A stretch of 64,000 nucleotides of DNA from Candidatus Pantoea bituminis. GTDB lineage: Bacteria > Pseudomonadota > Gammaproteobacteria > Enterobacterales > Enterobacteriaceae. Each line of letters begins with the position of its first letter. The first letter of the stretch is position 1. This document shows, piece by piece, positions 1 to 64,000 of the stretch. The translations under genes were made by a program, and so were the position numbers. The stretch is taken from contig NZ_JAGTWO010000005.1 of assembly GCF_018842675.1 (NCBI RefSeq), forward strand, positions 310,001 through 374,000, given 5' to 3'. The notes under the pieces are model-generated. The model was not told the origin of the DNA and ran no database searches. It worked only from the letters and a program-made list of their open reading frames with translations.

Positions 1-940
1 AATAAATGAATTAGGTCACGCCGCTCGCGAAGTGGGTTTTTTCTATCTTATTAACCATGGTATTAATCAGGTTTTATTAGATGACGTGCAGCGCGTGGCA
101 AAGGCTTTTTTTGCTTTGCCCTTAGATGAAAAACGCAAAGTTAAAATGGCTAACTCTCCACATTTTCGTGGTTATAACCTCGCGGGTGCAGAAATAACCC
201 GCAATCAACCCGACCATCGAGAGCAATTTGATATTGGTGCTGAACGAGAGGCGCTGCCTCCCTCAGAGGACGCACCCGCCTGGCAACGCTTGCAAGGCCC
301 CAATCAGTGGCCCGACGCGCTGCCAGCGTTGAAAACGTTGTTAACGCGCTGGCAACAGGAAATGACTCACGTTGCTCTTGAGCTTCTCCGCGCCTTTGCC
401 GAAGCGCTGCAATTACCCCGTAATGCTTTCGATAACCTTTACGGGCGTTATCCCAACGAGCACATCAAACTCATTCGCTATCCTGGCCGTGCAGATGATC
501 AATCACGTCAGGGGTTGGCGCACACAAGGACTCCGGCTTTTTGACTTTGTTGCTTCAGGACGATCAGCCCGGTTTAGAGGTTGAAGTTAATCCCGGAGAA
601 TGGATTGCCGTCCTCGCCGTTGCCTGGATCTTTTGTGGTGAATATTGGTGAATTACTGGAGCTTGCTACCAACGGTTATCTGCGTGCCACCGTGCACCGC
701 GTGGTATCGCCACAAGCGCAGCGCGAACGCCTTTCCATTGCCTTCTTTCTGGGTGCACAGCTTGATGCGGTGGTGCCGCTTTACCCGCTTCCAGAATCGC
801 TTTCGCAATTAGCGCAGGGGCCGAGCAGCGATCCTCAAAATCCTTTACTGCGTGATGTGGGCTGGAATTACCTCAAAGGACGCCTGCGCTCGCACCCCGA
901 AGTTGCACAACGTTTTTATCCTGAATACGCCCAACAATAA
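1..940 (+). CDS. 2-oxoglutarate/Fe(II)-dependent oxygenase, isopenicillin N synthase family (5' partial, frameshifted as read)
   Basis: The frame is open from base 2, so the start lies before the window. The visible N-terminal part reads GFFYLINHG, typical of isopenicillin-N-synthase-like dioxygenases, which use Fe(II) and 2-oxoglutarate to oxidise small molecules in the cytoplasm. Correcting two indels restores HKDSG (HxD metal ligands), GSFVVNIGELLE, TVHRV (distal His) and RERLSIAFF (the 2-oxoglutarate-binding Arg-x-Ser). The first break is in the G run at 511-514 (one G missing). The second, near 612-617, looks like one extra base and brings the frame back. The stop codon TAA shares its last A with the ATG at 940, so the gene is coupled to the downstream MetQ-like gene. 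The substrate is unknown; the link to a MetQNI-type importer suggests it acts on the imported compound. Confidence 0.82.
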
Positions 941-957
941 TGACACTGAGAAAAATC

Positions 958-1758
958 ATGAAGAAAACGCTATTAGGCCTGGCTGGACTGTCGTTGCTGA
1001 TTGCACAAAACCTCTACGCTGCACCGTTGCGCGTGGCCGCTGATGCGGTACCGCATGCCGAAATACTGGAGTACGTTAAAACGCTCGATCCCAAACTTGA
1101 TTTAAAAATCGTCGAGTTAAGCGGTGGGATCAATGCCAACGAACTGCTGGCATCGGGTGATGTGGACGCAAACTATTTCCAGCATCTGCCGTATTTAAAA
1201 GATCAGGAAAAAGCGTTGGGTAAAACGTTCGACGTGGTGGCCAGTGTGCATATCGAGCCGCTCGGCATCTATTCCCGCAAAGTCAAAAGCCTGGATGCGC
1301 TGCCAGAAGGGGCGACGATTGCCGTGCCAAACAACACCACTAACCTGAGCCGCGCATTGTGGTTATTGCAGGATAAAGGCGTGCTGCGTCTTAACGCTAG
1401 CAGTGAAGCCGGTACCACCTTGGTAACACCGAAAGATATCTCAGAAAACCCCAAGAAAATTAAAATCGTAGAGATTGAATCGCCGCAGCTGCCGCGTTCA
1501 CTTGATGATGTCGATGCGGCCATTATCAACGGCAACTACGCCTTAGAAGCGGGATTGTCACCGGCGAAAGATGCGCTGGGACTGGAATCAGCGAAGCACA
1601 ATCCTTACGCCAATCTGTTGGTCACTACGCCGCAGCTGGCAAAAGATCCGCGCGTGATTGAGTTGGCAAAAGATCTGACCTCGCCGCAGGTGGCAGACTT
1701 TATCCGCAAAAACTACAACGGGTCGGTGATTCCGGTTGCGGATGCCGCGCATGATTAA
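958..1758 (+). CDS. MetQ/NlpA-family periplasmic substrate-binding protein
   Basis: This is the binding component of a methionine-uptake-type (MUT) ABC importer. The mature part contains [13 protein letters not shown], a hallmark of the MetQ/NlpA family, and the length of about 266 residues is normal. The N-terminus is a signal peptide with a hydrophobic stretch ending LYA-AP. There is no cysteine for lipid attachment, so unlike MetQ of Escherichia coli it should be a soluble periplasmic protein. I prefer the ATG at 958 ([12 protein letters not shown]); an in-frame ATG at 940 overlaps the preceding stop. It overlaps the MetN-like gene by 8 bases. The ligand may be methionine or another compound tied to the upstream oxygenase. 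Confidence 0.9.
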
Positions 1759-2539
1759 AATCGAACAGGTCAGCAAATACTATACCGGCGCCGCTGCGCC
1801 GGCTTTAGCAGACATCTCGCTGGACATTCAGGACGGTTCAATTTTTGGCATTATCGGACGAAGCGGGGCGGGTAAAAGTACCTTGTTACGTTGTTTGAAT
1901 CTGCTGGAGCGTCCGTCAACCGGTTCGATAGCGATTGATGGCCAGGAGATATCAACGCTGTCGCTTACTCAGCTCAGACGGCAGCGCCAGCAAATGGGCA
2001 TGATTTTCCAACACTTCAATTTGCTGCACTCGCGTAATGTTCACGACAACATCGATTTGCCGCTGGAGATTGCCGGACTTCCGGTAAAACAACGGCGCGC
2101 GCGCGTGGCTGCATTGTTAGAACTGGTGGGGCTGGAAAGTTTTGCTAACGCCTGGCCTTCGCAGTTGTCGGGCGGCCAGAAACAGCGTGTCGGCATCGCG
2201 CGTGCGCTGGCCGTTCAACCGCGCTATTTGCTGTGTGACGAAGCCACCAGCGCGCTGGATCCAGAAACGACCGTGACGATTCTGGATTTGCTGGCCTCTA
2301 TTCAACATCAGCTCAACATCACGATTGTGCTGATCACCCATGAAATGTCGGTAGTAAAGCGGATATGTGATAGCGCAGCCTTGCTCGAAAAAGGAAGGCT
2401 GATAGAAAGCGGCACGCTGGCGCAAATCATGCAGCGTGAAGAGAGCCGTTTACGAGATTTATTACTGAAGGAAGGTGAAGCCGATCGCGCCTTCCTCGCC
2501 AAATATCTGCCTGCGGAGTTAACCCGATGCGTAGCGTAA
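1751..2539 (+). CDS. MetN-like ABC transporter ATP-binding protein
   Basis: Cytoplasmic ATPase of a MetNIQ-type importer. It shows Walker A (GRSGAGKST), the signature LSGGQKQRV, Walker B ([12 protein letters not shown]) and the switch histidine in LITHEM. A C-terminal extension follows, as in MetN, but it is short (262 residues against about 340 for E. coli MetN), so the regulatory ACT-like C2 domain seems absent. The start ATG at 1751 overlaps the end of the MetQ-like gene, which indicates translational coupling. The 3' end overlaps the MetI-like start at 2527. This is the short form often found in transporters whose substrate is not proven to be methionine. Confidence 0.92.
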
Positions 2540-3192
2540 ACTGGGATCGCTTTCAGGATTTACTGCTGACAGCCAGCTATGAAACGCTCTACATGGTTTT
2601 TTTGCCGCGCTATTTACCGTTGCCATTGGCTTGCCGGTGGGCGTACTGCTTTTCCTAACGCGACAAAATGGGATATTGCCGCATCGCGCCGTTGCCCTGA
2701 CGCTGAACACGCTGGTTAACATCGGACGCGCCTTGCCATTTGTGGTGTTGTTGATTGCGCTGATCCCGGTTACCCGATTGCTGGTAGGCACCACTTTAGG
2801 CAGCACCGCCGCCATCGTGCCGATCACTTTGGGTGCGTTTCCCTTTTTGCGCGCATTGTTGAAAATGCCTTGGATGAGGTTGATCGCGGGCGCATAGAAG
2901 CGGTGATCTCAATGGGCGGCAATCTCTGGCACATCGTGAGCCGCGTCTTGTTACCTGAAGCGCTGCCTGCCTTGGTGGCGGGAATGACGCTGACCATCGT
3001 AATGCTGATTGGCTTCTCAGCCATGGCGGGTGTGGTAGGCGGCGGGGATTAGGCGACTTAGCCATTCGCTACGGCTATCAACGCTTCGATAACCGGATCA
3101 TGGCGGCGACCCTCATCGTGCTGCTGATTATGGTGCAGATCATTCAAAAACTTGGCGATCGACTGGTACGTTCATTAGCCTATCGCCGTTAA
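2527..3192 (+). CDS. MetI-like ABC transporter permease (three frameshifts as read)
   Basis: Inner-membrane permease partner of the MetN/MetQ-like proteins. After correction it is about 222 residues, the normal MetI length, with [29 protein letters not shown] and the coupling segment ending in [16 protein letters not shown]. The frame is lost three times, each at a run of one base: T run 2597-2603, T run 2844-2848 and G run 3044-3047. One extra base in each run restores the conserved sequence ([36 protein letters not shown]). Three independent real mutations with no other decay are unlikely, so I regard the gene as intact. It ends the oxygenase-metQNI-like operon. Confidence 0.88.
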
Positions 3193-3205
3193 ATCAGGCA
3201 TTAAA

Positions 3206-3227
3206 AAACCCCACCGTGGTGGGGTTT
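3206..3227. terminator. bidirectional intrinsic terminator
   Basis: The inverted repeat AAACCCCACC / GGTGGGGTTT around a short GT centre lies between the convergent MetI-like gene and the minus-strand gene ending at 3234. On the minus strand the stem runs into six T residues (plus-strand A run 3203-3208), the classic form for the royal-jelly-type gene. On the plus strand the U tract is only three long. Confidence 0.8.
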
Positions 3228-3233
3228 CACCGC

Positions 3234-4373
3234 TTAATGATGATCGCGATCGGCGGACGCAATCGGCAGCGCTAACTTATACATTTTGACCGGATACTCA
3301 ACGGTCGACGCTTTGCCGCCGGTGGTGGCTGGCGTGCGGTTAATCTGTGCGGCAGGCATCCACAATGCGCCTTTGGTAATCCACATGGCATCAACCCAAA
3401 CCAATCGGGGATCGCTGATAACCGTGCTGATTTTCCCTTCCGGCGTAATGCGCTTGATGCTACGCGTATTCAATTCAGAAGCGTAGATATTGCCTTCCGC
3501 GTCAATCGCTGTGCCGCCGGTCGTCCAGGTATCCACAACTTTATGCGCCTGTTTCGCCACCGTTGCTGCGGGCAGTGTGGCATCGTCAAGATAACGGGTT
3601 TCGATACGCGCCAGCGGCCCAGGAATGGCCTGGAACCACAACCATTTACCGTCAGGTGAAACCTCTAACTGATCGATACCTACGCGTTTCTCTTTGCCGC
3701 TGGGGAGATAAAGCTTTTTACCGTCGGCGTAAAGCGGCAAGTGATCAATCGCCAGAGGATGATCGTCCAGTACCCGGTGCGCCTGGCCGGTTTTTAGGTT
3801 CAACACCACTAATCCCGGCGCGCCTGGATCGGTGATATAGGCGAAATCGCCATTAAAACGAACGTCATCAAGATAGCTGGTGGCTTTCAATACGGGCGGT
3901 TTAATCACCCAGCTCGCCACGACCTGCTTCGTTTTAATGTCGATTTTGACCAGCTTGGCACCGCCAGTAACGGCTTGTGCACCGGTGCCAATGCCTTTAT
4001 TCCCCGCATCCATCGCCCAGAGATAACCCTCCGGGCCAAAGCGTGCGGCATTCACGTGCAGGAAATGATGCTCAGGATCTTTCTCATCCCAGCGATTCCA
4101 TGCTTCATCAGGAAACGGCGTAAGTTTACCGTTTTGACCGACTTCCACCAGTTGCGGGCCGGCGCCTTCGGATTGGGTTAACGAAGCGAATATCCGACCA
4201 TCCTGACTGACAGTAACGCCATTCCAGACGTGATTGGAGGTTGCGACCTGCTGGAGTCGCGCATCTTCCTGAGTCGGTAATGTCGTGGGCAGCACATCCT
4301 GAGCAAGTACCGGCTGGCTGAGCCATAATCCGACGGTTAACACGGGCAACGCGTTGCATAGTAATCTCCGCAT
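3234..4373 (-). CDS. Secreted major royal jelly/yellow-related protein (beta-propeller, SMP-30-like)
   Basis: A protein of about 379 residues with a signal peptide (MRRLLCNALPVLTVG up to VLAQ), so probably periplasmic. The body has repeated blades typical of the bacterial royal-jelly/yellow family, with NGVTVSQDGRIF, EGYLWAMDAG, DDVRFNGDFAYITDPG and LEVSPDGKWLWF. Such proteins resemble gluconolactonase and strictosidine synthase beta-propellers; enzymatic roles are mostly unproven. The start at 4373 is chosen because the signal peptide begins there; the frame is open a further 18 codons upstream. It is last in a minus-strand group behind an RraA-like aldolase and a hydroxyacid dehydrogenase. 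A lactonase role beside the neighbouring sugar dehydrogenase is possible but is inference only. Confidence 0.82.
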   Translation of the reverse strand: MRRLLCNALPVLTVGLWLSQPVLAQDVLPTTLPTQEDARLQQVATSNHVWNGVTVSQDGRIFASLTQSEGAGPQLVEVGQNGKLTPFPDEAWNRWDEKDPEHHFLHVNAARFGPEGYLWAMDAGNKGIGTGAQAVTGGAKLVKIDIKTKQVVASWVIKPPVLKATSYLDDVRFNGDFAYITDPGAPGLVVLNLKTGQAHRVLDDHPLAIDHLPLYADGKKLYLPSGKEKRVGIDQLEVSPDGKWLWFQAIPGPLARIETRYLDDATLPAATVAKQAHKVVDTWTTGGTAIDAEGNIYASELNTRSIKRITPEGKISTVISDPRLVWVDAMWITKGALWMPAAQINRTPATTGGKASTVEYPVKMYKLALPIASADRDHH

Positions 4374-4451
4374 GGGTAAATCTCCTGTAGTTGCAGTGGG
4401 GCGTTGGGGGTTAAGAAGCCTTGTCACAGTAAAAAACGGGTTTTTAGGCGA

Positions 4452-5144
4452 TTACACTGGGCAGCCTTTGGCACGCAGGATGGCGTTAAAACGTTCAGGA
4501 TCGGATGTGCCAGATTGATTGCTGGCACGAATTTTAGCTTCACGCAGGGCATGTGCTTCTACACGCGGCAGCAAGGTGGTGAGCTGATCGTGCGGAATGG
4601 CAATCACACCGTCGGCATCACCCACAATTAAATCGCCTGGCGAAACCACTAAACCGGCGCAGCTCACCCGTGAATTAACTTCTCCTGGCCCCTCTTTCGA
4701 CGGGCCACGCAACGTATTACCCCGCGCCCAAACCGCAATACCGCCTTCAGCCCACTCATTCAGATCGCGTATTGCACCATCAATAACAAAACCGGCGATT
4801 TTGCGCGTTTGCGCCGAGGTGCGCATCAGGCCACCTATCAAGGCCTGCGTCAGATCGCCTGCACCTTCGACGACAATAACGTCGCCCGGCTGCGCCATCT
4901 CAATGGCTTTGTGAATCATCAGGTTGTCGCCCGGGCGCACCTTTACCGTTAATGCCGGACCGCATAGCACTAAATTTGCATCGTTATGATAGGCGGTTAG
5001 CCCCACCGCAGCGGTGCTGCGGCCCATGCAATCACCAATGTTCGGCACCGGCAGTTTACGGAAGGCATCAACCAGGGCGGCGTCCGTTTGTGGGCCGCGT
5101 TCGCCAATGAAATAGCCAGCAGGCCAGTCGCTACGATGTGTCAT
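4452..5144 (-). CDS. RraA-like / 4-hydroxy-4-methyl-2-oxoglutarate aldolase family protein
   Basis: A 230-residue member of the RraA/HMG-aldolase fold (the old dimethylmenaquinone methyltransferase annotation is misleading). The divalent-metal and substrate region is visible as GDVIVVEGAGD, GGLMRTSAQ, IDGAIRD (the Arg-Asp pair) and GDLIVGDADGV. Members with these residues split 4-carboxy-4-hydroxy-2-oxoacids or decarboxylate oxaloacetate; the RNase E inhibitor RraA is shorter and lacks aldolase activity. The gene starts 3 bases after the dehydrogenase stop codon, behind a clear AAGGAG. Grouped with a D-2-hydroxyacid dehydrogenase, it probably works in breakdown of a branched or sugar-derived keto acid. 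Confidence 0.87.
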   Translation of the reverse strand: MTHRSDWPAGYFIGERGPQTDAALVDAFRKLPVPNIGDCMGRSTAAVGLTAYHNDANLVLCGPALTVKVRPGDNLMIHKAIEMAQPGDVIVVEGAGDLTQALIGGLMRTSAQTRKIAGFVIDGAIRDLNEWAEGGIAVWARGNTLRGPSKEGPGEVNSRVSCAGLVVSPGDLIVGDADGVIAIPHDQLTTLLPRVEAHALREAKIRASNQSGTSDPERFNAILRAKGCPV

Positions 5145-5147
5145 GAT

Positions 5148-6124
5148 TTACTCCTTGTTGAGAACGTGCGGATTTACACAGGCAGCCGCATTAATTTGCT
5201 GTGCATCCAGCCAGGCCAGACATTGATGCGCCGCGCTGTAGGCCACTGCATCCAGCGCCTGCGGAGTGGAACCGCCAATGTGTGGTGTGATAATTAGTTG
5301 GGGAAGTTCGCGGAAAGGGTGATCAGCCGCCAGCGGTTCACTGGCCACGGTGTCCAGCGCGGCGGCCCGCAGTTGACCCTTTTTCAGTGCCTCACACAGC
5401 GCCACTTCGTCCACCAGCTCGCCACGGGCGGTATTGATCAAAATGGCACCGTGCGGCAGACGCGCCAGCGTTTGTGCATTGATCATGTTGCGCGTTTTAT
5501 CATTCACCGGACAATGCAGGCTCAGCACATCAGAACAGGCCAGCAGCTGATCCAGCGTGGCGCACTGCGTTACATTGGTTGCTCCATTTTCAGCCTTAAC
5601 GCCCGGATCAAAAAAGCCACCTGCATGCCGAGAGCTTGCGCAGCGCGGGCAACGCGGCGACCAATCTCACCAAATCCGGCTAAACCCAGGGTTTTGCCGT
5701 GCAGCTCTTCACCGTCGCCGCTGCGTGTCCAGCGTCCGGCATTCACTTCGTGTTGAAAATAGGGCAAGCGACGCGCGGCATTGAGCATCAGCGCAAGGGT
5801 TAATTCAGCGACGGATTGCGCGTTGGTTGCGGGCGTGGTTAATACCGGAATACCACGCTCGCTGGCGGCAGCAACATCAATATTGGTTACGCCAACACCA
5901 TGTTTGCAAATCACTTTCAGCGAAGCACAGGCGTTGATCGCTTTAGCCGTTAAATTAACGGTGCGCGAAATCACGGCATCGTAAGGCACGTTGGCCATGC
6001 GCTGTTCCACTTCTTGTGCATCGTTGGGATTGTCGAGGTAATCCACCTGACAACCCGCTTCAGCCAGCAGCGTAACGCCACCTTGGCCGAGCGCGCTGGT
6101 GGTGACTAAAAACCGATAAGCCAT
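5148..6124 (-). CDS. D-2-hydroxyacid dehydrogenase, phosphoglycerate dehydrogenase-like (frameshifted as read)
   Basis: NAD(P)-dependent oxidoreductase interconverting 2-oxoacids and D-2-hydroxyacids. The N-terminal half has KVICKHGVGVTNID and the Rossmann segment TLGLAGFGEIGRRVA. The C-terminal half has INTARGELVDE (active-site Arg), ALDTVASEP (Glu) and TPHIGGSTPQA (catalytic His). The halves are in different frames; adding one base to the A run 5610-5615 (T on the coding strand) joins them into about 325 residues, the family norm. It heads the minus-strand group with the RraA-like and royal-jelly-type genes. Its promoter should lie in 6125-6250, where a perfect 7-bp inverted repeat sits at 6201-6217. 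Confidence 0.87.
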
Positions 6125-6200
6125 GTTGTCTCTCCCGAATAGATTTACCTCATCCTGGCAGCTTCAAACGATAAAAAGTATTCCCATTTACTTATCAATA

Positions 6201-6217
6201 TATTCCCCACGGGAATA
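6201..6217. promoter_or_regulatory. Candidate operator, inverted repeat TATTCCC-CAC-GGGAATA
   Basis: The two 7-bp arms are perfect with a 3-bp centre. A further direct copy of TATTCCC lies at 6179-6185, 22 bp upstream, two helical turns away. The site is 77-93 bp before the start of the D-2-hydroxyacid dehydrogenase gene, a suitable place for a regulator of that group. The protein binding it is unknown. Confidence 0.5.
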
Positions 6218-6478
6218 GGTTGGGTCAACGAAGGGCTTATGCGCCGCTTCATCGCGCTTGATGTCTCTGCTAAACAGCAGCGAAAGGCACTGACGACGCG
6301 AGGTCGATCGATTTGTTAAAAATTTAGCAGCGGATTCAAGCGGCTTTGATCCTGATTTAACATCCAAATTTTTTTGTGACTTTCTTCAAATAAAACCGAA
6401 GCCATAAAATCTGAGGAAAATATTTTACTCTTTTTCTCAGCAAGTTATGCGTTAGGTTAAGCATCGCCGCCAGCGAAA

Positions 6479-6496
6479 AACGGTTATATGACCGTT
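6479..6496. promoter_or_regulatory. Candidate operator, inverted repeat AACGGT-N6-ACCGTT
   Basis: Perfect 6-bp arms with a 6-bp spacer lie about 80 bp upstream of the DoxX start. The position suits control of the plus-strand dehydrogenase operon. Short arms mean chance cannot be excluded. Confidence 0.35.
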
Positions 6497-6520
6497 AACG
6501 CACAAGGTGGATTAAACGAA

Positions 6521-6542
6521 ATGCACAGATTCATTCGTGCAT
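6521..6542. promoter_or_regulatory. Candidate operator with half-site ATTCGTGCA
   Basis: Arms ATGCAC and GTGCAT are separated by 10 bp. The right arm contains the nonamer ATTCGTGCA (6533-6541), which also forms both arms of the palindrome in front of the DeoR gene at 17928-17943. This suggests, but does not prove, that the DeoR regulator also acts here. Confidence 0.35.
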
Positions 6543-6576
6543 AAATTTAACAACTTTGCATCAAATTGGTCACGTC

Positions 6577-6975
6577 ATGAAATGTTCAAACGATCTTTTA
6601 AATGCAGTGTGTCGGGTCATGGCCGTGGGGCTGTTTTTTACGTCTGGCCTCGACAAAATTTCGCACTACAGCGACAACCTGCAACAGATGGCAGACAACC
6701 AGGTGCCGGGTTTCTTCTTGCCGCTGGTGATTCTGCTTGAAGTCGGCGGAGGCGCCGCCATTGCACTGGGATTTCTTACCCGCTTTACCTCAGTCTTCAT
6801 GGCGATCTTCTCCGTCGTGGCGGGGTTTCTGTTTTATCAGGGATTCAGCCATGCCCATTTGATGGTGTGGCTGAAAAACATCTCCTGCGCCGCCGCATTC
6901 CTGCTGCTTTATCTCAACGGCAGCGGCAAATGGAGCCTCGATTACCTTATCCAACGCCGCTTCGCCAGATCCTGA
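6577..6975 (+). CDS. DoxX family membrane protein
   Basis: A small integral inner-membrane protein of about 132 residues with four hydrophobic segments, including VMAVGLFFTSGLDK, PLVILLEVGGGAAIALGF, IFSVVAGFLFYQGF and SCAAAFLLLYLNG. The GLxK motif after the first segment and LLEVGGG in the second are typical of DoxX. Relatives are subunits of quinol oxidases or work in redox and sulfur metabolism. It heads the operon of a periplasmic dehydrogenase, so a role in electron transfer to the quinone pool is plausible. The start ATG at 6577 is preferred over an in-frame TTG at 6556; neither has a strong ribosome binding site. Confidence 0.85.
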   Translation: MKCSNDLLNAVCRVMAVGLFFTSGLDKISHYSDNLQQMADNQVPGFFLPLVILLEVGGGAAIALGFLTRFTSVFMAIFSVVAGFLFYQGFSHAHLMVWLKNISCAAAFLLLYLNGSGKWSLDYLIQRRFARS

Positions 6976-7017
6976 CCAGGCGCGCTTAATTTCCCTTTCT
7001 ACTTCGCAGGTGAATAT

Positions 7018-7488
7018 ATGAAATCGCTAGCATTGCTGTGCGGCGGGCTGCTTTGTGCTGTCGCTCACGCCGCACAACCCATTACGCAAATATCAACCCT
7101 GAATCACCAACAGGCGCAACAGCTGATCGGCAAAGCCGAACAGATTATTCGCAGCCATAACCTGGGCGGTGTTGTCACCGTGGTTGATGCGGCGGGGCAA
7201 ACGCTGAGTTACGACCGATTGGATGGCGCAACGCTGGCTAACAGTGAACTGGCACCGAAGAAAGCGCATGCCGCGGTTGCGTTTGGTGTGCCGACTGAAA
7301 GCTTCCAGCAAAAAGTGGTGGCCGGTAATGTCGCGCTGCTGGGCAATCCGGCGGTGGTTCCGCTGCCAGGCGGCGAGCCGGTGATCATTCAGGGCGTGCT
7401 GGTGGGTGCGATTGGTGTCAGTACGCCAGACGGCAACGTGGATGCAGAAGCAGCGAAAGGTGCCCTCAGCGTCCTGAACGCCGGATAG
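7018..7488 (+). CDS. HbpS/GlcG-family protein, exported (first copy)
   Basis: A 156-residue protein with a signal peptide (MKSLALLCGGLLCAVAHA) and one GlcG/HbpS domain (PF03928 type): VTVVDAAGQTLSYDRLDGA, APKKAHAAVAFGVPT and a C-terminal GGEPVIIQGVLVGAIGVSTPDG. HbpS of Streptomyces binds haem; most members are uncharacterised. It precedes the small subunit of the dehydrogenase by 11 bases, and a second, divergent copy ends the operon. Export and the cytochrome c neighbour suggest a haem- or redox-related accessory role in the periplasm, which is inference. Confidence 0.87.
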   Translation: MKSLALLCGGLLCAVAHAAQPITQISTLNHQQAQQLIGKAEQIIRSHNLGGVVTVVDAAGQTLSYDRLDGATLANSELAPKKAHAAVAFGVPTESFQQKVVAGNVALLGNPAVVPLPGGEPVIIQGVLVGAIGVSTPDGNVDAEAAKGALSVLNAG

Positions 7489-7499
7489 CGGAGATCGAA

Positions 7500-8150
7500 A
7501 TGGACAGACGGCATTTTTTACAGCTAATGGTGGCGGCTCCGGTGATCTTGTCGATGCCGCTGAACGCCGAAATGATCGCCTCCGAGCCAGATAGCCACGT
7601 CGCGCAACTGCAACGTGTCAGTGAATTACTCACCGGACGGCGTGGCCTTGATGCCAATATTACGGCGCGGCTGGGGGCGTTACTGTGTCAGCAGGATAAA
7701 AACTTTCCGGCTCATCTTACCCGGCTGTTCTCTAACCTAACGACGTTGAAAAGTGACGATCGCGAGCGGCTGGTGGCGAGCCTGGACGATCAGGATGTTA
7801 AAACGGCGCTCAGCATCGTTTCACCTTGGTATCTCGGCTACACCGGTCAACCCTCCACCGTGAAAGCGGTGGACGATGCGCATTTCGTTACTTTTCTTTC
7901 CGCACTGATGTATGAGCCAACCCGCAATCACACCCTTCGGCCCAGCTATGCGCGTTCGGGCCAGGATTACTGGGCCGAGGTGCCGGCTGGCGTAACGGCC
8001 CCTGCGATGCCCGCCGCGATTCGTGACTGGGGCGATCGCTCGCCCGCCGCAGCGAATCACATTCGAGAGCCGGAAGCGCCGTGGTTATTAATGGTACAGG
8101 GAAAAGCCAGCACGCTGGCAGAAGCCGAAGCGATGATTGCCAAACAATAA
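7500..8150 (+). CDS. FAD-SLDH-type dehydrogenase small subunit (Tat-exported)
   Basis: A 216-residue protein that begins with a twin-arginine signal (DRRHFLQLMVAAP) and resembles the small subunit of membrane-bound FAD-dependent sorbitol, fructose and glucose dehydrogenases. The central YLGYTG and C-terminal YWAEVPAG are typical. In characterised complexes this subunit is needed for maturation and for carrying the folded flavoprotein through the Tat pathway. It sits directly before the GMC flavoprotein gene, which has no signal peptide of its own, fitting a hitchhiker mechanism. A GGAG ribosome binding site precedes the ATG at 7500. Confidence 0.88.
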   Translation: MDRRHFLQLMVAAPVILSMPLNAEMIASEPDSHVAQLQRVSELLTGRRGLDANITARLGALLCQQDKNFPAHLTRLFSNLTTLKSDDRERLVASLDDQDVKTALSIVSPWYLGYTGQPSTVKAVDDAHFVTFLSALMYEPTRNHTLRPSYARSGQDYWAEVPAGVTAPAMPAAIRDWGDRSPAAANHIREPEAPWLLMVQGKASTLAEAEAMIAKQ

Positions 8151-8174
8151 GAACAGACAAAACCAGGAATAAAG

Positions 8175-9767
8175 ATGCGTGAATTTGATGCTGATGTCGT
8201 GATTATCGGCTCGGGAGCCTTGGGCGCAAATGCAGCCTACCAGCTGGTTAAAGCCGGGAAATCAGTGATTATGTTAGAAGCGGGGCCATACATTCCTCGT
8301 TGGAAAGTGGTAGAGAATTACCGCAACGGCGCCAGTAAACGCAACTGGTGTGCGCCGTATCCCAATTTGCCTTGGGCACCAAACAGCTATACCGAGGGTT
8401 ACGTTGAGGCACAAGGTGACGACGATTTTCAGTATGTCACCAGCACCCTGCGGGTGGCAGGCGGCAGTACACGGCATTGGGCCTCGGCCTGCTGGCGATT
8501 ACTGCCCAATGATTTCAAGCTGAAAAGCGTCTATGGCGTCGGGCGTGACTGGCCTTTTGAATACAGCGAACTGGAACCCTGGTATGTAAAAGCCGAGCGC
8601 GAAGTCGGCGTGGTGGGCACCGCTGATGAAGATCAAAGCGGGCAAGGGCGCGGTCACTATCCGCCTCGATCCGCAGCCTATCCGCTGCCGCCTGAAGCCA
8701 AGCCTTATATGGTGCAGCGCATGCAGGCCAAACTTGGCCCGATGGGTTATCAGGTGATCCACGAGCCGCATGGTCGCGTTTCACGCCCTTATGATGGACG
8801 TCCCGCCTGCGCAGGGAATAACAATTGCGAACCGATCTGCCCGATTGGCGCGATGTATTCCGGCGATATGCACGTTGATAAAGCGGTGGCGCTGGGCGCG
8901 CAACTGCGTACTGAATGCGTAGCCTGGAAATTTGAGCAGGGCGCAAAAAACAGTATTGAGGCGCTGCATTATCGCAAGCCAGATGGCAGCAATACCCGAT
9001 TAACCGCGAAAGTGTTTATCGTTGCGGCGCATGGCCTCGAAACGCCGAAGCTGCTGCTGATGAACGAGTTAGCCAACAGCTCCGATCAGGTTGGCCGTAA
9101 TCTGATGGATCACACCGGTTTAAGCCTGACGTTTCTCGCTGATGAGCCGCTGTGGACTGGGCGCGGTTCGGTGCAACACGGCACTATCGCTAATCGTCGC
9201 GATGAACCGAGCCGCGCACAGCACTCTGCTATTCGCTATTCACTGCGTAATTTAGTCCCCAACGTGGATGTCACCGCTCCGCTGCTGAAGCAAGGCTTGA
9301 TGGGCAAAGCGCTGGATGACGCCATTTTTGACCGCGCCTCACGCATCATGAATATCAGCACCATGAGTGAAACCTTACCGGTTCCCACTAACCGCGTCGT
9401 GCCCAATTACGACCGCAGGGATGCCATCGGCTTGCCGATGTTAAAAGTCAATTACCAGCTCGACAGCTACGTGCGCGGCATGCGCCCTCAGGCTTACCAC
9501 GATTTCGCTAACTTCCTTCAGGCATTCAACGGGGAGGTTATTGAAGCGCCAACCGGCTGGCGTAATCAGTATCACATCATGGGTACCACCATCATGGGCG
9601 ACGATGCCAAAAACTCGGTGGTCAACAGCGAGTGCCGCAGTTGGGATCATCCCAATCTGTTTCTGGCCACCACCGGCGTAATGCCGACGTCGGCAACGGT
9701 CAACCCAACGCTAACAGGTATCGCGCTGGCGCTTCGCCTTGCTGATACGATTATTCGGGAGATCTGA
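8175..9767 (+). CDS. GMC-family FAD dehydrogenase, large catalytic subunit
   Basis: A 530-residue glucose-methanol-choline family flavoprotein. It begins with an ADP-binding fold (VVIIGSGALGANAAY) and ends with the GMC catalytic region, with His in YHIMGTTIMG and Asn in VNPTLTG. A cysteine cluster C-x5-C-x3-C (CAGNNNCEPIC) matches the iron-sulfur cluster site of fructose and glucose dehydrogenase large subunits. The protein should oxidise a sugar or polyol in the periplasm and pass electrons through the cluster to the following cytochrome c and then to quinone. The substrate cannot be told from sequence; sorbitol-, fructose- or glucoside-type substrates are all possible. Confidence 0.93.
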   Translation: MREFDADVVIIGSGALGANAAYQLVKAGKSVIMLEAGPYIPRWKVVENYRNGASKRNWCAPYPNLPWAPNSYTEGYVEAQGDDDFQYVTSTLRVAGGSTRHWASACWRLLPNDFKLKSVYGVGRDWPFEYSELEPWYVKAEREVGVVGTADEDQSGQGRGHYPPRSAAYPLPPEAKPYMVQRMQAKLGPMGYQVIHEPHGRVSRPYDGRPACAGNNNCEPICPIGAMYSGDMHVDKAVALGAQLRTECVAWKFEQGAKNSIEALHYRKPDGSNTRLTAKVFIVAAHGLETPKLLLMNELANSSDQVGRNLMDHTGLSLTFLADEPLWTGRGSVQHGTIANRRDEPSRAQHSAIRYSLRNLVPNVDVTAPLLKQGLMGKALDDAIFDRASRIMNISTMSETLPVPTNRVVPNYDRRDAIGLPMLKVNYQLDSYVRGMRPQAYHDFANFLQAFNGEVIEAPTGWRNQYHIMGTTIMGDDAKNSVVNSECRSWDHPNLFLATTGVMPTSATVNPTLTGIALALRLADTIIREI

Positions 9768-9771
9768 CGCG

Positions 9772-11163
9772 ATGAAACAGGTCATCTACGCGCTTTTCTC
9801 GGTCTGTTCACTGCTTTTCAGCGCTGCCAGCCTTGCCGACGCCACGCAAACGTTGATTCAGCGCGGTGAGTATTTGGCGATTGCAGGTGATTGCTCGGCT
9901 TGCCATCACAACCCGGAAAACGGCAAACCCTTCTCCGGCGGCTTCGGCATTCAATCGCCGATGGGCATGATTTATGGTTCCAACATTACGCCATCGAAAA
10001 CCGCTGGCATTGGTCAATACAGTCTGGCGGATTTCACCCGCGTGATGCGTGAAGGCAAAGCGCCCGGCAATCATTATCTTTACCCTGCCATGCCTTATAC
10101 CGCCTTTGCCGGGATGTCAGATGATGATATTCGGGCGCTCTACACCTATCTCATGAATGGCGTAGCCGCTGACGATCATCCCGCGACAAAAACCGACTTG
10201 CCCTTTCCCTTCTCATTTCGCCCGGTGATGGCGATGTGGAATCTGATGTTCCTCGATCAATCTGCGGTGAAAGGCAGCGATGCCGCCGCGGGCAGCGTTG
10301 ATCGGGGTGAATATCTGGTGCGAACGCTGGCGCACTGTTCAACCTGCCACACGCCACGCAACGGAATGATGGCCGAACAGGGCGAACATTTTTTGGCTGG
10401 CGGCAAGGTGGGCCGCTGGACCGCGCCGAACATCACACCCGATGCTGAAGCTGGCATCGGCAGCTGGAGCGAAGCGGAGATCGTGACCTATCTGCGCACC
10501 GGCGTGTTGCACGGTAAAGCCGTAGCGGGAGGCGAAATGGGCACCGCGATTGAAAAATCCTTCTCACGCTTACAGAGCAGCGATCTGTACGCGATGGCCC
10601 GTTACCTGAAGCAGCTTCCTGCAACAGGCGGTATTAATCGGCAGCCCTTAAAACCCCCTGCCGCTACGCCTGTTTCGGCCATTGAAACAGGCATGCGTGA
10701 CAGCATCGAGGATTACGTGTCGAGTCAGCAGATGAGTGGCGCACAGCTTTATAATGGCGCTTGTGCCAGCTGTCATGCCAGTGATGGACGTGGCACGCGC
10801 GATGATCAACACGCTTATCCGTCGCTGGTGGGGTTGTCCTCGGTGGCCGCTGACGATCCCGCCAATTTGATCATGATTATCGCTGAAGGCATCAACCGTG
10901 ACATGCCTGCGGGTCATGCCTTTATGCCCGCTTTTGAACATCAGTTCACTCAGCAGGAGCTGGCGAAAGTGGCGAATTATGTTTCCGTCACGTTTGGCAA
11001 TCCTCAACACGTCATAACCCTGCAACAGGTTGAAGAAACGCTTCATGGCGAGAGCGGCAGCTGGATTGTACGCCACGCCGCCGGGCTTGCCTGGAGCGGG
11101 GTGGCAGGGATAGTGCTGGTGTTGTTATGGGCATTCTTTCCGCTACGCCGTCGGCGAGCATAA
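9772..11163 (+). CDS. Membrane-anchored tri-haem cytochrome c subunit of the dehydrogenase
   Basis: A 463-residue cytochrome with a cleavable signal (up to ASLA), three c-type haem sites (CSACH, CSTCH, CASCH), each followed downstream by a methionine-containing segment, and a C-terminal anchor (WSGVAGIVLVLLWAFFPL followed by arginines). This is the standard architecture of the cytochrome subunit of gluconate, sorbitol and fructose dehydrogenases, which hands electrons to ubiquinone. The ATG at 9772 lies 4 bases after the flavoprotein stop codon. An open extension upstream (9739) lies within the preceding gene and is not used. Confidence 0.93.
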   Translation: MKQVIYALFSVCSLLFSAASLADATQTLIQRGEYLAIAGDCSACHHNPENGKPFSGGFGIQSPMGMIYGSNITPSKTAGIGQYSLADFTRVMREGKAPGNHYLYPAMPYTAFAGMSDDDIRALYTYLMNGVAADDHPATKTDLPFPFSFRPVMAMWNLMFLDQSAVKGSDAAAGSVDRGEYLVRTLAHCSTCHTPRNGMMAEQGEHFLAGGKVGRWTAPNITPDAEAGIGSWSEAEIVTYLRTGVLHGKAVAGGEMGTAIEKSFSRLQSSDLYAMARYLKQLPATGGINRQPLKPPAATPVSAIETGMRDSIEDYVSSQQMSGAQLYNGACASCHASDGRGTRDDQHAYPSLVGLSSVAADDPANLIMIIAEGINRDMPAGHAFMPAFEHQFTQQELAKVANYVSVTFGNPQHVITLQQVEETLHGESGSWIVRHAAGLAWSGVAGIVLVLLWAFFPLRRRRA

Positions 11164-11209
11164 TCTGACGGGCCGCAGCCGGGCCCCTCGTTAAGACAGG
11201 AGTTTTGTT

Positions 11210-11704
11210 ATGACCAGAAATTTAAAACGTATCGTGAACAAAAAGTTCGCCCTTGCGCTGCTGCTCGGCGCGGGTGTGATGAGTGGCTTTGCGGCGCAGG
11301 CGACCACAACGCAAACCATTTTGACGCAAAGCGATGTGCAAAAGCTGATCGCATCCGCTCAGGAAAAAGCGCACGCATTGAATGCCAATGTCTGCATTGC
11401 GGTGCTGGATCAATCCGGTCAACTTTTGGCCTTTCAGCGCATGGACAACGCGCCCGCAGGCTGTATTGATTCTTCAATCTTAAAAGGTCGCGCCGCCGCG
11501 CTGTATCGCACACCAACAGACAAATATATGGATCGCGCCAATGGCAAAGAACCGGCTATCGCGACATTACCGGGCGTAATCCCGCTGGGCGGCGGCTCGC
11601 CGGTGGTGTGGCAGGAAAAGATTATCGGCGCGGTGGGCGTCAGCGGATCCGCTAATCCGAATGAAATTGCCATCGCTAAAGCGGCGAGCGAGGGAATGAA
11701 GTAA
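11210..11704 (+). CDS. HbpS/GlcG-family protein, exported (second copy)
   Basis: A 164-residue protein with a signal peptide ending near GFAAQA and a GlcG/HbpS domain: CIAVLDQSGQLLAFQRMDNA, LKGRAAALYRTPT and GGSPVVWQEKIIGAVGVSG. It differs clearly from the copy at 7018, so it is an old paralogue rather than a recent duplication. AGGAG precedes the ATG at 11210. It is 46 bases after the cytochrome gene and closes the operon. Having two such proteins bracket one dehydrogenase suggests that they serve it, perhaps in haem or cofactor handling; no function is proven. Confidence 0.87.
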   Translation: MTRNLKRIVNKKFALALLLGAGVMSGFAAQATTTQTILTQSDVQKLIASAQEKAHALNANVCIAVLDQSGQLLAFQRMDNAPAGCIDSSILKGRAAALYRTPTDKYMDRANGKEPAIATLPGVIPLGGGSPVVWQEKIIGAVGVSGSANPNEIAIAKAASEGMK

Positions 11705-11717
11705 AGGTTCGAAAGGG

Positions 11718-11753
11718 CGCAGCGAGCGGTTTTCGCCTCCGTCGCTCGCTGCG
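11718..11753. terminator. Stem-loop between convergent operons
   Basis: Perfect 11-bp arms CGCAGCGAGCG and CGCTCGCTGCG flank a 14-base loop. It lies between the second HbpS gene and the end of the sugar ABC operon. There is no U tract on either side, so it may act as a weak terminator or an mRNA-stabilising structure. Confidence 0.5.
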
Positions 11754-11760
11754 GCCTACG

Positions 11761-12837
11761 CTACAACCGTTTACCGCTTTCTTTATCGAACAGATGCAAA
11801 TGTGAGAGATCAATCGCCAACGACAGTTTTTCACCCGGCTGTGCGGTTATGCGGCCAGCGAGCTGGACATGCAGCGGCAAGCCTTGCCAGTCAAGATGCA
11901 GCAAACTGGATTCTCCTGTGACTTCCACCAGCTTCACGGTGGCGGGTAAGGCGGGCGAATCTGCCAGATGAAAGTGATGAGGGCGAACCCCCATCAGCAC
12001 CGGTTTATCTCCCTGGTGCATGGCGGCGTCACGCCAGTTGGCGGGTAAAGGCAACCAATATTCGCCACAGGCAACGCCCGGGATCCCCTCACGAGAAACC
12101 AGCTGTGCCTCAAGCAAGTTCATGGGCGGTGAGCCGATAAAGCGTGCCACGAAGGTGTCCACAGGGCGATCGTAAATTTCCAGCGGGCTGCCCTGTTGCA
12201 CAATCACACCTTCACGCATGACCACAATTTGGTCTGCCAGCGTCATCGCCTCAACCTGATCGTGCGTAACATACACCATGGTGGTCTTGAATCGCTGATG
12301 AAGGGATTTAATCTCTGCTCGCAGCTCCATGCGCAGTTGCGCATCCAGGTTAGAGAGCGGCTCATCGAACAGGAAAACCTGCGGATTACGCACCATGGCG
12401 CGACCCATCGCCACGCGTTGACGTTGACCGCCAGATAACGCGCGCGGATAACGACCCAGCAGCTTATCTATCCCGAGAATAGCGGCAATACGGGTAATTT
12501 TATCCTGTTGCTCACTGCGTTTGATCTTCTTAACCTGCATATGAAACGCCAGGTTTTCCGCCACGGTCAGATGGGGATAAAGCGCATAGCTCTGAAATAC
12601 CATGGCGATATCACGATCGGCTGGATCGCGATCGTTTATCTGCTGATCATCCATCAAGATTGCGCCATCAGAGACGCTGTCCAGTCCAGCCAGCAACCGC
12701 AGTAACGTTGATTTTCCGCAGCCAGACGGGCCAACCAACACCGTAAAACTGCCGTCGGGAATGGTCAGATCCAGCGGCTGTAATACTGTCTGTTTGCCGT
12801 AACGGCGGGAAACTTGTACCAGTTCAACTCTTGCCAT
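11761..12837 (-). CDS. Sugar ABC transporter ATP-binding protein, MalK/UgpC type
   Basis: A 358-residue ATPase of the CUT1 carbohydrate importer class. Visible motifs are Walker A (GPSGCGKST), Q-loop FQSYALYPHLTV, signature LSGGQRQRV, Walker B (VFLFDEPLSNLDA) and switch HDQVEAM. A C-terminal OB-fold (TOBE-like) domain carries GVRPHHFHL. I chose the ATG at 12837 (MARVELVQVS) because a GGAA-type ribosome binding site precedes it; an in-frame ATG lies at 12852. It is the last gene of the minus-strand operon and energises the two permeases. Confidence 0.93.
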   Translation of the reverse strand: MARVELVQVSRRYGKQTVLQPLDLTIPDGSFTVLVGPSGCGKSTLLRLLAGLDSVSDGAILMDDQQINDRDPADRDIAMVFQSYALYPHLTVAENLAFHMQVKKIKRSEQQDKITRIAAILGIDKLLGRYPRALSGGQRQRVAMGRAMVRNPQVFLFDEPLSNLDAQLRMELRAEIKSLHQRFKTTMVYVTHDQVEAMTLADQIVVMREGVIVQQGSPLEIYDRPVDTFVARFIGSPPMNLLEAQLVSREGIPGVACGEYWLPLPANWRDAAMHQGDKPVLMGVRPHHFHLADSPALPATVKLVEVTGESSLLHLDWQGLPLHVQLAGRITAQPGEKLSLAIDLSHLHLFDKESGKRL

Positions 12838-12863
12838 AATCGTAGATTCCAAAAAATGTTTCG

Positions 12864-13702
12864 CTAACCTTTACTGCCGCCGCTCGCTAGCCCACTGACC
12901 AGCGATTTTTGTAGCACGATGGCGATCAACAACGGAGGTAATGAGGCGAGGATGCCCACCGCGGCAATCAGGCCGTCATCGGTGGCGCGCCCGGCGGTGA
13001 AACCGGCAATAGTCACCGGTAGCGTTTGTGCATCAATGCTGCTGGTGTAGAGCAGGGCATAGAAAAATTCGTCCCACGCCAGCAGCCAGCCAAACAGAGC
13101 CGACGCGCCCAGCACCGGTTTTGCTAACGGTAACGTGATGCGCAGCAAAACCTGCCAGAAGCGCAGACCATCTAACCGTGCCGCTTGCTCAATATCCTGG
13201 GGCAAGGTGTCGAACTGATTTTTCAACATCCAGGTCAGAAACGGCAGTATCAATGAGCAATAGACCAGAATCAGGCCGATATGCGTGTTCAACAGGTTGA
13301 GATGTTGCAATACAAAGTAGAGCGGCAGCACAAATGCCACCGGCGGCACCATGTAGATCGCCAAACTTGCGAACAACCAGCCGTCACGGCCAGGATAGCG
13401 TGAGAAGCTGAATGCTGCCGGGATCGCCAGTAACAGCGATACCGCCGTTGCGCCACACGCCACCAGCAGGCTGTTGAGTAGCGCGTGTAAAAAAGCACAC
13501 CGGGCTGGTCGGGTGCCAGTGACACCAGCCGGGCGTAACGCGAGAAGTCCCAGTGACGTGGCAACCACTCCAGCGGAAGGCGCGTTAAATCGGCGGTTGA
13601 GCTGACGCTCATTAAAAACAGCCAGACCATCGGTGCGAGGATAGAGAGCGCCACCAGCATGGCGGCTGCATAGCGCAAAACAGCGCGGATTTTACGTTTC
13701 AC
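12864..13702 (-). CDS. Sugar ABC transporter permease, MalG type (frameshifted as read)
   Basis: Inner-membrane permease of the binding-protein-dependent sugar system, about 279 residues after correction. The N-terminal part has a first membrane segment and a periplasmic loop (PLEWLPRHWDFSRYARL). The C-terminal part carries MVPPVAFVLPLYF and the ATPase-coupling EAA loop (EQAARLDGLRFWQVLLRITLP). The frame breaks at the A run 13489-13494 (T on the coding strand); one added base gives a smooth LFLHALLNSLL join. The 5' end overlaps the preceding permease gene by 11 bases. Confidence 0.88.
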
Positions 13703-14600
13703 TGACTTTACTCCGGCGGCGCTGACGCAGCAGCATCAACATATAAATGGCGATCAGCAGGCTACACATCAACGTCATTAAAATGGCGTAAGCCGCACCA
13801 CTGCCAGCACGCAGATAGCTAAAAGACTCTTGATAGACAAAGAAACTCAAGGTCTTGGTGCTGTCCACCGGGCCGCCACGCGTCATCACATAAATAATGT
13901 CGAAGATTTTGAAGGCGTCGATAGTGCGCAATACCAGCGCAACACTCAGCGGCCCAGCGATAGCGGGCAGCGTAATGGCCCGAAACCGCCGCAGCGCCGA
14001 TGCGCCATCCAGACGTGCAGCTTCATAAAGATCTTCAGGAATCGACTGCATTGCTGCCAACACCAGCAGCGTAACCAGTGGATAGTTTTTCCAGATATCC
14101 GCCAGCATCACGGCATTGAGCGCCGAGGTAGGCGTACCGAGCCAACTGCGGTAATGATCCATTACGCCAAGCTGTGTAAGCAGGGCATTGATACTGCCGT
14201 AATCGGGATTGAAATTAAGTCGCCACATCATTGCATTGACGATGGTCGGCAGCGCCCACGGTAGAATCACCAGCACTCGCAAGACATTACGGCCATAAAA
14301 GCGCTGGTTGAGCAGCAGCGCGACCAGCACGCCGATCACGCCTTCAATCACCACTGAGACCACAGTGAAATAAAGCGTGCGGCCAATAGAGGCGACAAAA
14401 TCGGGGTCGGTCAGTGCATATAAATAGTTATCGAAGCCAATCAGGTTAGCTGCGCCATCACTCCCGATCAGTGCCGCATCGGTGAAGCTAAGCCAGATGG
14501 TGCGGAACAGCGGCCAACCGGTGAGCAGAAACATCACCAGTAACATGGGTGCCAACAGCACCCATGCCTGACGCTGCTCACGTTGTTGCAAACTGAGCAT
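13692..14600 (-). CDS. Sugar ABC transporter permease, MalF/UgpA type
   Basis: A 302-residue inner-membrane permease with about six membrane segments and the EAA loop EAARLDGASALRRFRAITLP facing the ATPase. It has the short N-terminus of UgpA/LacF-type proteins rather than the long MalF form. The gene starts 9 bases after the binding-protein stop codon and overlaps the next permease, as expected for proteins made in equal amounts. Confidence 0.92.
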   Translation of the reverse strand: MLSLQQREQRQAWVLLAPMLLVMFLLTGWPLFRTIWLSFTDAALIGSDGAANLIGFDNYLYALTDPDFVASIGRTLYFTVVSVVIEGVIGVLVALLLNQRFYGRNVLRVLVILPWALPTIVNAMMWRLNFNPDYGSINALLTQLGVMDHYRSWLGTPTSALNAVMLADIWKNYPLVTLLVLAAMQSIPEDLYEAARLDGASALRRFRAITLPAIAGPLSVALVLRTIDAFKIFDIIYVMTRGGPVDSTKTLSFFVYQESFSYLRAGSGAAYAILMTLMCSLLIAIYMLMLLRQRRRSKVSET

Positions 14601-14609
14601 GAAAAGTCC

Positions 14610-15851
14610 TTACCGAAGGCGCGACGCGCTTTGTGTCAATGCCTGCATTCCCGCTTCTGGCGTCTCCTGACCTTGCAAAACCTGCTGAAGATGCTGCTGC
14701 AGCATGTTCGAAAGGCGCGAGTAATCAGGAATAATCGGGCGCATTAACATCACGTTTAGCGCTTTGTCAGCCGCATCAATTAACGCTTCCTGGCCCTGAC
14801 GCACCGCCGGATCCTGATAGGATGATTTCCAGATAGGCAGGCTCAGACGGGCATAATGGTTCTGCACCGGCTGCGAGGTCAGATAGGTTATGTAATCCCA
14901 CGCCTGATCGGGATGTCCGCTGGTTTGGGTTACGCCCAAACCCATGGAACCGTTCATGGACGCCACTTCACCTGGCGCATCACCCGGTGCAGGCATGATG
15001 CCAATATCGCCAGCGACTTTACTCTGCTTCGGATCGTTGGCCAGGTTGTACATGTAAGTCCAGTTAAGCGCGAAGGCGGCATCGCCGTTGGAAAAGACCT
15101 TGCGCACATCCTCTTCCAGATACTCGTTGGAGTTTGGGTTGGTCACGCCTTTATCCAGCGAATCTTTCATAAAGGTCACGGCTTTTAAGGCGCCCGGCGC
15201 GTTAAAGGTCAGCTTGCCATCTTGATAGAAATCGCCTTTGAAGGCAGAAACCATGGTGGTGTAATCACAGACCAAGGCTTCCGCCTGTGACCAACTCCAG
15301 ACCAGCGGATAGTTAACAATGCCTTTCTGCTTGAGCAGCTGCGATTGTTCCATCACCTGCTGCCAACTGTTTGGCGGCGTGGTAATCCCCGCTTTTGCCA
15401 GCATCGCTTTGTTGTAATAAAGGTATTTGGTGTCGAGGATCCACGGCATACCGTACTGCTTATCTTTCCAGGTAACCGTATTCAGGGCACCGGTAAAAAT
15501 CTTGTTTTTGACATCTGGCGTGAAGTGGCTGGAGACATCTTTCAACAGGTTAAAACGGTTAAATTCTGCTGGCCACATATCGTCGAATAACACCACGTCA
15601 TAGCCGTTGCTGCCCGCGCCACGCGCGGCAACGATCTTGTCATGTAGCGCTTCGTACGGGACAAATTCAAGATTGATCGTTACATCAGGATGCGCCTTTT
15701 CATAATCGGCGGTCATGGCGCGAATATCGCTTTCGCTATAAGCAGACTGTGACATAAACAGTGCGCTTAATTCCGTTTTGGCGTTGGCATAGCCGGAAAT
15801 CAGCAGCGCGGCCAGACATCCGCTGAGCTGCAGGGTGACGCGTCTTTTCAT
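14610..15851 (-). CDS. Extracellular sugar-binding protein of the ABC importer
   Basis: A 413-residue periplasmic binding protein of the MalE-like type 1 cluster. It has a signal peptide (MKRRVTLQLSGCLAALLISG up to ANA) and the body motifs YDVVLFDDMWPAEF, MPWILDTKYLYYN and EDVRKVFSNGDAAFALNWTY, normal for CUT1 systems. The start at 15851 has GGAG eight bases ahead; the longer open frame to 15902 is not used. Its genetic partners, a ROK kinase and a SIS isomerase, suggest an amino sugar or similar phosphorylatable sugar as ligand. Confidence 0.92.
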   Translation of the reverse strand: MKRRVTLQLSGCLAALLISGYANAKTELSALFMSQSAYSESDIRAMTADYEKAHPDVTINLEFVPYEALHDKIVAARGAGSNGYDVVLFDDMWPAEFNRFNLLKDVSSHFTPDVKNKIFTGALNTVTWKDKQYGMPWILDTKYLYYNKAMLAKAGITTPPNSWQQVMEQSQLLKQKGIVNYPLVWSWSQAEALVCDYTTMVSAFKGDFYQDGKLTFNAPGALKAVTFMKDSLDKGVTNPNSNEYLEEDVRKVFSNGDAAFALNWTYMYNLANDPKQSKVAGDIGIMPAPGDAPGEVASMNGSMGLGVTQTSGHPDQAWDYITYLTSQPVQNHYARLSLPIWKSSYQDPAVRQGQEALIDAADKALNVMLMRPIIPDYSRLSNMLQQHLQQVLQGQETPEAGMQALTQSASRLR

Positions 15852-15937
15852 TCTGACACTCCAAAAACAGGTGAAATAATGGCTGATGCAGGTGAACGCC
15901 ATCAGCCCAGGCCGCGCTATGGTGCGCGATTATGGTT

Positions 15938-16876
15938 TTACGAGCGTTTAACGGGTTCCCTGATCGTTGGCAGTAATGCCGCTCCCAGCGCGCCCGCCGC
16001 ATCGCCGAGAGAAGATGAAATAATCTGTGGAGAGAGGTGGTAGCCGCTGGCGCGTTGCAGAGCCGTATCTAAACTCGGGCGAAACAGCGGCAGCAAACGC
16101 GCAGCGCTGCCGCTAAGCACGGTAAGATCGGGGCCATAAAGTGCCAGCAGGGTGGATAGCCCTCGTCCCACGCGGCCACCGTACTCGCTTAAAATTGCGG
16201 CTACGCGAGGATCGTCCGTGCTAAGTGCATCAAGTCGCTTAACCGTGAGTTGTGGCCAGTGAAGATTTGGCAGCAGTTGCAGCAAAGCCTGTTGTAGCCA
16301 ACCGCGTGACGCCTCCGTTTCCCAACACCCCGTGACGCCGCAGTAACAGCGATGTGTGCTGCCTGAGACAGGAATATGACCCGCTTCAGGATGGCGGCCA
16401 TCGATTGTGCGAAACGGCTGGCCCTTATCCAGTAACGCCACGCCAATACCGGTGCCGAGTGTGACCATCAACATGCGCTGACTTCCCACACCCGCCCCGG
16501 CGTGAAACTCGCCCAGTGCCGCAACCACCGCGTCGTTATCGATGGCGGCAGGCACGTTTAAACGCTGCTGCAGCTCGTCGAGCAGCGGAAAAAATGAGAA
16601 ACAGGCCAGCGTGTCACTGTTTTCAATCACACCGCTGCGGTTATTAACCGGTCCACTGGCACCGATGCCCAGCGAAATAATCTGCCCGTCCGCCGGACAG
16701 AGCTGCCGCAACCGACTGACCAGTTCATCGCTGCGTCTGGATTGCGGGATCGCATCAAACTCTGCGGTAGGCACCGTTAACGCCGCCACCTCGCGCAGAC
16801 CCTCCAGCAGGATGAATCGTGTGCCGGTGCCGCCCATATCAATGCCTGCGCGCAGCAGGCGAGCAGAATTGGTCAT
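15938..16876 (-). CDS. ROK family sugar kinase
   Basis: A 312-residue protein with the ROK phosphate-binding motif GIDMGGTGTRF, a catalytic Asp in AAIDNDAVVAALGE, the ATP-binding LVTLGTGIGVAL-type segment (VTLGTGIGVALL) and the zinc motif CYCGVTGCWE. There is no DNA-binding domain, so it is a kinase, not a NagC-type repressor. It probably phosphorylates the sugar brought in by the ABC importer before the SIS protein acts. The gene starts 10 bases after the SIS stop codon. Confidence 0.9.
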   Translation of the reverse strand: MTNSARLLRAGIDMGGTGTRFILLEGLREVAALTVPTAEFDAIPQSRRSDELVSRLRQLCPADGQIISLGIGASGPVNNRSGVIENSDTLACFSFFPLLDELQQRLNVPAAIDNDAVVAALGEFHAGAGVGSQRMLMVTLGTGIGVALLDKGQPFRTIDGRHPEAGHIPVSGSTHRCYCGVTGCWETEASRGWLQQALLQLLPNLHWPQLTVKRLDALSTDDPRVAAILSEYGGRVGRGLSTLLALYGPDLTVLSGSAARLLPLFRPSLDTALQRASGYHLSPQIISSSLGDAAGALGAALLPTIREPVKRS

Positions 16877-16886
16877 AACGTTACCG

Positions 16887-17888
16887 TTATTTTTTACCGT
16901 AGAGGAATTCGCCGGGCACCATGCCGTTGCCGCGTGCCAGCGCGACGGTCAGGTGCTGCACAAAGAGCATGGCGCACACTAAACGCAGCAGCTCATCGTC
17001 AGGCGTTTCCAGCAGTTCACTGCCTGCGTAAGCGCGTGGACCGACAGTGACCACGTGCGTGCCGTTGCGCTGCAAATCTTCAGCTAACTGAATCAGCGTT
17101 GGTTCGCTGCCATTACCAAACAGCAGGGCAGTCATCTGCTTGCCGGAGGTTTCCATCGGACCATGCCGGAACTCGCCGCCGATAAAGCCTTCTGCACTGA
17201 CTTTTGACGATTCTTTGGTGATCAGCGCACCGGTCATGGCGGTTGCCGCATCGGCACCGATACCAATCATGGCCAAACGTGGCTGAGTACGCAGAAAGAA
17301 AGGGGTCACGATCGGCTGGATTTGCGCCTGTTGACTCACCCGCTCAGCAATATTGTTTAGATGCGCAGCCACTTTGTCTGTTAGCGGCTGCTCCGCTTCG
17401 CCCGTCAGAGCGGCGAGGATGCGATAGCTGGCGACCAGCGTGTTGAGGTAACTTTTCGCGCTGACGGTGGCTTCATCGCCACTGCGCAACTCCACCAAAA
17501 TGTCAGCGCGCTGAGCCAGCGTGCTGGTGATGTCGTTGGTTACTGAAATCAGCGTCAGCGGTTTCGTGATGATATCCAGCAGCTTAACCACTTCACCACT
17601 CATACCCGATTGCGATGTCATCCACAGCAGCGTGTTGGCGGTTATCAGATCGGGCATATCCAGCAGGCGGCCGGCATCAATGCGCCATACCGGTAAACCG
17701 CGCGCAATTAATGCGCGTTCAATGGGGATCAAGGCGTAATCAGATGAGCCCATGCCAGCCAATACAATTCGGTCATAGCGATGCAGGTCAAGTTGGTGAA
17801 GCTCAGCGGGTAGCGGGTAATTGAGCTGATCGCGCAGCGCGTCCGGTTGCTGAAGAATATCTTTTTCGTATTCACTCAGAGTGGTCAT
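16887..17888 (-). CDS. SIS-domain sugar isomerase/deglycase, GlmS C-terminal/FrlB-like
   Basis: A 333-residue protein with two SIS (sugar isomerase) domains: GMGSSDYALIP and TSQSGMSGEVV in the first, and a second ending EGFIGGEFRHGPME, the signature near the catalytic region of GlmS-isomerase, AgaS and FrlB proteins. Members isomerise or deaminate phosphorylated amino sugars, or cleave fructosamine-6-phosphates. No glutaminase domain is present, so it is not a GlmS. First gene of the ABC-kinase operon; a catabolic deaminase or deglycase step after the ROK kinase is the best guess. Confidence 0.85.
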   Translation of the reverse strand: MTTLSEYEKDILQQPDALRDQLNYPLPAELHQLDLHRYDRIVLAGMGSSDYALIPIERALIARGLPVWRIDAGRLLDMPDLITANTLLWMTSQSGMSGEVVKLLDIITKPLTLISVTNDITSTLAQRADILVELRSGDEATVSAKSYLNTLVASYRILAALTGEAEQPLTDKVAAHLNNIAERVSQQAQIQPIVTPFFLRTQPRLAMIGIGADAATAMTGALITKESSKVSAEGFIGGEFRHGPMETSGKQMTALLFGNGSEPTLIQLAEDLQRNGTHVVTVGPRAYAGSELLETPDDELLRLVCAMLFVQHLTVALARGNGMVPGEFLYGKK

Positions 17889-17927
17889 ACGTCATTCCTG
17901 GTTAATGAGACAGGAGACAACATACAT

Positions 17928-17943
17928 TGCACGAATTCGTGCA
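17928..17943. promoter_or_regulatory. Probable DeoR operator, palindrome TGCACGAATTCGTGCA
   Basis: A perfect 16-bp palindrome lies 40 bases ahead of the SIS gene and in the divergent region shared with the DeoR regulator gene. A related half-site (TGCACGAAT) lies at 18052-18060. The location and symmetry fit an operator for the adjacent DeoR protein. Confidence 0.65.
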
Positions 17944-18050
17944 GTAAATGCCTGTTTTCAAGCGAAAAACTTATGGCTATGAAAAAATAGCCGTTGGCAG
18001 GCGTCAGGAGTGCGGAGCGTAGTGACGTGAAAGTTAAAAACAGGCATGAT

Positions 18051-18068
18051 ATGCACGAATGTGTGTAT
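18051..18068. promoter_or_regulatory. Second candidate DeoR site, ATGCAC-N6-GTGTAT
   Basis: This is an imperfect inverted repeat with one arm mismatch. It begins with the same TGCACGAAT nonamer as the perfect palindrome at 17928. It lies 17 bases before the deoR-type start codon and could give autoregulation. Confidence 0.45.
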
Positions 18069-18084
18069 TTAATGGAGTGAACAG

Positions 18085-18855
18085 GTGACAGCGGCTGAGC
18101 GACGTAACCAGATTCTTGCAATGATCAACGAGAAGGGATATCTCAACGCCGGTGAACTGTCGGCGCAATTTGGGGTTGATAGCTCTACCATTCGCCGCGA
18201 TCTTTCACGGTTGGAACAGAGTGGACAAGTGATGCGCACGCACGGTGGTTTGCTGCCTGTGGCTTCATCCAGCCATGCGGACACGCCCTACAGTGTGCGG
18301 CGGCAGATGAATGGCGAGGCAAAAAGCGCTATTGGTCATTACGCTGCCAGCCTGGTTCAGGATGGTCAGTCGTTGATTTTGGATAACGGTTCCAGCGTAT
18401 ACGAACTTGCGCTGGCGTTAAAAGAGAAGAAGAACCTGACGGTATTGACCAACGATATTTATACCGCGTTTACGCTTAGCCAATATCCAGACATTACGTT
18501 ACACGTTGCCGGCGGATTGATGCTGGACAACGTCTATACGCTGGTTGGACAGGATACGATCAGTAAAATCGACAGCATGCATGTTGATTGGGCGTTTTTG
18601 GGTGCCGAAGGCGTGCACTATGAACGTGGCTTAACCAATATCAACACCGTGGAAATTCCAGTGAAGCAGGCGATGATCCGCGCGGCAGAGCAGACCGTGG
18701 TGTTGGCTGACAGCAGCAAGATTGGCTACCGCGCGCTTTCGCATGTTTGTGACTTACAAGGCATAGATCACATCATTACCGATAACAGCCAGCCGATTAA
18801 ACAGCGCGCGCAATACGGTGAAAAACTGCACATCGTTGACATCTCATCACGCTAA
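18085..18855 (+). CDS. DeoR/GlpR-family transcriptional repressor
   Basis: A 256-residue regulator with an N-terminal winged helix (AERRNQILAMINEKGYLNAG and FGVDSSTIRRDLSRLEQ) and the C-terminal sugar-phosphate-sensing domain (LDNGSSVYELALAL, LTNDIYTAFTLS, VLADSSKIGYRALS, ITDN). DeoR proteins are usually relieved by a phosphorylated sugar of the pathway. It is divergent from the sugar ABC-ROK-SIS operon and should control it through the palindrome at 17928. The start is GTG with GGAG seven bases upstream. Confidence 0.93.
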   Translation: MTAAERRNQILAMINEKGYLNAGELSAQFGVDSSTIRRDLSRLEQSGQVMRTHGGLLPVASSSHADTPYSVRRQMNGEAKSAIGHYAASLVQDGQSLILDNGSSVYELALALKEKKNLTVLTNDIYTAFTLSQYPDITLHVAGGLMLDNVYTLVGQDTISKIDSMHVDWAFLGAEGVHYERGLTNINTVEIPVKQAMIRAAEQTVVLADSSKIGYRALSHVCDLQGIDHIITDNSQPIKQRAQYGEKLHIVDISSR

Positions 18856-18942
18856 AATCACACCGAGCCGCGCCGCCTCATGAAGAATGGCGGGTGATTG
18901 TCTACGCTTAAATATCAAGCGTCAGAAAAGAGCGGAGGTAAG

Positions 18943-19337
18943 ATGTCACGTGTACGCGCAGTCGATCATATTGTGTTATCGGTCAGCGATTTTGCTTCGT
19001 CACAACACTTTTATCACGGATTAATGACCTTCCTGGGTTTTGAGGTGCTGGATAAAAAGCCACAGGCGATGGGATGGAGCGACGGAACGACCCGATTATG
19101 GATCTATCAGGCTGATGAACCGGGCTTGAAAAATCCCTATCGCCGGGGTAATCCCGGTTTTCATCACTATGCCTGGTCTCTTAATAGCCGTCAGGATGTT
19201 GATCAGTTACAGACCTGGCTGGAGCAGAATAATGTCACCATTGTTGATGCCGCCGGTGAATATTATCCCGATTATTACGCGGTGTTTTTCTCGATCCAGA
19301 CGGCATGAAACTGGAAGGCATGCATTACGGGGAATGA
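18943..19337 (+). CDS. VOC-family (glyoxalase/dioxygenase superfamily) protein (3' frameshift as read)
   Basis: A single vicinal-oxygen-chelate domain of about 131 residues after correction. It begins VDHIVLSVSDFASSQHFY and has the metal-site segment FHHYAWSL. As read it stops early at 19308; one base added to the T run 19285-19289 gives the expected ending with AVFFLDPDGMKLEGMHYGE. The start at 18943 has GGAGG just upstream. VOC proteins include glyoxalases, ring-cleaving dioxygenases and resistance proteins; the function of this one is unknown. It follows the DeoR gene by 87 bases but need not belong to its pathway. Confidence 0.82.
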
Positions 19338-19385
19338 TGATGACAGGCCATGGGCGTCGTGATATCCCATGCAACGTCACAACAG

Positions 19386-19414
19386 CGCCGGGAAAGCGAC
19401 TCTGCTTCCCGGCG
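19386..19414. terminator. Stem-loop between convergent genes
   Basis: CGCCGGGAAAGC and GCTTCCCGGCG pair around a GACTCT loop with one bulged A. It lies between the VOC gene and the monooxygenase gene, which point at each other. There is no U tract, so termination strength is uncertain. Confidence 0.55.
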
Positions 19415-19432
19415 ACGAAACGGTTACAAATA

Positions 19433-20755
19433 TCAAACGCTAAACTGATTCAGCGGCTTTTCCAGCCCCAGCGTATCGCGCAACGTGCCGTCGGGATACG
19501 CTTTGCGGAACACGCCAGCCTGTTGCAAGCGTGGTACCACTTCCTCCAAAAACAGATCGCCTGAACTATTCAGATAGGTCGGTAATATGACAAAGCCATC
19601 GCAGGCTTTGGATTGATACCAGTCGATCATCATCGCGGCGATATCATCGGGTGTGCCTACCGGCGAAGGGAAAGAAAGGCTTTCTGCGTAGCGTCGCGCC
19701 ATTTCTCCCAGTGTTAATCCTTCTTCAATCGCCTGAGCGATAACATACTGAAAACGGCCTTTGCTGCCGGTGATATGGTCGCGCAAATCTGGCATCGGTC
19801 CGTCGGCAGGATACTGCGAGAGATCAATGTTCATGCTGGCAGAGACGAAGCTCAGTCCCGACTCGGTGGTGATCAGCGATTTTAAATGTCGATCCAACTC
19901 TTCCGCTTCACGGCGCGTTTCGCCAACCACTGGAACCATGCCCGGCAAGATGCGCAATTGATCGGGCTGACGTCCCGCTGTCTGCGCTTTCTCTTTCAGT
20001 GTGGCGTAAAACTGTTGGGCGCGCTCGCGGGTTGGCTGCACCACAAACAACACTTCAGCCTGTTTTGCTGCCAGCTCAGTGAAAGCTTCTGATACCCCCG
20101 CCTGAATCAACACCGGATGTCCCTGCGGTGGGCGGGGAACATTCAGCGGACCGCGCACATCAAACGCGTCGCTGTGGTGATTGATATAGTGAAAGCTTTC
20201 GGGTGAAGCGAACTGTGCATTCTCTTTATCAATGATGATCGCATCTTCTTCAAAGCTGTCCCACAACGCTTTCATCAGCGCAATATACTCTTCTGCGCGC
20301 GCGTAACGCTCCGCGTGAGAATAGTGTTTTTCCCTGCCGAAATTACGCGCTTCGGTATCACTTAACGAAGTAACGACGTTCCAGGCGGCACGGCCTCCGC
20401 TGATATGATCAATATTCGCCAGCATTCTGGCGGTGCTGTAAGGCACGGAATAGGAGGATGAAACTGTGCCACCCAAGCCGATGCGATCAGTAACAGCCGC
20501 CAGCGCTGCCAGCAGCGTCAAGGGCTCGGCCCAGCCTACCTGACGACTGTGAACGGTTTTGCTCAGATCGCCGCCGTAGATATCATCGATCGCCAGCTTG
20601 TCGGCGACAAAAATCATATCTAACTTCGCCGCTTCAGCGCGCTGTGCCACGGTGCGATAGAGTGGCCAGTTGGTGCCGCCGCTCGCGACGGCATCCGGGT
20701 GACGCCAGCCGCCTTGGTGAATACCGGCATCCAGATAAAGCGCCAAATTCATCAT
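19433..20755 (-). CDS. FMN-dependent monooxygenase, NtaA/SnaA/DszA family
   Basis: A 440-residue flavin-dependent monooxygenase of the luciferase-like fold, in the nitrilotriacetate/dibenzothiophene-sulfone subgroup. Typical segments are LDMIFVADKL, AEPLTLLAALAAVTDRIGLG, NIDHISGGRAAWNVVTS (after ARMLA) and GVSEAF in the FMN-phosphate region. These enzymes use FMNH2 supplied by a separate reductase, which I do not see nearby. It is 11 bases behind a sulfonate-type binding protein, which suggests oxygenation of an imported organosulfur or amine compound. Clear AAGGAAAATC-type spacing precedes the start. Confidence 0.9.
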   Translation of the reverse strand: MMNLALYLDAGIHQGGWRHPDAVASGGTNWPLYRTVAQRAEAAKLDMIFVADKLAIDDIYGGDLSKTVHSRQVGWAEPLTLLAALAAVTDRIGLGGTVSSSYSVPYSTARMLANIDHISGGRAAWNVVTSLSDTEARNFGREKHYSHAERYARAEEYIALMKALWDSFEEDAIIIDKENAQFASPESFHYINHHSDAFDVRGPLNVPRPPQGHPVLIQAGVSEAFTELAAKQAEVLFVVQPTRERAQQFYATLKEKAQTAGRQPDQLRILPGMVPVVGETRREAEELDRHLKSLITTESGLSFVSASMNIDLSQYPADGPMPDLRDHITGSKGRFQYVIAQAIEEGLTLGEMARRYAESLSFPSPVGTPDDIAAMMIDWYQSKACDGFVILPTYLNSSGDLFLEEVVPRLQQAGVFRKAYPDGTLRDTLGLEKPLNQFSV

Positions 20756-20766
20756 GCTGATTTTCC

Positions 20767-21679
20767 TTATTGCTGGGCAAAAAAGCTGGCATCAATTAAC
20801 TGATCGGCCTTAAGGCCGGGCTTAATCAACCCTGTGCGCGTAAACGTGTCAATGGCGTTTTGCTGCTGGCGGCGCACAGTGGCGATGTCACTGATGGGCG
20901 CATTATTTTCTCGTTGCACTTTACTCAATGCTACGTTTTCAGGCAGTCGCAGCACCTTAGCGATTCCCGCCGCATACTGTTCAGGATGAGCAACACCCCA
21001 TTCACGGGCGAGAACCAGTCGCTGACGAAAATCCTGCAGTAAGTCTCGTTTGTCGGCAATCGCGGTATCAGTCGCGACTAAATAGTTAGATACAGGGAAG
21101 GCGCGTCCATCCACCGCGATCTGGTCGCCAGATTGCGCGACGGCGAAGGAAACATAGGGTTCCCAACTGGCAACGGCATCAACTGCGCCGCTATCTAGTG
21201 CCAGCGTGGCTTCTGCCGGCGTAGTGAAAATAAATGAAACCGAGTCAGCAGGAATGTTTGCCTGCTTCAAGGCATTAAGCACCAGGTTCTGCCCGGAAGA
21301 TCCTTTGACGGTAGCAATTTTTTTACCTTTTAAATCAGCAGCATTTTTTATCCCGCTCCTTTTTTCACAATGATGGCATTGCCCAGATACTGTGATGCCT
21401 GAATAGCTTTGATCTCTGCGCCAGCCGCCGCCGCAAAGGAAAGCGGGCCATCTCCCACCAAGCCTGCATCCAGGTGGTTGGAATTAAGCGACTCCAGCAA
21501 GGGCGCAGCATTCGGGAATTCATACCAGCTCAGTTTATACGGGAGGTTTTCCAACTGGCCTGCGGCTTCCATGACGGCGCGAGCATTCCCTTTTGGTCGC
21601 CAACAATCAATTCGGCAGACAGCGCAGAAGTTGAGAGTAGCGCTAACATCAGTGACAGCGATAAACAACGGATCTTCAT
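20767..21679 (-). CDS. ABC transporter substrate-binding protein, SsuA/TauA-like (two frameshifts as read)
   Basis: About 304 residues after correction, with a signal peptide (MKIRCLSLSLMLALLSTSAL) and the type-2 binding fold of aliphatic sulfonate, taurine and nitrate binding proteins: KLSWYEFPNAAPLLESLN, DAGLVGDGPLSFAAAAG and AVASWEPYVSFA. Frame breaks lie near the CCC-TTTT runs at 21588-21594 and at the C run 21352-21354; one added base in each joins the three pieces. The monooxygenase gene follows at once. No permease or ATPase gene is adjacent, so it must share a transporter encoded elsewhere. Confidence 0.85.
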
Positions 21680-21983
21680 GACTCTTTCCCTGTAAAAAGA
21701 ACTCAGGTTAATTTTTCCGCTATCCCCAGGCTAATAAATGATCCCGCTAAGGTTATGCGCAGGGTGAAATAGCCGCTATAGCGTGGCCTGATAGGCGCGG
21801 TAAGTTCGCCTGGGAAAAAACATCTTTCGTTGTTGCGACCTTTCATCGCATTTCTCTTTTTATCTCCAGCGCTCCCGACGCGCTAACGCTATGCTGCTGT
21901 CAGTACGTCTATTTTTTCATTGGCGTTGCGCATGTGGGAAAACGCCTCCCCATCTTCAGCTGAACATCACGAGGACACGATTC
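21680..21983. other. Divergent intergenic region
   Basis: This 304-base gap separates the minus-strand binding protein/monooxygenase pair from the plus-strand aldo/keto reductase. It should carry both promoters. I noticed a short palindrome CGCTATAGCG near 21774 and no convincing gene; an open stretch upstream of the reductase start (from 21891) has no ribosome binding site. Confidence 0.45.
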
Positions 21984-22970
21984 ATGAAAGATCGAAATTT
22001 TGGACGGACCGGACAACGCGTTTCTGAAATTGGATTTGGCGCATGGGCTATTGGGGGAACGTGGGGCGAAGTCTCTCATGAAGATGCAAAAAGCGCGCTG
22101 CATGCAGCTTTAGATGCGGGCATGACCTTTATCGATACCGCGGATGTGTATGGCGATGGCCGCTCCGAAAAAATCATTGCTGAAGTCCTGAACGAACGTG
22201 GTGGCAAGCGTCCGTTTGTGGCGACCAAACTCGGGCGACGTCTTTCTCCGCATGTTGCCGAAGGTTATACAGAGAGCAACCTGCAATCGTTCGTCGAGCG
22301 CTCTTTGAATAATCTGCAAGTCGATTCGTTAGACCTTGTTCAACTGCATTGTCCTCCGACTGAAATCTATTACACGCCGGAGGTCTTTGACGTCATGGAT
22401 AAGCTGGTGGCAGCGGGAAAAATTCGCAGCTACGGTGTTTCCGTTGAGAAAGTTGAAGAAGGATTGAAGGCTATCGACTATCCCAACGTTTCGTCAGTTC
22501 AGATTATTTATAATATTTTCAGGCAGCGTCCGGCTGAACTTTTCTTCCGTGAAACGCGTAAGCGTAATGTTGCGGTGATTGCTCGCGTGCCGCTGGCATC
22601 AGGTTTATTAACGGGAAAAATGAACGCGAATACGGCTTTTTCCGCAGACGATCACCGGGCGTTTAACCGCAATGGCGAAGCGTTTGACAAGGGAGAAACC
22701 TTTTCTGGGGTGCCTTATGACGTAGCGTTGGATGCTGTAGAGGATATTCGCAAGTTAGTGAAAGGCGATGTCACCATGGCGATGTTTGCGCTTCGCTGGA
22801 TATTGATGGATGACGCAGTCAGTGTTGTGATCCCCGGCGCAAAAAATCCGGCTCAGGCTGAGGCCAACGCGCAGGCCAGCAATCTTGCCCCGCTGGATCA
22901 GGAAACAATGACAGCCCTTAAAACGCTCTATCAGCAAAAGATCGCCCCTTGGGTACATCAGCGCTGGTAG
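21984..22970 (+). CDS. Aldo/keto reductase
   Basis: A 328-residue NADPH-type oxidoreductase with a TIM-barrel fold. It has the family start RTGQRVSEIGFGAWAIGG, catalytic Asp-Tyr in FIDTADVYGDGRSE, Lys in VATKLG, His in LVQLHCPP and the cofactor loop VVIPGAKNPAQ. It resembles the YdbC/YghZ-like bacterial group that reduces small aldehydes. The ATG at 21984 has GAGGA upstream and matches the family start; the frame is open 31 codons further but without conservation. Single-gene unit ending in a clear terminator. Confidence 0.92.
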   Translation: MKDRNFGRTGQRVSEIGFGAWAIGGTWGEVSHEDAKSALHAALDAGMTFIDTADVYGDGRSEKIIAEVLNERGGKRPFVATKLGRRLSPHVAEGYTESNLQSFVERSLNNLQVDSLDLVQLHCPPTEIYYTPEVFDVMDKLVAAGKIRSYGVSVEKVEEGLKAIDYPNVSSVQIIYNIFRQRPAELFFRETRKRNVAVIARVPLASGLLTGKMNANTAFSADDHRAFNRNGEAFDKGETFSGVPYDVALDAVEDIRKLVKGDVTMAMFALRWILMDDAVSVVIPGAKNPAQAEANAQASNLAPLDQETMTALKTLYQQKIAPWVHQRW

Positions 22971-22987
22971 TCACTGAATTAATGTGA

Positions 22988-23021
22988 AAAATGGCTCGGA
23001 ACAACACCACCGAGCCATTTT
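22988..23021 (+). terminator. Intrinsic terminator after the aldo/keto reductase
   Basis: Perfect 12-bp arms AAAATGGCTCGG and CCGAGCCATTTT flank a 10-base loop, ending in four T residues. It starts 18 bases after the stop codon. The A/T-rich arms make it usable in both directions. Confidence 0.82.
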
Positions 23022-23206
23022 CTACGCACTGCTGTTGCTGAACAGTGTTAATCCGACCCGCTGTCGATGGCAGAGATTCCGTCGCTTTAACCCCTAATTA
23101 AATGCGCCAGAAGCCTGTTTAAAATTGAATATTTGTAGGCTGGCAGGTGCGTTAGTTTTAATTTTCGCGTGGTTTGTCGGGGCATTAATGTGTTGCCTGA
23201 CAAGTC

Positions 23207-23781
23207 TCAAGCAGACAATGCGCTGCAACTGGCGTTAGCCCATAGCTCAATACCTTGACGAACCCTGTATTCAACTTTTTGTTTAATCTCTTTCTGTTTT
23301 GCCTGGAACGCTCGCGGCTGTAGGAACTGCGGGTCAAAGATAAAACAGTGACCTTCCCAGCAGAGAATAGACCGGTCTGAAACAGTGTGAGGCAACAGAA
23401 GGCTTTGACGTTTTGTTGTTTGCCCAGCGCCGTTATCAGGATCAACGAAGCGGGATTGCGGATAAATTCGCCAGGCTTCGTAAGGCTCATCTGGCACCGG
23501 TAACAGGAATGTCAGCGGAAAAAAGTTGAGGAGAGTTCAAGACCGATAATCTTCAAAGAGATATTGAAGCTCACGCTTTTGCGCGATGGGTTAAGGCTCG
23601 GCAAGACATCACACAGAATATGGAAGCGACCTTGCTGGGTCAGCCAGGTATTTACATAGCGTTCCATTAAATGCCACTGAAGATCTCGCTGCGAGACGCC
23701 TTCGATTCGGGCGATAAGTTTGAAATGCCGAATCAGTGCATCACTGGCAGTCTCGATTTCTGTCGCGCAGGACTTATTCAT
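23207..23781 (-). CDS. Hypothetical protein, about 191 residues (frameshifted as read)
   Basis: I do not recognise this protein. Two open stretches join when one base is added to the A run 23519-23524 (T on the coding strand), giving a continuous protein. The N-terminal third is helical and charged (IETASDALIRHFKLIARIEG, then QWHLMERYVNTWL); the rest is rich in aromatics and prolines (PDEPYEAWRIYPQSRF, GHCFIFDPQFLQPRAFQ). No signal peptide or membrane segment is evident. The start at 23781 has TAGGAGTG eight bases ahead, good evidence that it is a real gene. It lies 97 bases behind the Gfo/Idh gene at 23878 on the same strand and could be transcribed with that operon. Confidence 0.6.
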
Positions 23782-23877
23782 ATCGCTCACTCCTAAAGCC
23801 ACACGAAGGTGAAGTAATGTGAGGAGTTATAAAATTGCCTCCTTAAACAACAGGAGGCAGGTTTATACGGGCAACGT

Positions 23878-24999
23878 TTACAAAATCATCCAGCGCTTTT
23901 CTCTGGATGAGGCTACAGCGGCATCAATCACTTTCTGAATTTCCCACGCCTCACGGAAATCGGGCCCGGCAACGGGCTGACCTGCAACGGCACGCAGAAA
24001 CTCAGCGATCTCGATGGTTTTAAGATCGTTAAAGCCGAGTTGGTGTCCGGGAGCAGGGCAGAATGCCGCGTAAGGGGCATGTTTTGGCCCAGCTTCGATT
24101 CGTTGAAAACCATGATGACCGCTATTGCCTTCTGAACGGTAAAAATGCAACTCGTTAAAGCGCTCCTGAGTGAAATGCAATGCACCCCGCGTGCCGTAAA
24201 TTTCGAAACCCAGCTGCATATTGCGGCCGGTTGCCACCCAACTCGCTTCAATACTGCCTTTACAACCCCGTGCAAATTCAACCGTCAGGCGAGCAATGTC
24301 ATCCACTTCGACCGCACGCTTTTCCGCTGCACCGGATGACGTTGGGCGGCTTTTAATGACGGTTTCCAGGTCAGCATTGACGGCGACGATCGGCCCCAGC
24401 AGGAAGCGTGCCATTGAGACAATATGGCTACCGAGATCCGCCACCGCGCCTGCTCCACCAGAAGGATCAAGGCGCCACGACCAAGGCGTAAGCGGTGATG
24501 CCATAAAATCTTCTGCATGAATGCCGCGAAAACTAACAATATCGCCCAGCTCACCTTGCTCAATCATCTCTTTCGCCAATTTGAGCATGGGGTTTTTCAG
24601 ATAATTGAAACCGACCTGAGTAACGACACCTTTTGCTTCCGCCGCTTCCGTCATGATTGCCGCATCCTGACTGCCCGGCGCTATCGGCTTCTCGCAATGC
24701 ACGTGTTTTCCGGCTTTGATAGCGGCCAGCGCCTGTTCAAGATGAAAACGATTGGGTGTTGTGATGGAGACAACATCGATATCAGGATCGTTAATCAATG
24801 TGTGCCAGTCATCGGTATGGCGACGAAAGCCAAAACGCTGAGCCGCTTTCTCTGCCGCAGCACCCTCAATATCCGCCACGCAAATCAACTCCGGTGAGAC
24901 TTCACCGGGGAAGATGCCCGCAGCTGCCCGGTAGGCAAGCGCGTGCGAAAGCCCCATAAATCCGGTTCCGATAATCCCTACGCCTATCTTTTTCATCAT
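23878..24999 (-). CDS. Gfo/Idh/MocA family oxidoreductase
   Basis: A 373-residue NAD(P)-dependent sugar or cyclitol dehydrogenase. It has the dinucleotide fold (GVGIIGTGFMGLSHA), the EKP motif (HCEKPIAPG) and the DxxxH catalytic segment (VADLGSHIVSMARFL). The long length and GFNYLKNPMLKLAKE place it with myo-inositol 2-dehydrogenase-like and related dehydrogenases whose substrates are mostly unknown. Last of the five metabolic genes of the minus operon, 21 bases behind the IolG-like gene. It may oxidise a stereoisomer or derivative not used by that enzyme. Confidence 0.9.
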   Translation of the reverse strand: MMKKIGVGIIGTGFMGLSHALAYRAAAGIFPGEVSPELICVADIEGAAAEKAAQRFGFRRHTDDWHTLINDPDIDVVSITTPNRFHLEQALAAIKAGKHVHCEKPIAPGSQDAAIMTEAAEAKGVVTQVGFNYLKNPMLKLAKEMIEQGELGDIVSFRGIHAEDFMASPLTPWSWRLDPSGGAGAVADLGSHIVSMARFLLGPIVAVNADLETVIKSRPTSSGAAEKRAVEVDDIARLTVEFARGCKGSIEASWVATGRNMQLGFEIYGTRGALHFTQERFNELHFYRSEGNSGHHGFQRIEAGPKHAPYAAFCPAPGHQLGFNDLKTIEIAEFLRAVAGQPVAGPDFREAWEIQKVIDAAVASSREKRWMIL

Positions 25000-25020
25000 G
25001 TTTCTCGCAGTTCGCTCTTT

Positions 25021-26016
25021 TTACACTTCGACTTTTACAGGCTTACCGCTTTCCACTGAGCGCTGAGCGCATTCAGCCAGTTTAAGTGCCATATAACCGT
25101 CGAAAGGCGTAATCGGAACGGCTTTTGGCTGACCGATCATATTGACGAATGCATCCATCTCTTTTCGGTAAGCATCGGCGTAACGCTCCAGGAAAAAATG
25201 CACCAAAGGTGAACGAGAATCGGTGGCATTTTGGTTGTAACGACGAACAGTAGAAGGGCGCAGGTTATCGTTCATCAACATGCCTGCTGATCCATATGCC
25301 TCGATACGCTGGTCATGGCCGTAAACGGCCTGGCGACTACAGTTGATATGACACTGTTTGCCAGAGCGGGTCGTCATCTGCACCATCACCGTGTCGTAAT
25401 CATTGAGCGCTTCCAGCGCAGGTTCCAACATGCGGCTGGCGGAGGCATACACTTCAATCGGCTCTTCGCCCAATAACCAGCGCGCCATATCGAAATCGTG
25501 AATGGTCATGTCGCGAAAAATACCGCCAGAGTGACGCAAATAATCCATTGAGGCGAAGCCGGGATCGCGGCTTGAAATCATAATTTGATGCAGTTCACCA
25601 ATTTCACCGTTGGCGATGGCTTGATGAATTTCGCTGGCGCTGGGATCAAAACGGCGATTAAACGCAATCATCACTGTCGCATCGAGATTTTTGAGTTCCT
25701 CACACGCAATCTTGGCCCGTTCTAAATTCAGATCGACCGGCTTTTCGCACAGCACGGCTTTCCCTTTTCGGGCAGCGCTCAGCATTAAATCAACGTGAGT
25801 ATCGGTCGGCGTCGCGATAACAATGCCATCAATGGAATCATCTTCGATTAACTCCATCGGATCTTTAACCGCTTTTCCGCCATATATTTCGGTTAATTTA
25901 ATGGCGTTCTCAATAAAAGGATCGGCAATGGCAACTAACTCGACTTTTGAATGTGCAGCGACATTCGACGCATGGACATTCCCGATGCGACCTGCACCTA
26001 ATACGGCAATTTTCAT
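25021..26016 (-). CDS. iolG: Inositol 2-dehydrogenase (IolG-like)
   Basis: A 331-residue Gfo/Idh/MocA enzyme close to bacterial myo-inositol 2-dehydrogenases. Motifs are the Rossmann segment AVLGAGRIGNVHA, the EKP lysine (VLCEKPVDLNLE), MIAFNRRFDPS and the catalytic pair in RDMTIHDFDMARWLLGE. The family oxidises an inositol to an inosose with NAD+, giving the substrate of IolE. The presence of iolE and iolD on the other side of the regulator supports this. Substrate could equally be scyllo- or chiro-inositol or a derivative. Confidence 0.87.
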   Translation of the reverse strand: MKIAVLGAGRIGNVHASNVAAHSKVELVAIADPFIENAIKLTEIYGGKAVKDPMELIEDDSIDGIVIATPTDTHVDLMLSAARKGKAVLCEKPVDLNLERAKIACEELKNLDATVMIAFNRRFDPSASEIHQAIANGEIGELHQIMISSRDPGFASMDYLRHSGGIFRDMTIHDFDMARWLLGEEPIEVYASASRMLEPALEALNDYDTVMVQMTTRSGKQCHINCSRQAVYGHDQRIEAYGSAGMLMNDNLRPSTVRRYNQNATDSRSPLVHFFLERYADAYRKEMDAFVNMIGQPKAVPITPFDGYMALKLAECAQRSVESGKPVKVEV

Positions 26017-26064
26017 AATATTATTTCCTGTAAGGTCAGTGATGTTCAGACTAATTAAAAGGAC

Positions 26065-27044
26065 TTAAACAATGCCGGCTTTATTTATTTCTCGATGATT
26101 GACAATTAAATTCTCTTCGAGCGTTCCGTTGAAGTAATTAATTATATTATTTACCGCAGAGACGGACATCCGCATTGCCGCTTCCTGTGTCAACCCAGCA
26201 GAGTGCGGACTCAGCAATAAGCGATAAGAAGCATGTAATAAAGGTGAGGAGGATGGAGGCGGTTCCTCACTAAATACATCCAGTCCGGCTCCCCCAAACG
26301 TTCATTGTTCAACGCTTCAATCAGAGCGGCTTCATCGACAATTCCGCCGCGTGCGGTATTAATGACAATGGCGCTCGGCTTCAACAATGCCAGTTCTTTT
26401 CGGCCTATCAGCGGCTTGGTGTCGCTCAGCGGTAAATGCACCGTAACGGCATCGGCGATTTTAAGACCTTCTTCAATTTGTTCTATTTGCTGTACACCCG
26501 AATCAGTAAATAGATCAGCAGGAATAAAGGGATCGTAAGCCACTACCTTCATATTGAAGCAGCGTGCCATTCGAGCAACTTCACGTCCGATACGGCCAAA
26601 ACCAAGAATAAAAAGCGTGCGACCCGCTAACTCAATGGCTGAAAAACTGTTTCTGCAATTCCACTGCCCTGACCGCATATTCTCATCGTATACGCGCAGC
26701 TGTTTCGCCAGGGTCATCAGCATTGAAAGAGTGTGCTCTGCCACGGAAAGTGAATTGACGTCACCGACAATCGTCAGCGGAATCGACCTTTCATTCAGCG
26801 CGGGCAGATCAACCGCGTCATATCCGACGCCGTGCCGTGAAACGATTTTCAGTTTTGCAGCCTGCGCGATCTCTTTGCTGGTCAACGGTTGCGTACGCAG
26901 CAGCAAGGCATCAGCGTTCTGAATAAAAGGGGCATAGCTGGAGACGCTGACTTCATGAACCAAGTCAAAGGTAAAACCTGGCGCATTTTTCAGAATAGCG
27001 AGTCCGGCATCGTGAATTTTTCCGGCTACAAGGACATGGGGCAT
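26065..27044 (-). CDS. D-2-hydroxyacid dehydrogenase (frameshifted as read)
   Basis: About 326 residues after correction. Visible are KIVSRHGVGYDAVD, the NAD-binding GRTLFILGFGRIGREVAR, active-site Arg in INTARGGIVDE and, after the break, Glu in the DVFSEEP segment and His in SPHSAGLTQEA. One base added to the C run 26291-26295 (G on the coding strand) restores the C-terminus, which runs to the stop at 26065 and not to the early stop at 26211. It starts 1 base after the HpaI aldolase stop codon. It differs from the similar enzyme at 5148 and probably reduces or oxidises an aldolase-derived keto acid. Confidence 0.87.
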
Positions 27045-27045
27045 T

Positions 27046-27864
27046 TTAATAACCTCCCTTTTGGGCGGGAATCTCTTTCTCAGACTGCTGGCCGGTCAAC
27101 TGGCGAAAGCGACTGACGCTGGCCGCTGCGGCACCGCGTAACAGCTGAACATCATTGGATACCGTTACCAGATCAAATCCCCATTCCACCGCTTTGGCTG
27201 CATATTCCGGCGTGCCGTTATGCAGGCCTGCACGAATACCCGCAGCATGGGCGCGTTCAATGATGTGCCTGATGCAGTCAACGATCTCCGGCTCATCGCG
27301 ATCAAAACCGGTACGGTATTTCCTGCCAGTCATCCCCAGCGTGAGATCTGCCGGGCCGATGTAGATACCATCAAGGCCGGGAGTCGCGACAATCTCATCG
27401 ATATTCTTGACGGCTTCTGCCGTTTCAATCATGGCGAAGCAGAGAATTTCGTTATCAGCATGCTGACCATAATCCTGACCCGCAGAGAAGGTGACGCGGG
27501 TAGGGCCGAAACTGCGGCTGCCAAGTGGCGGGTAACGTACACAGGAAACCAGTTGCCGTGCTTCTTCGGCATTATTCACCATCGGACAAATGATGCCGTA
27601 CGCACCGGCATCCAGCGCTTTCATGATGTCACCTGGCGAAAGCCACGGCACCCGCACCATCGGTGTCACACCGCTTGCACGCATGGCCTGTAACATGGTG
27701 GCGGCGGTTTCATAACCAACAAAGCCATGCTGAATATCGATGGTGACAGCGTCATAACCTTGCGCCGACATGATTTCAGCCGTGAAAGGGCTGGCGATAG
27801 AAAGCCAGCCATTAAGCGCTGGCGACCCGCGTTCCCATAATCGTTTAACGTTATTGTTGATCAT
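27046..27864 (-). CDS. HpaI/HpcH-family class II aldolase
   Basis: A 272-residue divalent-metal aldolase of the family that includes HpaI, GarL and RhmA, which cleave 2-keto-3-deoxy acids to pyruvate and an aldehyde. Motifs: NGWLSIASPFTAEIM, YDAVTIDIQHGF (metal-site region and catalytic His), MVRVPW, GAYGIICPMVNN, CFAMIETAEAVKNIDEI (metal-ligand Glu) and YIGPADLTLGMT (Asp). The start at 27864 has AAGGAAT ahead. In this cluster it could cleave the late keto acid of cyclitol breakdown without prior phosphorylation, in place of the IolC-IolJ steps, which is inference. Confidence 0.9.
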   Translation of the reverse strand: MINNNVKRLWERGSPALNGWLSIASPFTAEIMSAQGYDAVTIDIQHGFVGYETAATMLQAMRASGVTPMVRVPWLSPGDIMKALDAGAYGIICPMVNNAEEARQLVSCVRYPPLGSRSFGPTRVTFSAGQDYGQHADNEILCFAMIETAEAVKNIDEIVATPGLDGIYIGPADLTLGMTGRKYRTGFDRDEPEIVDCIRHIIERAHAAGIRAGLHNGTPEYAAKAVEWGFDLVTVSNDVQLLRGAAAASVSRFRQLTGQQSEKEIPAQKGGY

Positions 27865-27874
27865 CGCGTATTCC

Positions 27875-29307
27875 TTACAGCACAACTTGAGTCAGTTTGA
27901 CGTTCATGTATTCGAGGATCCCCTCGCTCCCACCTTCACTTCCCATACCGCTGGCTTTGATTCCGCCAAAAGGCACTTCTGCCGCCGCGAGCGCGAAACT
28001 GTTGATGCCGACCATACCAGCCTGAAGGGCGGCAGAAACGCGGCGGATCCGTGCTGCATCGCGGGTGAATGCGTAAGCAGATAAAGCGAACTCGGAGCGA
28101 TTAACACGCTCAATGACCTCGCTTTCATCACTGAAGGTTGTAATAGCGGCGATGGGACCAAAATTCTCTTCGCACAACGCCAGCGCATCATCTGGAACAT
28201 CAGCAATAACCGTGGGTGCGAAATAAAAACCGGGTTTATCTTGAATACGCTGACCGCCAGTAACGATACGGCCACCTTTTTGGCGCGCGTCCTCAACGAT
28301 TTTTTCAATCGCTTCCAGTCTGCGTGTGTTGATTAACGGCCCCATTTCAGTGCCTTCGTCTTGTCCATAACCCACTTTTATGTTGGCTGCGCGACGGGCA
28401 AACCCTTCAATAAAGGCAGCTGAAACTGATTCCTGAACATAAAAACGGTCTGGCGTCACACAAACCTGCCCGCAGTTGGCAAACTTGGTCGGCACGGCCA
28501 GATCCAGTGCTTTTTCGATATCAGCATCGTCAAAAACAATCATGGGTGCGTTGCCGCCAAGCTCCATGCTCAGACGTTTGATGGTGGCTGCTGAATCCCG
28601 AATCATTTGCTGTCCAATCGCAGTGGAGCCGGTCAGCGTGACTTTCTTCACCGCTGCCGAATTAATCAGGGGTTTATAAGTCTGTTCAGTACCGCCAACC
28701 ACCATATTCACTACGCCAGCGGGAAGGCCCGCTTTCTGCAGACATTCCATAATGATCATCGCAGAACCGGGAACCTCGCTTGAGGGGCGCAACACGACGC
28801 AGCAACCCGCAGCTAACGCGGGTGCCACTTTGCGGGCAATCAGGACAACGGGAAAATTCCACGCAGTAAAAGCGGCAACCACGCCAACCGGTTCATGGGA
28901 AACTTCACAACGACCCCTGCCACACGGCTTTCAACGATGCGACCATAAATGCGGCGGGACTCTTCGGCATACCAGGTAAACTGGTCGATGGATAAGGTCC
29001 ACTCACGACTGGCCTGGCCCAGCGGCTTGCCGCTTTCCCGTGAGATCATTGTTGCGGCGCGCTCGCGGGCTTTTTCCATCTCCTGAGCCACGCGATGTAA
29101 CGTTTCAGCGCGCTCCCATGCTGGCGTCTGTTTCCAGAGCGAAAAAGCCTGTTCAGCGCTGGCAATGGCATCAAGCGTATCCTGTTCTGATGCTGAGGTG
29201 ATTTCGCCTAGCTTCTCATCGCGGCCTGGGTCGGTCACCACGATTGGGTAGCCGCCGCGGCCTTCACGCCAGCGACCATTAATGAATTGTCCAAACTCTT
29301 TGTACAT
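27875..29307 (-). CDS. NAD(P)-dependent aldehyde dehydrogenase, succinate-semialdehyde type (frameshifted as read)
   Basis: About 477 residues after correction. It has the family landmarks WNFPVVLIARKVAPALAAGC, ELGGNAPMIVFDDAD (general-base Glu) and NCGQVCVTPDRFYV (catalytic Cys). The closest functional classes are succinate-semialdehyde and 2-oxoglutarate-semialdehyde dehydrogenases. The frame breaks near 28903-28906, where one base (A or G on the coding strand) restores GVVVKVSHEPVGVVAAF. The true start is at 29307 (MYKEFGQFINGRW). First gene of the minus operon; its promoter region carries the 14-bp repeats assigned to the RpiR regulator. Confidence 0.88.
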
Positions 29308-29424
29308 ACCCGCTTCCTGTCTTTTCTGAGGTCCGTTTTCTCCAGACCGATGAAATGTACACCTCGAAATCGAAGCCCCGTTCAGCGTTACAGCTAACAA
29401 TCTAGTTGCAATGATTAGATCGCT

Positions 29425-29438
29425 GCAATAAAAATTGC
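29425..29438. promoter_or_regulatory. Probable RpiR operator 1, GCAAT-N4-ATTGC
   Basis: A perfect inverted repeat, 118 bases before the aldehyde dehydrogenase start. It is one of four 14-bp repeats of form GCAAY-N4-RTTGC within 1.4 kb, all flanking the RpiR gene. Confidence 0.65.
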
Positions 29439-29521
29439 AATGCGCTTTTTTTGAGTTTTTGAGTCAGGTTTTTAAGGAAGAATAATTTTTATGCTATTGA
29501 AAATAATGATTAAATTTGCTT

Positions 29522-29535
29522 GCAATTTTTGTTGC
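29522..29535. promoter_or_regulatory. Probable RpiR operator 2, GCAAT-N4-GTTGC
   Basis: Same 14-bp form as the sites at 29425, 29633 and 30757, with an all-T spacer. It lies in the middle of the divergent region. Confidence 0.6.
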
Positions 29536-29632
29536 GAAGGATGTTTTGATGCACTGGAAAGGCGAATATTTATGCTAAATATAAGAATCAGATCACGTAA
29601 TTTGAAATTTCAATTGCAAGGTAAATTGAAAT

Positions 29633-29646
29633 GCAATTTTAGTTGC
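29633..29646. promoter_or_regulatory. Probable RpiR operator 3, GCAAT-N4-GTTGC
   Basis: Same 14-bp form. It lies 121 bases ahead of the RpiR start codon, suitable for autoregulation. A CAATTGCAA word lies just upstream. Confidence 0.62.
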
Positions 29647-29766
29647 TATAACTTGATGTGGTGAGCGGGCAGAAGTGTCAACTGAGCAGGACATACATTT
29701 ACTGAGAAAGCACCCTGATTCTCAGTTTAAAATGACTTTTTGATTGAGTATTGAGGGCACGTTGTC

Positions 29767-30701
29767 ATGGCTAGTCGTAAAGATGCAGAAAAAACTGCAG
29801 CGGCCACCGCACAAAAATTATGAACAAGTGGTAAACGATATCACTGAGCGATATCCCCATTTGTCAGAGCGTTTTCAACAGGTGGCGCGTTTTATTATGC
29901 AGAATCCAAATGCCGTTGCGCTGGAATCGATTAATGCGATAGCCCAAAAATGCGGCCTGCACCCCTCTACGCTCGTGCGATTTGCTCAAAATCTGGGGTA
30001 CAGCGGATTCAAGCAGATGCAGTCAGTATTTCAAACGCGTCTGGCAACATCTGCACCTGGCTACAACGAGCGTATTGTTGCACTTGAAAATGATTTAGAA
30101 AAAACCAGCAGCAGGGAAGTTTAGGATTTCTGCACAGTCTGGTCGTTAGAGATATCGCGACGCTTCAGGGCATGCTGGAAAGCATCAAGGCAGCTGACTT
30201 AGATCAAAGCGCGGTCTATCTGAAAAACGCCGAAACCATCTTTATTGCGGGTCAGCTCCGTTCCGAACCCGTTGCGATGTTGATGCGTTATCTGCTGACC
30301 ATGCTTAACCGCAAAGTGGTATTACTGGATATGCCGGGCGGGCTTGCTCCTCATATGGCCATGAACATGACAGCAAACGATGCGTTAATTGCCGTTTCGT
30401 TTCGCCACTATGCGCAAGAAGTGATGAATATTGCTGACATTGCTGAGAAAAAGGCATACCCGTGATCGCTATTACCGACAGCGTGCTATCACCGTTAGCC
30501 AAAAATGCCTCGGTACTTTTCACCATTCCAGAGGAAGAGTACAGCTTCTCCCGTTCGCTGGCCGCGCCGGTGTGTTTAGTTCAGTGCATCGCACTCGCAG
30601 TGGCTTCGGCGATGCACCCGGAAGAAGAGCAGCCAAGGATTGAAACGGTCACTGAGCGTACTTTACGGGTAGAAGAATTTAAAAAGACGCCAGCAAAATA
30701 G
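29767..30701 (+). CDS. RpiR/MurR-family transcriptional regulator (frameshifted as read)
   Basis: About 311 residues after correction. It has the N-terminal HTH_6 domain (QVARFIMQNPNAVALESINA, then CGLHPSTLVRFAQNLGYSGFKQMQ) and the C-terminal SIS sugar-phosphate-binding domain (AETIFIAGQLRSEPVAMLMRYL, VIAITDSVLSPLAKNA). Two clear breaks, at A runs 30099-30104 and 30448-30452, are each cured by one base. At the 5' end the ATG at 29767 (GAGGG upstream) needs one more correction near 29789-29817; without it an ATG at 29783 could serve. RpiR proteins commonly govern inositol genes. It lies between the two catabolic operons, surrounded by matching repeats. Confidence 0.85.
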
Positions 30702-30725
30702 TTCCCTGATTACCGGCCCGAACCC

Positions 30726-30743
30726 GCTTCCCAACAGGGAAGC
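30726..30743 (+). terminator. Small stem-loop after the RpiR gene
   Basis: Perfect 7-bp arms GCTTCCC and GGGAAGC with an AACA tetraloop, 24 bases after the stop codon. No U tract follows, so it is a weak terminator at best. Confidence 0.45.
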
Positions 30744-30756
30744 TACGCCCCGGAAT

Positions 30757-30770
30757 GCAACATTTGTTGC
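30757..30770. promoter_or_regulatory. Probable RpiR operator 4, GCAAC-N4-GTTGC
   Basis: The most symmetric site (GCAACA-TT-TGTTGC). It lies 76 bases before the iolD start in the expected promoter position, linking the iolDE operon to the same regulator as the divergent operon. Confidence 0.68.
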
Positions 30771-30846
30771 GCGTAAAGTTTTATAGCAACATAAATTCCT
30801 ACAATCCGCCTGTTCTTACCGACGGGCCTTACAGCAGGTAGATATT

Positions 30847-32691
30847 ATGTCGACGTATCGTTGCACCACTGCACAGGCCATTGTGCGCTATCTCAGTAAC
30901 CAGTTTACCGAGATTGATGATCAGGAAGTCCCGCTGTTTCCTGGTGTGTTTGGCATTTTTGGTCATGGCAACGTGACCTGCATGGGGAAGCCCTTGAAAG
31001 TGTTCAGGATGTGCTGCCAACGTGGCGCGGCCAGAATGAACAGTCAATGGGATTCGCCGCGGCGGGGTTTGCCAAAGCGCGCCTGCGCCAGCAGATTATG
31101 GTGGTTACAGCGTCAATCGGGCCGGGAACGACGAATCTATTGACAGCTGCAGGCGTGGCACATGTAAGCCGGTTGCCTTTTTTAATGCTCTGCGGTGATA
31201 CCTTTGCTCAACGCCATCCCGATCCGGTTATGCAACAGGTTGAACATTTTAACGATCCAACGCATACCGTTAACGATGCGTTTAAAGCTGTAACGCGTTA
31301 TTGGGACCGTATAACCTGGCCGGAGCAGATCGTCTCTTCGCTGCCGCAGGCAGTTGCAACCATGCTGGATCCTGGCGAGTGCGGGCCTGCTTTTATCGGT
31401 CTTTGTCAGGATGTTCAGGAGATGGCGTGGGATTTTCCCGAAGCCTTCTTCCAGCGCCGTGTTCACCACATTCCACGTCCACGCCCGGACAATCAGTTGC
31501 TGAATAAAGCGGTTGCACTGCTGCAACAAGCCAAAAATCCGCTGATTATTTCTGGCGGCGGCGTCCGTTACTCGCGAGCGGAAGCGGCATTAGAAAAACT
31601 CGCTAAAGAACGCGGCATTCCCGTGGTTGAAACCATCGCGGGTAAAGGCGCTTTCACTCACGATCATCCGGTACATGCCGGCCCGATTGGCATCCTGGGT
31701 TCAACATCCGCTAATGCGCTGGCAGCAAAAGCAGATGTGATTATCGCCGTCGGCACTCGCTTGATGGATTTTGTGACCGGCTCATGGTCAGTCTTTTCAC
31801 ATGAAGCAAAATTTATTGCTATCAACGCAGCACGCTTTGATGCCAACAAACATTTTGCCATTCCGTTGGTATGCGATGCGCGAGAAGGTTTGTCTGAACT
31901 CGATCAAGCATTAGGCAGCTATCAGGCCGATCCCGCGTGGCTTCCACAAGGAAAGGCATGGTTCAGCGAGTGGAATCATCTGATTGCAGAAAAACAAGAG
32001 CGGGCCATCACCCCTGACGGCGTTCCAACTTATGCGCAGGTGGTTGGCGTGGTAAATGCCAGTGCAGCGAAAGAGGATTATGTCATCAGCGCAGCGGGGG
32101 CTGCCAGGTGAGTTAGTCAAAGGGTGGAAAGTAAAAACGCCCGGTACCTTTGATTGCGAGTTTGGCTTCTCCTGCATGGGATACGAGATTTCCGCCGGCT
32201 GGGGTGCCGCCATGATTGAAGAAGAGCGAGATGTTTTCGTCATGATCGGGGATGGCACCTACATGATGATGAACTCCGATGTCTATTCAACGGTGCTCTC
32301 CGGTCACAAGATGATTCTGCTGGTGTGCGATAACGGCGGCTATGCGGTCATTAACCGACTGCAAAATGCCAAAGGCGGCGCGTCATTCAACAATCTACTT
32401 AAAGATTGCAAAGTAAAAGAACCGTTCCACGTCGATTTCGTCGCGCATGCGCAGTCGATGGGCGCACTGGCACGTAAAGTCAGCAACCTTGATGAGCTGG
32501 AAACCGCCATTGGATGGGCTAAATCCAACGATCGCACCACAGTTATCTGCATTGACACTCATCCGCATGAATGGACACCAGGCGATGCCTGGTGGGATGT
32601 TGGCGTACCCGAAGTCAGCGCCCGGGAGAGTGTGATGGAAGCAAGACGGGAGCAAGAAGAAGCCCGCAAAAAACAGCGGATTGGTATTTAA
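30847..32691 (+). CDS. iolD: IolD, 3D-(3,5/4)-trihydroxycyclohexane-1,2-dione acylhydrolase (frameshifted as read)
   Basis: A thiamine-diphosphate enzyme of about 615 residues after correction, the normal IolD length. It opens the ring of the diketone made by IolE to give 5-deoxyglucuronate. N-terminal GVFGIFGHGNV, QNEQSMGFAAAGFAKA (catalytic Glu region) and ASIGPGTTN precede the central domain. The TDP-binding motif is GDGTYMMMNSDVYSTV with DNGGYAVINRLQ downstream. Breaks are at the G run 30984-30987 (one base missing) and the G run 32096-32100 (two bases missing, restoring AAGGLPGEL). First gene of the plus operon, preceded by operator 30757. Confidence 0.92.
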
Positions 32692-32711
32692 CCTAATCAG
32701 GAAAGAGAACC

Positions 32712-33628
32712 ATGATTTTAAAAGCCAAACTGGGCATTGCTCCCATCGCCTGGTCAAATGACGATTTACCTCAGTTGGGGGTGATACACCGTTATCGACT
32801 TGCCTGGCAGAGAGTCGCGAAGCAGGATTTTCAGGGGTTGAAACAGGCGGGAAATTTCCGTTGAGCAGCGCAGAGCTTCGCCCACAGCTGGCTGAATATG
32901 ACCTGCAATTAGTGTCAGGCTGGTATTCCGGCACTTTGCTGGATAACGACCTGGAGAGTGAAATCGCGAAAGTAACGCCACAGTTGCAACTGTTTAAAGA
33001 TTGCGGTGCGGCATGCCTTGTGTATGGCGAAACGGCCGGAACGATTCAAAACCGTCAGGATGTTCCTCTCAGTCAACGTCGTCGCTTAACCGAGAGCGAA
33101 ATCCAACGCTACGGTGAAAAGCTGACAGCTTTTTCTGACTACTGCGCTGAGTTTGGTGTCCCGCTGGCTTTCCATCATCACATGGGAACGGCTATTGAAG
33201 ATGAGCGCGACATCGACTTGTTAATGGCGCATACCGGCCCGTCAGTGGGACTGCTGTTTGATACTGGTCATCTGGTTTTCGCCGGAGCCGATCCGTTTAG
33301 CATCCTGAAAAAGCACGCTAATCGCATTAACCATGTACATACCAAGGATGTTCGTGCCGAGGTTCTTGCCGCGCTGGACTGGCAGCGCGATTCATTTCTG
33401 GATGCAGTGCTTAAAGGGGTTTACACCGTGCCCGGTGATGGCTGCATCAACTTTGATAGGGTCGTCAGCGAGCTGGCAGAAACCGGTTATCAAGGCTGGT
33501 TTGTGGTGGAGGCTGAGCAGGATCCTGCACTGGCGCCTCCGCTGGAATACGCAAGAATCGGCTATGCCAGTCTGATAAAGGCATTGGCTCAGGCAAATTA
33601 TGTTCTCACTGAAGGAGAAGACGAATGA
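32712..33628 (+). CDS. iolE: IolE, inosose dehydratase (frameshifted as read)
   Basis: A TIM-barrel metal enzyme of about 305 residues after correction, which dehydrates 2-keto-inositol to the trihydroxycyclohexanedione used by IolD. It begins KLGIAPIAWSNDDLPQLGG; later come AFHHHMGTAIED, GLLFDTGHLVFAGADP, HVHTKDVRAEVL and a metal-ligand Glu in GWFVVEAEQDP. One base added to the G run 32777-32781 restores the N-terminus, including SREAGFSGVETGGKFP. AAAGAGAACC precedes the ATG at 32712. It overlaps the SDR gene by 4 bases (ATGA). Confidence 0.92.
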
Positions 33629-34434
33629 CTCATTTTCTTGATGGAAAAATTGCCGTAATCACCGGCGGGACGCAGGGTTTAGGTGCGGCAATTGCAAAAG
33701 AGTTTAAACAGTCTGGTGCAGCGGGCCTGATTTTGTGTGGTCGTAATGCCGAGAAGGGAGCCGCAGTGGCTGAACAGTTATCCAGCCCAGAGTGTGCCGT
33801 ACATTTTGTTAAAACGGATCTGACAAACGTTGAGGACTGCCGCAAAGCGATCAAAACCGCCGAAACGCATTTTGGCCGACTTGATGTGCTGGTCAATGCG
33901 GGCGCAATGACCGACCGCGGGACAATTATCGACACTTCTCCAGAGCTGTTTGACCAAATGTTTGCGACGAATGTACGCGGGCCGTTTTTCCTGATGCAAG
34001 AAACCGTGAAGCTGATGAAACGCACAGAAGTGAAAGGCAGCATTGTGAATATCTGCTCTATGTCTGGGCTGGCCGGGCAGCCTTTCATTTCAGCCTATTG
34101 CGCATCAAAAGGTGCACTGGCGACACTGACACGCAACACCGCGTTTGCCACGCTGCGCAACAATATTCGGGTTAACGCACTGAATATTGGCTGGATGGCT
34201 TCCGAAGGCGAAGATCGGATTATGAAGCAATATCATGGCGCGGAGGATAACTGGCTGGAAAAAGCGGCAGCCGATCTGCCCTTTGGGCGCTTGATTGATC
34301 CGCATGAAGTTGCTCGCGCCGTCGTCTTTTTGGCAAGTGAACAGTCAGGACTCATGACGGGCTCAGTGGTCAATTATGACCAGTCCGTCTGGGGAGGCTA
34401 TGAAAACTCGCCGGCTCCGGCACAGCCTCTGTGA
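33625..34434 (+). CDS. Short-chain dehydrogenase/reductase
   Basis: A 269-residue classical SDR with the cofactor motif TGGTQGLGAAIAKEF, structural VNAGAM, catalytic Ser in CSMSGLAG and the YxxxK pair in YCASKGAL. A long loop after NIGWMASEGE shapes the substrate site. It is coupled to iolE by an ATGA overlap, so it almost certainly works in the same pathway, perhaps oxidising or reducing a cyclitol, methyl-inositol or ketose intermediate. It is not part of the classical iol set. Confidence 0.9.
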   Translation: MTHFLDGKIAVITGGTQGLGAAIAKEFKQSGAAGLILCGRNAEKGAAVAEQLSSPECAVHFVKTDLTNVEDCRKAIKTAETHFGRLDVLVNAGAMTDRGTIIDTSPELFDQMFATNVRGPFFLMQETVKLMKRTEVKGSIVNICSMSGLAGQPFISAYCASKGALATLTRNTAFATLRNNIRVNALNIGWMASEGEDRIMKQYHGAEDNWLEKAAADLPFGRLIDPHEVARAVVFLASEQSGLMTGSVVNYDQSVWGGYENSPAPAQPL

Positions 34435-34489
34435 TTTAAATCAGGCAGCCGATTTCGATTGGCTGCCCGCAAAGTCTGGTCTTTTTAGT

Positions 34490-34774
34490 ATGCAAAATGT
34501 AGAGAAGATGGAAGAGATAACCGGTTTCTATCGCCATTTCTTACTGGCCATTTGGCAAGAAAGAAACGATCCGCTTCGTAAAAATGAAGCTGAGATAAAA
34601 GCAGCGCTACTCTCCTGGCTTGAAGAGCAAAAACGAAGTAAGCGTTACCGGGTACATTGTAAACATGAGATTTTGAGCATGTATGAAGAAATTGAAAATT
34701 ACGGCGTTAAAGAACTTGAACGCAGGATTAATAATCTTCATAAAAATTGCGTTTATCTACTTGAGACGTCTTAG
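34490..34774 (+). CDS. Small hypothetical protein, about 94 residues
   Basis: I do not recognise it. The product is highly charged and mostly helical (MEEITGFYRHFLLAIWQERN, EAEIKAALLSWLEEQKRSKR, VKELERRINNLHKNC), without signal peptide or membrane segment. It lies 55 bases after the SDR stop codon on the same strand. The frame is open back to 34376 inside the SDR gene, but the ATG at 34490 or 34508 is the likely start; no strong ribosome binding site decides. It may be a small unrelated gene carried at the end of the iolDE operon. Confidence 0.5.
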   Translation: MQNVEKMEEITGFYRHFLLAIWQERNDPLRKNEAEIKAALLSWLEEQKRSKRYRVHCKHEILSMYEEIENYGVKELERRINNLHKNCVYLLETS

Positions 34775-35055
34775 TTAAATAACGCTTTAATCATGAGCGC
34801 TTTTTACTGATTAACGTGGGCCACTTTCAACGTAAAAATCGGCACCTAATGCTATGACAGATTGATTAATTAATCGCACCTTAGGCTGTGATGCGACTCT
34901 TTATTTATCAGGAAACGATTACCGTTATCCTTTATCGGATAATTTAATGAACTTCTTTTGCCGGGGAAAGAGCCAGGGATTGTCTTTTTGCAGGAAGCAT
35001 CACTATAACCGGAAAATAAATACAGAAAGCACATCCTCAACCTACAGGTGACATA

Positions 35056-35979
35056 ATGAATCTCATTAAACGCATTGCCATTACCGGTATTGCTGCCGGC
35101 ATGATTTTTTCTGCCCAAGCTAAAGAGATGAAAGTCGGCGTTGCATTGTCCAACTTTGATCTTAACTTTATTTCAATCTTGCGTACGCAGATGGATAAAG
35201 AGCTAAAACAGCAAAAACTGGACGGCCAGTTTGTTGATGCAAAAGGAGACGTTGCCCTGCAAGCACAGCAGGTTGATGACTTCATCAATCAGGGGGTTGA
35301 TGCCATCATTCTCAATCCTGTTGACACGCAAGGCGTGGCACCCATGATCAAGGCGGCCGAAAGTGCCAATATTCCGCTGGTGTTTGTTAACCGCAAACCC
35401 GAAGTCAAACTTCCCGAAAATATGGCCTACGTTGGCTCAGATTCAGCGCTGGGTGGGAAAATGGAGATGGAAGCGTTGGCTAAGATGATGAATTATAAAG
35501 GCAACGTCGCGATTATCATGGGGGCGTTATCTACTGAAGAGGCGCGCGAAAGAACGCGTGCCGTTGAAGCGGTGATTAAAGAGCATAAGGATATGAAAGT
35601 CATTGAAAAACAAACGGCTAAGTGGCAACGCAATGAAGCAGTAGATGTGGTTTCCAACTGGCTTTTGAACGCAACGCCCATTGATGCTATTGCCGCAAAT
35701 AATGATGAAATGGCGATAGGCGCTATTCTTGCTTTAGGGCAGTCAAAAAAGAAAAATATTCTTATTGCAGGAATTGACGGTACGCCAGATGGTCTGAAAT
35801 TCGTTCAGAATGGAAAAATGGCGCTCTCCATATTTCAGGATGCAAAAGGGCAAGCAACGGGTGCGGTTAAAGTAACCCGAGCGCTGCTGGATAAAAAGAA
35901 AGTCGAAACCTACACCTGGATTCCTTATCAGGTTATCACGTCAGAAAATTATAAAAATTTTCTGACGTCCAATAATTAA
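35056..35979 (+). CDS. Periplasmic sugar/cyclitol-binding protein, RbsB/MocB-like
   Basis: A 307-residue type-1 periplasmic binding protein of the CUT2 (ribose, inositol) class. It has a signal peptide (MNLIKRIAITGIAAGMIFSA then QAK), VGVALSNFDLNFIS, QQVDDFINQGVDAIILNPVD, FVNRKP, AANNDEMAIGAILAL and AGIDGTPDG. These motifs are shared with ribose-, inositol- and rhizopine-binding proteins. No CUT2 permease or ATPase gene is in the window, so it either uses one elsewhere or acts in sensing. A perfect 13-bp inverted repeat overlaps its last codons, and an intrinsic terminator follows. Confidence 0.9.
   Translation: MNLIKRIAITGIAAGMIFSAQAKEMKVGVALSNFDLNFISILRTQMDKELKQQKLDGQFVDAKGDVALQAQQVDDFINQGVDAIILNPVDTQGVAPMIKAAESANIPLVFVNRKPEVKLPENMAYVGSDSALGGKMEMEALAKMMNYKGNVAIIMGALSTEEARERTRAVEAVIKEHKDMKVIEKQTAKWQRNEAVDVVSNWLLNATPIDAIAANNDEMAIGAILALGQSKKKNILIAGIDGTPDGLKFVQNGKMALSIFQDAKGQATGAVKVTRALLDKKKVETYTWIPYQVITSENYKNFLTSNN
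35938..35968 (+). repeat. Perfect 13-bp inverted repeat in the 3' end of the binding-protein gene
   Basis: Arms ACGTCAGAAAATT and AATTTTCTGACGT flank a 5-base ATAAA loop, all within the last 14 codons. The RNA would form a stable stem. No U tract follows, so it is more likely an mRNA-stabilising structure than a terminator. Confidence 0.6.
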
Positions 35980-36122
35980 TATCAATGAATTATTCTGTGC
36001 TGATTTTTGACTAGCGATGTAATTATATTTTCAACCTGGAGTTGAATTTTCATTTCATCGTTTTTTAAATGAGTTTAACTCGTAATAAGTGAAAGAAATT
36101 GAATGCTTTTCCCTGTGTCTTT

Positions 36123-36154
36123 GCACCTGTTAATAGAGCAGGTGCATCTTTTTT
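36123..36154 (+). terminator. Intrinsic terminator just upstream of the TIM-barrel gene
   Basis: Arms GCACCTG and CAGGTGC flank a 9-base loop and are followed, after ATC, by six T residues (36149-36154). The ribosome binding site GGGAG of the next gene starts only 4 bases later and its ATG is at 36169. There is no room for a promoter between them, so this must attenuate read-through into the downstream genes. Confidence 0.85.
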
Positions 36155-36168
36155 AATTGGGAGTGGTT

Positions 36169-37221
36169 ATGAAAACAATTAAAGGTCCTGGCGTTTTTCT
36201 GGCGCAATTTGCCGGAGAAAGTGCACCCTTTAATACGCTTGCTGGCATGGCATCGTGGGCGGCAGAAAAAGGATTTAAAGGCGTGGAGATCCCCAGTTGG
36301 AATACAAACCTAATCGATCTTCATCGGGCTGCTGAAAGCCAGACTTACGCCGATGAGATACTGGGTGTCCTGAATGAATATGGTCTGACGTTGACCGACC
36401 TCGCCAGCCATTTGCAAGGTCAGCTGGTGGCCTTGCATCCTGCTTTTGATTTGCCGGCTGATAGTTTTGCGCCAGCTGCGCTCAGAAACAATCCTGAGGA
36501 GCGCCAACGTTGGGCAACGGAGCAGCTAAAGATGGCTGCAAAAGCGTCACGCCGGTTAGGGCTGGATAAGCATGTGACCTTTTCAGGCACCTTGCTCTGG
36601 CCGTTTCTTTATCCCTATCCGCAATGGCCCGAGGGTCTGATTGAAGAGGGATTTGATGAACTGGTCCGACGCTGGATGCCAATCCTCAATGTATTTGACG
36701 AACAGGGTGTCGATGTTTGTTACGAGATCCATCCTACTGAGGATCTGCATGATGGCCTGACATTTGAGCGCTTTTTGGAAAAAACGGGCAATCATTCACG
36801 CTGCAATATGATGTATGACCCCAGTCATCTTGTCCTGCAAAGTATTGATTATCTCGCCTTCATCGATCACTACCACCAACGTATTAAAGCTTTTCACGTC
36901 AAGGATGCAGAGTTCCGTCCCAATGGGAAAACCGGCGCCTATGGCGGGTATCAGCCCTGGACGAGCCGCGCGGGGCGGTTCCGTTCTCCAGGAGATGGGC
37001 AAATTGATTTCGCTGCCATTTTTTCAAGCCTGACAGGCTATAACTTTGACGGCTGGGCGGTACTTGAGTGGGAGTGTTGCTTCAAGAATCCAGAAGATGG
37101 TGCACGCGAAGGCGCGCTTTTCATCAACGATAAGATCATTCATGTGACAGAACGATCATTTGATGATTTCTGCAAATCCTATGCAGATCAGTCGCTAAAC
37201 AGAAAAATCATTGGAATTTAG
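36169..37221 (+). CDS. Sugar phosphate isomerase/epimerase-like TIM-barrel protein
   Basis: A 350-residue xylose-isomerase-like TIM-barrel (AP endonuclease family 2) protein. Likely metal ligands are the Glu in VCYEIHPTED, Asp-His in MYDPSHLVLQ, His-Asp in AFHVKDAEF and Glu in AVLEWECC. Related proteins paired with Gfo/Idh dehydrogenases act on 3-keto sugars, inososes or C-glycosides. The pair with the next gene (11 bases apart) is typical. Start at 36169 with GGGAG upstream. Exact reaction unknown. Confidence 0.87.
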   Translation: MKTIKGPGVFLAQFAGESAPFNTLAGMASWAAEKGFKGVEIPSWNTNLIDLHRAAESQTYADEILGVLNEYGLTLTDLASHLQGQLVALHPAFDLPADSFAPAALRNNPEERQRWATEQLKMAAKASRRLGLDKHVTFSGTLLWPFLYPYPQWPEGLIEEGFDELVRRWMPILNVFDEQGVDVCYEIHPTEDLHDGLTFERFLEKTGNHSRCNMMYDPSHLVLQSIDYLAFIDHYHQRIKAFHVKDAEFRPNGKTGAYGGYQPWTSRAGRFRSPGDGQIDFAAIFSSLTGYNFDGWAVLEWECCFKNPEDGAREGALFINDKIIHVTERSFDDFCKSYADQSLNRKIIGI

Positions 37222-37231
37222 GGAGAGTGTC

Positions 37232-38404
37232 ATGAATAAACAGCCATTGAAAGGTCGCCGCATCCGGCTCGGCATGGTGGGCGGCGGTGAAGGCGCTTAT
37301 ATCGGCGGTATTCATCGATTCGCTGCCCGAATGGATAATCAATATGAATTAGTGGCTGGCGCATTTGATGTGGATCCTGGGCGTGGGCATGCTTTTGCTG
37401 CACAGAATTTTGTCGCAGCAGAGCGCTCTTATAAGGATTATCAGACGATGATTGCCGCTGAAAGCACGCGCGAAGATGGCGTGGACATCATCGCCATCTG
37501 CACGCCTAATTTTACCCACTATCCTATCGCCCGCGCCTGTCTTGACGCTGGCATTGATGTGATCTGTGAAAAACCGCTGACCACCACGCTTGATGATGCA
37601 GAGGCTCTGGCTGAAGTCGTGCAGCGTACCGGAAGATTTTTAGGGGTAACGTATACATATTCCGGTTATCCCATGGTGATGGAAGCCCGGATCAAAATCG
37701 AAGCAGGACTGATTGGCAAAGTCCGCACGGTACAGGTTGAATATCCATTGGAATGGATGGCGACAGGCATTGAGCTTAAAAACAATCAACAAGCGGCATG
37801 GCGTGTTGACCCTAAGAAGAATGGGCGGGGCGGTTCAATCGGAGACATTGGCACGCATGCTTATCACTTGGCCAGCTATGTCACTGGCCTGCAGGCCGAA
37901 AGCGTACTGGCCGATCTCGCTACCTTCGTTGAAGGCCGGGCATTGGATGATAACGCACACGTCCTGATCCGTTATGAAGGCGGCGCAAGGGGCATGCTTT
38001 GGTCATCACAAGTCGCTATCGGCTGCTCTAACGCTTTACGCTTGCGCGTTTTTGGTGAAACAGGCAGTTTGATGTGGTTTCAGGAGCAGCCTAACGAGTT
38101 GCTTTATACCTCGCTGGAGGGCGATAGCCAGGTTATCAAACGTGGCCGGGATACGCTCCACGACTTGACGAAAGCACGCACTCGTACGCCGCCCGGTCAT
38201 CCCGAAGGCTACATTGAGGCCTTTTCAAATCTCTACCAAGGCTTCGCGACAATTCTTCGGCTGCGCGATGAAAAGCGCAATCTCACAGAGAATACCCACG
38301 TAATACCGCAAATTTATGATGGATTAAAAGGCGTGGCTTTCGTCGATGCCGTTGTGGACAGCCATGAACAGGGTTCGGTCTGGATGAAACCTAAATACGT
38401 GTAG
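37232..38404 (+). CDS. Gfo/Idh/MocA family oxidoreductase
   Basis: A 390-residue member with RLGMVGGGEGAYIGGIHR (dinucleotide fold), the CEKPLTTTLDDAEALAE lysine motif, GVTYTYSGYPMV and the catalytic GDIGTHAYHLASYVTG. The GEGAYIG start and length fit the subgroup usually found beside a TIM-barrel isomerase, whose substrates are oxidised sugars or cyclitols. The start at 37232 has GGGAGAG ahead. It is distinct from the two Gfo/Idh genes at 23878 and 25021, so the island has three such enzymes. Confidence 0.9.
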   Translation: MNKQPLKGRRIRLGMVGGGEGAYIGGIHRFAARMDNQYELVAGAFDVDPGRGHAFAAQNFVAAERSYKDYQTMIAAESTREDGVDIIAICTPNFTHYPIARACLDAGIDVICEKPLTTTLDDAEALAEVVQRTGRFLGVTYTYSGYPMVMEARIKIEAGLIGKVRTVQVEYPLEWMATGIELKNNQQAAWRVDPKKNGRGGSIGDIGTHAYHLASYVTGLQAESVLADLATFVEGRALDDNAHVLIRYEGGARGMLWSSQVAIGCSNALRLRVFGETGSLMWFQEQPNELLYTSLEGDSQVIKRGRDTLHDLTKARTRTPPGHPEGYIEAFSNLYQGFATILRLRDEKRNLTENTHVIPQIYDGLKGVAFVDAVVDSHEQGSVWMKPKYV

Positions 38405-38596
38405 CACCACAAGAGAGCACATTTGCGTGGCGATCCGTTTTGACATGAAGCAGGGCAGCGATCACATGAGGGTTTTGTGAGGTTTTTTTGAGGTTCTGTT
38501 AACGCAATGTAACTGCTAACCTGGAAAGGAATTCTTCTGCTTTAGAATGGCATGAGGCAGAAAACGTACCCTACAACAGTCAAAAATGAGGTTGCT

Positions 38597-39742
38597 ATGA
38601 CATCTCAATATTTCGTAAATGAAGATCAGGTTTCAGTTGAAGATTTCAGTTCTTTTTGTGCCCAACATGTCGACCGCGCCGACTATCCGCTGGCCAGCGA
38701 AGTCACCTCTGATGTATTGATTTACGATCGGCATGTGCTTGACGAGATTGCAGCAACAGACAAAAAGCGGGTGCTGAGTGAGTTACACAAGGCGCTTTCC
38801 TATGGGCCTGGCGTTTTTGTGGTGCGGGGGCTTTATAGCGATACTGAAATCATTGACAGCGCCTCTCAGGTTTTTGAAGAGATTATGCACGAGGAAGCTA
38901 AGTCCAAGGTACAGGCTGACCACTTTTCAAAAGCTGGCAACAATGGTCGCATCTGGAATGCTCTGCAAAAACTGGCTGAAGCTAATCCACACGTGTTCAC
39001 GAATTACTATGCCAATACCACGCTGGGTTTGATCTGCCAGGCGTGGTTAGGGCCAGCCTGGCGCATGACTTCGCAGGTTAATCAGGTTCGTCCTGGTGGC
39101 GAAGCGCAACAGGCGCACCGTGATTATCATTTGGGTTTTCAACAAAGCGCCTTTGCCGCTGAATTTCCTGTTCCCGCGCAAATTCTTTCGCAATATTTGA
39201 CGCTGCAGGGCGCCGTCGCCCATACGGACATGCCACTCGAATCAGGCCCAACGCGATTATTGCCGTGGTCGCATCAGTATGAACTGGGCTATATCGCTTA
39301 CCGTCGCCCAGAGTTTGTCGATTTCTTTAATGAAAATTATGTCCAGCTGCCGCTGCGCAAAGGGGATGGATTATTCTTTAACCCGGCGCTGTTCCATGCC
39401 GCAGGCAATAATTCGACGCACGATGTCGTACGAACGGCGAACTTGCTGCAAATCTCATCGGCGTTTGGCGTTCCCATGGAGGAAGTCAATCATGAGCAGA
39501 TCCTTAAAGTGATTTATCCCTCACTCAAAGGCAGCACGCTTTCGGAAGAAACGCGCAATGCCGTGATTGCCGTTGCGGCGCGCGGCTATTCTTTCCCAAC
39601 TAATCTGGATACCGATCCGCCGGTAGGTGGATTGGTGCCAAAAACGCAACAGCAGCTCTTGCTGCAAGCGCTGCAGGATAACCTGAGCGCGGAGCAATTT
39701 AACCGCGAATTAGACCAGCACACCGCCAGACGAAAGGCGTAA
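38597..39742 (+). CDS. Phytanoyl-CoA dioxygenase (PhyH) family Fe(II)/2-oxoglutarate oxygenase
   Basis: A 381-residue protein of the PhyH superfamily. The iron ligands are visible as HRDYH (HxD) and the distal His in NPALFHAAGNN; the following STHDVVRTANLLQ contains the 2-oxoglutarate-binding Arg. VNQVRPGGEAQQ leads into the HxD. Such enzymes hydroxylate or oxidatively demethylate varied small molecules. It lies 192 bases after the Gfo/Idh gene, with GAGG seven bases before the ATG at 38597. In this context it might remove an O- or N-methyl group from a cyclitol, but that is a hypothesis. Confidence 0.87.
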   Translation: MTSQYFVNEDQVSVEDFSSFCAQHVDRADYPLASEVTSDVLIYDRHVLDEIAATDKKRVLSELHKALSYGPGVFVVRGLYSDTEIIDSASQVFEEIMHEEAKSKVQADHFSKAGNNGRIWNALQKLAEANPHVFTNYYANTTLGLICQAWLGPAWRMTSQVNQVRPGGEAQQAHRDYHLGFQQSAFAAEFPVPAQILSQYLTLQGAVAHTDMPLESGPTRLLPWSHQYELGYIAYRRPEFVDFFNENYVQLPLRKGDGLFFNPALFHAAGNNSTHDVVRTANLLQISSAFGVPMEEVNHEQILKVIYPSLKGSTLSEETRNAVIAVAARGYSFPTNLDTDPPVGGLVPKTQQQLLLQALQDNLSAEQFNRELDQHTARRKA

Positions 39743-39768
39743 CGCACACCCGGCACCTGCAAAACAAA

Positions 39769-39794
39769 CCAGCCGCAAGCGAGATTGCGGCTGG
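39769..39794. terminator. Bidirectional terminator between PhyH and cytochrome genes
   Basis: Perfect 10-bp arms CCAGCCGCAA and TTGCGGCTGG flank a GCGAGA loop. On the minus strand it is followed by TTTGTTTT, good for ending the dehydrogenase operon. On the plus strand the T tract is poor. Confidence 0.75.
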
Positions 39795-39803
39795 CTGCGC
39801 CAC

Positions 39804-41138
39804 TTATTTTAACGTTGGTACCGTGAGTTTCTCTTTTGCCGCCGTTTGTTTACGCATTGCCGCCACGTCTGCTGCCGTCACTTCCGTTCCCTGATTACCC
39901 CATGACGTACGAACATAGGTGAGAATGTCGGCCATCTGTTGATCATTCATCTTCCAGTCGAAAGAGGGCATTCCGGCTGCGGTAGGTCGGTCTGCGGTGT
40001 TGGCAGCTCGTGCACCGTTTAACAGGGAATTTATCATGTTAGTCGGATTATTGAGCATTGATCTATTACCCGCAAACGCCGGTACCATGCCGCTGATCCC
40101 TTCGCCCTGCACACCATGGCAAGCGGTACAGTTCACTTCAAAGCTCAGCTCTGCGTTCTTCTTACGTGTTTCATCCATCACAAAAGCCTTCGGGGCTGGC
40201 GTGTCGGATGCAGGAAGGCTTCTGAGATAAGCGGTGACGGCCTGTAAATCGCTGTCGCGGAAATATTGCATGGAGTGTTCAACCGCTTCGGCCATTGGCC
40301 CGGCTGCGACGCTCTTGCCATCTGATCCCGTCTTCAGGTATTCAGCGATCTCTTTATTGCTCCAGCTACCGATACCGCTATGTGCATTAGGGGTAATGTC
40401 GGGTGCGTACCAATCTCCGAGCGCCCCACCTTGTAAATATTTACTGCTGATTTCCCCGCCCAGCGCATTGCGCGCCGTGTGACAAACGCTACAGTGCGCT
40501 GGCCCATCAACTAAATATTTTCCACGATTAATCAGGTCCAATTGATCGCTGCTTGACGCTGTTTTAAGGCTTTCAGGCTTGAAACCGCTGTTATCAAAAA
40601 ACAGCAGGTTCCAGCCCGCCATCGCCAGACGAATGTTGTACGGGAAATTCATCCCACCATTTTCATCAATCTTATGGTTTACCGGTTTGAGTGTTGAGAC
40701 ATAGGCCCAGAGATCATGCATGTCCTGATCGTTTAATTTGGCGTATGCGGTATAGGGCATGGCAGGATAGAGGAAACCCTTATCGCCACGGCCGAGACGT
40801 ACAGCATTGAAAAAGTCGCGCTCGGTCATGTTGCCGATACCGGTCTCGCGGTCTGGCGTGATATTCGAGGTTTTAAGCTCCCCGAACGGCGTATTAATTT
40901 TGTATCCGCCCGCAAAACTTTGCTCATGACAGGCTGCGCAATCGCTAAGACGCATGACGTATTCGCCGCGCTTAATGGCCTCTGCATCTGAACTGCGATA
41001 GTCAGCCAACACGGTTTTATTATCAGCAACATCAGAGCGTGAGCTGTCCATCACCAGCCATAATTTGCCGAACACCCCGATCCCCGCCAGAACGGCCAGC
41101 GCCGCCAGACTGTATCCTATTTTCTTTTTTGTACTCAT
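39804..41138 (-). CDS. Tri-haem cytochrome c subunit, gluconate 2-dehydrogenase type
   Basis: A 444-residue periplasmic cytochrome with an uncleaved N-terminal anchor (GYSLAALAVLAGIGVFGKLWLV) and three haem sites: CAACH, CSVCH and CTACH. It has the usual segments GELKTSNITPDRETGIGNM and YAPDITPNAHSGIGSWS. It should pass electrons from the GMC flavoprotein to ubiquinone. Its anchor is N-terminal, while that of the paralogue at 9772 is C-terminal. It follows the flavoprotein gene by 2 bases. Confidence 0.93.
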   Translation of the reverse strand: MSTKKKIGYSLAALAVLAGIGVFGKLWLVMDSSRSDVADNKTVLADYRSSDAEAIKRGEYVMRLSDCAACHEQSFAGGYKINTPFGELKTSNITPDRETGIGNMTERDFFNAVRLGRGDKGFLYPAMPYTAYAKLNDQDMHDLWAYVSTLKPVNHKIDENGGMNFPYNIRLAMAGWNLLFFDNSGFKPESLKTASSSDQLDLINRGKYLVDGPAHCSVCHTARNALGGEISSKYLQGGALGDWYAPDITPNAHSGIGSWSNKEIAEYLKTGSDGKSVAAGPMAEAVEHSMQYFRDSDLQAVTAYLRSLPASDTPAPKAFVMDETRKKNAELSFEVNCTACHGVQGEGISGMVPAFAGNRSMLNNPTNMINSLLNGARAANTADRPTAAGMPSFDWKMNDQQMADILTYVRTSWGNQGTEVTAADVAAMRKQTAAKEKLTVPTLK

Positions 41139-41140
41139 GA

Positions 41141-42909
41141 TTATGCTTTCACCAAGGGAGCAGGATTTTTGATGTACATCTGATGGATGGCCTGAGCAGC
41201 ACGAACAGCCAGCGCGCCCACGGTAATGGTCGGGTTATAGCCGCCGTTATTAGGAAAAGCTGATGCACCAACGACAAACACGTTATGGACATCCCAGCTT
41301 TGCAAGTAAGTATTTACTGCTGAGGTATGGGGATCTGCGCCCATTACCGCGCCGCCAATGGTGTGTGAACTCTCTTGTAAGTAGGGATTCCAGCTGCTGT
41401 CTGTCTGGCGTTCAAAGATGGTGGTGGTGGGGCCCGCTTCCTTCATGATGCTTTTGGCTTTTTCGGTAACGTAGTTCACCATTTTGATATCGTTACTGTT
41501 CCAGTCGAAGGTCACGCGCAGCAGCGGTCGACCATGACGGTCTTTATAGACAGGATCGAGATCGAGGTAAGCGCCGCGCACCGGCATTGATGTGCCCTGA
41601 CAAAACACGGTGGCAGCGGTCTGATAGTCACGTGCATAGCCTGCTTTCCACTCACTTCCCCAGCGTTTTGTTCCTTCACGCAGACTGTTCATATGCTGGA
41701 TAGGGCGGCCATCAGTGTTATAGGCCATGATCCCGGCACCACCGATGAAATCGAGGTGACTGTGATCAAAATTGTCGCCATTGAAGTCATCGATTTGTAC
41801 CGCTAACGCACCACCCCCGATAAAGGGATTCATAAACTCACCATCAAAGAAACCGGTGACTGAGGAACAGCTTTGATAGTTGTAGTTGCGTCCGATCGTA
41901 CCGCGACCGGTTTCTGGGCTATACGGCTCACCAATTTGCGACAGCAGCAACATGCGCACATTGTCCATTTGGTAGGCAGTGATACAGACCACATCGGCAG
42001 GCTGAAAACCTTCAACACCCTCTTTGGTGATGAAGCGAACGCCTTTGGCTGTTTTTCCATCCTCATGTTTGATGACCTGCAACACTTCGGTTTCAGTCAA
42101 CACGCTAAAGTTTGGACGACGCATTAATACCGGAAGAATACAGGCTTGAGGAGAAGATTTACTGAAGTTGCCACAACCGTGGAAATCACAAAAACCGCAG
42201 TACGTGCAGGGGCCCATGGTGACACCCAGTGGATTAACATAGGATTGGGACAGGTTGCCAGCCGGAATGGTGAAAGGGTGATAGCCCATACCTGCTGTGG
42301 TGGTGCGGTACTTTCTCAACCAGTGCGTATCTTTGAGGGGGGCGTTGGATAGTCGCGGCTGCGTGATCCCTCAAAGATATTGCCATTTGGCTGCGGCTGA
42401 CCATTTAGATTACCTGCAATGCCGGAAGTGCCAGCAATGCGCTCAAAGCGATCGTAATAAGGTTCCATTTCAGCATATGTCACACCCCAGTCTTGCAGCT
42501 GCAAGTCCTTCATTTTGCGGGCGCCATAGCGTTCGCGGGTCTGCGTCGCAACTTCAAAATCCCAAGGCGTAAAGCGCCATGACATTCCGGCCCAGTGTGT
42601 ACCTGCACCGCCGACGTTCCAGCCAAACTGATAGGCTGACCAGTCACGAACGGGAGCGGCATCCTGCCGGCTATGGTTACGAAAAGTGGTAGTTTCAACG
42701 CTCATCGGCTGTAACAACTGACGGCGTGTATGCCAGCGAAGTTCATCAGGATCCACGGCAACCGGGAAATCGGTTGACGTATCACGCCAGGCACCGCGCT
42801 CAATCGCGACGACGTTCAGTCCGGCACGCGTTAACTCTTCTGCCATGACGGAACCCGCCCAGCCTAATCCGACAATCACGACGTCGGCTTTATTTCTTAT
42901 TTGTGACAT
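41141..42909 (-). CDS. GMC-family FAD dehydrogenase, gluconate 2-dehydrogenase-like large subunit (frameshifted as read)
   Basis: About 589 residues after correction. It has the FAD fold VVIVGLGWAGSVMAEEL, VGGAGTHWAGMSWRF, the cysteine cluster GPCTYCGFCDFHGC for an iron-sulfur centre, and the catalytic His in SSHTIGGAVMG and Asn in YNPTITVG. This organisation matches gluconate and 2-ketogluconate dehydrogenases of Erwinia, Pantoea and Gluconobacter and related glucoside 3-dehydrogenases. One base added to the G run 42337-42342 (C on the coding strand) joins the halves through PTPPLKDTHWLRKYR. The substrate is open; its place in the cyclitol island hints at an inositol or glycoside. Confidence 0.9.
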
Positions 42910-42926
42910 TTACTCTGCTCCGACAA

Positions 42927-43655
42927 TCAATCTTTTGGAATAAGGCTTACAGGAATTAACTTCAAATTTTCGCCGCGACGGTCAACATATTGGCGGTAGT
43001 CGTAACGTGCACCGGGGAAGCCAATCATCTTCCAGCCAGCCATGGTTTTGTTGCCACCGTAAAGCGGGTCAGCTAAATAACTCTCACGTACGTTTTGCAG
43101 CATTAATTCAAAGAACGCCTGGCTGTTCACCTCCTTGCCAAGATAAATTTTCCCTGCTTCCATCATGGTGAGAAAGGTATCGATTTGTTCTGCATTGAGG
43201 GTATGAAATGAAGCGTGATGATTGACCTGAGACCAGGCTTCCAACGCTTGCAGACCTGTCAAATAACGCTCTCTCGGCGTTGACAAAAACTGTGGCGAAC
43301 CCATTAATTTTTCTTCGTTTTCCGGGCGCAAAGGCCCTTGCAGATACAGCGCCGCGCCGGAACCGTAATCGCCAGCCAGCTGATCGTCTATAAACTCGAT
43401 GGCCCCTTCTTCACAGGCCGAAGGGCCATGATCGTCAGCAGGAATAAGACGATCAAAAATGGCCGTCAGGTTTTTTCTGTCTGTTTCATTGGTCAGAACC
43501 CGATAGCCGCCCGTCATTGCCGGTAACGGTACAGCATCTGAAGTTAATTGAGTTTCAAGCGGAACGTTATGCAGTTCTTTGGCACTCAGCTTTGGCGCTA
43601 ACGTTACCGTCGCCACAAGTGAACTGAGTGAAAAGAGTGCTTCTCTACGATTCAT
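42927..43655 (-). CDS. Gluconate 2-dehydrogenase subunit 3 family protein (Tat-exported small subunit)
   Basis: About 242 residues with a twin-arginine-like signal (MNRREALFSLSSLVATVTLA). Family segments include RLIPADDHGPSACEEGAIEFID, YLQGPLRPENE, FFELMLQNVRESYLADPLYGGN and MAGWKMIGFPGARYDY. The subunit is required for export and assembly of the flavoprotein, which lacks its own signal peptide. The ATG at 43655 has AAGGA eight bases upstream, better than the in-frame ATG at 43661. First gene of the small subunit-flavoprotein-cytochrome operon. Confidence 0.9.
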   Translation of the reverse strand: MNRREALFSLSSLVATVTLAPKLSAKELHNVPLETQLTSDAVPLPAMTGGYRVLTNETDRKNLTAIFDRLIPADDHGPSACEEGAIEFIDDQLAGDYGSGAALYLQGPLRPENEEKLMGSPQFLSTPRERYLTGLQALEAWSQVNHHASFHTLNAEQIDTFLTMMEAGKIYLGKEVNSQAFFELMLQNVRESYLADPLYGGNKTMAGWKMIGFPGARYDYRQYVDRRGENLKLIPVSLIPKD

Positions 43656-44065
43656 ATCCATTTCCTTAATGCTTGCCAGCACGACTTATATTCACCCAAT
43701 GAATAAGTGAACTTCCCTGAAGATTGGCAATAGAAAACCAACCCTGTTAAAAACACGGTAATCAGGCGCGTCATCATTTATTTGAGACGTCAGCGAGCGC
43801 TTTTGGGGACCAAAAGTTATTTAAACGCTTTCGTCTATTATTTTAAAAAGGGCTTAGGTTAATGCGATGATATTGAGCATGGTGATACCTCTGGTGTGTT
43901 AAATGTTAAAAATGAAAAGTAATGTTTAAATACGGATTCTTTGTTTTTTAATTTAGGTCTGAGATCATTACGTAATAATAGTCAAACCTATTTGTGCGTA
44001 ATGGGTTGCTTTGTAAACACAGCTTGCGAGTAGCGTTAGAGGCTACTGCAAGCTGGCTTGCTCTT
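43656..44065. other. Intergenic region upstream of the second dehydrogenase operon
   Basis: This AT-rich 410-base gap lies between the dehydrogenase operon and the end of the LacI gene, both on the minus strand. It holds the operon promoter, a possible LacI-type half-symmetric element AAACGCTTT near 43821 and the stem-loop at 44021-44054. No gene is convincing. Confidence 0.45.
44021..44054 (-). terminator. Stem-loop after the LacI gene
   Basis: AGCTTGC-g-AGTAGC pairs with GCTACT-GCAAGCT around a 7-base loop, a 13-bp stem with one bulge. It lies 12 bases after the LacI stop codon. It has no U tract, so the terminator role is moderate in confidence. Confidence 0.5.
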
Positions 44066-45087
44066 TTATTGCTTAAGATGAGAACGCCGGATAATGAGTT
44101 CTCCTCTTTGCCATTCACTCGCGGGTGAAGACTTATTTTCAGTCAGTCGATTGATCGCTTCCATAATCAGCGTTTCTGCGTTTTGGTGATAAGTCGTTAA
44201 CGCCCAGACAGGTGAATCGGCTTCTTCAATACCATCAAAACCGACAATAGCGATACTATGGAAATCGCCAGTTTCATAAAGCGCTTCCAATGCGCCAATA
44301 GCTAAAATGTCGTTTTCACAGAACAGGGCATCAACACGCTTATCAACGGGTGTGCTGTTTAAATAATCCACCATCATTTGATAACCGAGCTTACGCTCAT
44401 ACCCGCCAGCAATGAGCAAAACATCGACTTTACAGTTATGTGCTTCAAGTTCTGTTTGATAGCCATCCATACGAAGCAGATGACTGGATTCAGTGTCAGG
44501 CCCTTTCATATAGCCAAACCGCGTATAGTCTTGAGCAAGCAGCAATGCGGCTATTTCACGACCCGCCTGATAACCATCAACATTGACGACTTCAATTTTG
44601 CGGTGATCTTCACTGTTACGGCATATCTGCACCAACGGAACAGAGTGAAGGCTTTGAGCGATATCGAGAAGCTCATTACTCAGATCGTTTGCAACAAACA
44701 GAATGCCATCAACCTGTAGCTGATCGGCCATTTGTATCACCGATTGATAATTTTCACCGGCAGTAATATTCAGCACTAGCGCAAGATAACCTTTTGCCTG
44801 TAGCGCCTTGGTTGCCGCATTTAGCACCTGCATTGAATGAGGGTTTTTCAACTCATCTATAGCAATACCAATGATATGCGTATTTTTTTGGTCAAGCTGC
44901 GCGCCAGTAAATTAGGGCGATATCCTAACTCAGCCGCAATTTTCATCACTTTCTCTTTGGTCTCCGGCGCAACGTAGGTACCGGGTGTAAATGCTCTCGA
45001 TACTGTCCATTTTGATACACCTGCGAGTTTTGCCACTGCGCTAGCATTGGCTTTCGTTTTTTTCGGCGTTTTGGTTTCTTTTGTCAT
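44066..45087 (-). CDS. LacI-family transcriptional regulator (frameshifted as read)
   Basis: About 340 residues after correction. The N-terminal helix-turn-helix (ASAVAKLAGVSKWTVSRAF, then APETKEKVMKIAAELGYRPN) is followed by the hinge (LLARSLTKKN) and a periplasmic-binding-like sensor domain (IIGIAIDEL, DGILFVANDLSNE, GREIAALLL, CENDILAIGALEAL, VGFDGIEEADS). One base added to the T run 44883-44889 (A on the coding strand) joins the two parts. The start at 45087 fits the family, though its ribosome binding site is weak. It probably controls the dehydrogenase operon downstream and itself. Confidence 0.86.
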
Positions 45088-45269
45088 AGATTCGCTTGAG
45101 TCATGTTTGCATCCGTTACCGACATTGAACGTCAAACGAAAACGAAAAGAAACTTTCTGTAGCGCATCCTGCTCACAACGTGACTGACGTTATGTATTCG
45201 TATGGACTTTTCGACAACCATTAAGAACGTGTTGAGATTATGTTAACTCGAGCAGGCGTATGCAAATAC

Positions 45270-45291
45270 TTTCTGCACCTAGGTGCAGAAA
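45270..45291. promoter_or_regulatory. Candidate operator, perfect 22-bp palindrome
   Basis: The left arm TTTCTGCACCT is followed at once by its exact complement AGGTGCAGAAA. A further GTGCAG word follows at 45294. It lies 183 bases upstream of the LacI gene. Perfect symmetry over 22 bp in a promoter region indicates a dimeric regulator site, most simply for the LacI protein. Confidence 0.6.
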
Positions 45292-45546
45292 AAGTGCAGC
45301 ATAAGCTTCAGAGAAGGCTGTAATAAGTTTAACAGGTAAAAAGATAGGTCAGTTTGTTACGAAATATGGCGAAGCGAATAATAAATAAGCGTTTGAGTGG
45401 CTTATTTATACATCATAAAAGCGTGTTTTGTACTCACCCTTTTAATAAACAACGGGAACTATTCTTCATTGGTATTATTTGCTACCGGGAGGAATGTAGA
45501 AAGAAAGACGAAATGTATGACGGGAGGCAAAAATACCTTTTTTATT

Positions 45547-45579
45547 GATGTGCAGTTCTGAATATCAAAACTGCACATC
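45547..45579 (-). terminator. Stem-loop after the amino-acid ABC operon
   Basis: Perfect 11-bp arms GATGTGCAGTT and AACTGCACATC flank an 11-base loop, 22 bases after the ATPase stop codon. The sequence following it on the minus strand is A-rich rather than U-rich, so Rho-independence is uncertain. Confidence 0.55.
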
Positions 45580-45601
45580 ATGACAGACAAGGATTTATCC
45601 C

Positions 45602-46339
45602 TTAATGCGCTAACAAATCGCTTAAAAACATTTTCGCGCGGGGATGTTGTGGAGCAGTGAAGAAATTTTTTGGTGTGGCTTTTTCAAGAATTTGCCCCTG
45701 ATCCATAAACCAAATGGTATCCGCCACGTCGCGAGCAAAATTCATCTCATGCGTGACGCACATCATGGTCATGCCTTCCTGCGCCAGACCGCGCATAACA
45801 TTGAGCACTTCGCCGACCATTTCGGGATCGAGCGCAGAGGTGGGTTCATCAAACAGCATGACCGGCGGCTTCATGGCTAATGCGCGCGCAATCGCCACGC
45901 GCTGCTGCTGACCACCAGAAAGCTGCGCGGGGTAGGCGTTAGCTTTATGGGAAAGTCCCACGCGCTCCAGCAATTCTCCCGCATGCTCTTTAGCTTCAGA
46001 ACGCTTAACGCCTAACACTTTCATCGGCGACATCATGATGTTTTCTATAACGGAAACGTGAGGGAACAGGTTGAAGTTTTGGAAGACAAAACCGATACGC
46101 GTACGTAACTGATTCAACCGCGTGCTGGTGCCGTGAATATCCGTTCCATCAAACAGTATTTCACCTTGCTCTATCGGTTCCAGGCGGTTCACGGTGCGAA
46201 TCAGGGTTGATTTACCCGAACCTGATGGGCCGCATACCACAACCACTTCACCAGTTTTAATTTCCGCGCTGAGGTTGGTTAACGCCTGGTATTCGCCGTA
46301 CCACTTGTTCACTTGGTTGAACATAATCATGGGTCTCAT
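45602..46339 (-). CDS. Polar amino-acid ABC transporter ATP-binding protein, GlnQ/HisP type
   Basis: A 245-residue ATPase with Walker A (GPSGSGKST), Q-loop [12 protein letters not shown], signature LSGGQQQRV, Walker B ([13 protein letters not shown]) and switch THEM. The length and MVGEVLNVM are typical of the polar amino-acid uptake family. AAGGAG precedes the start, and an ATGA overlap couples it to the permease upstream. Last gene of the SDR-permease-permease-ATPase operon. Confidence 0.94.
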
Positions 46340-47103
46340 GACAGCTCCTTATTGAGATGAGGATGAGTGAGAACCCTCGGTGCAGCGAGGTCGCCACGTT
46401 CCGAGCGTTCGTTACGGCGTTTATCGGCAATGTGCGCTTCCAGCCGGTTTGCCAGCCAGGTCAGACTGAAGCAGATGATGTAATAACTCACCGCCACAAT
46501 AGCGAAGACTTGAAAAGGCTTGGTCAGCAACTGATTACTCACCTGATTAGCGGCATACGTCAGCTCAGGAACATTGATGACATAACCCAAGGTACTGTCT
46601 TTGATGACTGAAACCAGTTGGCTTACCAGGCTTGGCAGCGTGTTGAATAAGGCCTGAGGCAGGATCACCATTCGCAAAGCTTTGATGTGGCCCATCCCCA
46701 ACGCACGAGAGGCTTCATACTGCCCTTGTGGCAGGGCCTGAATACCGCCGCGGACGATTTCAGCAATATAGGCACTCTCATAAATAACCAGCGTGCAAAG
46801 CATGGTGGTGAAACCACTGATGTTGTGACCAATCAATAAAGGAACGCAAAAATAGGTCCAGAAAACCACCATCATCAGCGGGATACCGCGCAGCAGGTAA
46901 ACCCAACAGGCAGCGGGCCAACGCAGCCAGCGCCACGGCGAAAGCCGGGCTAAGCCGAGAAGGACACCGACCGGAAAGGCAAATAACACCGCTAGCAAGG
47001 AGATCAGCAAAGTACAGAGTACGCCGCCTAGCGGGCCGTTAGGATACTGTCCCATCAGTAACAGCATGCCGTTGTCGTGCAGGATAGTGAAAACGTCAAA
47101 CAT
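46336..47103 (-). CDS. Polar amino-acid ABC transporter permease (HisM/GltK type)
   Basis: A 255-residue inner-membrane permease of the His/Glu/Gln/Arg family. The coupling loop is [22 protein letters not shown] and the family segment [17 protein letters not shown] precedes it. The long arginine-rich C-terminal tail is somewhat unusual. It pairs with the permease at 47109, 5 bases upstream, to form the membrane channel. No binding protein is in this operon; the one at 60163 is of the right family. Confidence 0.92.
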
Positions 47104-47108
47104 CGTGA

Positions 47109-47804
47109 TTACCTCGCATACACACGCTGGAAGCGACGCGCCAGAAGCGCACCTGCGCCCATCAACATCAGTGAGAAGGCCAGATAACCTACCGTGGCGA
47201 CCAGATAAGCTTCAAAGGTACGGAAGGTCTGATTTTCGATATCTTTTGTCGCGTAGGTCAGCTCTGCCACGCCAATCACCATCGCCAGACTGGTATTTTT
47301 AAACAGCAATACGGTGTGGTTAATGATGGCGGGTAACGCATTTCGGATGCCTTGTGGCAGGATCACCGAACGCAGGGCGCGGACGTAACCCATTCCCAGT
47401 GCGCGAGCGGCCTCGTTTTGACCGTCTGGAATGGCCCGCAAACCGCTGCGGATATCCTCAGAGAAATAGGCCGCCTGACACAGTCCCAGCGCAAACAGTG
47501 AAAAGAGAAACTCAGCGTTGAAGTCGTTGATCCACATCTGCACCGATTCCGGCAGCAGAGTAGGAATAGCGAAATACCACATCATTAATTGAATGAGCGT
47601 GGGCACGTTACGGTGATACGAAACATAGGCAGCGACTACCCATTGTGCTAACCGGCTTGGCGACAGGCGCACCGCAACCAGAATCAGCGCAACGAACATG
47701 GCTAGCAGCCAGGCACCCAACGCCAGCTCCAGAGTGACTACCGCACCCTTTACGATCATCTGGCCAAATTGGCCCGTCATTACGGCGGAGAAATCGAGTG
47801 CCAT
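47109..47804 (-). CDS. Polar amino-acid ABC transporter permease (HisQ/GltJ type)
   Basis: A 231-residue permease with the segment YHRNVPTLIQLMMWYFAIPTLL and coupling loop EAARALGMGYVRALRSVILPQG, standard for the family. It starts 23 bases after the SDR stop codon in the same operon. The substrate class is polar amino acids or small derivatives such as pyroglutamate; sequence alone does not settle it. Confidence 0.92.
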   Translation of the reverse strand: MALDFSAVMTGQFGQMIVKGAVVTLELALGAWLLAMFVALILVAVRLSPSRLAQWVVAAYVSYHRNVPTLIQLMMWYFAIPTLLPESVQMWINDFNAEFLFSLFALGLCQAAYFSEDIRSGLRAIPDGQNEAARALGMGYVRALRSVILPQGIRNALPAIINHTVLLFKNTSLAMVIGVAELTYATKDIENQTFRTFEAYLVATVGYLAFSLMLMGAGALLARRFQRVYAR

Positions 47805-47827
47805 GGTTGTTCCTCTTAGTCAGTCAA

Positions 47828-48580
47828 TCAGGCGACTGCATCACCTGGGCGCATGGTTGAGAGTCCACCCGGCACCTGAAGTGTTGGCGTAATTTCAATG
47901 TTGCCGATATTGACCGCCACCGGTGCTGACAGGGCAAACGCCACGCAATCGGCGATGTCTTTAGCTTGCGGCAGTTCAAACCCTTCAATAAAGCGACGAT
48001 GTGCTTCTTCATGATCACCAGAAACGTTGCCAAAAATATCGGTGGCGACGCGACCTGGACAAATTTCTGTTACGCGAACGCGTTTGCCATAGCAGTCAAC
48101 GCGCAACTGGCGAGACAATGCATGTACGCCCGCTTTGGTGGCGTGATAGACCGAATTACCGTTGAAGTTATAAATAGCAGCGATGGAGGTGATGTTGATG
48201 ACATGCCCGCGGTCACGCTTCATCATACCAGGCACTAACAGGCTGCAAAGATGCAGCACGGCACGCAAGTTGACGTCGATTTGGGTATTAATCACGTTTT
48301 CATCCGCTTCCAGAATCGATCCTGGATGAGAGACGCCTGCGTTGTTCACCAGAATATCAACCTGCAAGTCACGGCACAGTTCAGTCAGGGCTGCCAAATT
48401 GCTAACGTCAACTGCATGAGGAATGCAGCCGGTGCGATCGGCCAGCGCGGCCAGTTGCTCTTTACGACGCGCCACGGCATGAACGGTAATGCCTTCCTGA
48501 CACAGACGCTCAACGATGGCTTCGCCCATACCGGCGGATGCGCCAGTCACCAGCGCAACTTTATAATCTGAAAATGGCAT
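47828..48580 (-). CDS. Short-chain dehydrogenase/reductase
   Basis: A 250-residue classical SDR with TGASAGMGEAIVERL (cofactor), VNNAGVSHPG, NITSIAAIYNF (catalytic Ser) and the YHATKAG Tyr/Lys pair, plus the CPGRVATDIFG loop. It resembles serine/3-hydroxy-acid dehydrogenases such as YdfG. It leads the transporter operon, so it probably acts on the transported compound or a product of it. GGAGAGGC precedes the start. Confidence 0.9.
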   Translation of the reverse strand: MPFSDYKVALVTGASAGMGEAIVERLCQEGITVHAVARRKEQLAALADRTGCIPHAVDVSNLAALTELCRDLQVDILVNNAGVSHPGSILEADENVINTQIDVNLRAVLHLCSLLVPGMMKRDRGHVINITSIAAIYNFNGNSVYHATKAGVHALSRQLRVDCYGKRVRVTEICPGRVATDIFGNVSGDHEEAHRRFIEGFELPQAKDIADCVAFALSAPVAVNIGNIEITPTLQVPGGLSTMRPGDAVA

Positions 48581-48817
48581 TGTGCCTCTCCTGTTAAGGC
48601 AGCGTGGCTTATCGCGCTGCCGTTTTTGTGGTGTTTTCTGACTCTATTCAGTTATGCGCAGCGGGTATAAGACATTAAAGGTGTGAGGCAATAAGGCTCT
48701 CTTATAGACCCGCCATACTTCACGTTGCTGCGTTCGCCCATCCCAGTCACTGTTTATGTAATCTCCTGGAGAGAACGCACTTGCCGTCTTTCTGCCCGTT
48801 GACTTATTTTGAGGGCA

Positions 48818-49257
48818 TCATGCAAAAACCCCGGCTGACGCGCTCAGGCTGACTATCTCGCAGCCATATTCCACTGCTTGTTCCTGATCTACGGAGACGG
48901 CCAGCACCGTTCCGTTGATCGGGCTGCGCAGCGGTAAGTAGAAGCCACCAACACTCAGCAGCGCCAATACTTCATCCTGCTTCACCGTTTGTCCCGGTTG
49001 GGCATAGGCCACATTCTGAAGCGGATGCTGCAAGATAATTTTTCCCGGCATCGGAGCGCAGACACGGGTTGGTGCAACATCTGTTGCAGACAAAACAGGC
49101 TGGGGCGTAGGGGTAATTGAGCGCAGGTTTCGTCGAATTTAAGTCGTACGGACCATGCTTTGCCGTTCAGTTCAATCAGACGCAAACCAGAGGCGCGCAT
49201 TTTCTGCGCAATCTGGCGTAATTCTTTGAGGGCAAGTAGGTTCTTTTCCATATCCAT
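48818..49257 (-). CDS. AccB-like biotinyl-domain protein lacking the biotin-accepting lysine (frameshifted as read)
   Basis: About 146 residues after correction. The N-terminal half (MEKNLLALKELRQIAQKMRA) and the C-terminal lipoyl/biotinyl domain (VCAPMPGKI, PGQTVKQDEVLALL, SPINGTVLAVSVDQEQAVEYG) resemble the acetyl-CoA carboxylase carrier. However the position of the conserved Ala-Met-Lys-Met reads SVGGFYLPL, without lysine, so biotin cannot be attached in the usual way. One base added to the G run 49110-49113 (C on the coding strand) joins the halves. It lies behind a Nac-like LysR gene. No carboxylase subunits are nearby; Pxp genes in the same island are described as biotin-carboxylase-like. 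Confidence 0.75.
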
Positions 49258-49390
49258 TCCATCGCAGGCGATTTTAGTGATACAGCGCCTCACCGGCAGC
49301 ACGCGCCGGGAAGCGCAATATTGCCACTCTAGCGCGATGTCCATCACCGCGAGTAAGAGGGTTTCGCTTTGCGGCAATAAGCGCGTCTTA

Positions 49391-50314
49391 TTATCCCACC
49401 AGCGTCAAGGGTCGGTTGTCGGTGGTGCGTCGCGCCATCAGTGACAGCAGAATGGTTTTCACCGCTTCGGCAGGTTGCGAGAGCGGCAGGTGATCGGACA
49501 TGCAGAAGGAGAGCGAGGTCTGAACATCGGGCTCGATAATTTTTGCCATCCAGGCGTCAGCGGCTTTCACCATACCGCGTGCCGCGGATTCAGGCATGAT
49601 GGTACAACCCATACCCGCTGCAAGCGCGGCATTGAGCGTGGTTTGCGACTCTATCTCGCATTTAACGCGGTAGCTCAGGCCTTGCTGAATAAAGGCATCG
49701 TCCACCACTTTACGCATAATGTTATAGATGCGCGGTAGGAACAGATCATCACGCGCTGCATCAGCCAGCGTCATTTCCTTTACCGGCTTGCCCATGCTGT
49801 TAGGACAAACAAAGTACAAATCCTCTTTCATTAAGGGAATAAAACGCAGGCCATGAATATTGCGGTTGTCATAAATCACTGCCATGTCCATGCGTCCATT
49901 CATAATCAGTTCGCTCAGCGTAGTGCCGAAGTTCTCATTGAAATAGAGCACGATGCCGGGATGCTGACGGTTCACTTCGGCCATCAAGGGCAGCGCCAGT
50001 TGTTGTGCCGCCGTTCCCGGCGCGAGACCAACGGAAACATGCCCGGATAGTTCCAGGCCCGCGCCGTCGATAGCGCTCTGCGCCTGATCGCATTGGCGCA
50101 ATATCGCCTGCGCATGGGCATACAGAATCTTACCGGCTTCGGTAGGCGTCACACCACGTTTGGTGCGAATCAGCAGTTGTTGATTGACCTCGCCTTCCAG
50201 TGTCGCCAACTGCTGACTTAAAGCGGGTTGCGCGATATGCAGAATGTCAGCAGCTTGCGTCAGGCTGCCGACATCCACAATTTTAATGAAGTATTTCAAG
50301 CGGCGAAGATTCAT
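49391..50314 (-). CDS. LysR-family regulator, Nac-like
   Basis: A 307-residue regulator whose N-terminus (RRLKYFIKIVDVGSLTQAAD, LHIAQPALSQQLATLEGE, LLIRTKRGVTPTEAGKILY) is very close to that of Nac, the nitrogen assimilation control protein of enteric bacteria. The C-terminal sensor domain has VSVGLAPGTAAQQLALPL and AVIYD. The start at 50314 is the family start. It points toward the biotinyl-like carrier and transporter operon, which it may regulate. Whether it is Nac itself or a paralogue is uncertain, since a second Nac-like gene lies at 56771. Confidence 0.88.
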   Translation of the reverse strand: MNLRRLKYFIKIVDVGSLTQAADILHIAQPALSQQLATLEGEVNQQLLIRTKRGVTPTEAGKILYAHAQAILRQCDQAQSAIDGAGLELSGHVSVGLAPGTAAQQLALPLMAEVNRQHPGIVLYFNENFGTTLSELIMNGRMDMAVIYDNRNIHGLRFIPLMKEDLYFVCPNSMGKPVKEMTLADAARDDLFLPRIYNIMRKVVDDAFIQQGLSYRVKCEIESQTTLNAALAAGMGCTIMPESAARGMVKAADAWMAKIIEPDVQTSLSFCMSDHLPLSQPAEAVKTILLSLMARRTTDNRPLTLVG

Positions 50315-50483
50315 AAGCACATACTCATTTCATAACGTGTAGCTTGATACACGCAAGATCAGTGCCAACGTGTGCAAATGAGTGCTTATTTATCCATAAG
50401 CATCAGTAGCATCACGTGCTTAACGCAGCGGCCCGTTTTGACCACAGCGGCGGCATGCACTCTTTAAGTGCAAAACCCCTGTC

Positions 50484-51578
50484 TCAGCCACTGATGACAT
50501 GATTACTTTCTCGTGACCAATGCGCATAAACCTGTTCGCCAGGAGCAAATGCGGAATTGCCCGGTTCGCCTTGTGTCTGCTTCCAGACGATAAGTTTTTC
50601 TCCGCTGGGTAATCGCAGATCGTAATGCAACATGAAACCGCGATAAATCACCTGCGCCACTTCAGCTATTACGCCGTTATGGGAAGTGCGGGCGGTCTGC
50701 GGTGTCAGCGGTTGTAGGCGAATCGCTTCTGGACGAATAGTGACCGTCAACGCGCTGTCGGCAGCGGGTGCGCCTGCTACGGAAAGTTTCAGGCCATCAG
50801 CTGTTTGTAGCTCGCTACCTTCAGCGTCACGGCGCACCAGGCGGGCAGAGAGGAAATTCGAAGCACCGATAAAACCCGCGACAAAAGCGGTGGCCGGTTT
50901 TTGATAAATTTCGGTCGCCGAGGCCAGCTGCTCGAGTCGGCCACCCTGCATCACGGCGATCTGATCGGCCATGGTCAAGGCTTCATCCTGATCGTGCGTT
51001 ACCATGATTGTGGTAAGCCCGAGACGCTGTTGCAGTTGGCGGATCTCCAGTTGCATGCTTTCACGCAAACTCTTGTCCAGTGCGCCCAAAGGTTCGTCGA
51101 GCAGCAGCATATCGGGTTCAATCACCAGTGCTCGCGCCAGTGAAACACGCTGTTGTTGACCGCCTGAAAGCTGCGCCGGGAAACGATCGCAAAAAGAGGT
51201 GAGCTGGACCATATCCAACGCTTTCCTTACCCGATCGTCATAATCACTGCGCGACATGCCACGCATTTTCAATCCAAATGCGACGTTTTCCGCCACAGTC
51301 ATGTGGGGAAACAAGGCATAGTTTTGAAACAGCAGGCCGATATTACGGCGATGGACGGCGGTGTCCAGAATCGACCGACCCCCGACCAGAATGTCGCCGG
51401 AGGTCGGTGTAACTAATCCCGCCACCATGCGTAAACAGGTGGTTTTACCGCAGCCGCTGGGTCCCAGCAGGGCAAGAATTTCACCAGCATTGACCGTCAA
51501 TGAGACGTTCTCAACCGCCATGCTTTTGCCGTAATACTTACTGAGATTGTCGAGTTGAACGTCAAAAGATCGTTGCAT
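50484..51578 (-). CDS. Spermidine/putrescine-type ABC transporter ATP-binding protein (PotA-like)
   Basis: A 364-residue ATPase with Walker A (GPSGCGKTT), Q-loop FQNYALFPHMTV, signature [15 protein letters not shown], Walker B (LLLDEPLGALD) and switch THDQDEA, followed by a TOBE-type domain (VTIRPEAIRL). It is of the PotA/opine subgroup. The start at 51578 is chosen because GAGG lies six bases upstream; the gene overlaps or abuts the binding-protein stop at 51587. Last gene of the operon permease-permease-binding protein-ATPase. Confidence 0.93.
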   Translation of the reverse strand: MQRSFDVQLDNLSKYYGKSMAVENVSLTVNAGEILALLGPSGCGKTTCLRMVAGLVTPTSGDILVGGRSILDTAVHRRNIGLLFQNYALFPHMTVAENVAFGLKMRGMSRSDYDDRVRKALDMVQLTSFCDRFPAQLSGGQQQRVSLARALVIEPDMLLLDEPLGALDKSLRESMQLEIRQLQQRLGLTTIMVTHDQDEALTMADQIAVMQGGRLEQLASATEIYQKPATAFVAGFIGASNFLSARLVRRDAEGSELQTADGLKLSVAGAPAADSALTVTIRPEAIRLQPLTPQTARTSHNGVIAEVAQVIYRGFMLHYDLRLPSGEKLIVWKQTQGEPGNSAFAPGEQVYAHWSRESNHVISG

Positions 51579-51586
51579 TGTCATCC

Positions 51587-52651
51587 TCACGCATTAAAGG
51601 TCTGATTGTAACGCTCAAGCAGCTCGGCGCGGCGCGGGATGAGAGAGGTCCAGTCAGGCGTAAACAGGTTGAGCTGCTGCATTTTGGCTTCGGGATAAGC
51701 CAGATATTTCAGTGTCGCCTCGTCAAACTCAATGCCACGCACGGTTGGCGCGCTGAGTGTCACCTCTGCCAACATTTTCTGTACCGAAGGTTCCAAAAGA
51801 CGATTGATCCACGCCAGGCCCAACTCCCGCTGCGGAGCGCCTTTCACCAAGGCAAGGCCGTTGATACCGGTAAACGCGCCCTCTTTGGGGAAGGTCATAT
51901 CCAGCGGAATGCCCTTTTTGGTGTGTGGGTAAATGGCTTTGGAGTATTCGATGCCGCCGATCATGGCTTGCCCTTGCGCCACCATCATGACCTGCGCTTC
52001 GCCGTCATAAACCGTCATGACGTTGTTTTTCAGCTCTGCCAGTTTGTCCCAGGCTTTATCGATATCGTATTGCGCTTCCTGAAACGGTTTGCCGGTCGCC
52101 AGCGACGCCGCCACGATGAGCATCAAAATACTCTGGGTATTTTTTGGCGTGTTGAGGATCATCTGATGCGCATAGTGAGAATTGAAAATATCGTTGTAAC
52201 TGGCAATCGGCTGGCTCATCTGTGGGTTAATAAACAGACCAGCCATTGAGACCGAAAAGCCGACGCCATAGCGGTCGCTGAGTACGTACCGATCAAAGAC
52301 GTTGTTAAGATTTGGGATGCCTTCTGCGGGCAATTGCTCAATCAGGTTTTCCGCTTTTGCCTGCGGTATGCCGATATCATCCATCGACATCACGCTGAAC
52401 ACCGGCTTCGCCTTGGTCGCGCGCAAAGCCGCAATGTTCGCCAGCGTCGCGCCCTCGGTGGTCAAGACTTTGCAATGATATTCTTTTTCGAAATCAGGCA
52501 GGACTTTTTGCTTGATCAGTGCGCCCTGCGCGGAGTTATAGACGCCAACCTGCAACACACGATCGGCGGCGTTGGCTTTAACCTGGATGTAAGGCAGCAG
52601 CGCTGCGCCTGCCACGGCTTTGATAAACGTCCGGCGTTTCATGGATGTCAT
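51587..52651 (-). CDS. Spermidine/putrescine-type (PotD-like) substrate-binding protein, Tat signal
   Basis: A 354-residue periplasmic binding protein. Its signal is twin-arginine type (MKRRTFIKAVAGAALLPYIQ), unusual beside the Sec signal of classical PotD and common in opine/polyamine-like systems. The body shows VLTTEGATLANIAALRA, PVFSVMSMDDIGIPQA and GFSVSMAGLFINP. The start at 52651 has AGAGGA upstream; the open frame to 52846 lies within the permease gene. The ligand may be a polyamine, opine or similar nitrogen compound. Confidence 0.9.
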   Translation of the reverse strand: MTSMKRRTFIKAVAGAALLPYIQVKANAADRVLQVGVYNSAQGALIKQKVLPDFEKEYHCKVLTTEGATLANIAALRATKAKPVFSVMSMDDIGIPQAKAENLIEQLPAEGIPNLNNVFDRYVLSDRYGVGFSVSMAGLFINPQMSQPIASYNDIFNSHYAHQMILNTPKNTQSILMLIVAASLATGKPFQEAQYDIDKAWDKLAELKNNVMTVYDGEAQVMMVAQGQAMIGGIEYSKAIYPHTKKGIPLDMTFPKEGAFTGINGLALVKGAPQRELGLAWINRLLEPSVQKMLAEVTLSAPTVRGIEFDEATLKYLAYPEAKMQQLNLFTPDWTSLIPRRAELLERYNQTFNA

Positions 52652-52674
52652 AGTGATTCCTCTGAGGTGAACAG

Positions 52675-53478
52675 TTACGCGGCCATCGCGCGACGCAGGC
52701 CAACCATTTTTTCCAGCATGACCACCACCACGGTGGCCAGCAGGATGATCAACGTCGACATGGTGGCCACCGACGGATCGAATACCGTGCCAATCTGGCG
52801 ATAAAGCACCACCGGCACTGGCGTGTTTTCGGAGTCCGCCAACCACATCGAGACGGGATAATTATCGAAGGAGACCATGAAACAAAAAATGGCGCCGGAG
52901 ACCACGCCAGGCGCAATTTGCGGCAACACCACGCGATAAAATGTCGCCCAGCGCGTCGCGCCGAGCATGCGGGCAGCTTCTTCAAGACTGGGATTGACTA
53001 ATTCCAGGCTGGTGATCACGGTGCGTACCACATAGGGCGTTGTCACTACGGTATGCGCCAGCAGCAGGTTGAGTTTGGCGTTGCCCCAGCCGTAACCGGT
53101 AAAGAGCTGCAGCAGCGCCAGGCCCGTAATCAATACCGGGAAGATCAGCGGCGAAAGCAGCAACCCTTTGGCTAACGAGGCAAACGGCAGGTTGCCTCTT
53201 ACCAGCGCGATGGCAGCAGGCACACCGAGCAGCAGCGACAACACGGTAGTGCCTAAAGAGAGCAGCGTGCTGAACAACAGCGCATCGATAAACTCCTGAT
53301 TTCCCAAAACCTTGCTATACCAGTCGAGCGTGAAACCGGTCGGCGGAAAGCTGACAAAATAGCCATCAGAGAATGAGATAACCATGATGAGTAAGATAGG
53401 CGTCAGGATGAACACCATCATGGCGGCAGCAAAACCATAAAGCAGCCAACCGCTTAATCCTTGCAGGCGAGGGATCAT
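52675..53478 (-). CDS. ABC transporter permease, PotC-like
   Basis: A 267-residue inner-membrane permease with about six membrane segments and the coupling loop EEAARMLGATRWATFYRVVLPQI. FVSFPPTGFTLDWYSKVL near the N-terminus and SFDNYPVSMWL are typical for this class. It overlaps the PotB-like gene by 4 bases (ATGA). Confidence 0.92.
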   Translation of the reverse strand: MIPRLQGLSGWLLYGFAAAMMVFILTPILLIMVISFSDGYFVSFPPTGFTLDWYSKVLGNQEFIDALLFSTLLSLGTTVLSLLLGVPAAIALVRGNLPFASLAKGLLLSPLIFPVLITGLALLQLFTGYGWGNAKLNLLLAHTVVTTPYVVRTVITSLELVNPSLEEAARMLGATRWATFYRVVLPQIAPGVVSGAIFCFMVSFDNYPVSMWLADSENTPVPVVLYRQIGTVFDPSVATMSTLIILLATVVVVMLEKMVGLRRAMAA

Positions 53479-54380
53479 GTATTGGCTCCCGGCAGACGAC
53501 GCCCACCCAATAGCTTCATCGACAAGGTGTTCACGGCGATGACGATAAACACCAAAATGGTGGCGATGGTGGCGCCGAACGGCCAGTCATACACGGCGAC
53601 AATCTGCTGCTCGGCGAGGTTGCCCAGCATTTGCGCGCGCGGCCCGCCAATCAGTGCAGGAATGACATAGGAACCTGCCGCCAGTGAGAACACCAACGTC
53701 ATGCCTGCCACCAATCCGGGCAGACTCAGCGGTAGAGTAATGCGAAAGAAAACTTGCCAGGCAGGTGCGCCAAGCGTGCGGGCAGCAAAGGGCAGATTGG
53801 CATCGATTTTGCCCAGTGCCGAGGCCAACGGCAGCACCATCATCGGAAAGAAAATATGCAGTGAACCGATAATCACCGCCCAATCGGTAAACATCAGGGC
53901 GTTTGGCCGATCGATAAGTCCTAAATGCAGTAACACGTAATTGAGTAAACCGGTTGGGCCATTATTTAAAATCAGTTGCCAGCCATACGCGCGCACCACA
54001 ACGCTGACCGCCAGCGGCGCAATGATCACTAACGTCATGATGCGTGCTACCCAGGCTTGTCCTCGCACCAGTACGGTAGCAACCGGATAAGCCAGTATTG
54101 AGGCGATCAGCGCGGTAATGACGCTGATACGCAAAGTATTCCACAACACATCGCTATACAGCGCGACGCTAAAAAAGTGCAGGTAATGGCTGAACGTGAG
54201 CGGGGCACCTATATCGCCTTCCGGCGTTTGGGTCATCAGGCTAAATAACATTAACCGGATAGCCGGTGCGAAAAAGAAAAACAACTGAAAGGCGAGCAAC
54301 GGAATAATTAACAACGCGGGTGACTGCCAAACCCGGAATTTTCTAACCTGCACCAACGGCGTCGAGATGTCAGCCATCAT
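53475..54380 (-). CDS. ABC transporter permease, PotB-like
   Basis: A 301-residue permease, first gene of the polyamine/opine-type importer operon. It has the membrane segment LLIIPLLAFQLFFFFAPAIR, the family region ATVLVRGQAWVARIM and the coupling loop AARTLGAPAWQVFFRITLPLS. The start at 54380 has TGGAGGAAGT immediately upstream; the open frame to 54431 is not supported. It diverges from the aminotransferase gene. Confidence 0.92.
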   Translation of the reverse strand: MMADISTPLVQVRKFRVWQSPALLIIPLLAFQLFFFFAPAIRLMLFSLMTQTPEGDIGAPLTFSHYLHFFSVALYSDVLWNTLRISVITALIASILAYPVATVLVRGQAWVARIMTLVIIAPLAVSVVVRAYGWQLILNNGPTGLLNYVLLHLGLIDRPNALMFTDWAVIIGSLHIFFPMMVLPLASALGKIDANLPFAARTLGAPAWQVFFRITLPLSLPGLVAGMTLVFSLAAGSYVIPALIGGPRAQMLGNLAEQQIVAVYDWPFGATIATILVFIVIAVNTLSMKLLGGRRLPGANT

Positions 54381-54838
54381 ACTTCCTCCAGACAAGGGCG
54401 CTAAGGCCGTCAGGTGAAGGCAAGACGGCAATAAGGATTTATGTAGGGTAGAGAATTGCGTGGAATTATAATTTATTGAAATTAAATGGCTTAATTTCTA
54501 TTTTGGGCGTCACAAAACGTTAATATGATTACGCCATAAACACCCAATACATTTTCGCGATACGCCTATGCATTCCCGCTATGGCTATTTTCATTGCTCG
54601 CCTTTCTCGCAGTCGCTTTGACGATAAAAATCACAGTGACGTTGCATCGCAAGTTAACTATTGCTTTGTGTTATGTCGCCACAACAAAGCACTATTAACT
54701 GTGCCCGCCCCCTGCAACTTATGCTCAGCGGAAGTCACCTTCTGCCTCTTTGTTGACAACATCACACTGCGCGAATGCCTGCCAGGCGGATATTCCGCGC
54801 GGTTTCAAGCCGACTTTGCAACCTGGAATACCGCTACC
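54381..54838. other. Divergent intergenic region
   Basis: A 458-base region between the PotB-like gene and the aminotransferase gene; the half next to the permease is AT-rich. The aminotransferase frame is open for 86 codons back to 54581 but the encoded sequence is not protein-like for this family. It presumably holds both promoters; I see no clear operator. Confidence 0.45.
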
Positions 54839-56041
54839 ATGCCTGATATCGCTGATCGCTTAAAAAATGTTTCCGTTTCTGCCTCGGTGGCAATGACCCA
54901 AAAGGCGCGCGACCTTGCCGCTCAAGGGGTTGATGTCGTCGGTCTTTCTACCGGAGAACCCGATTTCCCGACGCCAGACCATGCGATCGACGCTGCCTAC
55001 GCCGCCGCTAAAGCAGGTGATACGCGTTATCCTCCTACCGACGGCACACCTGCACTGCGTGCCGCGATTCAACGTAAATTCTTGCGTGATAACGAATTAA
55101 GATACGATATCAACCAGATTCTGACGGCGGGTGGGGCTAAACAAATCATCTTCAATGCGATGATGGCGACCATCAATCCTGGCGATGAAGTGGTGATCCC
55201 CACGCCATCCTGGATCAGCTATGCCGATATTGTGAAATTTGCGGGTGGAACACCTGTGCCGGTGGCATGCCATGAAGAGAACGGCTTCAAGCCGCTGGCT
55301 GCCGATCTTGATGCTGCCATCACGCCAAATACTAAATGGCTGCTGATCAATTACCCCAGCAATCCAACCGGTTCAGTGGCCACGCGTGAAGAGATGCAGG
55401 CCATCGCCGATGTGATGTTGCGTCATCCACAGGTGTGGATCCTCACCGACGATATTTACGAGCATCTGATCTACGACGGCGTAACATTTTGGACGCTGGC
55501 GCAGGTAGAACCGCGTTTGTATGACCGGGTACTTACCGTTAACGGTGTATCAAAAGCTTATTCAATGACGGGTTGGCGCTTAGGCTTTTGCGGCGGCCCG
55601 CTGCCCTTGATCAAGGCGATGAGCAACGTCAACACACAGAACAGCGGCGGTGTTACCACGCTTACGCAAGCTGCGGCGGTGGCCGTATTGGATGGCCCGC
55701 AGGATCTGCTCAAAGAGCGCGCTGAGATTTACCGTCAACGCCGCGATTATGTGCTGGATCGCCTTAATAGCATTCCCGGTGTGCATTGCCATACGCCGCA
55801 GGGCGCCTTTTATCTTTTCGTTAATATTGCTGCCTTCGTGGGCAAAACCACGGCGGGTGGCCGGGCAATCAATAACGATGCCGACTTTGTGATGGCGCTA
55901 ATTGAAGAACAGCATGTGGTGACGGTGCCAGGCGCGGCGTATGGCATGAGTCCCTATTTCCGCCTCTCTTATGCCACCAGCATGGAGCGTCTGCAAACAG
56001 GCTGTGATCGCATTACTGCTTTCTGTACCGGTTGCCACTAA
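54839..56041 (+). CDS. Class I pyridoxal-phosphate aminotransferase (aspartate aminotransferase-like)
   Basis: A 400-residue fold-type I aminotransferase. It has VVGLSTGEPDFPTP, ILTAGGAKQIIFNAMMA, INYPSNPTGSV (Asn), LTDDIYEHLIYDG (Asp and Tyr), the PLP lysine in VNGVSKAYSMTGWRLGF and the carboxylate-binding Arg in YFRLSYATS. This is the Ib subgroup of bacterial aspartate/prephenate aminotransferases. The start at 54839 (MPDIADRLKNVSVS) agrees with the family. The SDR gene follows by 9 bases. Neighbouring importers suggest transamination of an imported amino acid. Confidence 0.93.
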   Translation: MPDIADRLKNVSVSASVAMTQKARDLAAQGVDVVGLSTGEPDFPTPDHAIDAAYAAAKAGDTRYPPTDGTPALRAAIQRKFLRDNELRYDINQILTAGGAKQIIFNAMMATINPGDEVVIPTPSWISYADIVKFAGGTPVPVACHEENGFKPLAADLDAAITPNTKWLLINYPSNPTGSVATREEMQAIADVMLRHPQVWILTDDIYEHLIYDGVTFWTLAQVEPRLYDRVLTVNGVSKAYSMTGWRLGFCGGPLPLIKAMSNVNTQNSGGVTTLTQAAAVAVLDGPQDLLKERAEIYRQRRDYVLDRLNSIPGVHCHTPQGAFYLFVNIAAFVGKTTAGGRAINNDADFVMALIEEQHVVTVPGAAYGMSPYFRLSYATSMERLQTGCDRITAFCTGCH

Positions 56042-56050
56042 GGAGTTTGC

Positions 56051-56743
56051 ATGTTGACTGCATCATCACGTGTGGTGATGGTTTCTGGGGCCGCGCGCGG
56101 CCTCGGTTTAGCCATTACACAGCGCCTGCTTCAGGCCGGTTTTATTGTATCTGCTGGCGTCCGCAATCCCTCTGCGTTAGCGCCACAGCCTAATTTGCAT
56201 CTCTTTTCTTACGACGCCAGTGTGGCCGGCTCCGGTGAAAAGTGGGTAGCTGACACGCTTGAACAACGGGGACGGCTGGATGCGCTGGTTAACTGTGCCG
56301 GGATCAACCCGCGCGTACAGGTGATGGAGCAGGACGAAGCGGCGCTGGATGATATGTGGCAGATCAATGTCAAAGGCCCGCTGCGGCTAAGCCGTGCTGC
56401 GCTGCCATTTTTGATCGACTGCGGCGAAGGGCGAGTGATTAATGTAGCTTCGCTGGCCGGACGTCGAGTAGGGAGTAATGTCGGTTACGCCATGACCAAA
56501 TTTGCCGTCGTGGCACTCACTCACGGTATTCGTCAGGCGTGTTGGGATCACGGCGTACGCGCCACCGCACTTTGCCCCGGTTATATCGCGACTGATATGA
56601 CGTTGGGCGAGACAGAAATCAGTCGTGAAGAGATGACGCAACCGGACGATCTTGCTGAGATGGTGGAGCTGTTGTTGCGGCTGCCAAACAACTTGTCGGT
56701 AGCGGAGCTGCTGATTAACTGCCGCAAAGAGGCGATGCTGTAA
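56051..56743 (+). CDS. Short-chain dehydrogenase/reductase
   Basis: A 230-residue SDR with VSGAARGLGLAITQRL (cofactor), VNCAGINPR, NVASLAGRR (catalytic Ser) and YAMTKFAVV (Tyr/Lys), CPGYIATDMT. AAGGAG precedes the ATG. It is translationally close to the aminotransferase (9 bases) and likely reduces or oxidises a product of that reaction. Ends in a perfect terminator hairpin. Confidence 0.9.
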   Translation: MLTASSRVVMVSGAARGLGLAITQRLLQAGFIVSAGVRNPSALAPQPNLHLFSYDASVAGSGEKWVADTLEQRGRLDALVNCAGINPRVQVMEQDEAALDDMWQINVKGPLRLSRAALPFLIDCGEGRVINVASLAGRRVGSNVGYAMTKFAVVALTHGIRQACWDHGVRATALCPGYIATDMTLGETEISREEMTQPDDLAEMVELLLRLPNNLSVAELLINCRKEAML

Positions 56744-56750
56744 TTCTGTC

Positions 56751-56769
56751 GGGGCACATAATGTGCCCC
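56751..56769. terminator. Hairpin terminator between convergent genes
   Basis: Perfect 9-bp arms GGGGCACAT and ATGTGCCCC are separated by a single A, so the closing pairs must open. It lies 7 bases after the SDR stop and directly against the stop of the convergent LysR gene. No long U tract on either strand. Confidence 0.65.
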
Positions 56770-56770
56770 A

Positions 56771-57673
56771 TTAATTCAATCCCGCCGTTAACTCCAGCAG
56801 CAGCTCACGCACCGCTGCCGCCGGCTCAGAAAGTGCCGTGCGATCGGAGATGCACAGCGACAGCGTTTCGTTAATCGCCGGGCCAGCCAAAGAACGGATG
56901 ACCACGTCACGTGATTCTGATTGAATTCGCTCTGCAATGGCTTTTGGCATGATGGTACAACCCAGACCGGCGTCGACACCACGGGCAATGCTTTTCACCG
57001 CTTCCAGTTCACCGACCACATTAATCGACATATTATTCAGGCTGAAAGCCTCGTCGATAGCGCGTCGGACAAAGTTATACGCAGGCGGAAGCAGCATCGG
57101 CAAAGTGCTGAGCTGTTTAACCTGAAGCGGGCCGCCATCATCATCAAAGTCAAAATTAGCGTGTGCCACAAAGAAAAACTCTTCCTGAACCAGCGGCTCA
57201 TAATTCAGCCCTTTGATACCGCCTCGACCATGCAGCAGCGCCATTTCCAACCGCCCATTGGCGACGAGTTCGCTATAAGCCTGACCCACGCTTTCCACCA
57301 AATGCAGCAAAATGCCAGGATGGCGCTGGCGCATCTCTGTCAGCAACGTCATTGCCAGCGTGGCGGCAATGCTGAAAGGAGCAAGCCCCACCGAAACGCG
57401 ACCCGAAAGGGCTTGTCCAGCATCCAGCACATCCAGCTCGGCCTGAGCAAACTGGCGCAACATGACGTTAGCGTGGCCATAAAGGACGTTGCCCGCCTCA
57501 GTCGGAACCACGCCTTGCTGGCTACGAATCAGCAGCTTGCGCTTGAAATGCTCCTCAAGCGCAACCAATTGCTGACTCAGTGCAGGTTGCGCGATGTGTA
57601 AGGCATCGGCGGCACGCGTTATGCTGCCCATATCGACAATGGTGATAAAAGACTTCAGCCGCCGAATATTCAT
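56771..57673 (-). CDS. LysR-family regulator, Nac-like (second copy)
   Basis: A 300-residue regulator with RRLKSFITIVDMGSITRAAD and LHIAQPALSQQLVALEEHF, then LLIRSQQGVVPTEAGNVLYG. It is clearly paralogous to the LysR protein at 49391 and to Nac. It is the last gene of the binding protein-pxpBCA operon, 3 bases after pxpA, so it probably responds to the pathway's substrate or nitrogen status. Confidence 0.9.
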   Translation of the reverse strand: MNIRRLKSFITIVDMGSITRAADALHIAQPALSQQLVALEEHFKRKLLIRSQQGVVPTEAGNVLYGHANVMLRQFAQAELDVLDAGQALSGRVSVGLAPFSIAATLAMTLLTEMRQRHPGILLHLVESVGQAYSELVANGRLEMALLHGRGGIKGLNYEPLVQEEFFFVAHANFDFDDDGGPLQVKQLSTLPMLLPPAYNFVRRAIDEAFSLNNMSINVVGELEAVKSIARGVDAGLGCTIMPKAIAERIQSESRDVVIRSLAGPAINETLSLCISDRTALSEPAAAVRELLLELTAGLN

Positions 57674-57676
57674 AAA

Positions 57677-58447
57677 TTACTCCGCTAAAACGGACGCCGC
57701 TGGGGCAACTTCTGCGCCATTGGCTTCAATTTCACTGCGTACCAGCGTGGCCAGTTCGACCGAACCCGGCGTGTCGCTGTGTACCAGAATTGAACGTGCG
57801 CGAAGCGGTAGCAGCGTGCCGTCAAAGGTGTTTACCGTGCCTTCTTGCAAAAATTGGCGCACACGAGCGCGCACGGCTGCATCATCTTTGATCACCGAGC
57901 CGGGAATGCTACGCGGCACCAATTGGCCGTGCTTATCGTAAGCGCGGTCGGCAAGAAACAGCGTCAGGCTTTTTAAGCCAGCGGCGAGAGCCGCACGTTC
58001 GGTATGGGTATCGGATTGTGAAAAAATGATCAATTCAGTATCAAGGCGTGCAATGGCTTGCATGACCTGCATCGCCAGCGATTCGTCGCGGTTAATGATA
58101 TTGCCCATCGCTGCGTGGAAACTGACGTGCGAAACTCGCGTACCTTCAGCGCGGGCAATGGCGCTCAGCGCGCCCAGCTGATAGATCACCTGTTGGCAAA
58201 TTTCATCGGGTGAAAAAGGCAGTTCTTTGCGGCCAAAACCCTGGCGATCTGGCAAACCGGGATGCGCACCAATACCCACCCCGCGCGCTTTTGCCAGCCG
58301 CACCATGCGCGTCATGATGGCCGGATCGCCCGCATGGAATCCACAGGCGATATTGGCGGAAGAGACCACCTTCATCAGAGCCTCATCATCGCACAGCTGA
58401 TAGACGCCAAAACCTTCGCCCATATCGGAATTCACATCGATCTTCAT
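57677..58447 (-). CDS. pxpA: 5-oxoprolinase subunit PxpA (LamB/YcsF family)
   Basis: A 256-residue protein with the PxpA signature MKIDVNSDMGEGFGVY, SSANIACGFHAGDP and GIGAHPGLPDRQGFGRKEL. With PxpB and PxpC it hydrolyses 5-oxoproline (pyroglutamate) to glutamate using ATP in the cytoplasm. All three genes are here in order B-C-A. GGAGAACAGC precedes the ATG. The presence of a polar-amino-acid binding protein at the head of the operon fits uptake of the same or a related compound. Confidence 0.95.
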   Translation of the reverse strand: MKIDVNSDMGEGFGVYQLCDDEALMKVVSSANIACGFHAGDPAIMTRMVRLAKARGVGIGAHPGLPDRQGFGRKELPFSPDEICQQVIYQLGALSAIARAEGTRVSHVSFHAAMGNIINRDESLAMQVMQAIARLDTELIIFSQSDTHTERAALAAGLKSLTLFLADRAYDKHGQLVPRSIPGSVIKDDAAVRARVRQFLQEGTVNTFDGTLLPLRARSILVHSDTPGSVELATLVRSEIEANGAEVAPAASVLAE

Positions 58448-58466
58448 GCTGTTCTCCTGTTAAAAA

Positions 58467-59452
58467 TTAATGTCCCACGACGCGTTTGAGCGGAAGCAGC
58501 CAGACGCGTAGGCGCGCCAGCCAGTGATTGATCGCTTCATGGGCAACAATGGCATCCTGATGTGTGGCCTGAATGAGTTGGATAAACTGACCCGGCTGAA
58601 CCTGCCCCAGCTGCCAGAGATCTTCTTCAATTACACAGGCAATTTTCGGATAACCGCCCGCCGTATTGGCATCACTGAGTTGGATAATCGGTTCGCCAGC
58701 GGGAGGAACCTGCACAATGCCAGGAATCAAACCGTAAGAGCGCATCTCAACAGTCGTTGACGGTAAAATCGGTTCGCCCGCCAGGCGATAGCCGGTGCGG
58801 TTACTTTGAAGTGAAACTTGCCATGGTTGCTGCCAAAAGCGTTCAGCGTCTGCGGAAAATAGCGCGTACTCACCGGAGGGAATGGCACGAATCAGGCGCT
58901 GGCCGCTGCGGTTCAACGGGAAAGCGTGGCGCAAAGCAGAAGAGGGGGTTCGATGCCAATCCCGCTCTCCGGTAAGCCTGGTGTCTGGCTTTCACCCCAT
59001 GTCAGTACATCGTCACGTTCGAGCTGACGGCCAGCAAAACCGCCAAAGCCACCGCGCAGCGCGGTACTGCGTGATCCCATCACCACAGGAACATCAATGC
59101 CGCCCGCCACACAGAGATAGCCGCGTGCGCCATGGCGCGGGTAGCGCAATTCCAGTACCTGCCCGCTTCGAACGTTGCAGCCCCACCACGGCGGTAAGTC
59201 AACGCCGTCGAGTTGAGCACGGCAATCAGCGCCGGTTAGAGCAATGGCGGTGTCAGCCTGAAAACGTACCCGAAAAGGAAAAACTTGTATTTCAATCGCC
59301 GCGGCATTTTCTTCATTACCCAGCAAAAGATTACCGGCACGCAGCGCCAGCGTATCCATTGCGCCGCTTACCGATACCCCAAGGTGGCGATAATCACGTC
59401 TGCCCAGATCTTGCACTGTGTTCAGCGCGCCGGTTTTTTCAATGATTATCAC
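58467..59452 (-). CDS. pxpC: 5-oxoprolinase subunit PxpC, biotin-dependent-carboxyltransferase-like (frameshifted as read)
   Basis: About 328 residues after correction. It begins with GALNTVQDLGRRDYRHLGVSVSGAMD, the classic start of PxpC/KipA, with GGIDVPVVMGSRSTAL and later GYRLAGEPI, GGYPKIACVIEEDL. One base added to the G run 58944-58948 (C on the coding strand) joins the pieces through EPPSSALRHAFPLN. It starts at a GTG overlapping the pxpB stop codon by 4 bases. A complex with PxpB carries out ATP-dependent activation of 5-oxoproline. Confidence 0.92.
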
Positions 59453-60159
59453 AGTTCAATCCTCTCTGGCACAAACCTTATGCTGTCACCCGGTGCCATT
59501 AAGGCCGGAACGTCTGACAAGGGATCAAACACGTCGAGTTCTGCATAGCCAATTGCATTCCAGCCATTGGGTCCGGTCAGGACTGAAACACCCGCTTGTG
59601 GGCCGCCGATGGTTACAGTGCCTTTTAGCATGTTCAGGGAGGGCACTTTTTTACGCGGCGTCGCCAGGGAAGCATCCAGGCCATGCAGATAACCAAAGCC
59701 AGGTGCGCTACCCAAGGCAAAAACGGTGTAGCTGCCTTGGTAATGACGGCGTATAACCTCTTTCGCTGACAACCCCGTATGACGGCAAACCGCATCCAGA
59801 TCGGTAGCGTGTTCGCCGCCATAGCAGACCGGGATCTCGATTAATTTTCCCTGCGGATGTATCGCCTGCGCCGCTTGCCAACTGACCCGCAAGCGCTGGT
59901 GGATGACGTCGGGATCGGCGGGCGTGGCGCGAAACAGCACCAGTAAGTTGGTTACGCCTGGGATCAGCGACTCGACATCTTCACTGCTCGCCAGGATACG
60001 CGCCAACGACCAGATACGACGCTGAGCGGGGAGGTCAAACGCACCTGGCGCTTCTATCAGCCAGGCGCGACTGCCCATGGTCGAGAGCCGGATGTTTTCT
60101 GACAGGGTTGCCGGACTATCCGTTGCGGAATACGCCACTTCTCTGGACAAGCGATCCAT
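59449..60159 (-). CDS. pxpB: 5-oxoprolinase subunit PxpB (KipI family)
   Basis: A 236-residue protein with typical PxpB/KipI segments: LIPGVTNLLVLF, EIPVCYGGEHATDLDAVC, YTVFALGSAPGFGYLHGLD, TPRKKVP and IGGPQAGVSVLTGPNGWNAIG. It forms the 5-oxoprolinase complex with PxpC and PxpA. It starts 3 bases after the binding-protein stop codon and overlaps pxpC by 4 bases. Confidence 0.95.
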   Translation of the reverse strand: MDRLSREVAYSATDSPATLSENIRLSTMGSRAWLIEAPGAFDLPAQRRIWSLARILASSEDVESLIPGVTNLLVLFRATPADPDVIHQRLRVSWQAAQAIHPQGKLIEIPVCYGGEHATDLDAVCRHTGLSAKEVIRRHYQGSYTVFALGSAPGFGYLHGLDASLATPRKKVPSLNMLKGTVTIGGPQAGVSVLTGPNGWNAIGYAELDVFDPLSDVPALMAPGDSIRFVPERIEL

Positions 60160-60162
60160 CGG

Positions 60163-61002
60163 TTATTCCAGGGCTTCGAATTTAAGGCTGGCAAGCGGTT
60201 GTACGCGCTCTTCACGCACCATTTTGTATTCAGTGTTTGGTCCAATCCAGTTGGCCCAAATCTTATCGATAGTACCGTCATCGTCCATGGCTTTCAGGCT
60301 GTCATTGACTTTAGCCAGCAGCGCCGGTTCATCACGCTTCATACCGATACCAATTGGTTCCAGCGCCATCGGCTCTTTGATCATCGCCAGGTCGATACCC
60401 TCTTTTTTCGCTTGATTAATCATCTTGATGCCGGTCATGGTGTTGGTCACAAAGCCCACCGCTTTGTTCTGTTCCAGCGCCAGGAAAGCTGAAGCTGCAT
60501 CCTGGAAAGTCAGCGGTTTGCCGCCTTTCAGCACAATGGATTGCTCAGAGGTGGTGCCTTTGGTGGCACTGATACGCTTGTTTTTGAAATCTGCCAGCAT
60601 TTTGTCTGCGTTGGGCTTTTTCACCAGCAACATTTCTTTGGCAACGTAATACGGGTCGCTGAACTGAATCTGCTTACCGCGGGTCTTGGTATAAGCAAGG
60701 TTGGCAATCAAGACATCCGCGCGGCCGGTGGCAATGACGGCAATACGCGCTTCAATTGAGGTTGGCATCAGTTGCAATTTCACGCCCATCTGTTTAGCCA
60801 GCGCGTTACAGAGATCAACATCCATGCCGACGAGTTGACGTGTCTTAGGATCGGGAGCGGAGAACGGTGGCACATCGGAATAGACGGCACATTTAAGTTC
60901 GCCCTGAGATTGAATGTCTGACAACAGATCGGCTTTGGCCGGTAAGACCGATAAGGTTAACGGTAAGGCCATTGCCAAACAGACGTATTTTTTCAAAGTC
61001 AT
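60163..61002 (-). CDS. Polar amino-acid ABC transporter substrate-binding protein
   Basis: A 279-residue periplasmic binding protein of family 3 (glutamine/histidine/glutamate class). It has a signal peptide (MTLKKYVCLAMALPLTLSVL, then PAKA), GMDVDLCNALAKQMGVKLQL, ARIAVIATGRADVLIAN and IGIGMKRDEP. It is the first gene of the pxpBCA operon. No permease is adjacent, but the permease-permease-ATPase set at 45602-47804 is of the matching type and lacks its own binding protein, so they may form one importer. The start is the ATG at 61002; the open frame to 61065 is not used. Confidence 0.92.
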   Translation of the reverse strand: MTLKKYVCLAMALPLTLSVLPAKADLLSDIQSQGELKCAVYSDVPPFSAPDPKTRQLVGMDVDLCNALAKQMGVKLQLMPTSIEARIAVIATGRADVLIANLAYTKTRGKQIQFSDPYYVAKEMLLVKKPNADKMLADFKNKRISATKGTTSEQSIVLKGGKPLTFQDAASAFLALEQNKAVGFVTNTMTGIKMINQAKKEGIDLAMIKEPMALEPIGIGMKRDEPALLAKVNDSLKAMDDDGTIDKIWANWIGPNTEYKMVREERVQPLASLKFEALE

Positions 61003-61320
61003 TGTGCATTTCCCATGGCTGATGTTGCGCAGCAGGCGATATAGCCTGACGGCGTAAAACGTCACTGTTATTAGTTCGGTTATGACGACATTTCTGGACT
61101 ATATCGACTTTGTCTGGTGGAGGGTAAGAGGTAAACAGTGTCGGGAGATAGGCTAATTATATGACCATCAAAGCGCGCTTCACGCCGCCGTGATAAGCAA
61201 AAACTATCCGGGCAGAACAAAATTATCTTATCGGCTCTTAGCGGCTGCGCCCTATGGTAATCCCGATCCTGGTGTGGGAAATGGCTGCGCCTGAGAATGA
61301 ACGTTATTGAAGGGGATAAA
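61003..61320. other. Divergent intergenic region
   Basis: A 318-base gap between the pxp operon and the EamA gene. It should hold both promoters; a TAATTATAT stretch near 61153 is a possible -10 area. I see no palindrome of note and no gene. Confidence 0.4.
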
Positions 61321-62239
61321 ATGAATGCCAGATTTGGGGTTTTGCTGAAAATCTCTTCAGCCCTGTGTGCGACATTAATGCTGGCGTGCGTAAAAGCATT
61401 ACAAGGTAATATCCCCACGGGTGAAGTGATATTTTTCCGATCGTTTGTGGCATTAATTCCCTTATTAATTTGGCTAAAGATTCAAGGTAATGTGCTTGAA
61501 AGTATAAAAACCAAAAATATCTTCGGTCATCTTATTCGCGGCTTCTCCGGTACCGGTGGCATGTATTTTAACTATATGGCACTGGTATATATTTCTCTGG
61601 CTGATGCCACAGCCATTAGCTACGCTGCGCCGCTATTTACGGTGATTATGGCGGCGTTGCTGTTGAAGGAAAATGTGCGCTTATCCCGCTGGTTGGCTGT
61701 TCTCGTCGGTTTCTCCGGCATCATTATTATGCTTTCGGCAAACCTGACCGCTAGCGGCTCTTTTTGCAGCGGAAGGCCAGGCAACCGGTGCTGGATTAGG
61801 CGCACTGTTTGCTCTGATCGCTGCTCTCTGTTCTGCCACGTCTAACGTACAAATTCGCTTTCTTAACGGCATCGAAAAACCCGGTGCCATTGTGTTCTAT
61901 TTTTCGTTAATGACCATGATGATTGGTCTGGCTAGCGCGCTGTTTGGCTGGAAAATGCCAACACCGCTTCATCTATTACTGCTGGTTGGCTGCGGCTTCT
62001 TTGGTGGCATGGCCCAAATTCTGGTAACGATGAGTTTGCGCTATACCGATGCTTCATTATTAGCGCCATTTGATTACACCACGCTGGTGTGGTCGATGGT
62101 GATTGGTTATCTGTTCCTGAATAGCCTGCCTGGGCCTTCAACGTTAATGGGCGCGTCTATTGTTGCCCTGGCGGGAATATTTACCGTCTGGTGTGACCAA
62201 CGTCAGCGTAAAGCGCAACTATTACGCTCTCTGCAATAA
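61321..62239 (+). CDS. EamA/DMT-superfamily transporter (frameshifted as read)
   Basis: About 305 residues with ten hydrophobic segments in two repeats (family norm), a probable exporter of amino acids or metabolites in the inner membrane. Segments include GEVIFFRSFVALIPLLIWL, ADATAISYAAPLFTVIMAALLL in the first repeat and DASLLAPFDYTTLVWSMVIG in the second. The frame changes near the T run 61761-61765: the length is consistent with one extra T there, or two missing. The ATG at 61321 has AAGGGG upstream, better than the one at 61297. Confidence 0.86.
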
Positions 62240-62320
62240 ACCGCCGCTAAAGTGATGAAGTGCCGAGGGCAGATGTCATCCTATAGAAGACTTTTTGCCC
62301 TTGTCGGGAGCATTAACTCA

Positions 62321-62339
62321 TATCCCTTTATTAGGGATA
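62321..62339. terminator. Short palindrome between convergent genes
   Basis: TATCCCT and AGGGATA flank a TTATT loop, 82 bases after the EamA gene. It might be a weak terminator; there is no U tract. Confidence 0.35.
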
Positions 62340-62417
62340 ATGAAGGAATAACTCCCCACTGCGGGTAAGCGATTAACACGCTCTCTCACGCCTGACAACA
62401 TGCGCAAAAGAGCGCTT

Positions 62418-63319
62418 TCAACGAATATCTAACCCCGCCAGCGTCCCTAACAGCGCATCCACTTTCGGTAAGAGCTGCTTACGCCGCGGCCAGACTAATG
62501 TCAGCATCAATCCATCCGGCTGAAGGTCGGGTAATATCACATCCAAATCACCGTTATCAAGCGCGCGGCGAATCAACCATGATGGCATTTGCGCCACGCC
62601 CAATCCGGCACAGACGGCCTGAACTTGCGCATCAACGTCTCCAAGCGCCATACGATGCGGTAGCGTTCGCCAGGTGGGATAGCCCTCCTCATTAATAAAC
62701 AGCCAGGGCTTGGGGAGCCATCCACGCGCTCGTAAAGAATGGCGCGATGTTGTAGCAATTCGCTTTCGTTCTGCGGCCGACCTTGCTGATTGAGGTAATC
62801 CGGCGAAGCGCAAAACACCATACGTTCCCGGCCGATGCAGCGAAATCCCAACGATTCCGGCAGGTCCTGTACTTCACCAATGCGAATAGCCACATCAATG
62901 CCTTCATCAAACAGGTCAACAAAGCGATCCGAAAAGCTAAGGCTTAATTCCAGTTCGGGGTATTTCTGGCAGAACGGGATCAGCAGCGGCATGACATTTA
63001 ATCGGCCATAGGTATTAGGCATTGCCAACCGCAAGCGACCGGATGGAATAGTGCGCTGCGCGGCTAATACTGATTCAGCTTCCGCCAGTTCTTCCATAAT
63101 ACGGATACAGGTCTGGTAGTAAGCGGTTCCGGCATCAGTCAGGCGCAGGCTGCGTGTGGTGCGCTCCAACAGACGCGACCCCAGTCGTGCCTCAAGTCGG
63201 CTGACGCTTTTACTGATGGCTGAACCTGTGACATGCAAACGCTGGGCTGCGGCAGTAAAGCTGCCGCGCTCTACGCTGGCAACGAACGGGATAATGTCTT
63301 TTAAACGCTGATCGTGCAT
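62418..63319 (-). CDS. LysR-family regulator (frameshifted as read)
   Basis: About 300 residues after correction. It has an N-terminal winged helix (IIPFVASVERGSFTAAAQRL, VTGSAISKSVSRLEARLGSR, RTTRSLRLTDAGTAYY) and a sensor domain (SGRLRLAMPNTYGRLNVMPL, GIDVAIRIGEVQDLPESLG, ASPDYLNQQGRP). It belongs to the CrgA/DmlR-like group that usually controls a divergent oxidoreductase. One base added to the G run 62712-62715 (C on the coding strand) joins the last third (PKPWLFINEEGYPTWRTLP). It diverges from the PRISE-type reductase at 63421, its likely target. Confidence 0.88.
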
Positions 63320-63420
63320 AGATTGATGAACTCAAGTTGGGAATGCTGTGAAAAAATGACACAGATAAGCCTTAAATTCTCTATTAAGCTAGTAAATACG
63401 CAAAATGAGGAGAATTGAAA

Positions 63421-64000
63421 TGCAGAAACACGCTTTGATTGTCGGTATCAGTGGGGTTAATGGTCGTGCATTGGCAGAAAAATTATTGCATGAAGGCTGG
63501 CAGGTCAGCGGTCTTTCGCGGGGACGTGGCGCCGTTCCAGAAGGTTGCGCCAGCCTGACCGCTGATTTAACTGACGAAACTGCCGTTCGCGAAGCATTGA
63601 AAGATGTGAAGCCGGATGCCCTGTTTTTCAGCGTTTGGGCACGTCAGGACACTGAAAAAGAGAATATCCGCGTCAATGGTGCGATGGTGCGTAACGTGAT
63701 CGAAGCGTTAGGCGATCGCCTAAAAGGCGCGCATGTTGCACTGATCACCGGCCTAAAACACTATCTCGGCCCGTTCGAAGCCTACGGTAAAGGCGCGGTG
63801 CCGGTCACGCCATTCCGTGAAGAGCAGGGACGTCAGCCGGTTGATAACTTCTATTACGCGCAGGAAGATGAAGTGTTTGCGGGTGCGGAAAAATATGATT
63901 ACCGCTGGAGCGTGCATCGTCCGCACACCATTGTAGGTTACGCATTGGGCAATGCGATGAACATGGGTCAGACGCTGGCCGTCTACGCCACGCTGTGCCG
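63421..64000 (+). CDS. SDR family oxidoreductase, PRISE (progesterone 5-beta-reductase/iridoid synthase)-like (3' partial)
   Basis: The first 193 codons of a gene that runs beyond the window. It starts MQKHALIVGISGVNGRALAE with an NAD(P)-binding fold of extended SDR type. It then has SGLSRGRG, FFSVWARQDTEKENIRVNG and ALITGLKHYLGPFEAYGKG, and the YYAQED, YRWSVHRPHTIVGYA segments of the PRISE group, which reduces enones. GAGGAG lies eight bases upstream of the ATG. Divergent from a LysR gene 101 bases away. The physiological substrate is unknown. Confidence 0.9.

Follow-up and report, generated by a model that had tools for sequence, protein, structure and literature searches.

The stretch between positions 23878 and 38404 of the window, the 64,000 nucleotides of Candidatus Pantoea bituminis DNA analyzed here, appears to be a horizontally shared, movable island for cyclitol catabolism, the reactions of which we infer from gene families and synteny. 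These reactions would, on a reading that we hold tentatively and at somewhat less than an even chance, make up a phosphorylation-free route by way of cleavage by an HpaI-type aldolase, with a hydratase-reductase pair (HYD and RED) and a PhyH-family oxygenase as accessories.

Extent and gene content of the island

The island comprises GfoA-IolG-2HADH-HpaI-ALDH, RpiR and IolD-IolE-SDR, plus HYD-RED (Table 1), and is conserved, except for the sugar-binding protein within it, in a comparison with ten related islands, from genomes G087, G064 and G230 and from Pantoea, Klebsiella and Rhizobiaceae plasmids (Pantoea At-9b, BRR-3P, K. pneumoniae, K. aerogenes, Shinella sumterensis, Shinella WSC3-e and Pararhizobium A13). 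GfoA, 2HADH, HpaI, ALDH, RpiR and IolD occur together in all ten, a joint recurrence that exceeds chance; IolE is found in nine and the SDR in eight. The order of the genes as far as IolE is retained in G064, G087, G230, BRR-3P and both Klebsiella plasmids, while iolG is relocated in the At-9b island and the Rhizobiaceae islands are rearranged.

A sequence-only reading had placed at 23207..45087 a single island of cyclitol type whose gene set is non-classical. Family assignments and conserved synteny support such an island, and the gene inventory, as judged by family models and structure matches, was largely correct. The boundaries were wrong: no gene was found starting at 23207, and the recognized genes occupy 23878 to about 45189. 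Nor does one island fill the stretch, which is a mosaic in which the binding protein (only 40% to the island binding protein; closest PDB entry 4yo7), the cytochrome/GMC/subunit-3 genes and the LacI-type regulator match a second Pantoea cluster. The genes of the reported gluconate-dehydrogenase-like complex are present, but the island membership claimed for them is not supported: the complex is in none of the ten related islands, its genes lie near HYD-RED yet match the second cluster, and it is, on these sequence matches, a neighbor from another cluster.

Table 1. Genes recognized in the window, in order of position.
Gene	Position	Strand	Group	Evidence and condition
GfoA, scyllo-inositol/L-glucose dehydrogenase-type Gfo/Idh/MocA	23878..24999	-	core island	PDB 5ya8, E=2.4e-92
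IolG, inositol 2-dehydrogenase	25021..26016	-	core island	TIGR04380, 395 bits (cut-off 355)
2HADH, D-2-hydroxyacid dehydrogenase	26068..27044	-	core island	two frames, break ~26291
HpaI-type class II aldolase	27046..27885	-	core island	relatives start at 27864
ALDH, SSADH-type aldehyde dehydrogenase	27875..29400	-	core island	two frames
RpiR-type regulator	29744..30701	+	core island	broken over three frames
IolD, trihydroxycyclohexane-dione hydrolase	30847..32691	+	core island	TIGR04377; broken over three frames
IolE, inosose dehydratase	32718..33628	+	core island	TIGR04379, 333 bits (cut-off 290); two frames, break near N-terminus
SDR (PRK06198 type)	33625..34434	+	end of iolD-iolE run	NF004847, 437 bits (cut-off 240)
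CUT2 sugar-binding protein (SBP)	35056..35979	+	second cluster	77% to At-9b pPAT9B01 SBP
HYD, 2-hydroxy-3-keto-glucal hydratase homolog	36157..37221	+	accessory	PDB 8ro4, E=6.2e-158, residues 5-354
RED candidate, Gfo/Idh oxidoreductase	37211..38404	+	paired with HYD	80% to G087 copy, 81% to At-9b copy
PhyH-family Fe(II)/2-oxoglutarate oxygenase	38552..39742	+	accessory	expected ligands H189, D191, H282; 2-oxoglutarate Arg R294
Cytochrome c subunit	39804..41138	-	second cluster	PF00034; 70% to At-9b pPAT9B01
GMC flavoprotein dehydrogenase	41141..42909	-	second cluster	PF05199/PF00732; 81-85% to At-9b pPAT9B01; two frames
Gluconate 2-dehydrogenase subunit 3-like protein	42927..43682	-	second cluster	PF13618; 75% to At-9b pPAT9B01
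LacI-type regulator	44066..45189	-	second cluster	52-66% to At-9b pPAT9B01 LacI; two frames

Among the core enzymes, the IolD, IolE and IolG-like proteins named in the sequence-only reading are all present, with IolG (81% to the At-9b copy) and IolE over their cut-offs and IolD as two TIGR04377 pieces of 498 and 236 bits; the unbroken At-9b IolD scores 832 bits against a cut-off of 715. The closest named PDB match of GfoA, 5ya8, is a scyllo-inositol dehydrogenase, and GfoA is 67% to the G064 and G087 island copies. Family searches also confirmed the HpaI-type aldolase (65-75% to seven island copies), the D-2-hydroxyacid dehydrogenase (whole in At-9b, 330 aa) and the aldehyde dehydrogenase, the whole At-9b copy of which (477 aa) scores 480 bits with the SSADH model, under the cut-off of 646. 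The SDR and two further Gfo/Idh enzymes were likewise found; the closest PDB entries of one of the latter, RED, are unnamed oxidoreductases such as 3v5n. The supposed TIM-barrel isomerase is a TIM barrel and a homolog of a hydratase (HYD), so that its reading as an unplaced isomerase is not supported; it is 85% to the At-9b island copy.

IolB and IolC are absent from the window, as had been noted: when the IolB and IolC-DUF2090 of this organism served as tblastn queries, there was no match at E<=1e-5, either here or in 14 fetched stretches, three of which are flanks. No IolJ is named in the annotated related islands, the gene tables of which are incomplete. That the organism lacks the classical genes is not supported. 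The genome search for iolB and iolC found a complete classical set on contig C4 (iolA, iolB, iolR, iolE, iolG, iolD and iolC-DUF2090), which is half of what the sequence-only reading had said would count against it; there iolC is fused to a DUF2090 aldolase, and second copies of iolD, iolE and iolG are present.

The proposed route and its alternatives

In the proposed route, which would keep the first three steps of the classical pathway, inositols would be oxidized to inososes by IolG and GfoA, IolE would carry out the dehydration, and IolD, to judge by its family, would open the ring to give 5-deoxyglucuronate. ALDH would then oxidize the C1 aldehyde to 5-deoxyglucarate, in place of isomerization by IolB and phosphorylation by IolC, 2HADH (or the SDR) would oxidize C2, and the HpaI-type aldolase, in the stead of IolJ, would split C3-C4 to yield hydroxypyruvate and malonate semialdehyde, the latter passing to acetyl-CoA via a CoA-acylating dehydrogenase (IolA/MmsA). 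A non-phosphorylating route to the aldolase, as earlier suggested, is plausible. The 2-keto-3-deoxy acid substrate suggested with it is unnecessary, since by atom accounting the IolD product oxidized at C1 and C2 would be a 3-hydroxy-2-keto acid that can be cleaved to these two products. Malonate semialdehyde as a product fits the genes for a CoA-acylating MMSDH that flank the core in both K. aerogenes (695 bits, cut-off 448.5) and K. pneumoniae (in two frames); none lies beside the core in the fetched stretches of the other eight related islands or in the window. HYD and RED would be accessories, a module drawn from the 3-keto-glucoside pathway that opens inositol glycosides or other glucosides to the cell, and PhyH would turn O-methyl, deoxy or conjugated inositols into free inositol for the IolG/IolE/IolD head.

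It is possible, if doubtful, that 5-deoxyglucuronate from the island is instead finished by the chromosomal IolB, IolC-DUF2090 and IolA, and that ALDH, 2HADH and HpaI act on a different acid, for example a sugar acid or one derived from a further cyclitol isomer. Each of the four family genomes that carry the island-type HpaI (G000, G064, G087 and G230) has an IolB over its cut-off, so the IolD product could enter the classical enzymes and leave the other three to serve otherwise; in addition, HpaI homologs (65-68% identical) on Mesorhizobium and Agrobacterium plasmids overlap or adjoin mandelate-racemase-type genes, which suggests cleavage of a 2-keto-3-deoxy acid with formation of pyruvate. 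Such a division of labor is at odds with the constant company that the three enzymes keep with GfoA and IolD in all ten related islands, in Gammaproteobacteria and Alphaproteobacteria alike, and with the MMSDH adjoining both Klebsiella copies.

Pyruvate would also take the place of hydroxypyruvate if dehydration came first, the oxidized IolD product giving 4-hydroxy-2-oxoadipate and the aldolase releasing pyruvate and malonate semialdehyde, a variant that we regard as unlikely. HpaI acts in this way on the homologous heptanedioate. The island aldolase belongs to the HpaI fold family (4b5s, E=9e-39), the gene beside the Mesorhizobium homolog is of the mandelate racemase/MLE kind, and ppsA adjoins the core in both Klebsiella plasmids, which likewise points to 2-keto-3-deoxy acid cleavage and pyruvate. 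However, no enolase-superfamily dehydratase is found among the annotated core genes, and 2HADH would be left with no obvious step, save the reduction of a product.

A rather improbable reading centers on glycosides: HYD, RED and a C3-oxidizing dehydrogenase would free inositol from glycosides (e.g. galactinol) by beta-elimination, with the iol genes burning the aglycone and PhyH acting on it. The match of HYD to 8ro4 and its presence in seven of the ten related islands are consistent with this, as is a system described for A. tumefaciens, in which GlycDH, OGE and HYD work with a Gfo oxidoreductase (PMC10628242). Against it, the stretches of K. aerogenes, G230 and Shinella WSC3-e lack HYD (with no close HYD in the whole G230 genome), no beta-eliminase is among the protein families recognized, and the GMC complex is in none of the ten related islands.

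Finally, five island genes (2HADH, ALDH, RpiR, IolD and IolE) are each broken over two or three frames, as are GMC and LacI, and the window has no match to a CUT2 permease, yet a decaying, non-functional island is very unlikely, given that homopolymers of at least 4 lie in all 9 break zones, that the classical iolD and iolA are likewise split in this assembly, that the other seven genes with a match among the At-9b island proteins are unbroken, and that the Pantoea stretches of At-9b and BRR-3P have no permease either, which lowers this reading slightly. Homopolymers of at least 5 occur in four of the five narrow break zones, and random 27- to 33-base windows, taken for comparison, gave 11-14%; the five split island genes are probably assembly errors at homopolymers.

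The PhyH oxygenase and the significance of the proposed route

The window PhyH protein retains the HxD...H iron triad and the 2-oxoglutarate Arg, whereas the G087 protein has lost one expected iron ligand. PhyH occurs in six of the ten related islands, the other four having none in the fetched stretch. Its suggested tie to inositol genes is borne out by 18 of 80 PhyH loci at which iolD, iolE or iolG lies no more than about 10 kb away (lacI and then iolG-iolE-phyH at L070, iolD-iolE-phyH at L061) and by PhyH within 13 kb of HpaI in 7 of the best 15 HpaI plasmid records, PhyH being present in 48 of 72,556 plasmid records. SDR homologs adjoin PhyH in L055, L065 and G068; on the other side, the island HpaI (at least 38% identity) is at none of the 80 loci. 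Plants are rich in inositols and in the O-methyl ethers of inositols. That PhyH is a demethylase of O-methyl inositols is a guess.

Taken as a whole, the island may represent a complete second, phosphorylation-free inositol pathway, mobile in Enterobacterales and Rhizobiaceae, with a new HpaI-type aldolase and a linked oxygenase family, a possibility with the greater weight against it. Jointly with that whole, 5-deoxyglucuronate would pass via 5-deoxyglucarate to malonate semialdehyde and hydroxypyruvate; equally tentative is the proposal that the oxygenase family, often beside a divergent LacI-type regulator of its own, makes plant inositols that are methylated, deoxy- or conjugated available to this pathway, as the counterpart of the moc oxygenases. 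If true, a kinase-free movable route, equipped with an aldolase and a regulator of its own, would explain the second gene set in iol-bearing bacteria, give a role to an unassigned HpaI subfamily and to the PhyH family (260 relatives in a genome scan), and provide a testable demethylase or hydroxylase candidate for pinitol-type compounds.

Comparison with known systems

The island oxygenase invites comparison with the rhizopine (moc) clusters, with which the island has in common Gfo/Idh enzymes of the MocA type and the notion that an oxygenase frees an inositol. Demethylation in moc clusters is done by a Rieske-type enzyme, in contrast to the PhyH-family Fe(II)/2-oxoglutarate type found here; to our knowledge, no oxygenase of the PhyH type has been assigned to cyclitol breakdown. 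No Rieske family was found among the island proteins scanned, and the rhizopine-binding protein model reaches 19.8 bits against its cut-off of 420.

GfoA is homologous to the scyllo-inositol/L-glucose dehydrogenase of Paracoccus laeviglucosivorans (E=2e-92) and falls below the cut-off of the levoglucosan-dehydrogenase model (337 against 650 bits). Agrobacterium has a non-hydrolytic 3-keto-glucoside pathway (GlycDH, AtOGE, AtHYD and a Gfo reductase). The match of HYD to the solved hydratase is full-length, and a Gfo/Idh enzyme, RED, which is a candidate reductase, directly follows it. Unlike in Agrobacterium, HYD is tied here to inositol genes, no eliminase was identified, and the GMC complex comes from another cluster.

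The island aldolase is homologous over its full length to the class II pyruvate aldolases SwHKA, HpaI and GarL, and scores below the cut-offs of both the HpaI and GarL models (160.9 against 368.8 bits for the HpaI equivalog, TIGR02311). Its closest PDB entry is the hydroxyketoacid aldolase SwHKA (E=2e-61), which accepts pyruvate and hydroxypyruvate (PMC10099721), a point in favor of the proposed cleavage. His44 and R69 of SwHKA align, which also speaks for it, whereas at the place of the aromatic F210, which contacts hydroxypyruvate, all eight island copies aligned have a His, which counts against it.

The accessible passages of the literature on inositol breakdown describe one main route, with IolC and either IolJ or DUF2090. 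With this classical myo-inositol pathway (IolG-IolE-IolD-IolB-IolC-IolJ/DUF2090-IolA) the island shares IolG, IolE, IolD and an RpiR-type regulator, as well as malonate semialdehyde as the proposed end product; in place of IolB and IolC-DUF2090, it has ALDH, 2HADH and the HpaI-type aldolase.

Composition and distribution of the cyclitol island

The enzymes listed in the sequence-only reading are all recognised in the window (see table), with IolG and IolE scoring above the curated cut-offs of their profile models, IolD matched in pieces, and the HpaI-type aldolase (HpaI), the aldehyde dehydrogenase (ALDH) and the 2-hydroxyacid dehydrogenase (2HADH) each scoring below the cut-offs of all the models shown. 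When 13 proteins from the related island of Pantoea strain At-9b were searched, 12 matched the window at more than 45% identity, the exception being the SBP, and seven of these 12 genes are whole. GfoA matches a scyllo-inositol dehydrogenase structure, which is compatible with a cyclitol as the predicted substrate.

Positions of the features discussed (window numbering unless a genome, contig or locus is named)
Feature	Position	Remark
Window	G000:C5:310001-374000	source genome, 5.22 Mb in five contigs
Enzymes of the sequence-only list	23878-45189	all recognised
Island core and accessory genes	23878-39742	
SBP of the second cluster	35056-35979	
Protein following the SDR	34376-34774	132 aa, no Pfam match; a small hypothetical protein follows the SDR in the At-9b and BRR-3P islands too
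Major royal jelly protein domain (PF03022) protein	3234-4427	
Another membrane-dehydrogenase set	7500-11163	FAD-SLDH small subunit, GMC flavoprotein, cytochrome c
LamB/YcsF and carboxyltransferase-domain genes	57677-60159	which we take to be a 5-oxoprolinase-type set
Second HYD locus	G000:C5:184001-202000	L129
PhyH of relative G087	L125:7079-8272	Gln in place of H189

The At-9b proteins were searched by tblastn against ten related islands, namely those of the family genomes G087, G064 and G230, Pantoea At-9b (self) and BRR-3P, a Klebsiella pneumoniae and a K. aerogenes plasmid, and the Rhizobiaceae Shinella sumterensis, Shinella WSC3-e and Pararhizobium A13; absences hold within the fetched stretches, which are finite. 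GfoA, 2HADH, HpaI, ALDH, RpiR and IolD are present in all ten, as is an IolG match (just 30% in A13), and IolE is found in nine (none in the WSC3-e stretch) and the SDR in eight (none in those of G064 and WSC3-e). The 2-hydroxy-3-keto-glucal hydratase homologue HYD occurs in seven (none in the G230, K. aerogenes and WSC3-e stretches) and the oxygenase PhyH in six (none in those of G064, G230, K. pneumoniae and K. aerogenes); the whole G230 genome is likewise without a close HYD (best E 2.5e-8) or a PhyH match. A close CUT2 permease accompanies six islands (G087, G064, G230, both Klebsiella and A13), is weak in both Shinella, and was not found in the At-9b and BRR-3P stretches or in the window. 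Among 246 family genomes, island-type HpaI (at least 77%) is confined to four, the source, G064, G087 and G230; an automatic table in which G087 lacked HpaI was overturned by a direct tblastn search that detected it.

The comparison of homologues indicates that the cyclitol island is genuine and travels between genomes, and the island in the window is conserved and would encode a variant way of catabolising inositol, together with an oxygenase. The original lead was a good one, although the core is smaller than first drawn, a second cluster is excluded from it, a classical pathway lies elsewhere in the genome, and HYD and its partner RED, a Gfo/Idh enzyme, are now identified. The excluded part includes the periplasmic gluconate-dehydrogenase-like complex, whose membership is ruled out by the absence of its GMC, cytochrome and subunit-3 proteins from the fetched stretches of all ten related islands and by its siting on a separate plasmid from the island in At-9b, and on the same plasmid but distant in BRR-3P. 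Its genes, and likewise the SBP and LacI genes of the window, match instead a cluster on At-9b plasmid pPAT9B01 (SBP 77%, cytochrome c 70%, GMC 81-85%, subunit-3 75% and LacI 52-66% identity), and the window SBP is only 40% identical to the island SBPs; the complex therefore belongs to a neighbouring cluster. The closest structure to this SBP is 4yo7, presumably solved with myo-inositol, a match compatible with a cyclitol substrate even though the SBP is part of the second cluster. Searches of the open PMC literature for gluconate 2-dehydrogenase subunit 3 or glycoside 3-dehydrogenase gave nothing usable.

Accessory hydratase and oxygenase

The protein first read as a TIM-barrel isomerase is HYD, which aligns over residues 5-354 with the 2-hydroxy-3-keto-glucal hydratase of PDB 8ro4 (E=6e-158). 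The accessible text of PMC10628242 describes a system by which Agrobacterium dismantles glucosides without hydrolysis, using GlycDH, AtOGE (an eliminase), AtHYD and a Gfo oxidoreductase, and bases the hydratase role of AtHYD on preliminary evidence. Because three of the ten islands are without it, HYD is assigned, from gene content, to an accessory module. No gene labelled IolD, IolE or IolG occurs in 20 further family loci fetched around HYD, nor any labelled iol in the second HYD locus of the source genome. That second locus encodes MFS-type transporters, a GH3 glycosidase whose gene spans two overlapping frames, and a LacI-type regulator; the LacI that is divergent from PhyH in Pantoea and G087 shares 71-72% identity with this regulator. 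No report linking a glucoside 3-dehydrogenase with 3-keto sugars and a Gfo enzyme was found in the open PMC literature.

The AlphaFold model of PhyH (mean pLDDT 85) is that of a typical Fe(II)/2-oxoglutarate oxygenase. A fold search returned natural-product dioxygenases, among which EvdO1 and the kanamycin dioxygenase KanJ rank last, and gave no pointer to a substrate. Across an alignment of 26 sequences D191, H282 and R294 never vary, and H189 is kept in 25; the exception is G087, where Gln replaces this first expected iron-binding His in an otherwise whole island, and the G087 enzyme may be inactive. In a second set of 30 sequences, with G087 left out, all four residues are invariant. The closest PhyH proteins among the genome contigs scanned are those of Pantoea rodasii, Erwinia sp. 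S63 and Pantoea sp. alder81 (77-79%). In the open PMC literature, no report was found linking pinitol with phytanoyl-CoA dioxygenase or placing that enzyme in LacI-linked inositol catabolism, and no bacterial inositol demethylase (pinitol, rhizobium context) was among the matches listed.

PhyH occurs in four of the 246 family genomes, source included (one of them weakly), and in 48 of 72,556 plasmid records (40 of the 48 listed). A genome scan yielded 260 stretches encoding a relative, and in the best 80, LacI-type genes that fall into a single sequence cluster are present at 54 loci; of the 53 that were measurable, 48 have this gene directly divergent from PhyH. A match to IolD, IolE or IolG (at least 40% identity over half the query) is found no more than about 10 kb from PhyH in 18 of the 80 loci, and in 15 of the 60 that span at least 20 kb, counts from loci that are not phylogenetically independent and have no random-locus background. 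Gene orders include lacI / iolG-iolE-phyH (L070), iolD-iolE-phyH (L061) and lacI-phyH-SDR-MFS (L055), and an SDR also adjoins PhyH in L065 and G068. Island HpaI (at least 38%) is in none of the 80 loci; PhyH lies within 13 kb of HpaI in seven of the best 15 (of 757) HpaI plasmid records, two of the seven being Shinella plasmids of identical length. Seven Trinickia, Burkholderia and Paraburkholderia PhyH loci (L028, L036, L037, L052, L063, L067 and L090) all encode an intradiol ring-cleavage dioxygenase, an aromatic ring-opener, with an AP_endonuc_2 TIM barrel, and five (L028, L036, L052, L063 and L067) also IolG at 56-57%.

Proposed route, classical pathway and aldolase

In the main reading, IolD would yield 5-deoxyglucuronate, C1 of which would be oxidised by ALDH and C2 by 2HADH or the SDR; the resulting 2-keto acid, bearing hydroxyls at C3 and C4, would be split by the class II aldolase so that C1-C3 become hydroxypyruvate and C4-C6 malonate semialdehyde, products assigned by our own atom accounting. 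A CoA-acylating methylmalonate-semialdehyde dehydrogenase (MMSDH) and ppsA stand beside the core in K. aerogenes, with homologues of both in K. pneumoniae, and no such MMSDH was found in the fetched stretches of the other eight islands. Since MMSDH neighbours only two of ten islands, we hold this phosphorylation-free route, HpaI cleavage included, marginally less firmly than before, as a tentative proposal. In the open PMC literature no report was found of an aldolase yielding these two products from inositol, and 5-deoxyglucarate (three glucarate spellings), "2-keto-5-deoxy" and an HpaI aldolase in a myo-inositol or 5-deoxy context were absent among the matches listed.

The IolD product may instead be shared with classical enzymes, as iolB is present in all four family genomes with island-type HpaI. 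In the source genome, contig C4 (L099) carries iolA (three pieces), iolB, an RpiR regulator, iolE, iolG, iolD (two pieces) and an iolC-DUF2090 fusion, DUF2090 having been proposed as the missing aldolase (accessible text of PMC9007349). With these copies present, the organism does not lack iolB, iolC or the aldolase, which supplies the first half of what the sequence-only reading had said would count against it, a complete classical set elsewhere. The organism's own IolB and IolC-DUF2090 have no tblastn match at E<=1e-5 in the window or in 14 island and flank stretches (L125-L127, L152-L159 and L161-L163, with L159, L162 and L163 as flanks). Alternatively, dehydration before cleavage would give pyruvate in place of hydroxypyruvate, a variant favoured by the mandelate-racemase-type genes that adjoin HpaI relatives and by ppsA beside the Klebsiella core.

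Whole relatives of the 2HADH, RpiR, IolD, IolE, GMC and LacI genes align across two or three frames each, as does ALDH, of which the N-terminal part was detected, and the classical iolD and iolA on C4 are likewise split. A homopolymer of at least 4 is present in all nine break zones, and a run of at least 5 in four of the five narrow zones; random windows of 27 to 33 bases contain such a run in 11-14% of cases, a background applicable to the five narrow zones and not to the four wide ones. Coverage by ORFs of at least 200 aa is 73% for the window, 70% and 85% respectively for L099 and L129 of the same genome, and 41-96% for 30 stretches from other genomes (27 between 74 and 88%). Assembly error is likelier than decay behind the split genes on these patterns, and the homopolymers argue against a pseudogene island as the main reading; that the island is decayed and non-functional is very improbable, and slightly more so than we first judged, because the CUT2 permease missing from the window is also absent from the Pantoea At-9b and BRR-3P stretches.

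A Mesorhizobium loti NZP2037 plasmid (L160) encodes a homologue of HpaI that shares about 65% identity with the island enzymes; its gene stands in one run with those for a mandelate racemase-type protein and an alpha/beta hydrolase, adjoining an amino-acid-type ABC transporter. From these neighbours, this is a predicted different pathway employing the same aldolase subfamily. The nearest solved aldolase to that of the proposed route, SwHKA, accepts both pyruvate and hydroxypyruvate (accessible text of PMC10099721). Of the SwHKA residues, His44 and R69 have aligned counterparts in the island HpaI, whereas F210 is replaced by His in the island enzyme.
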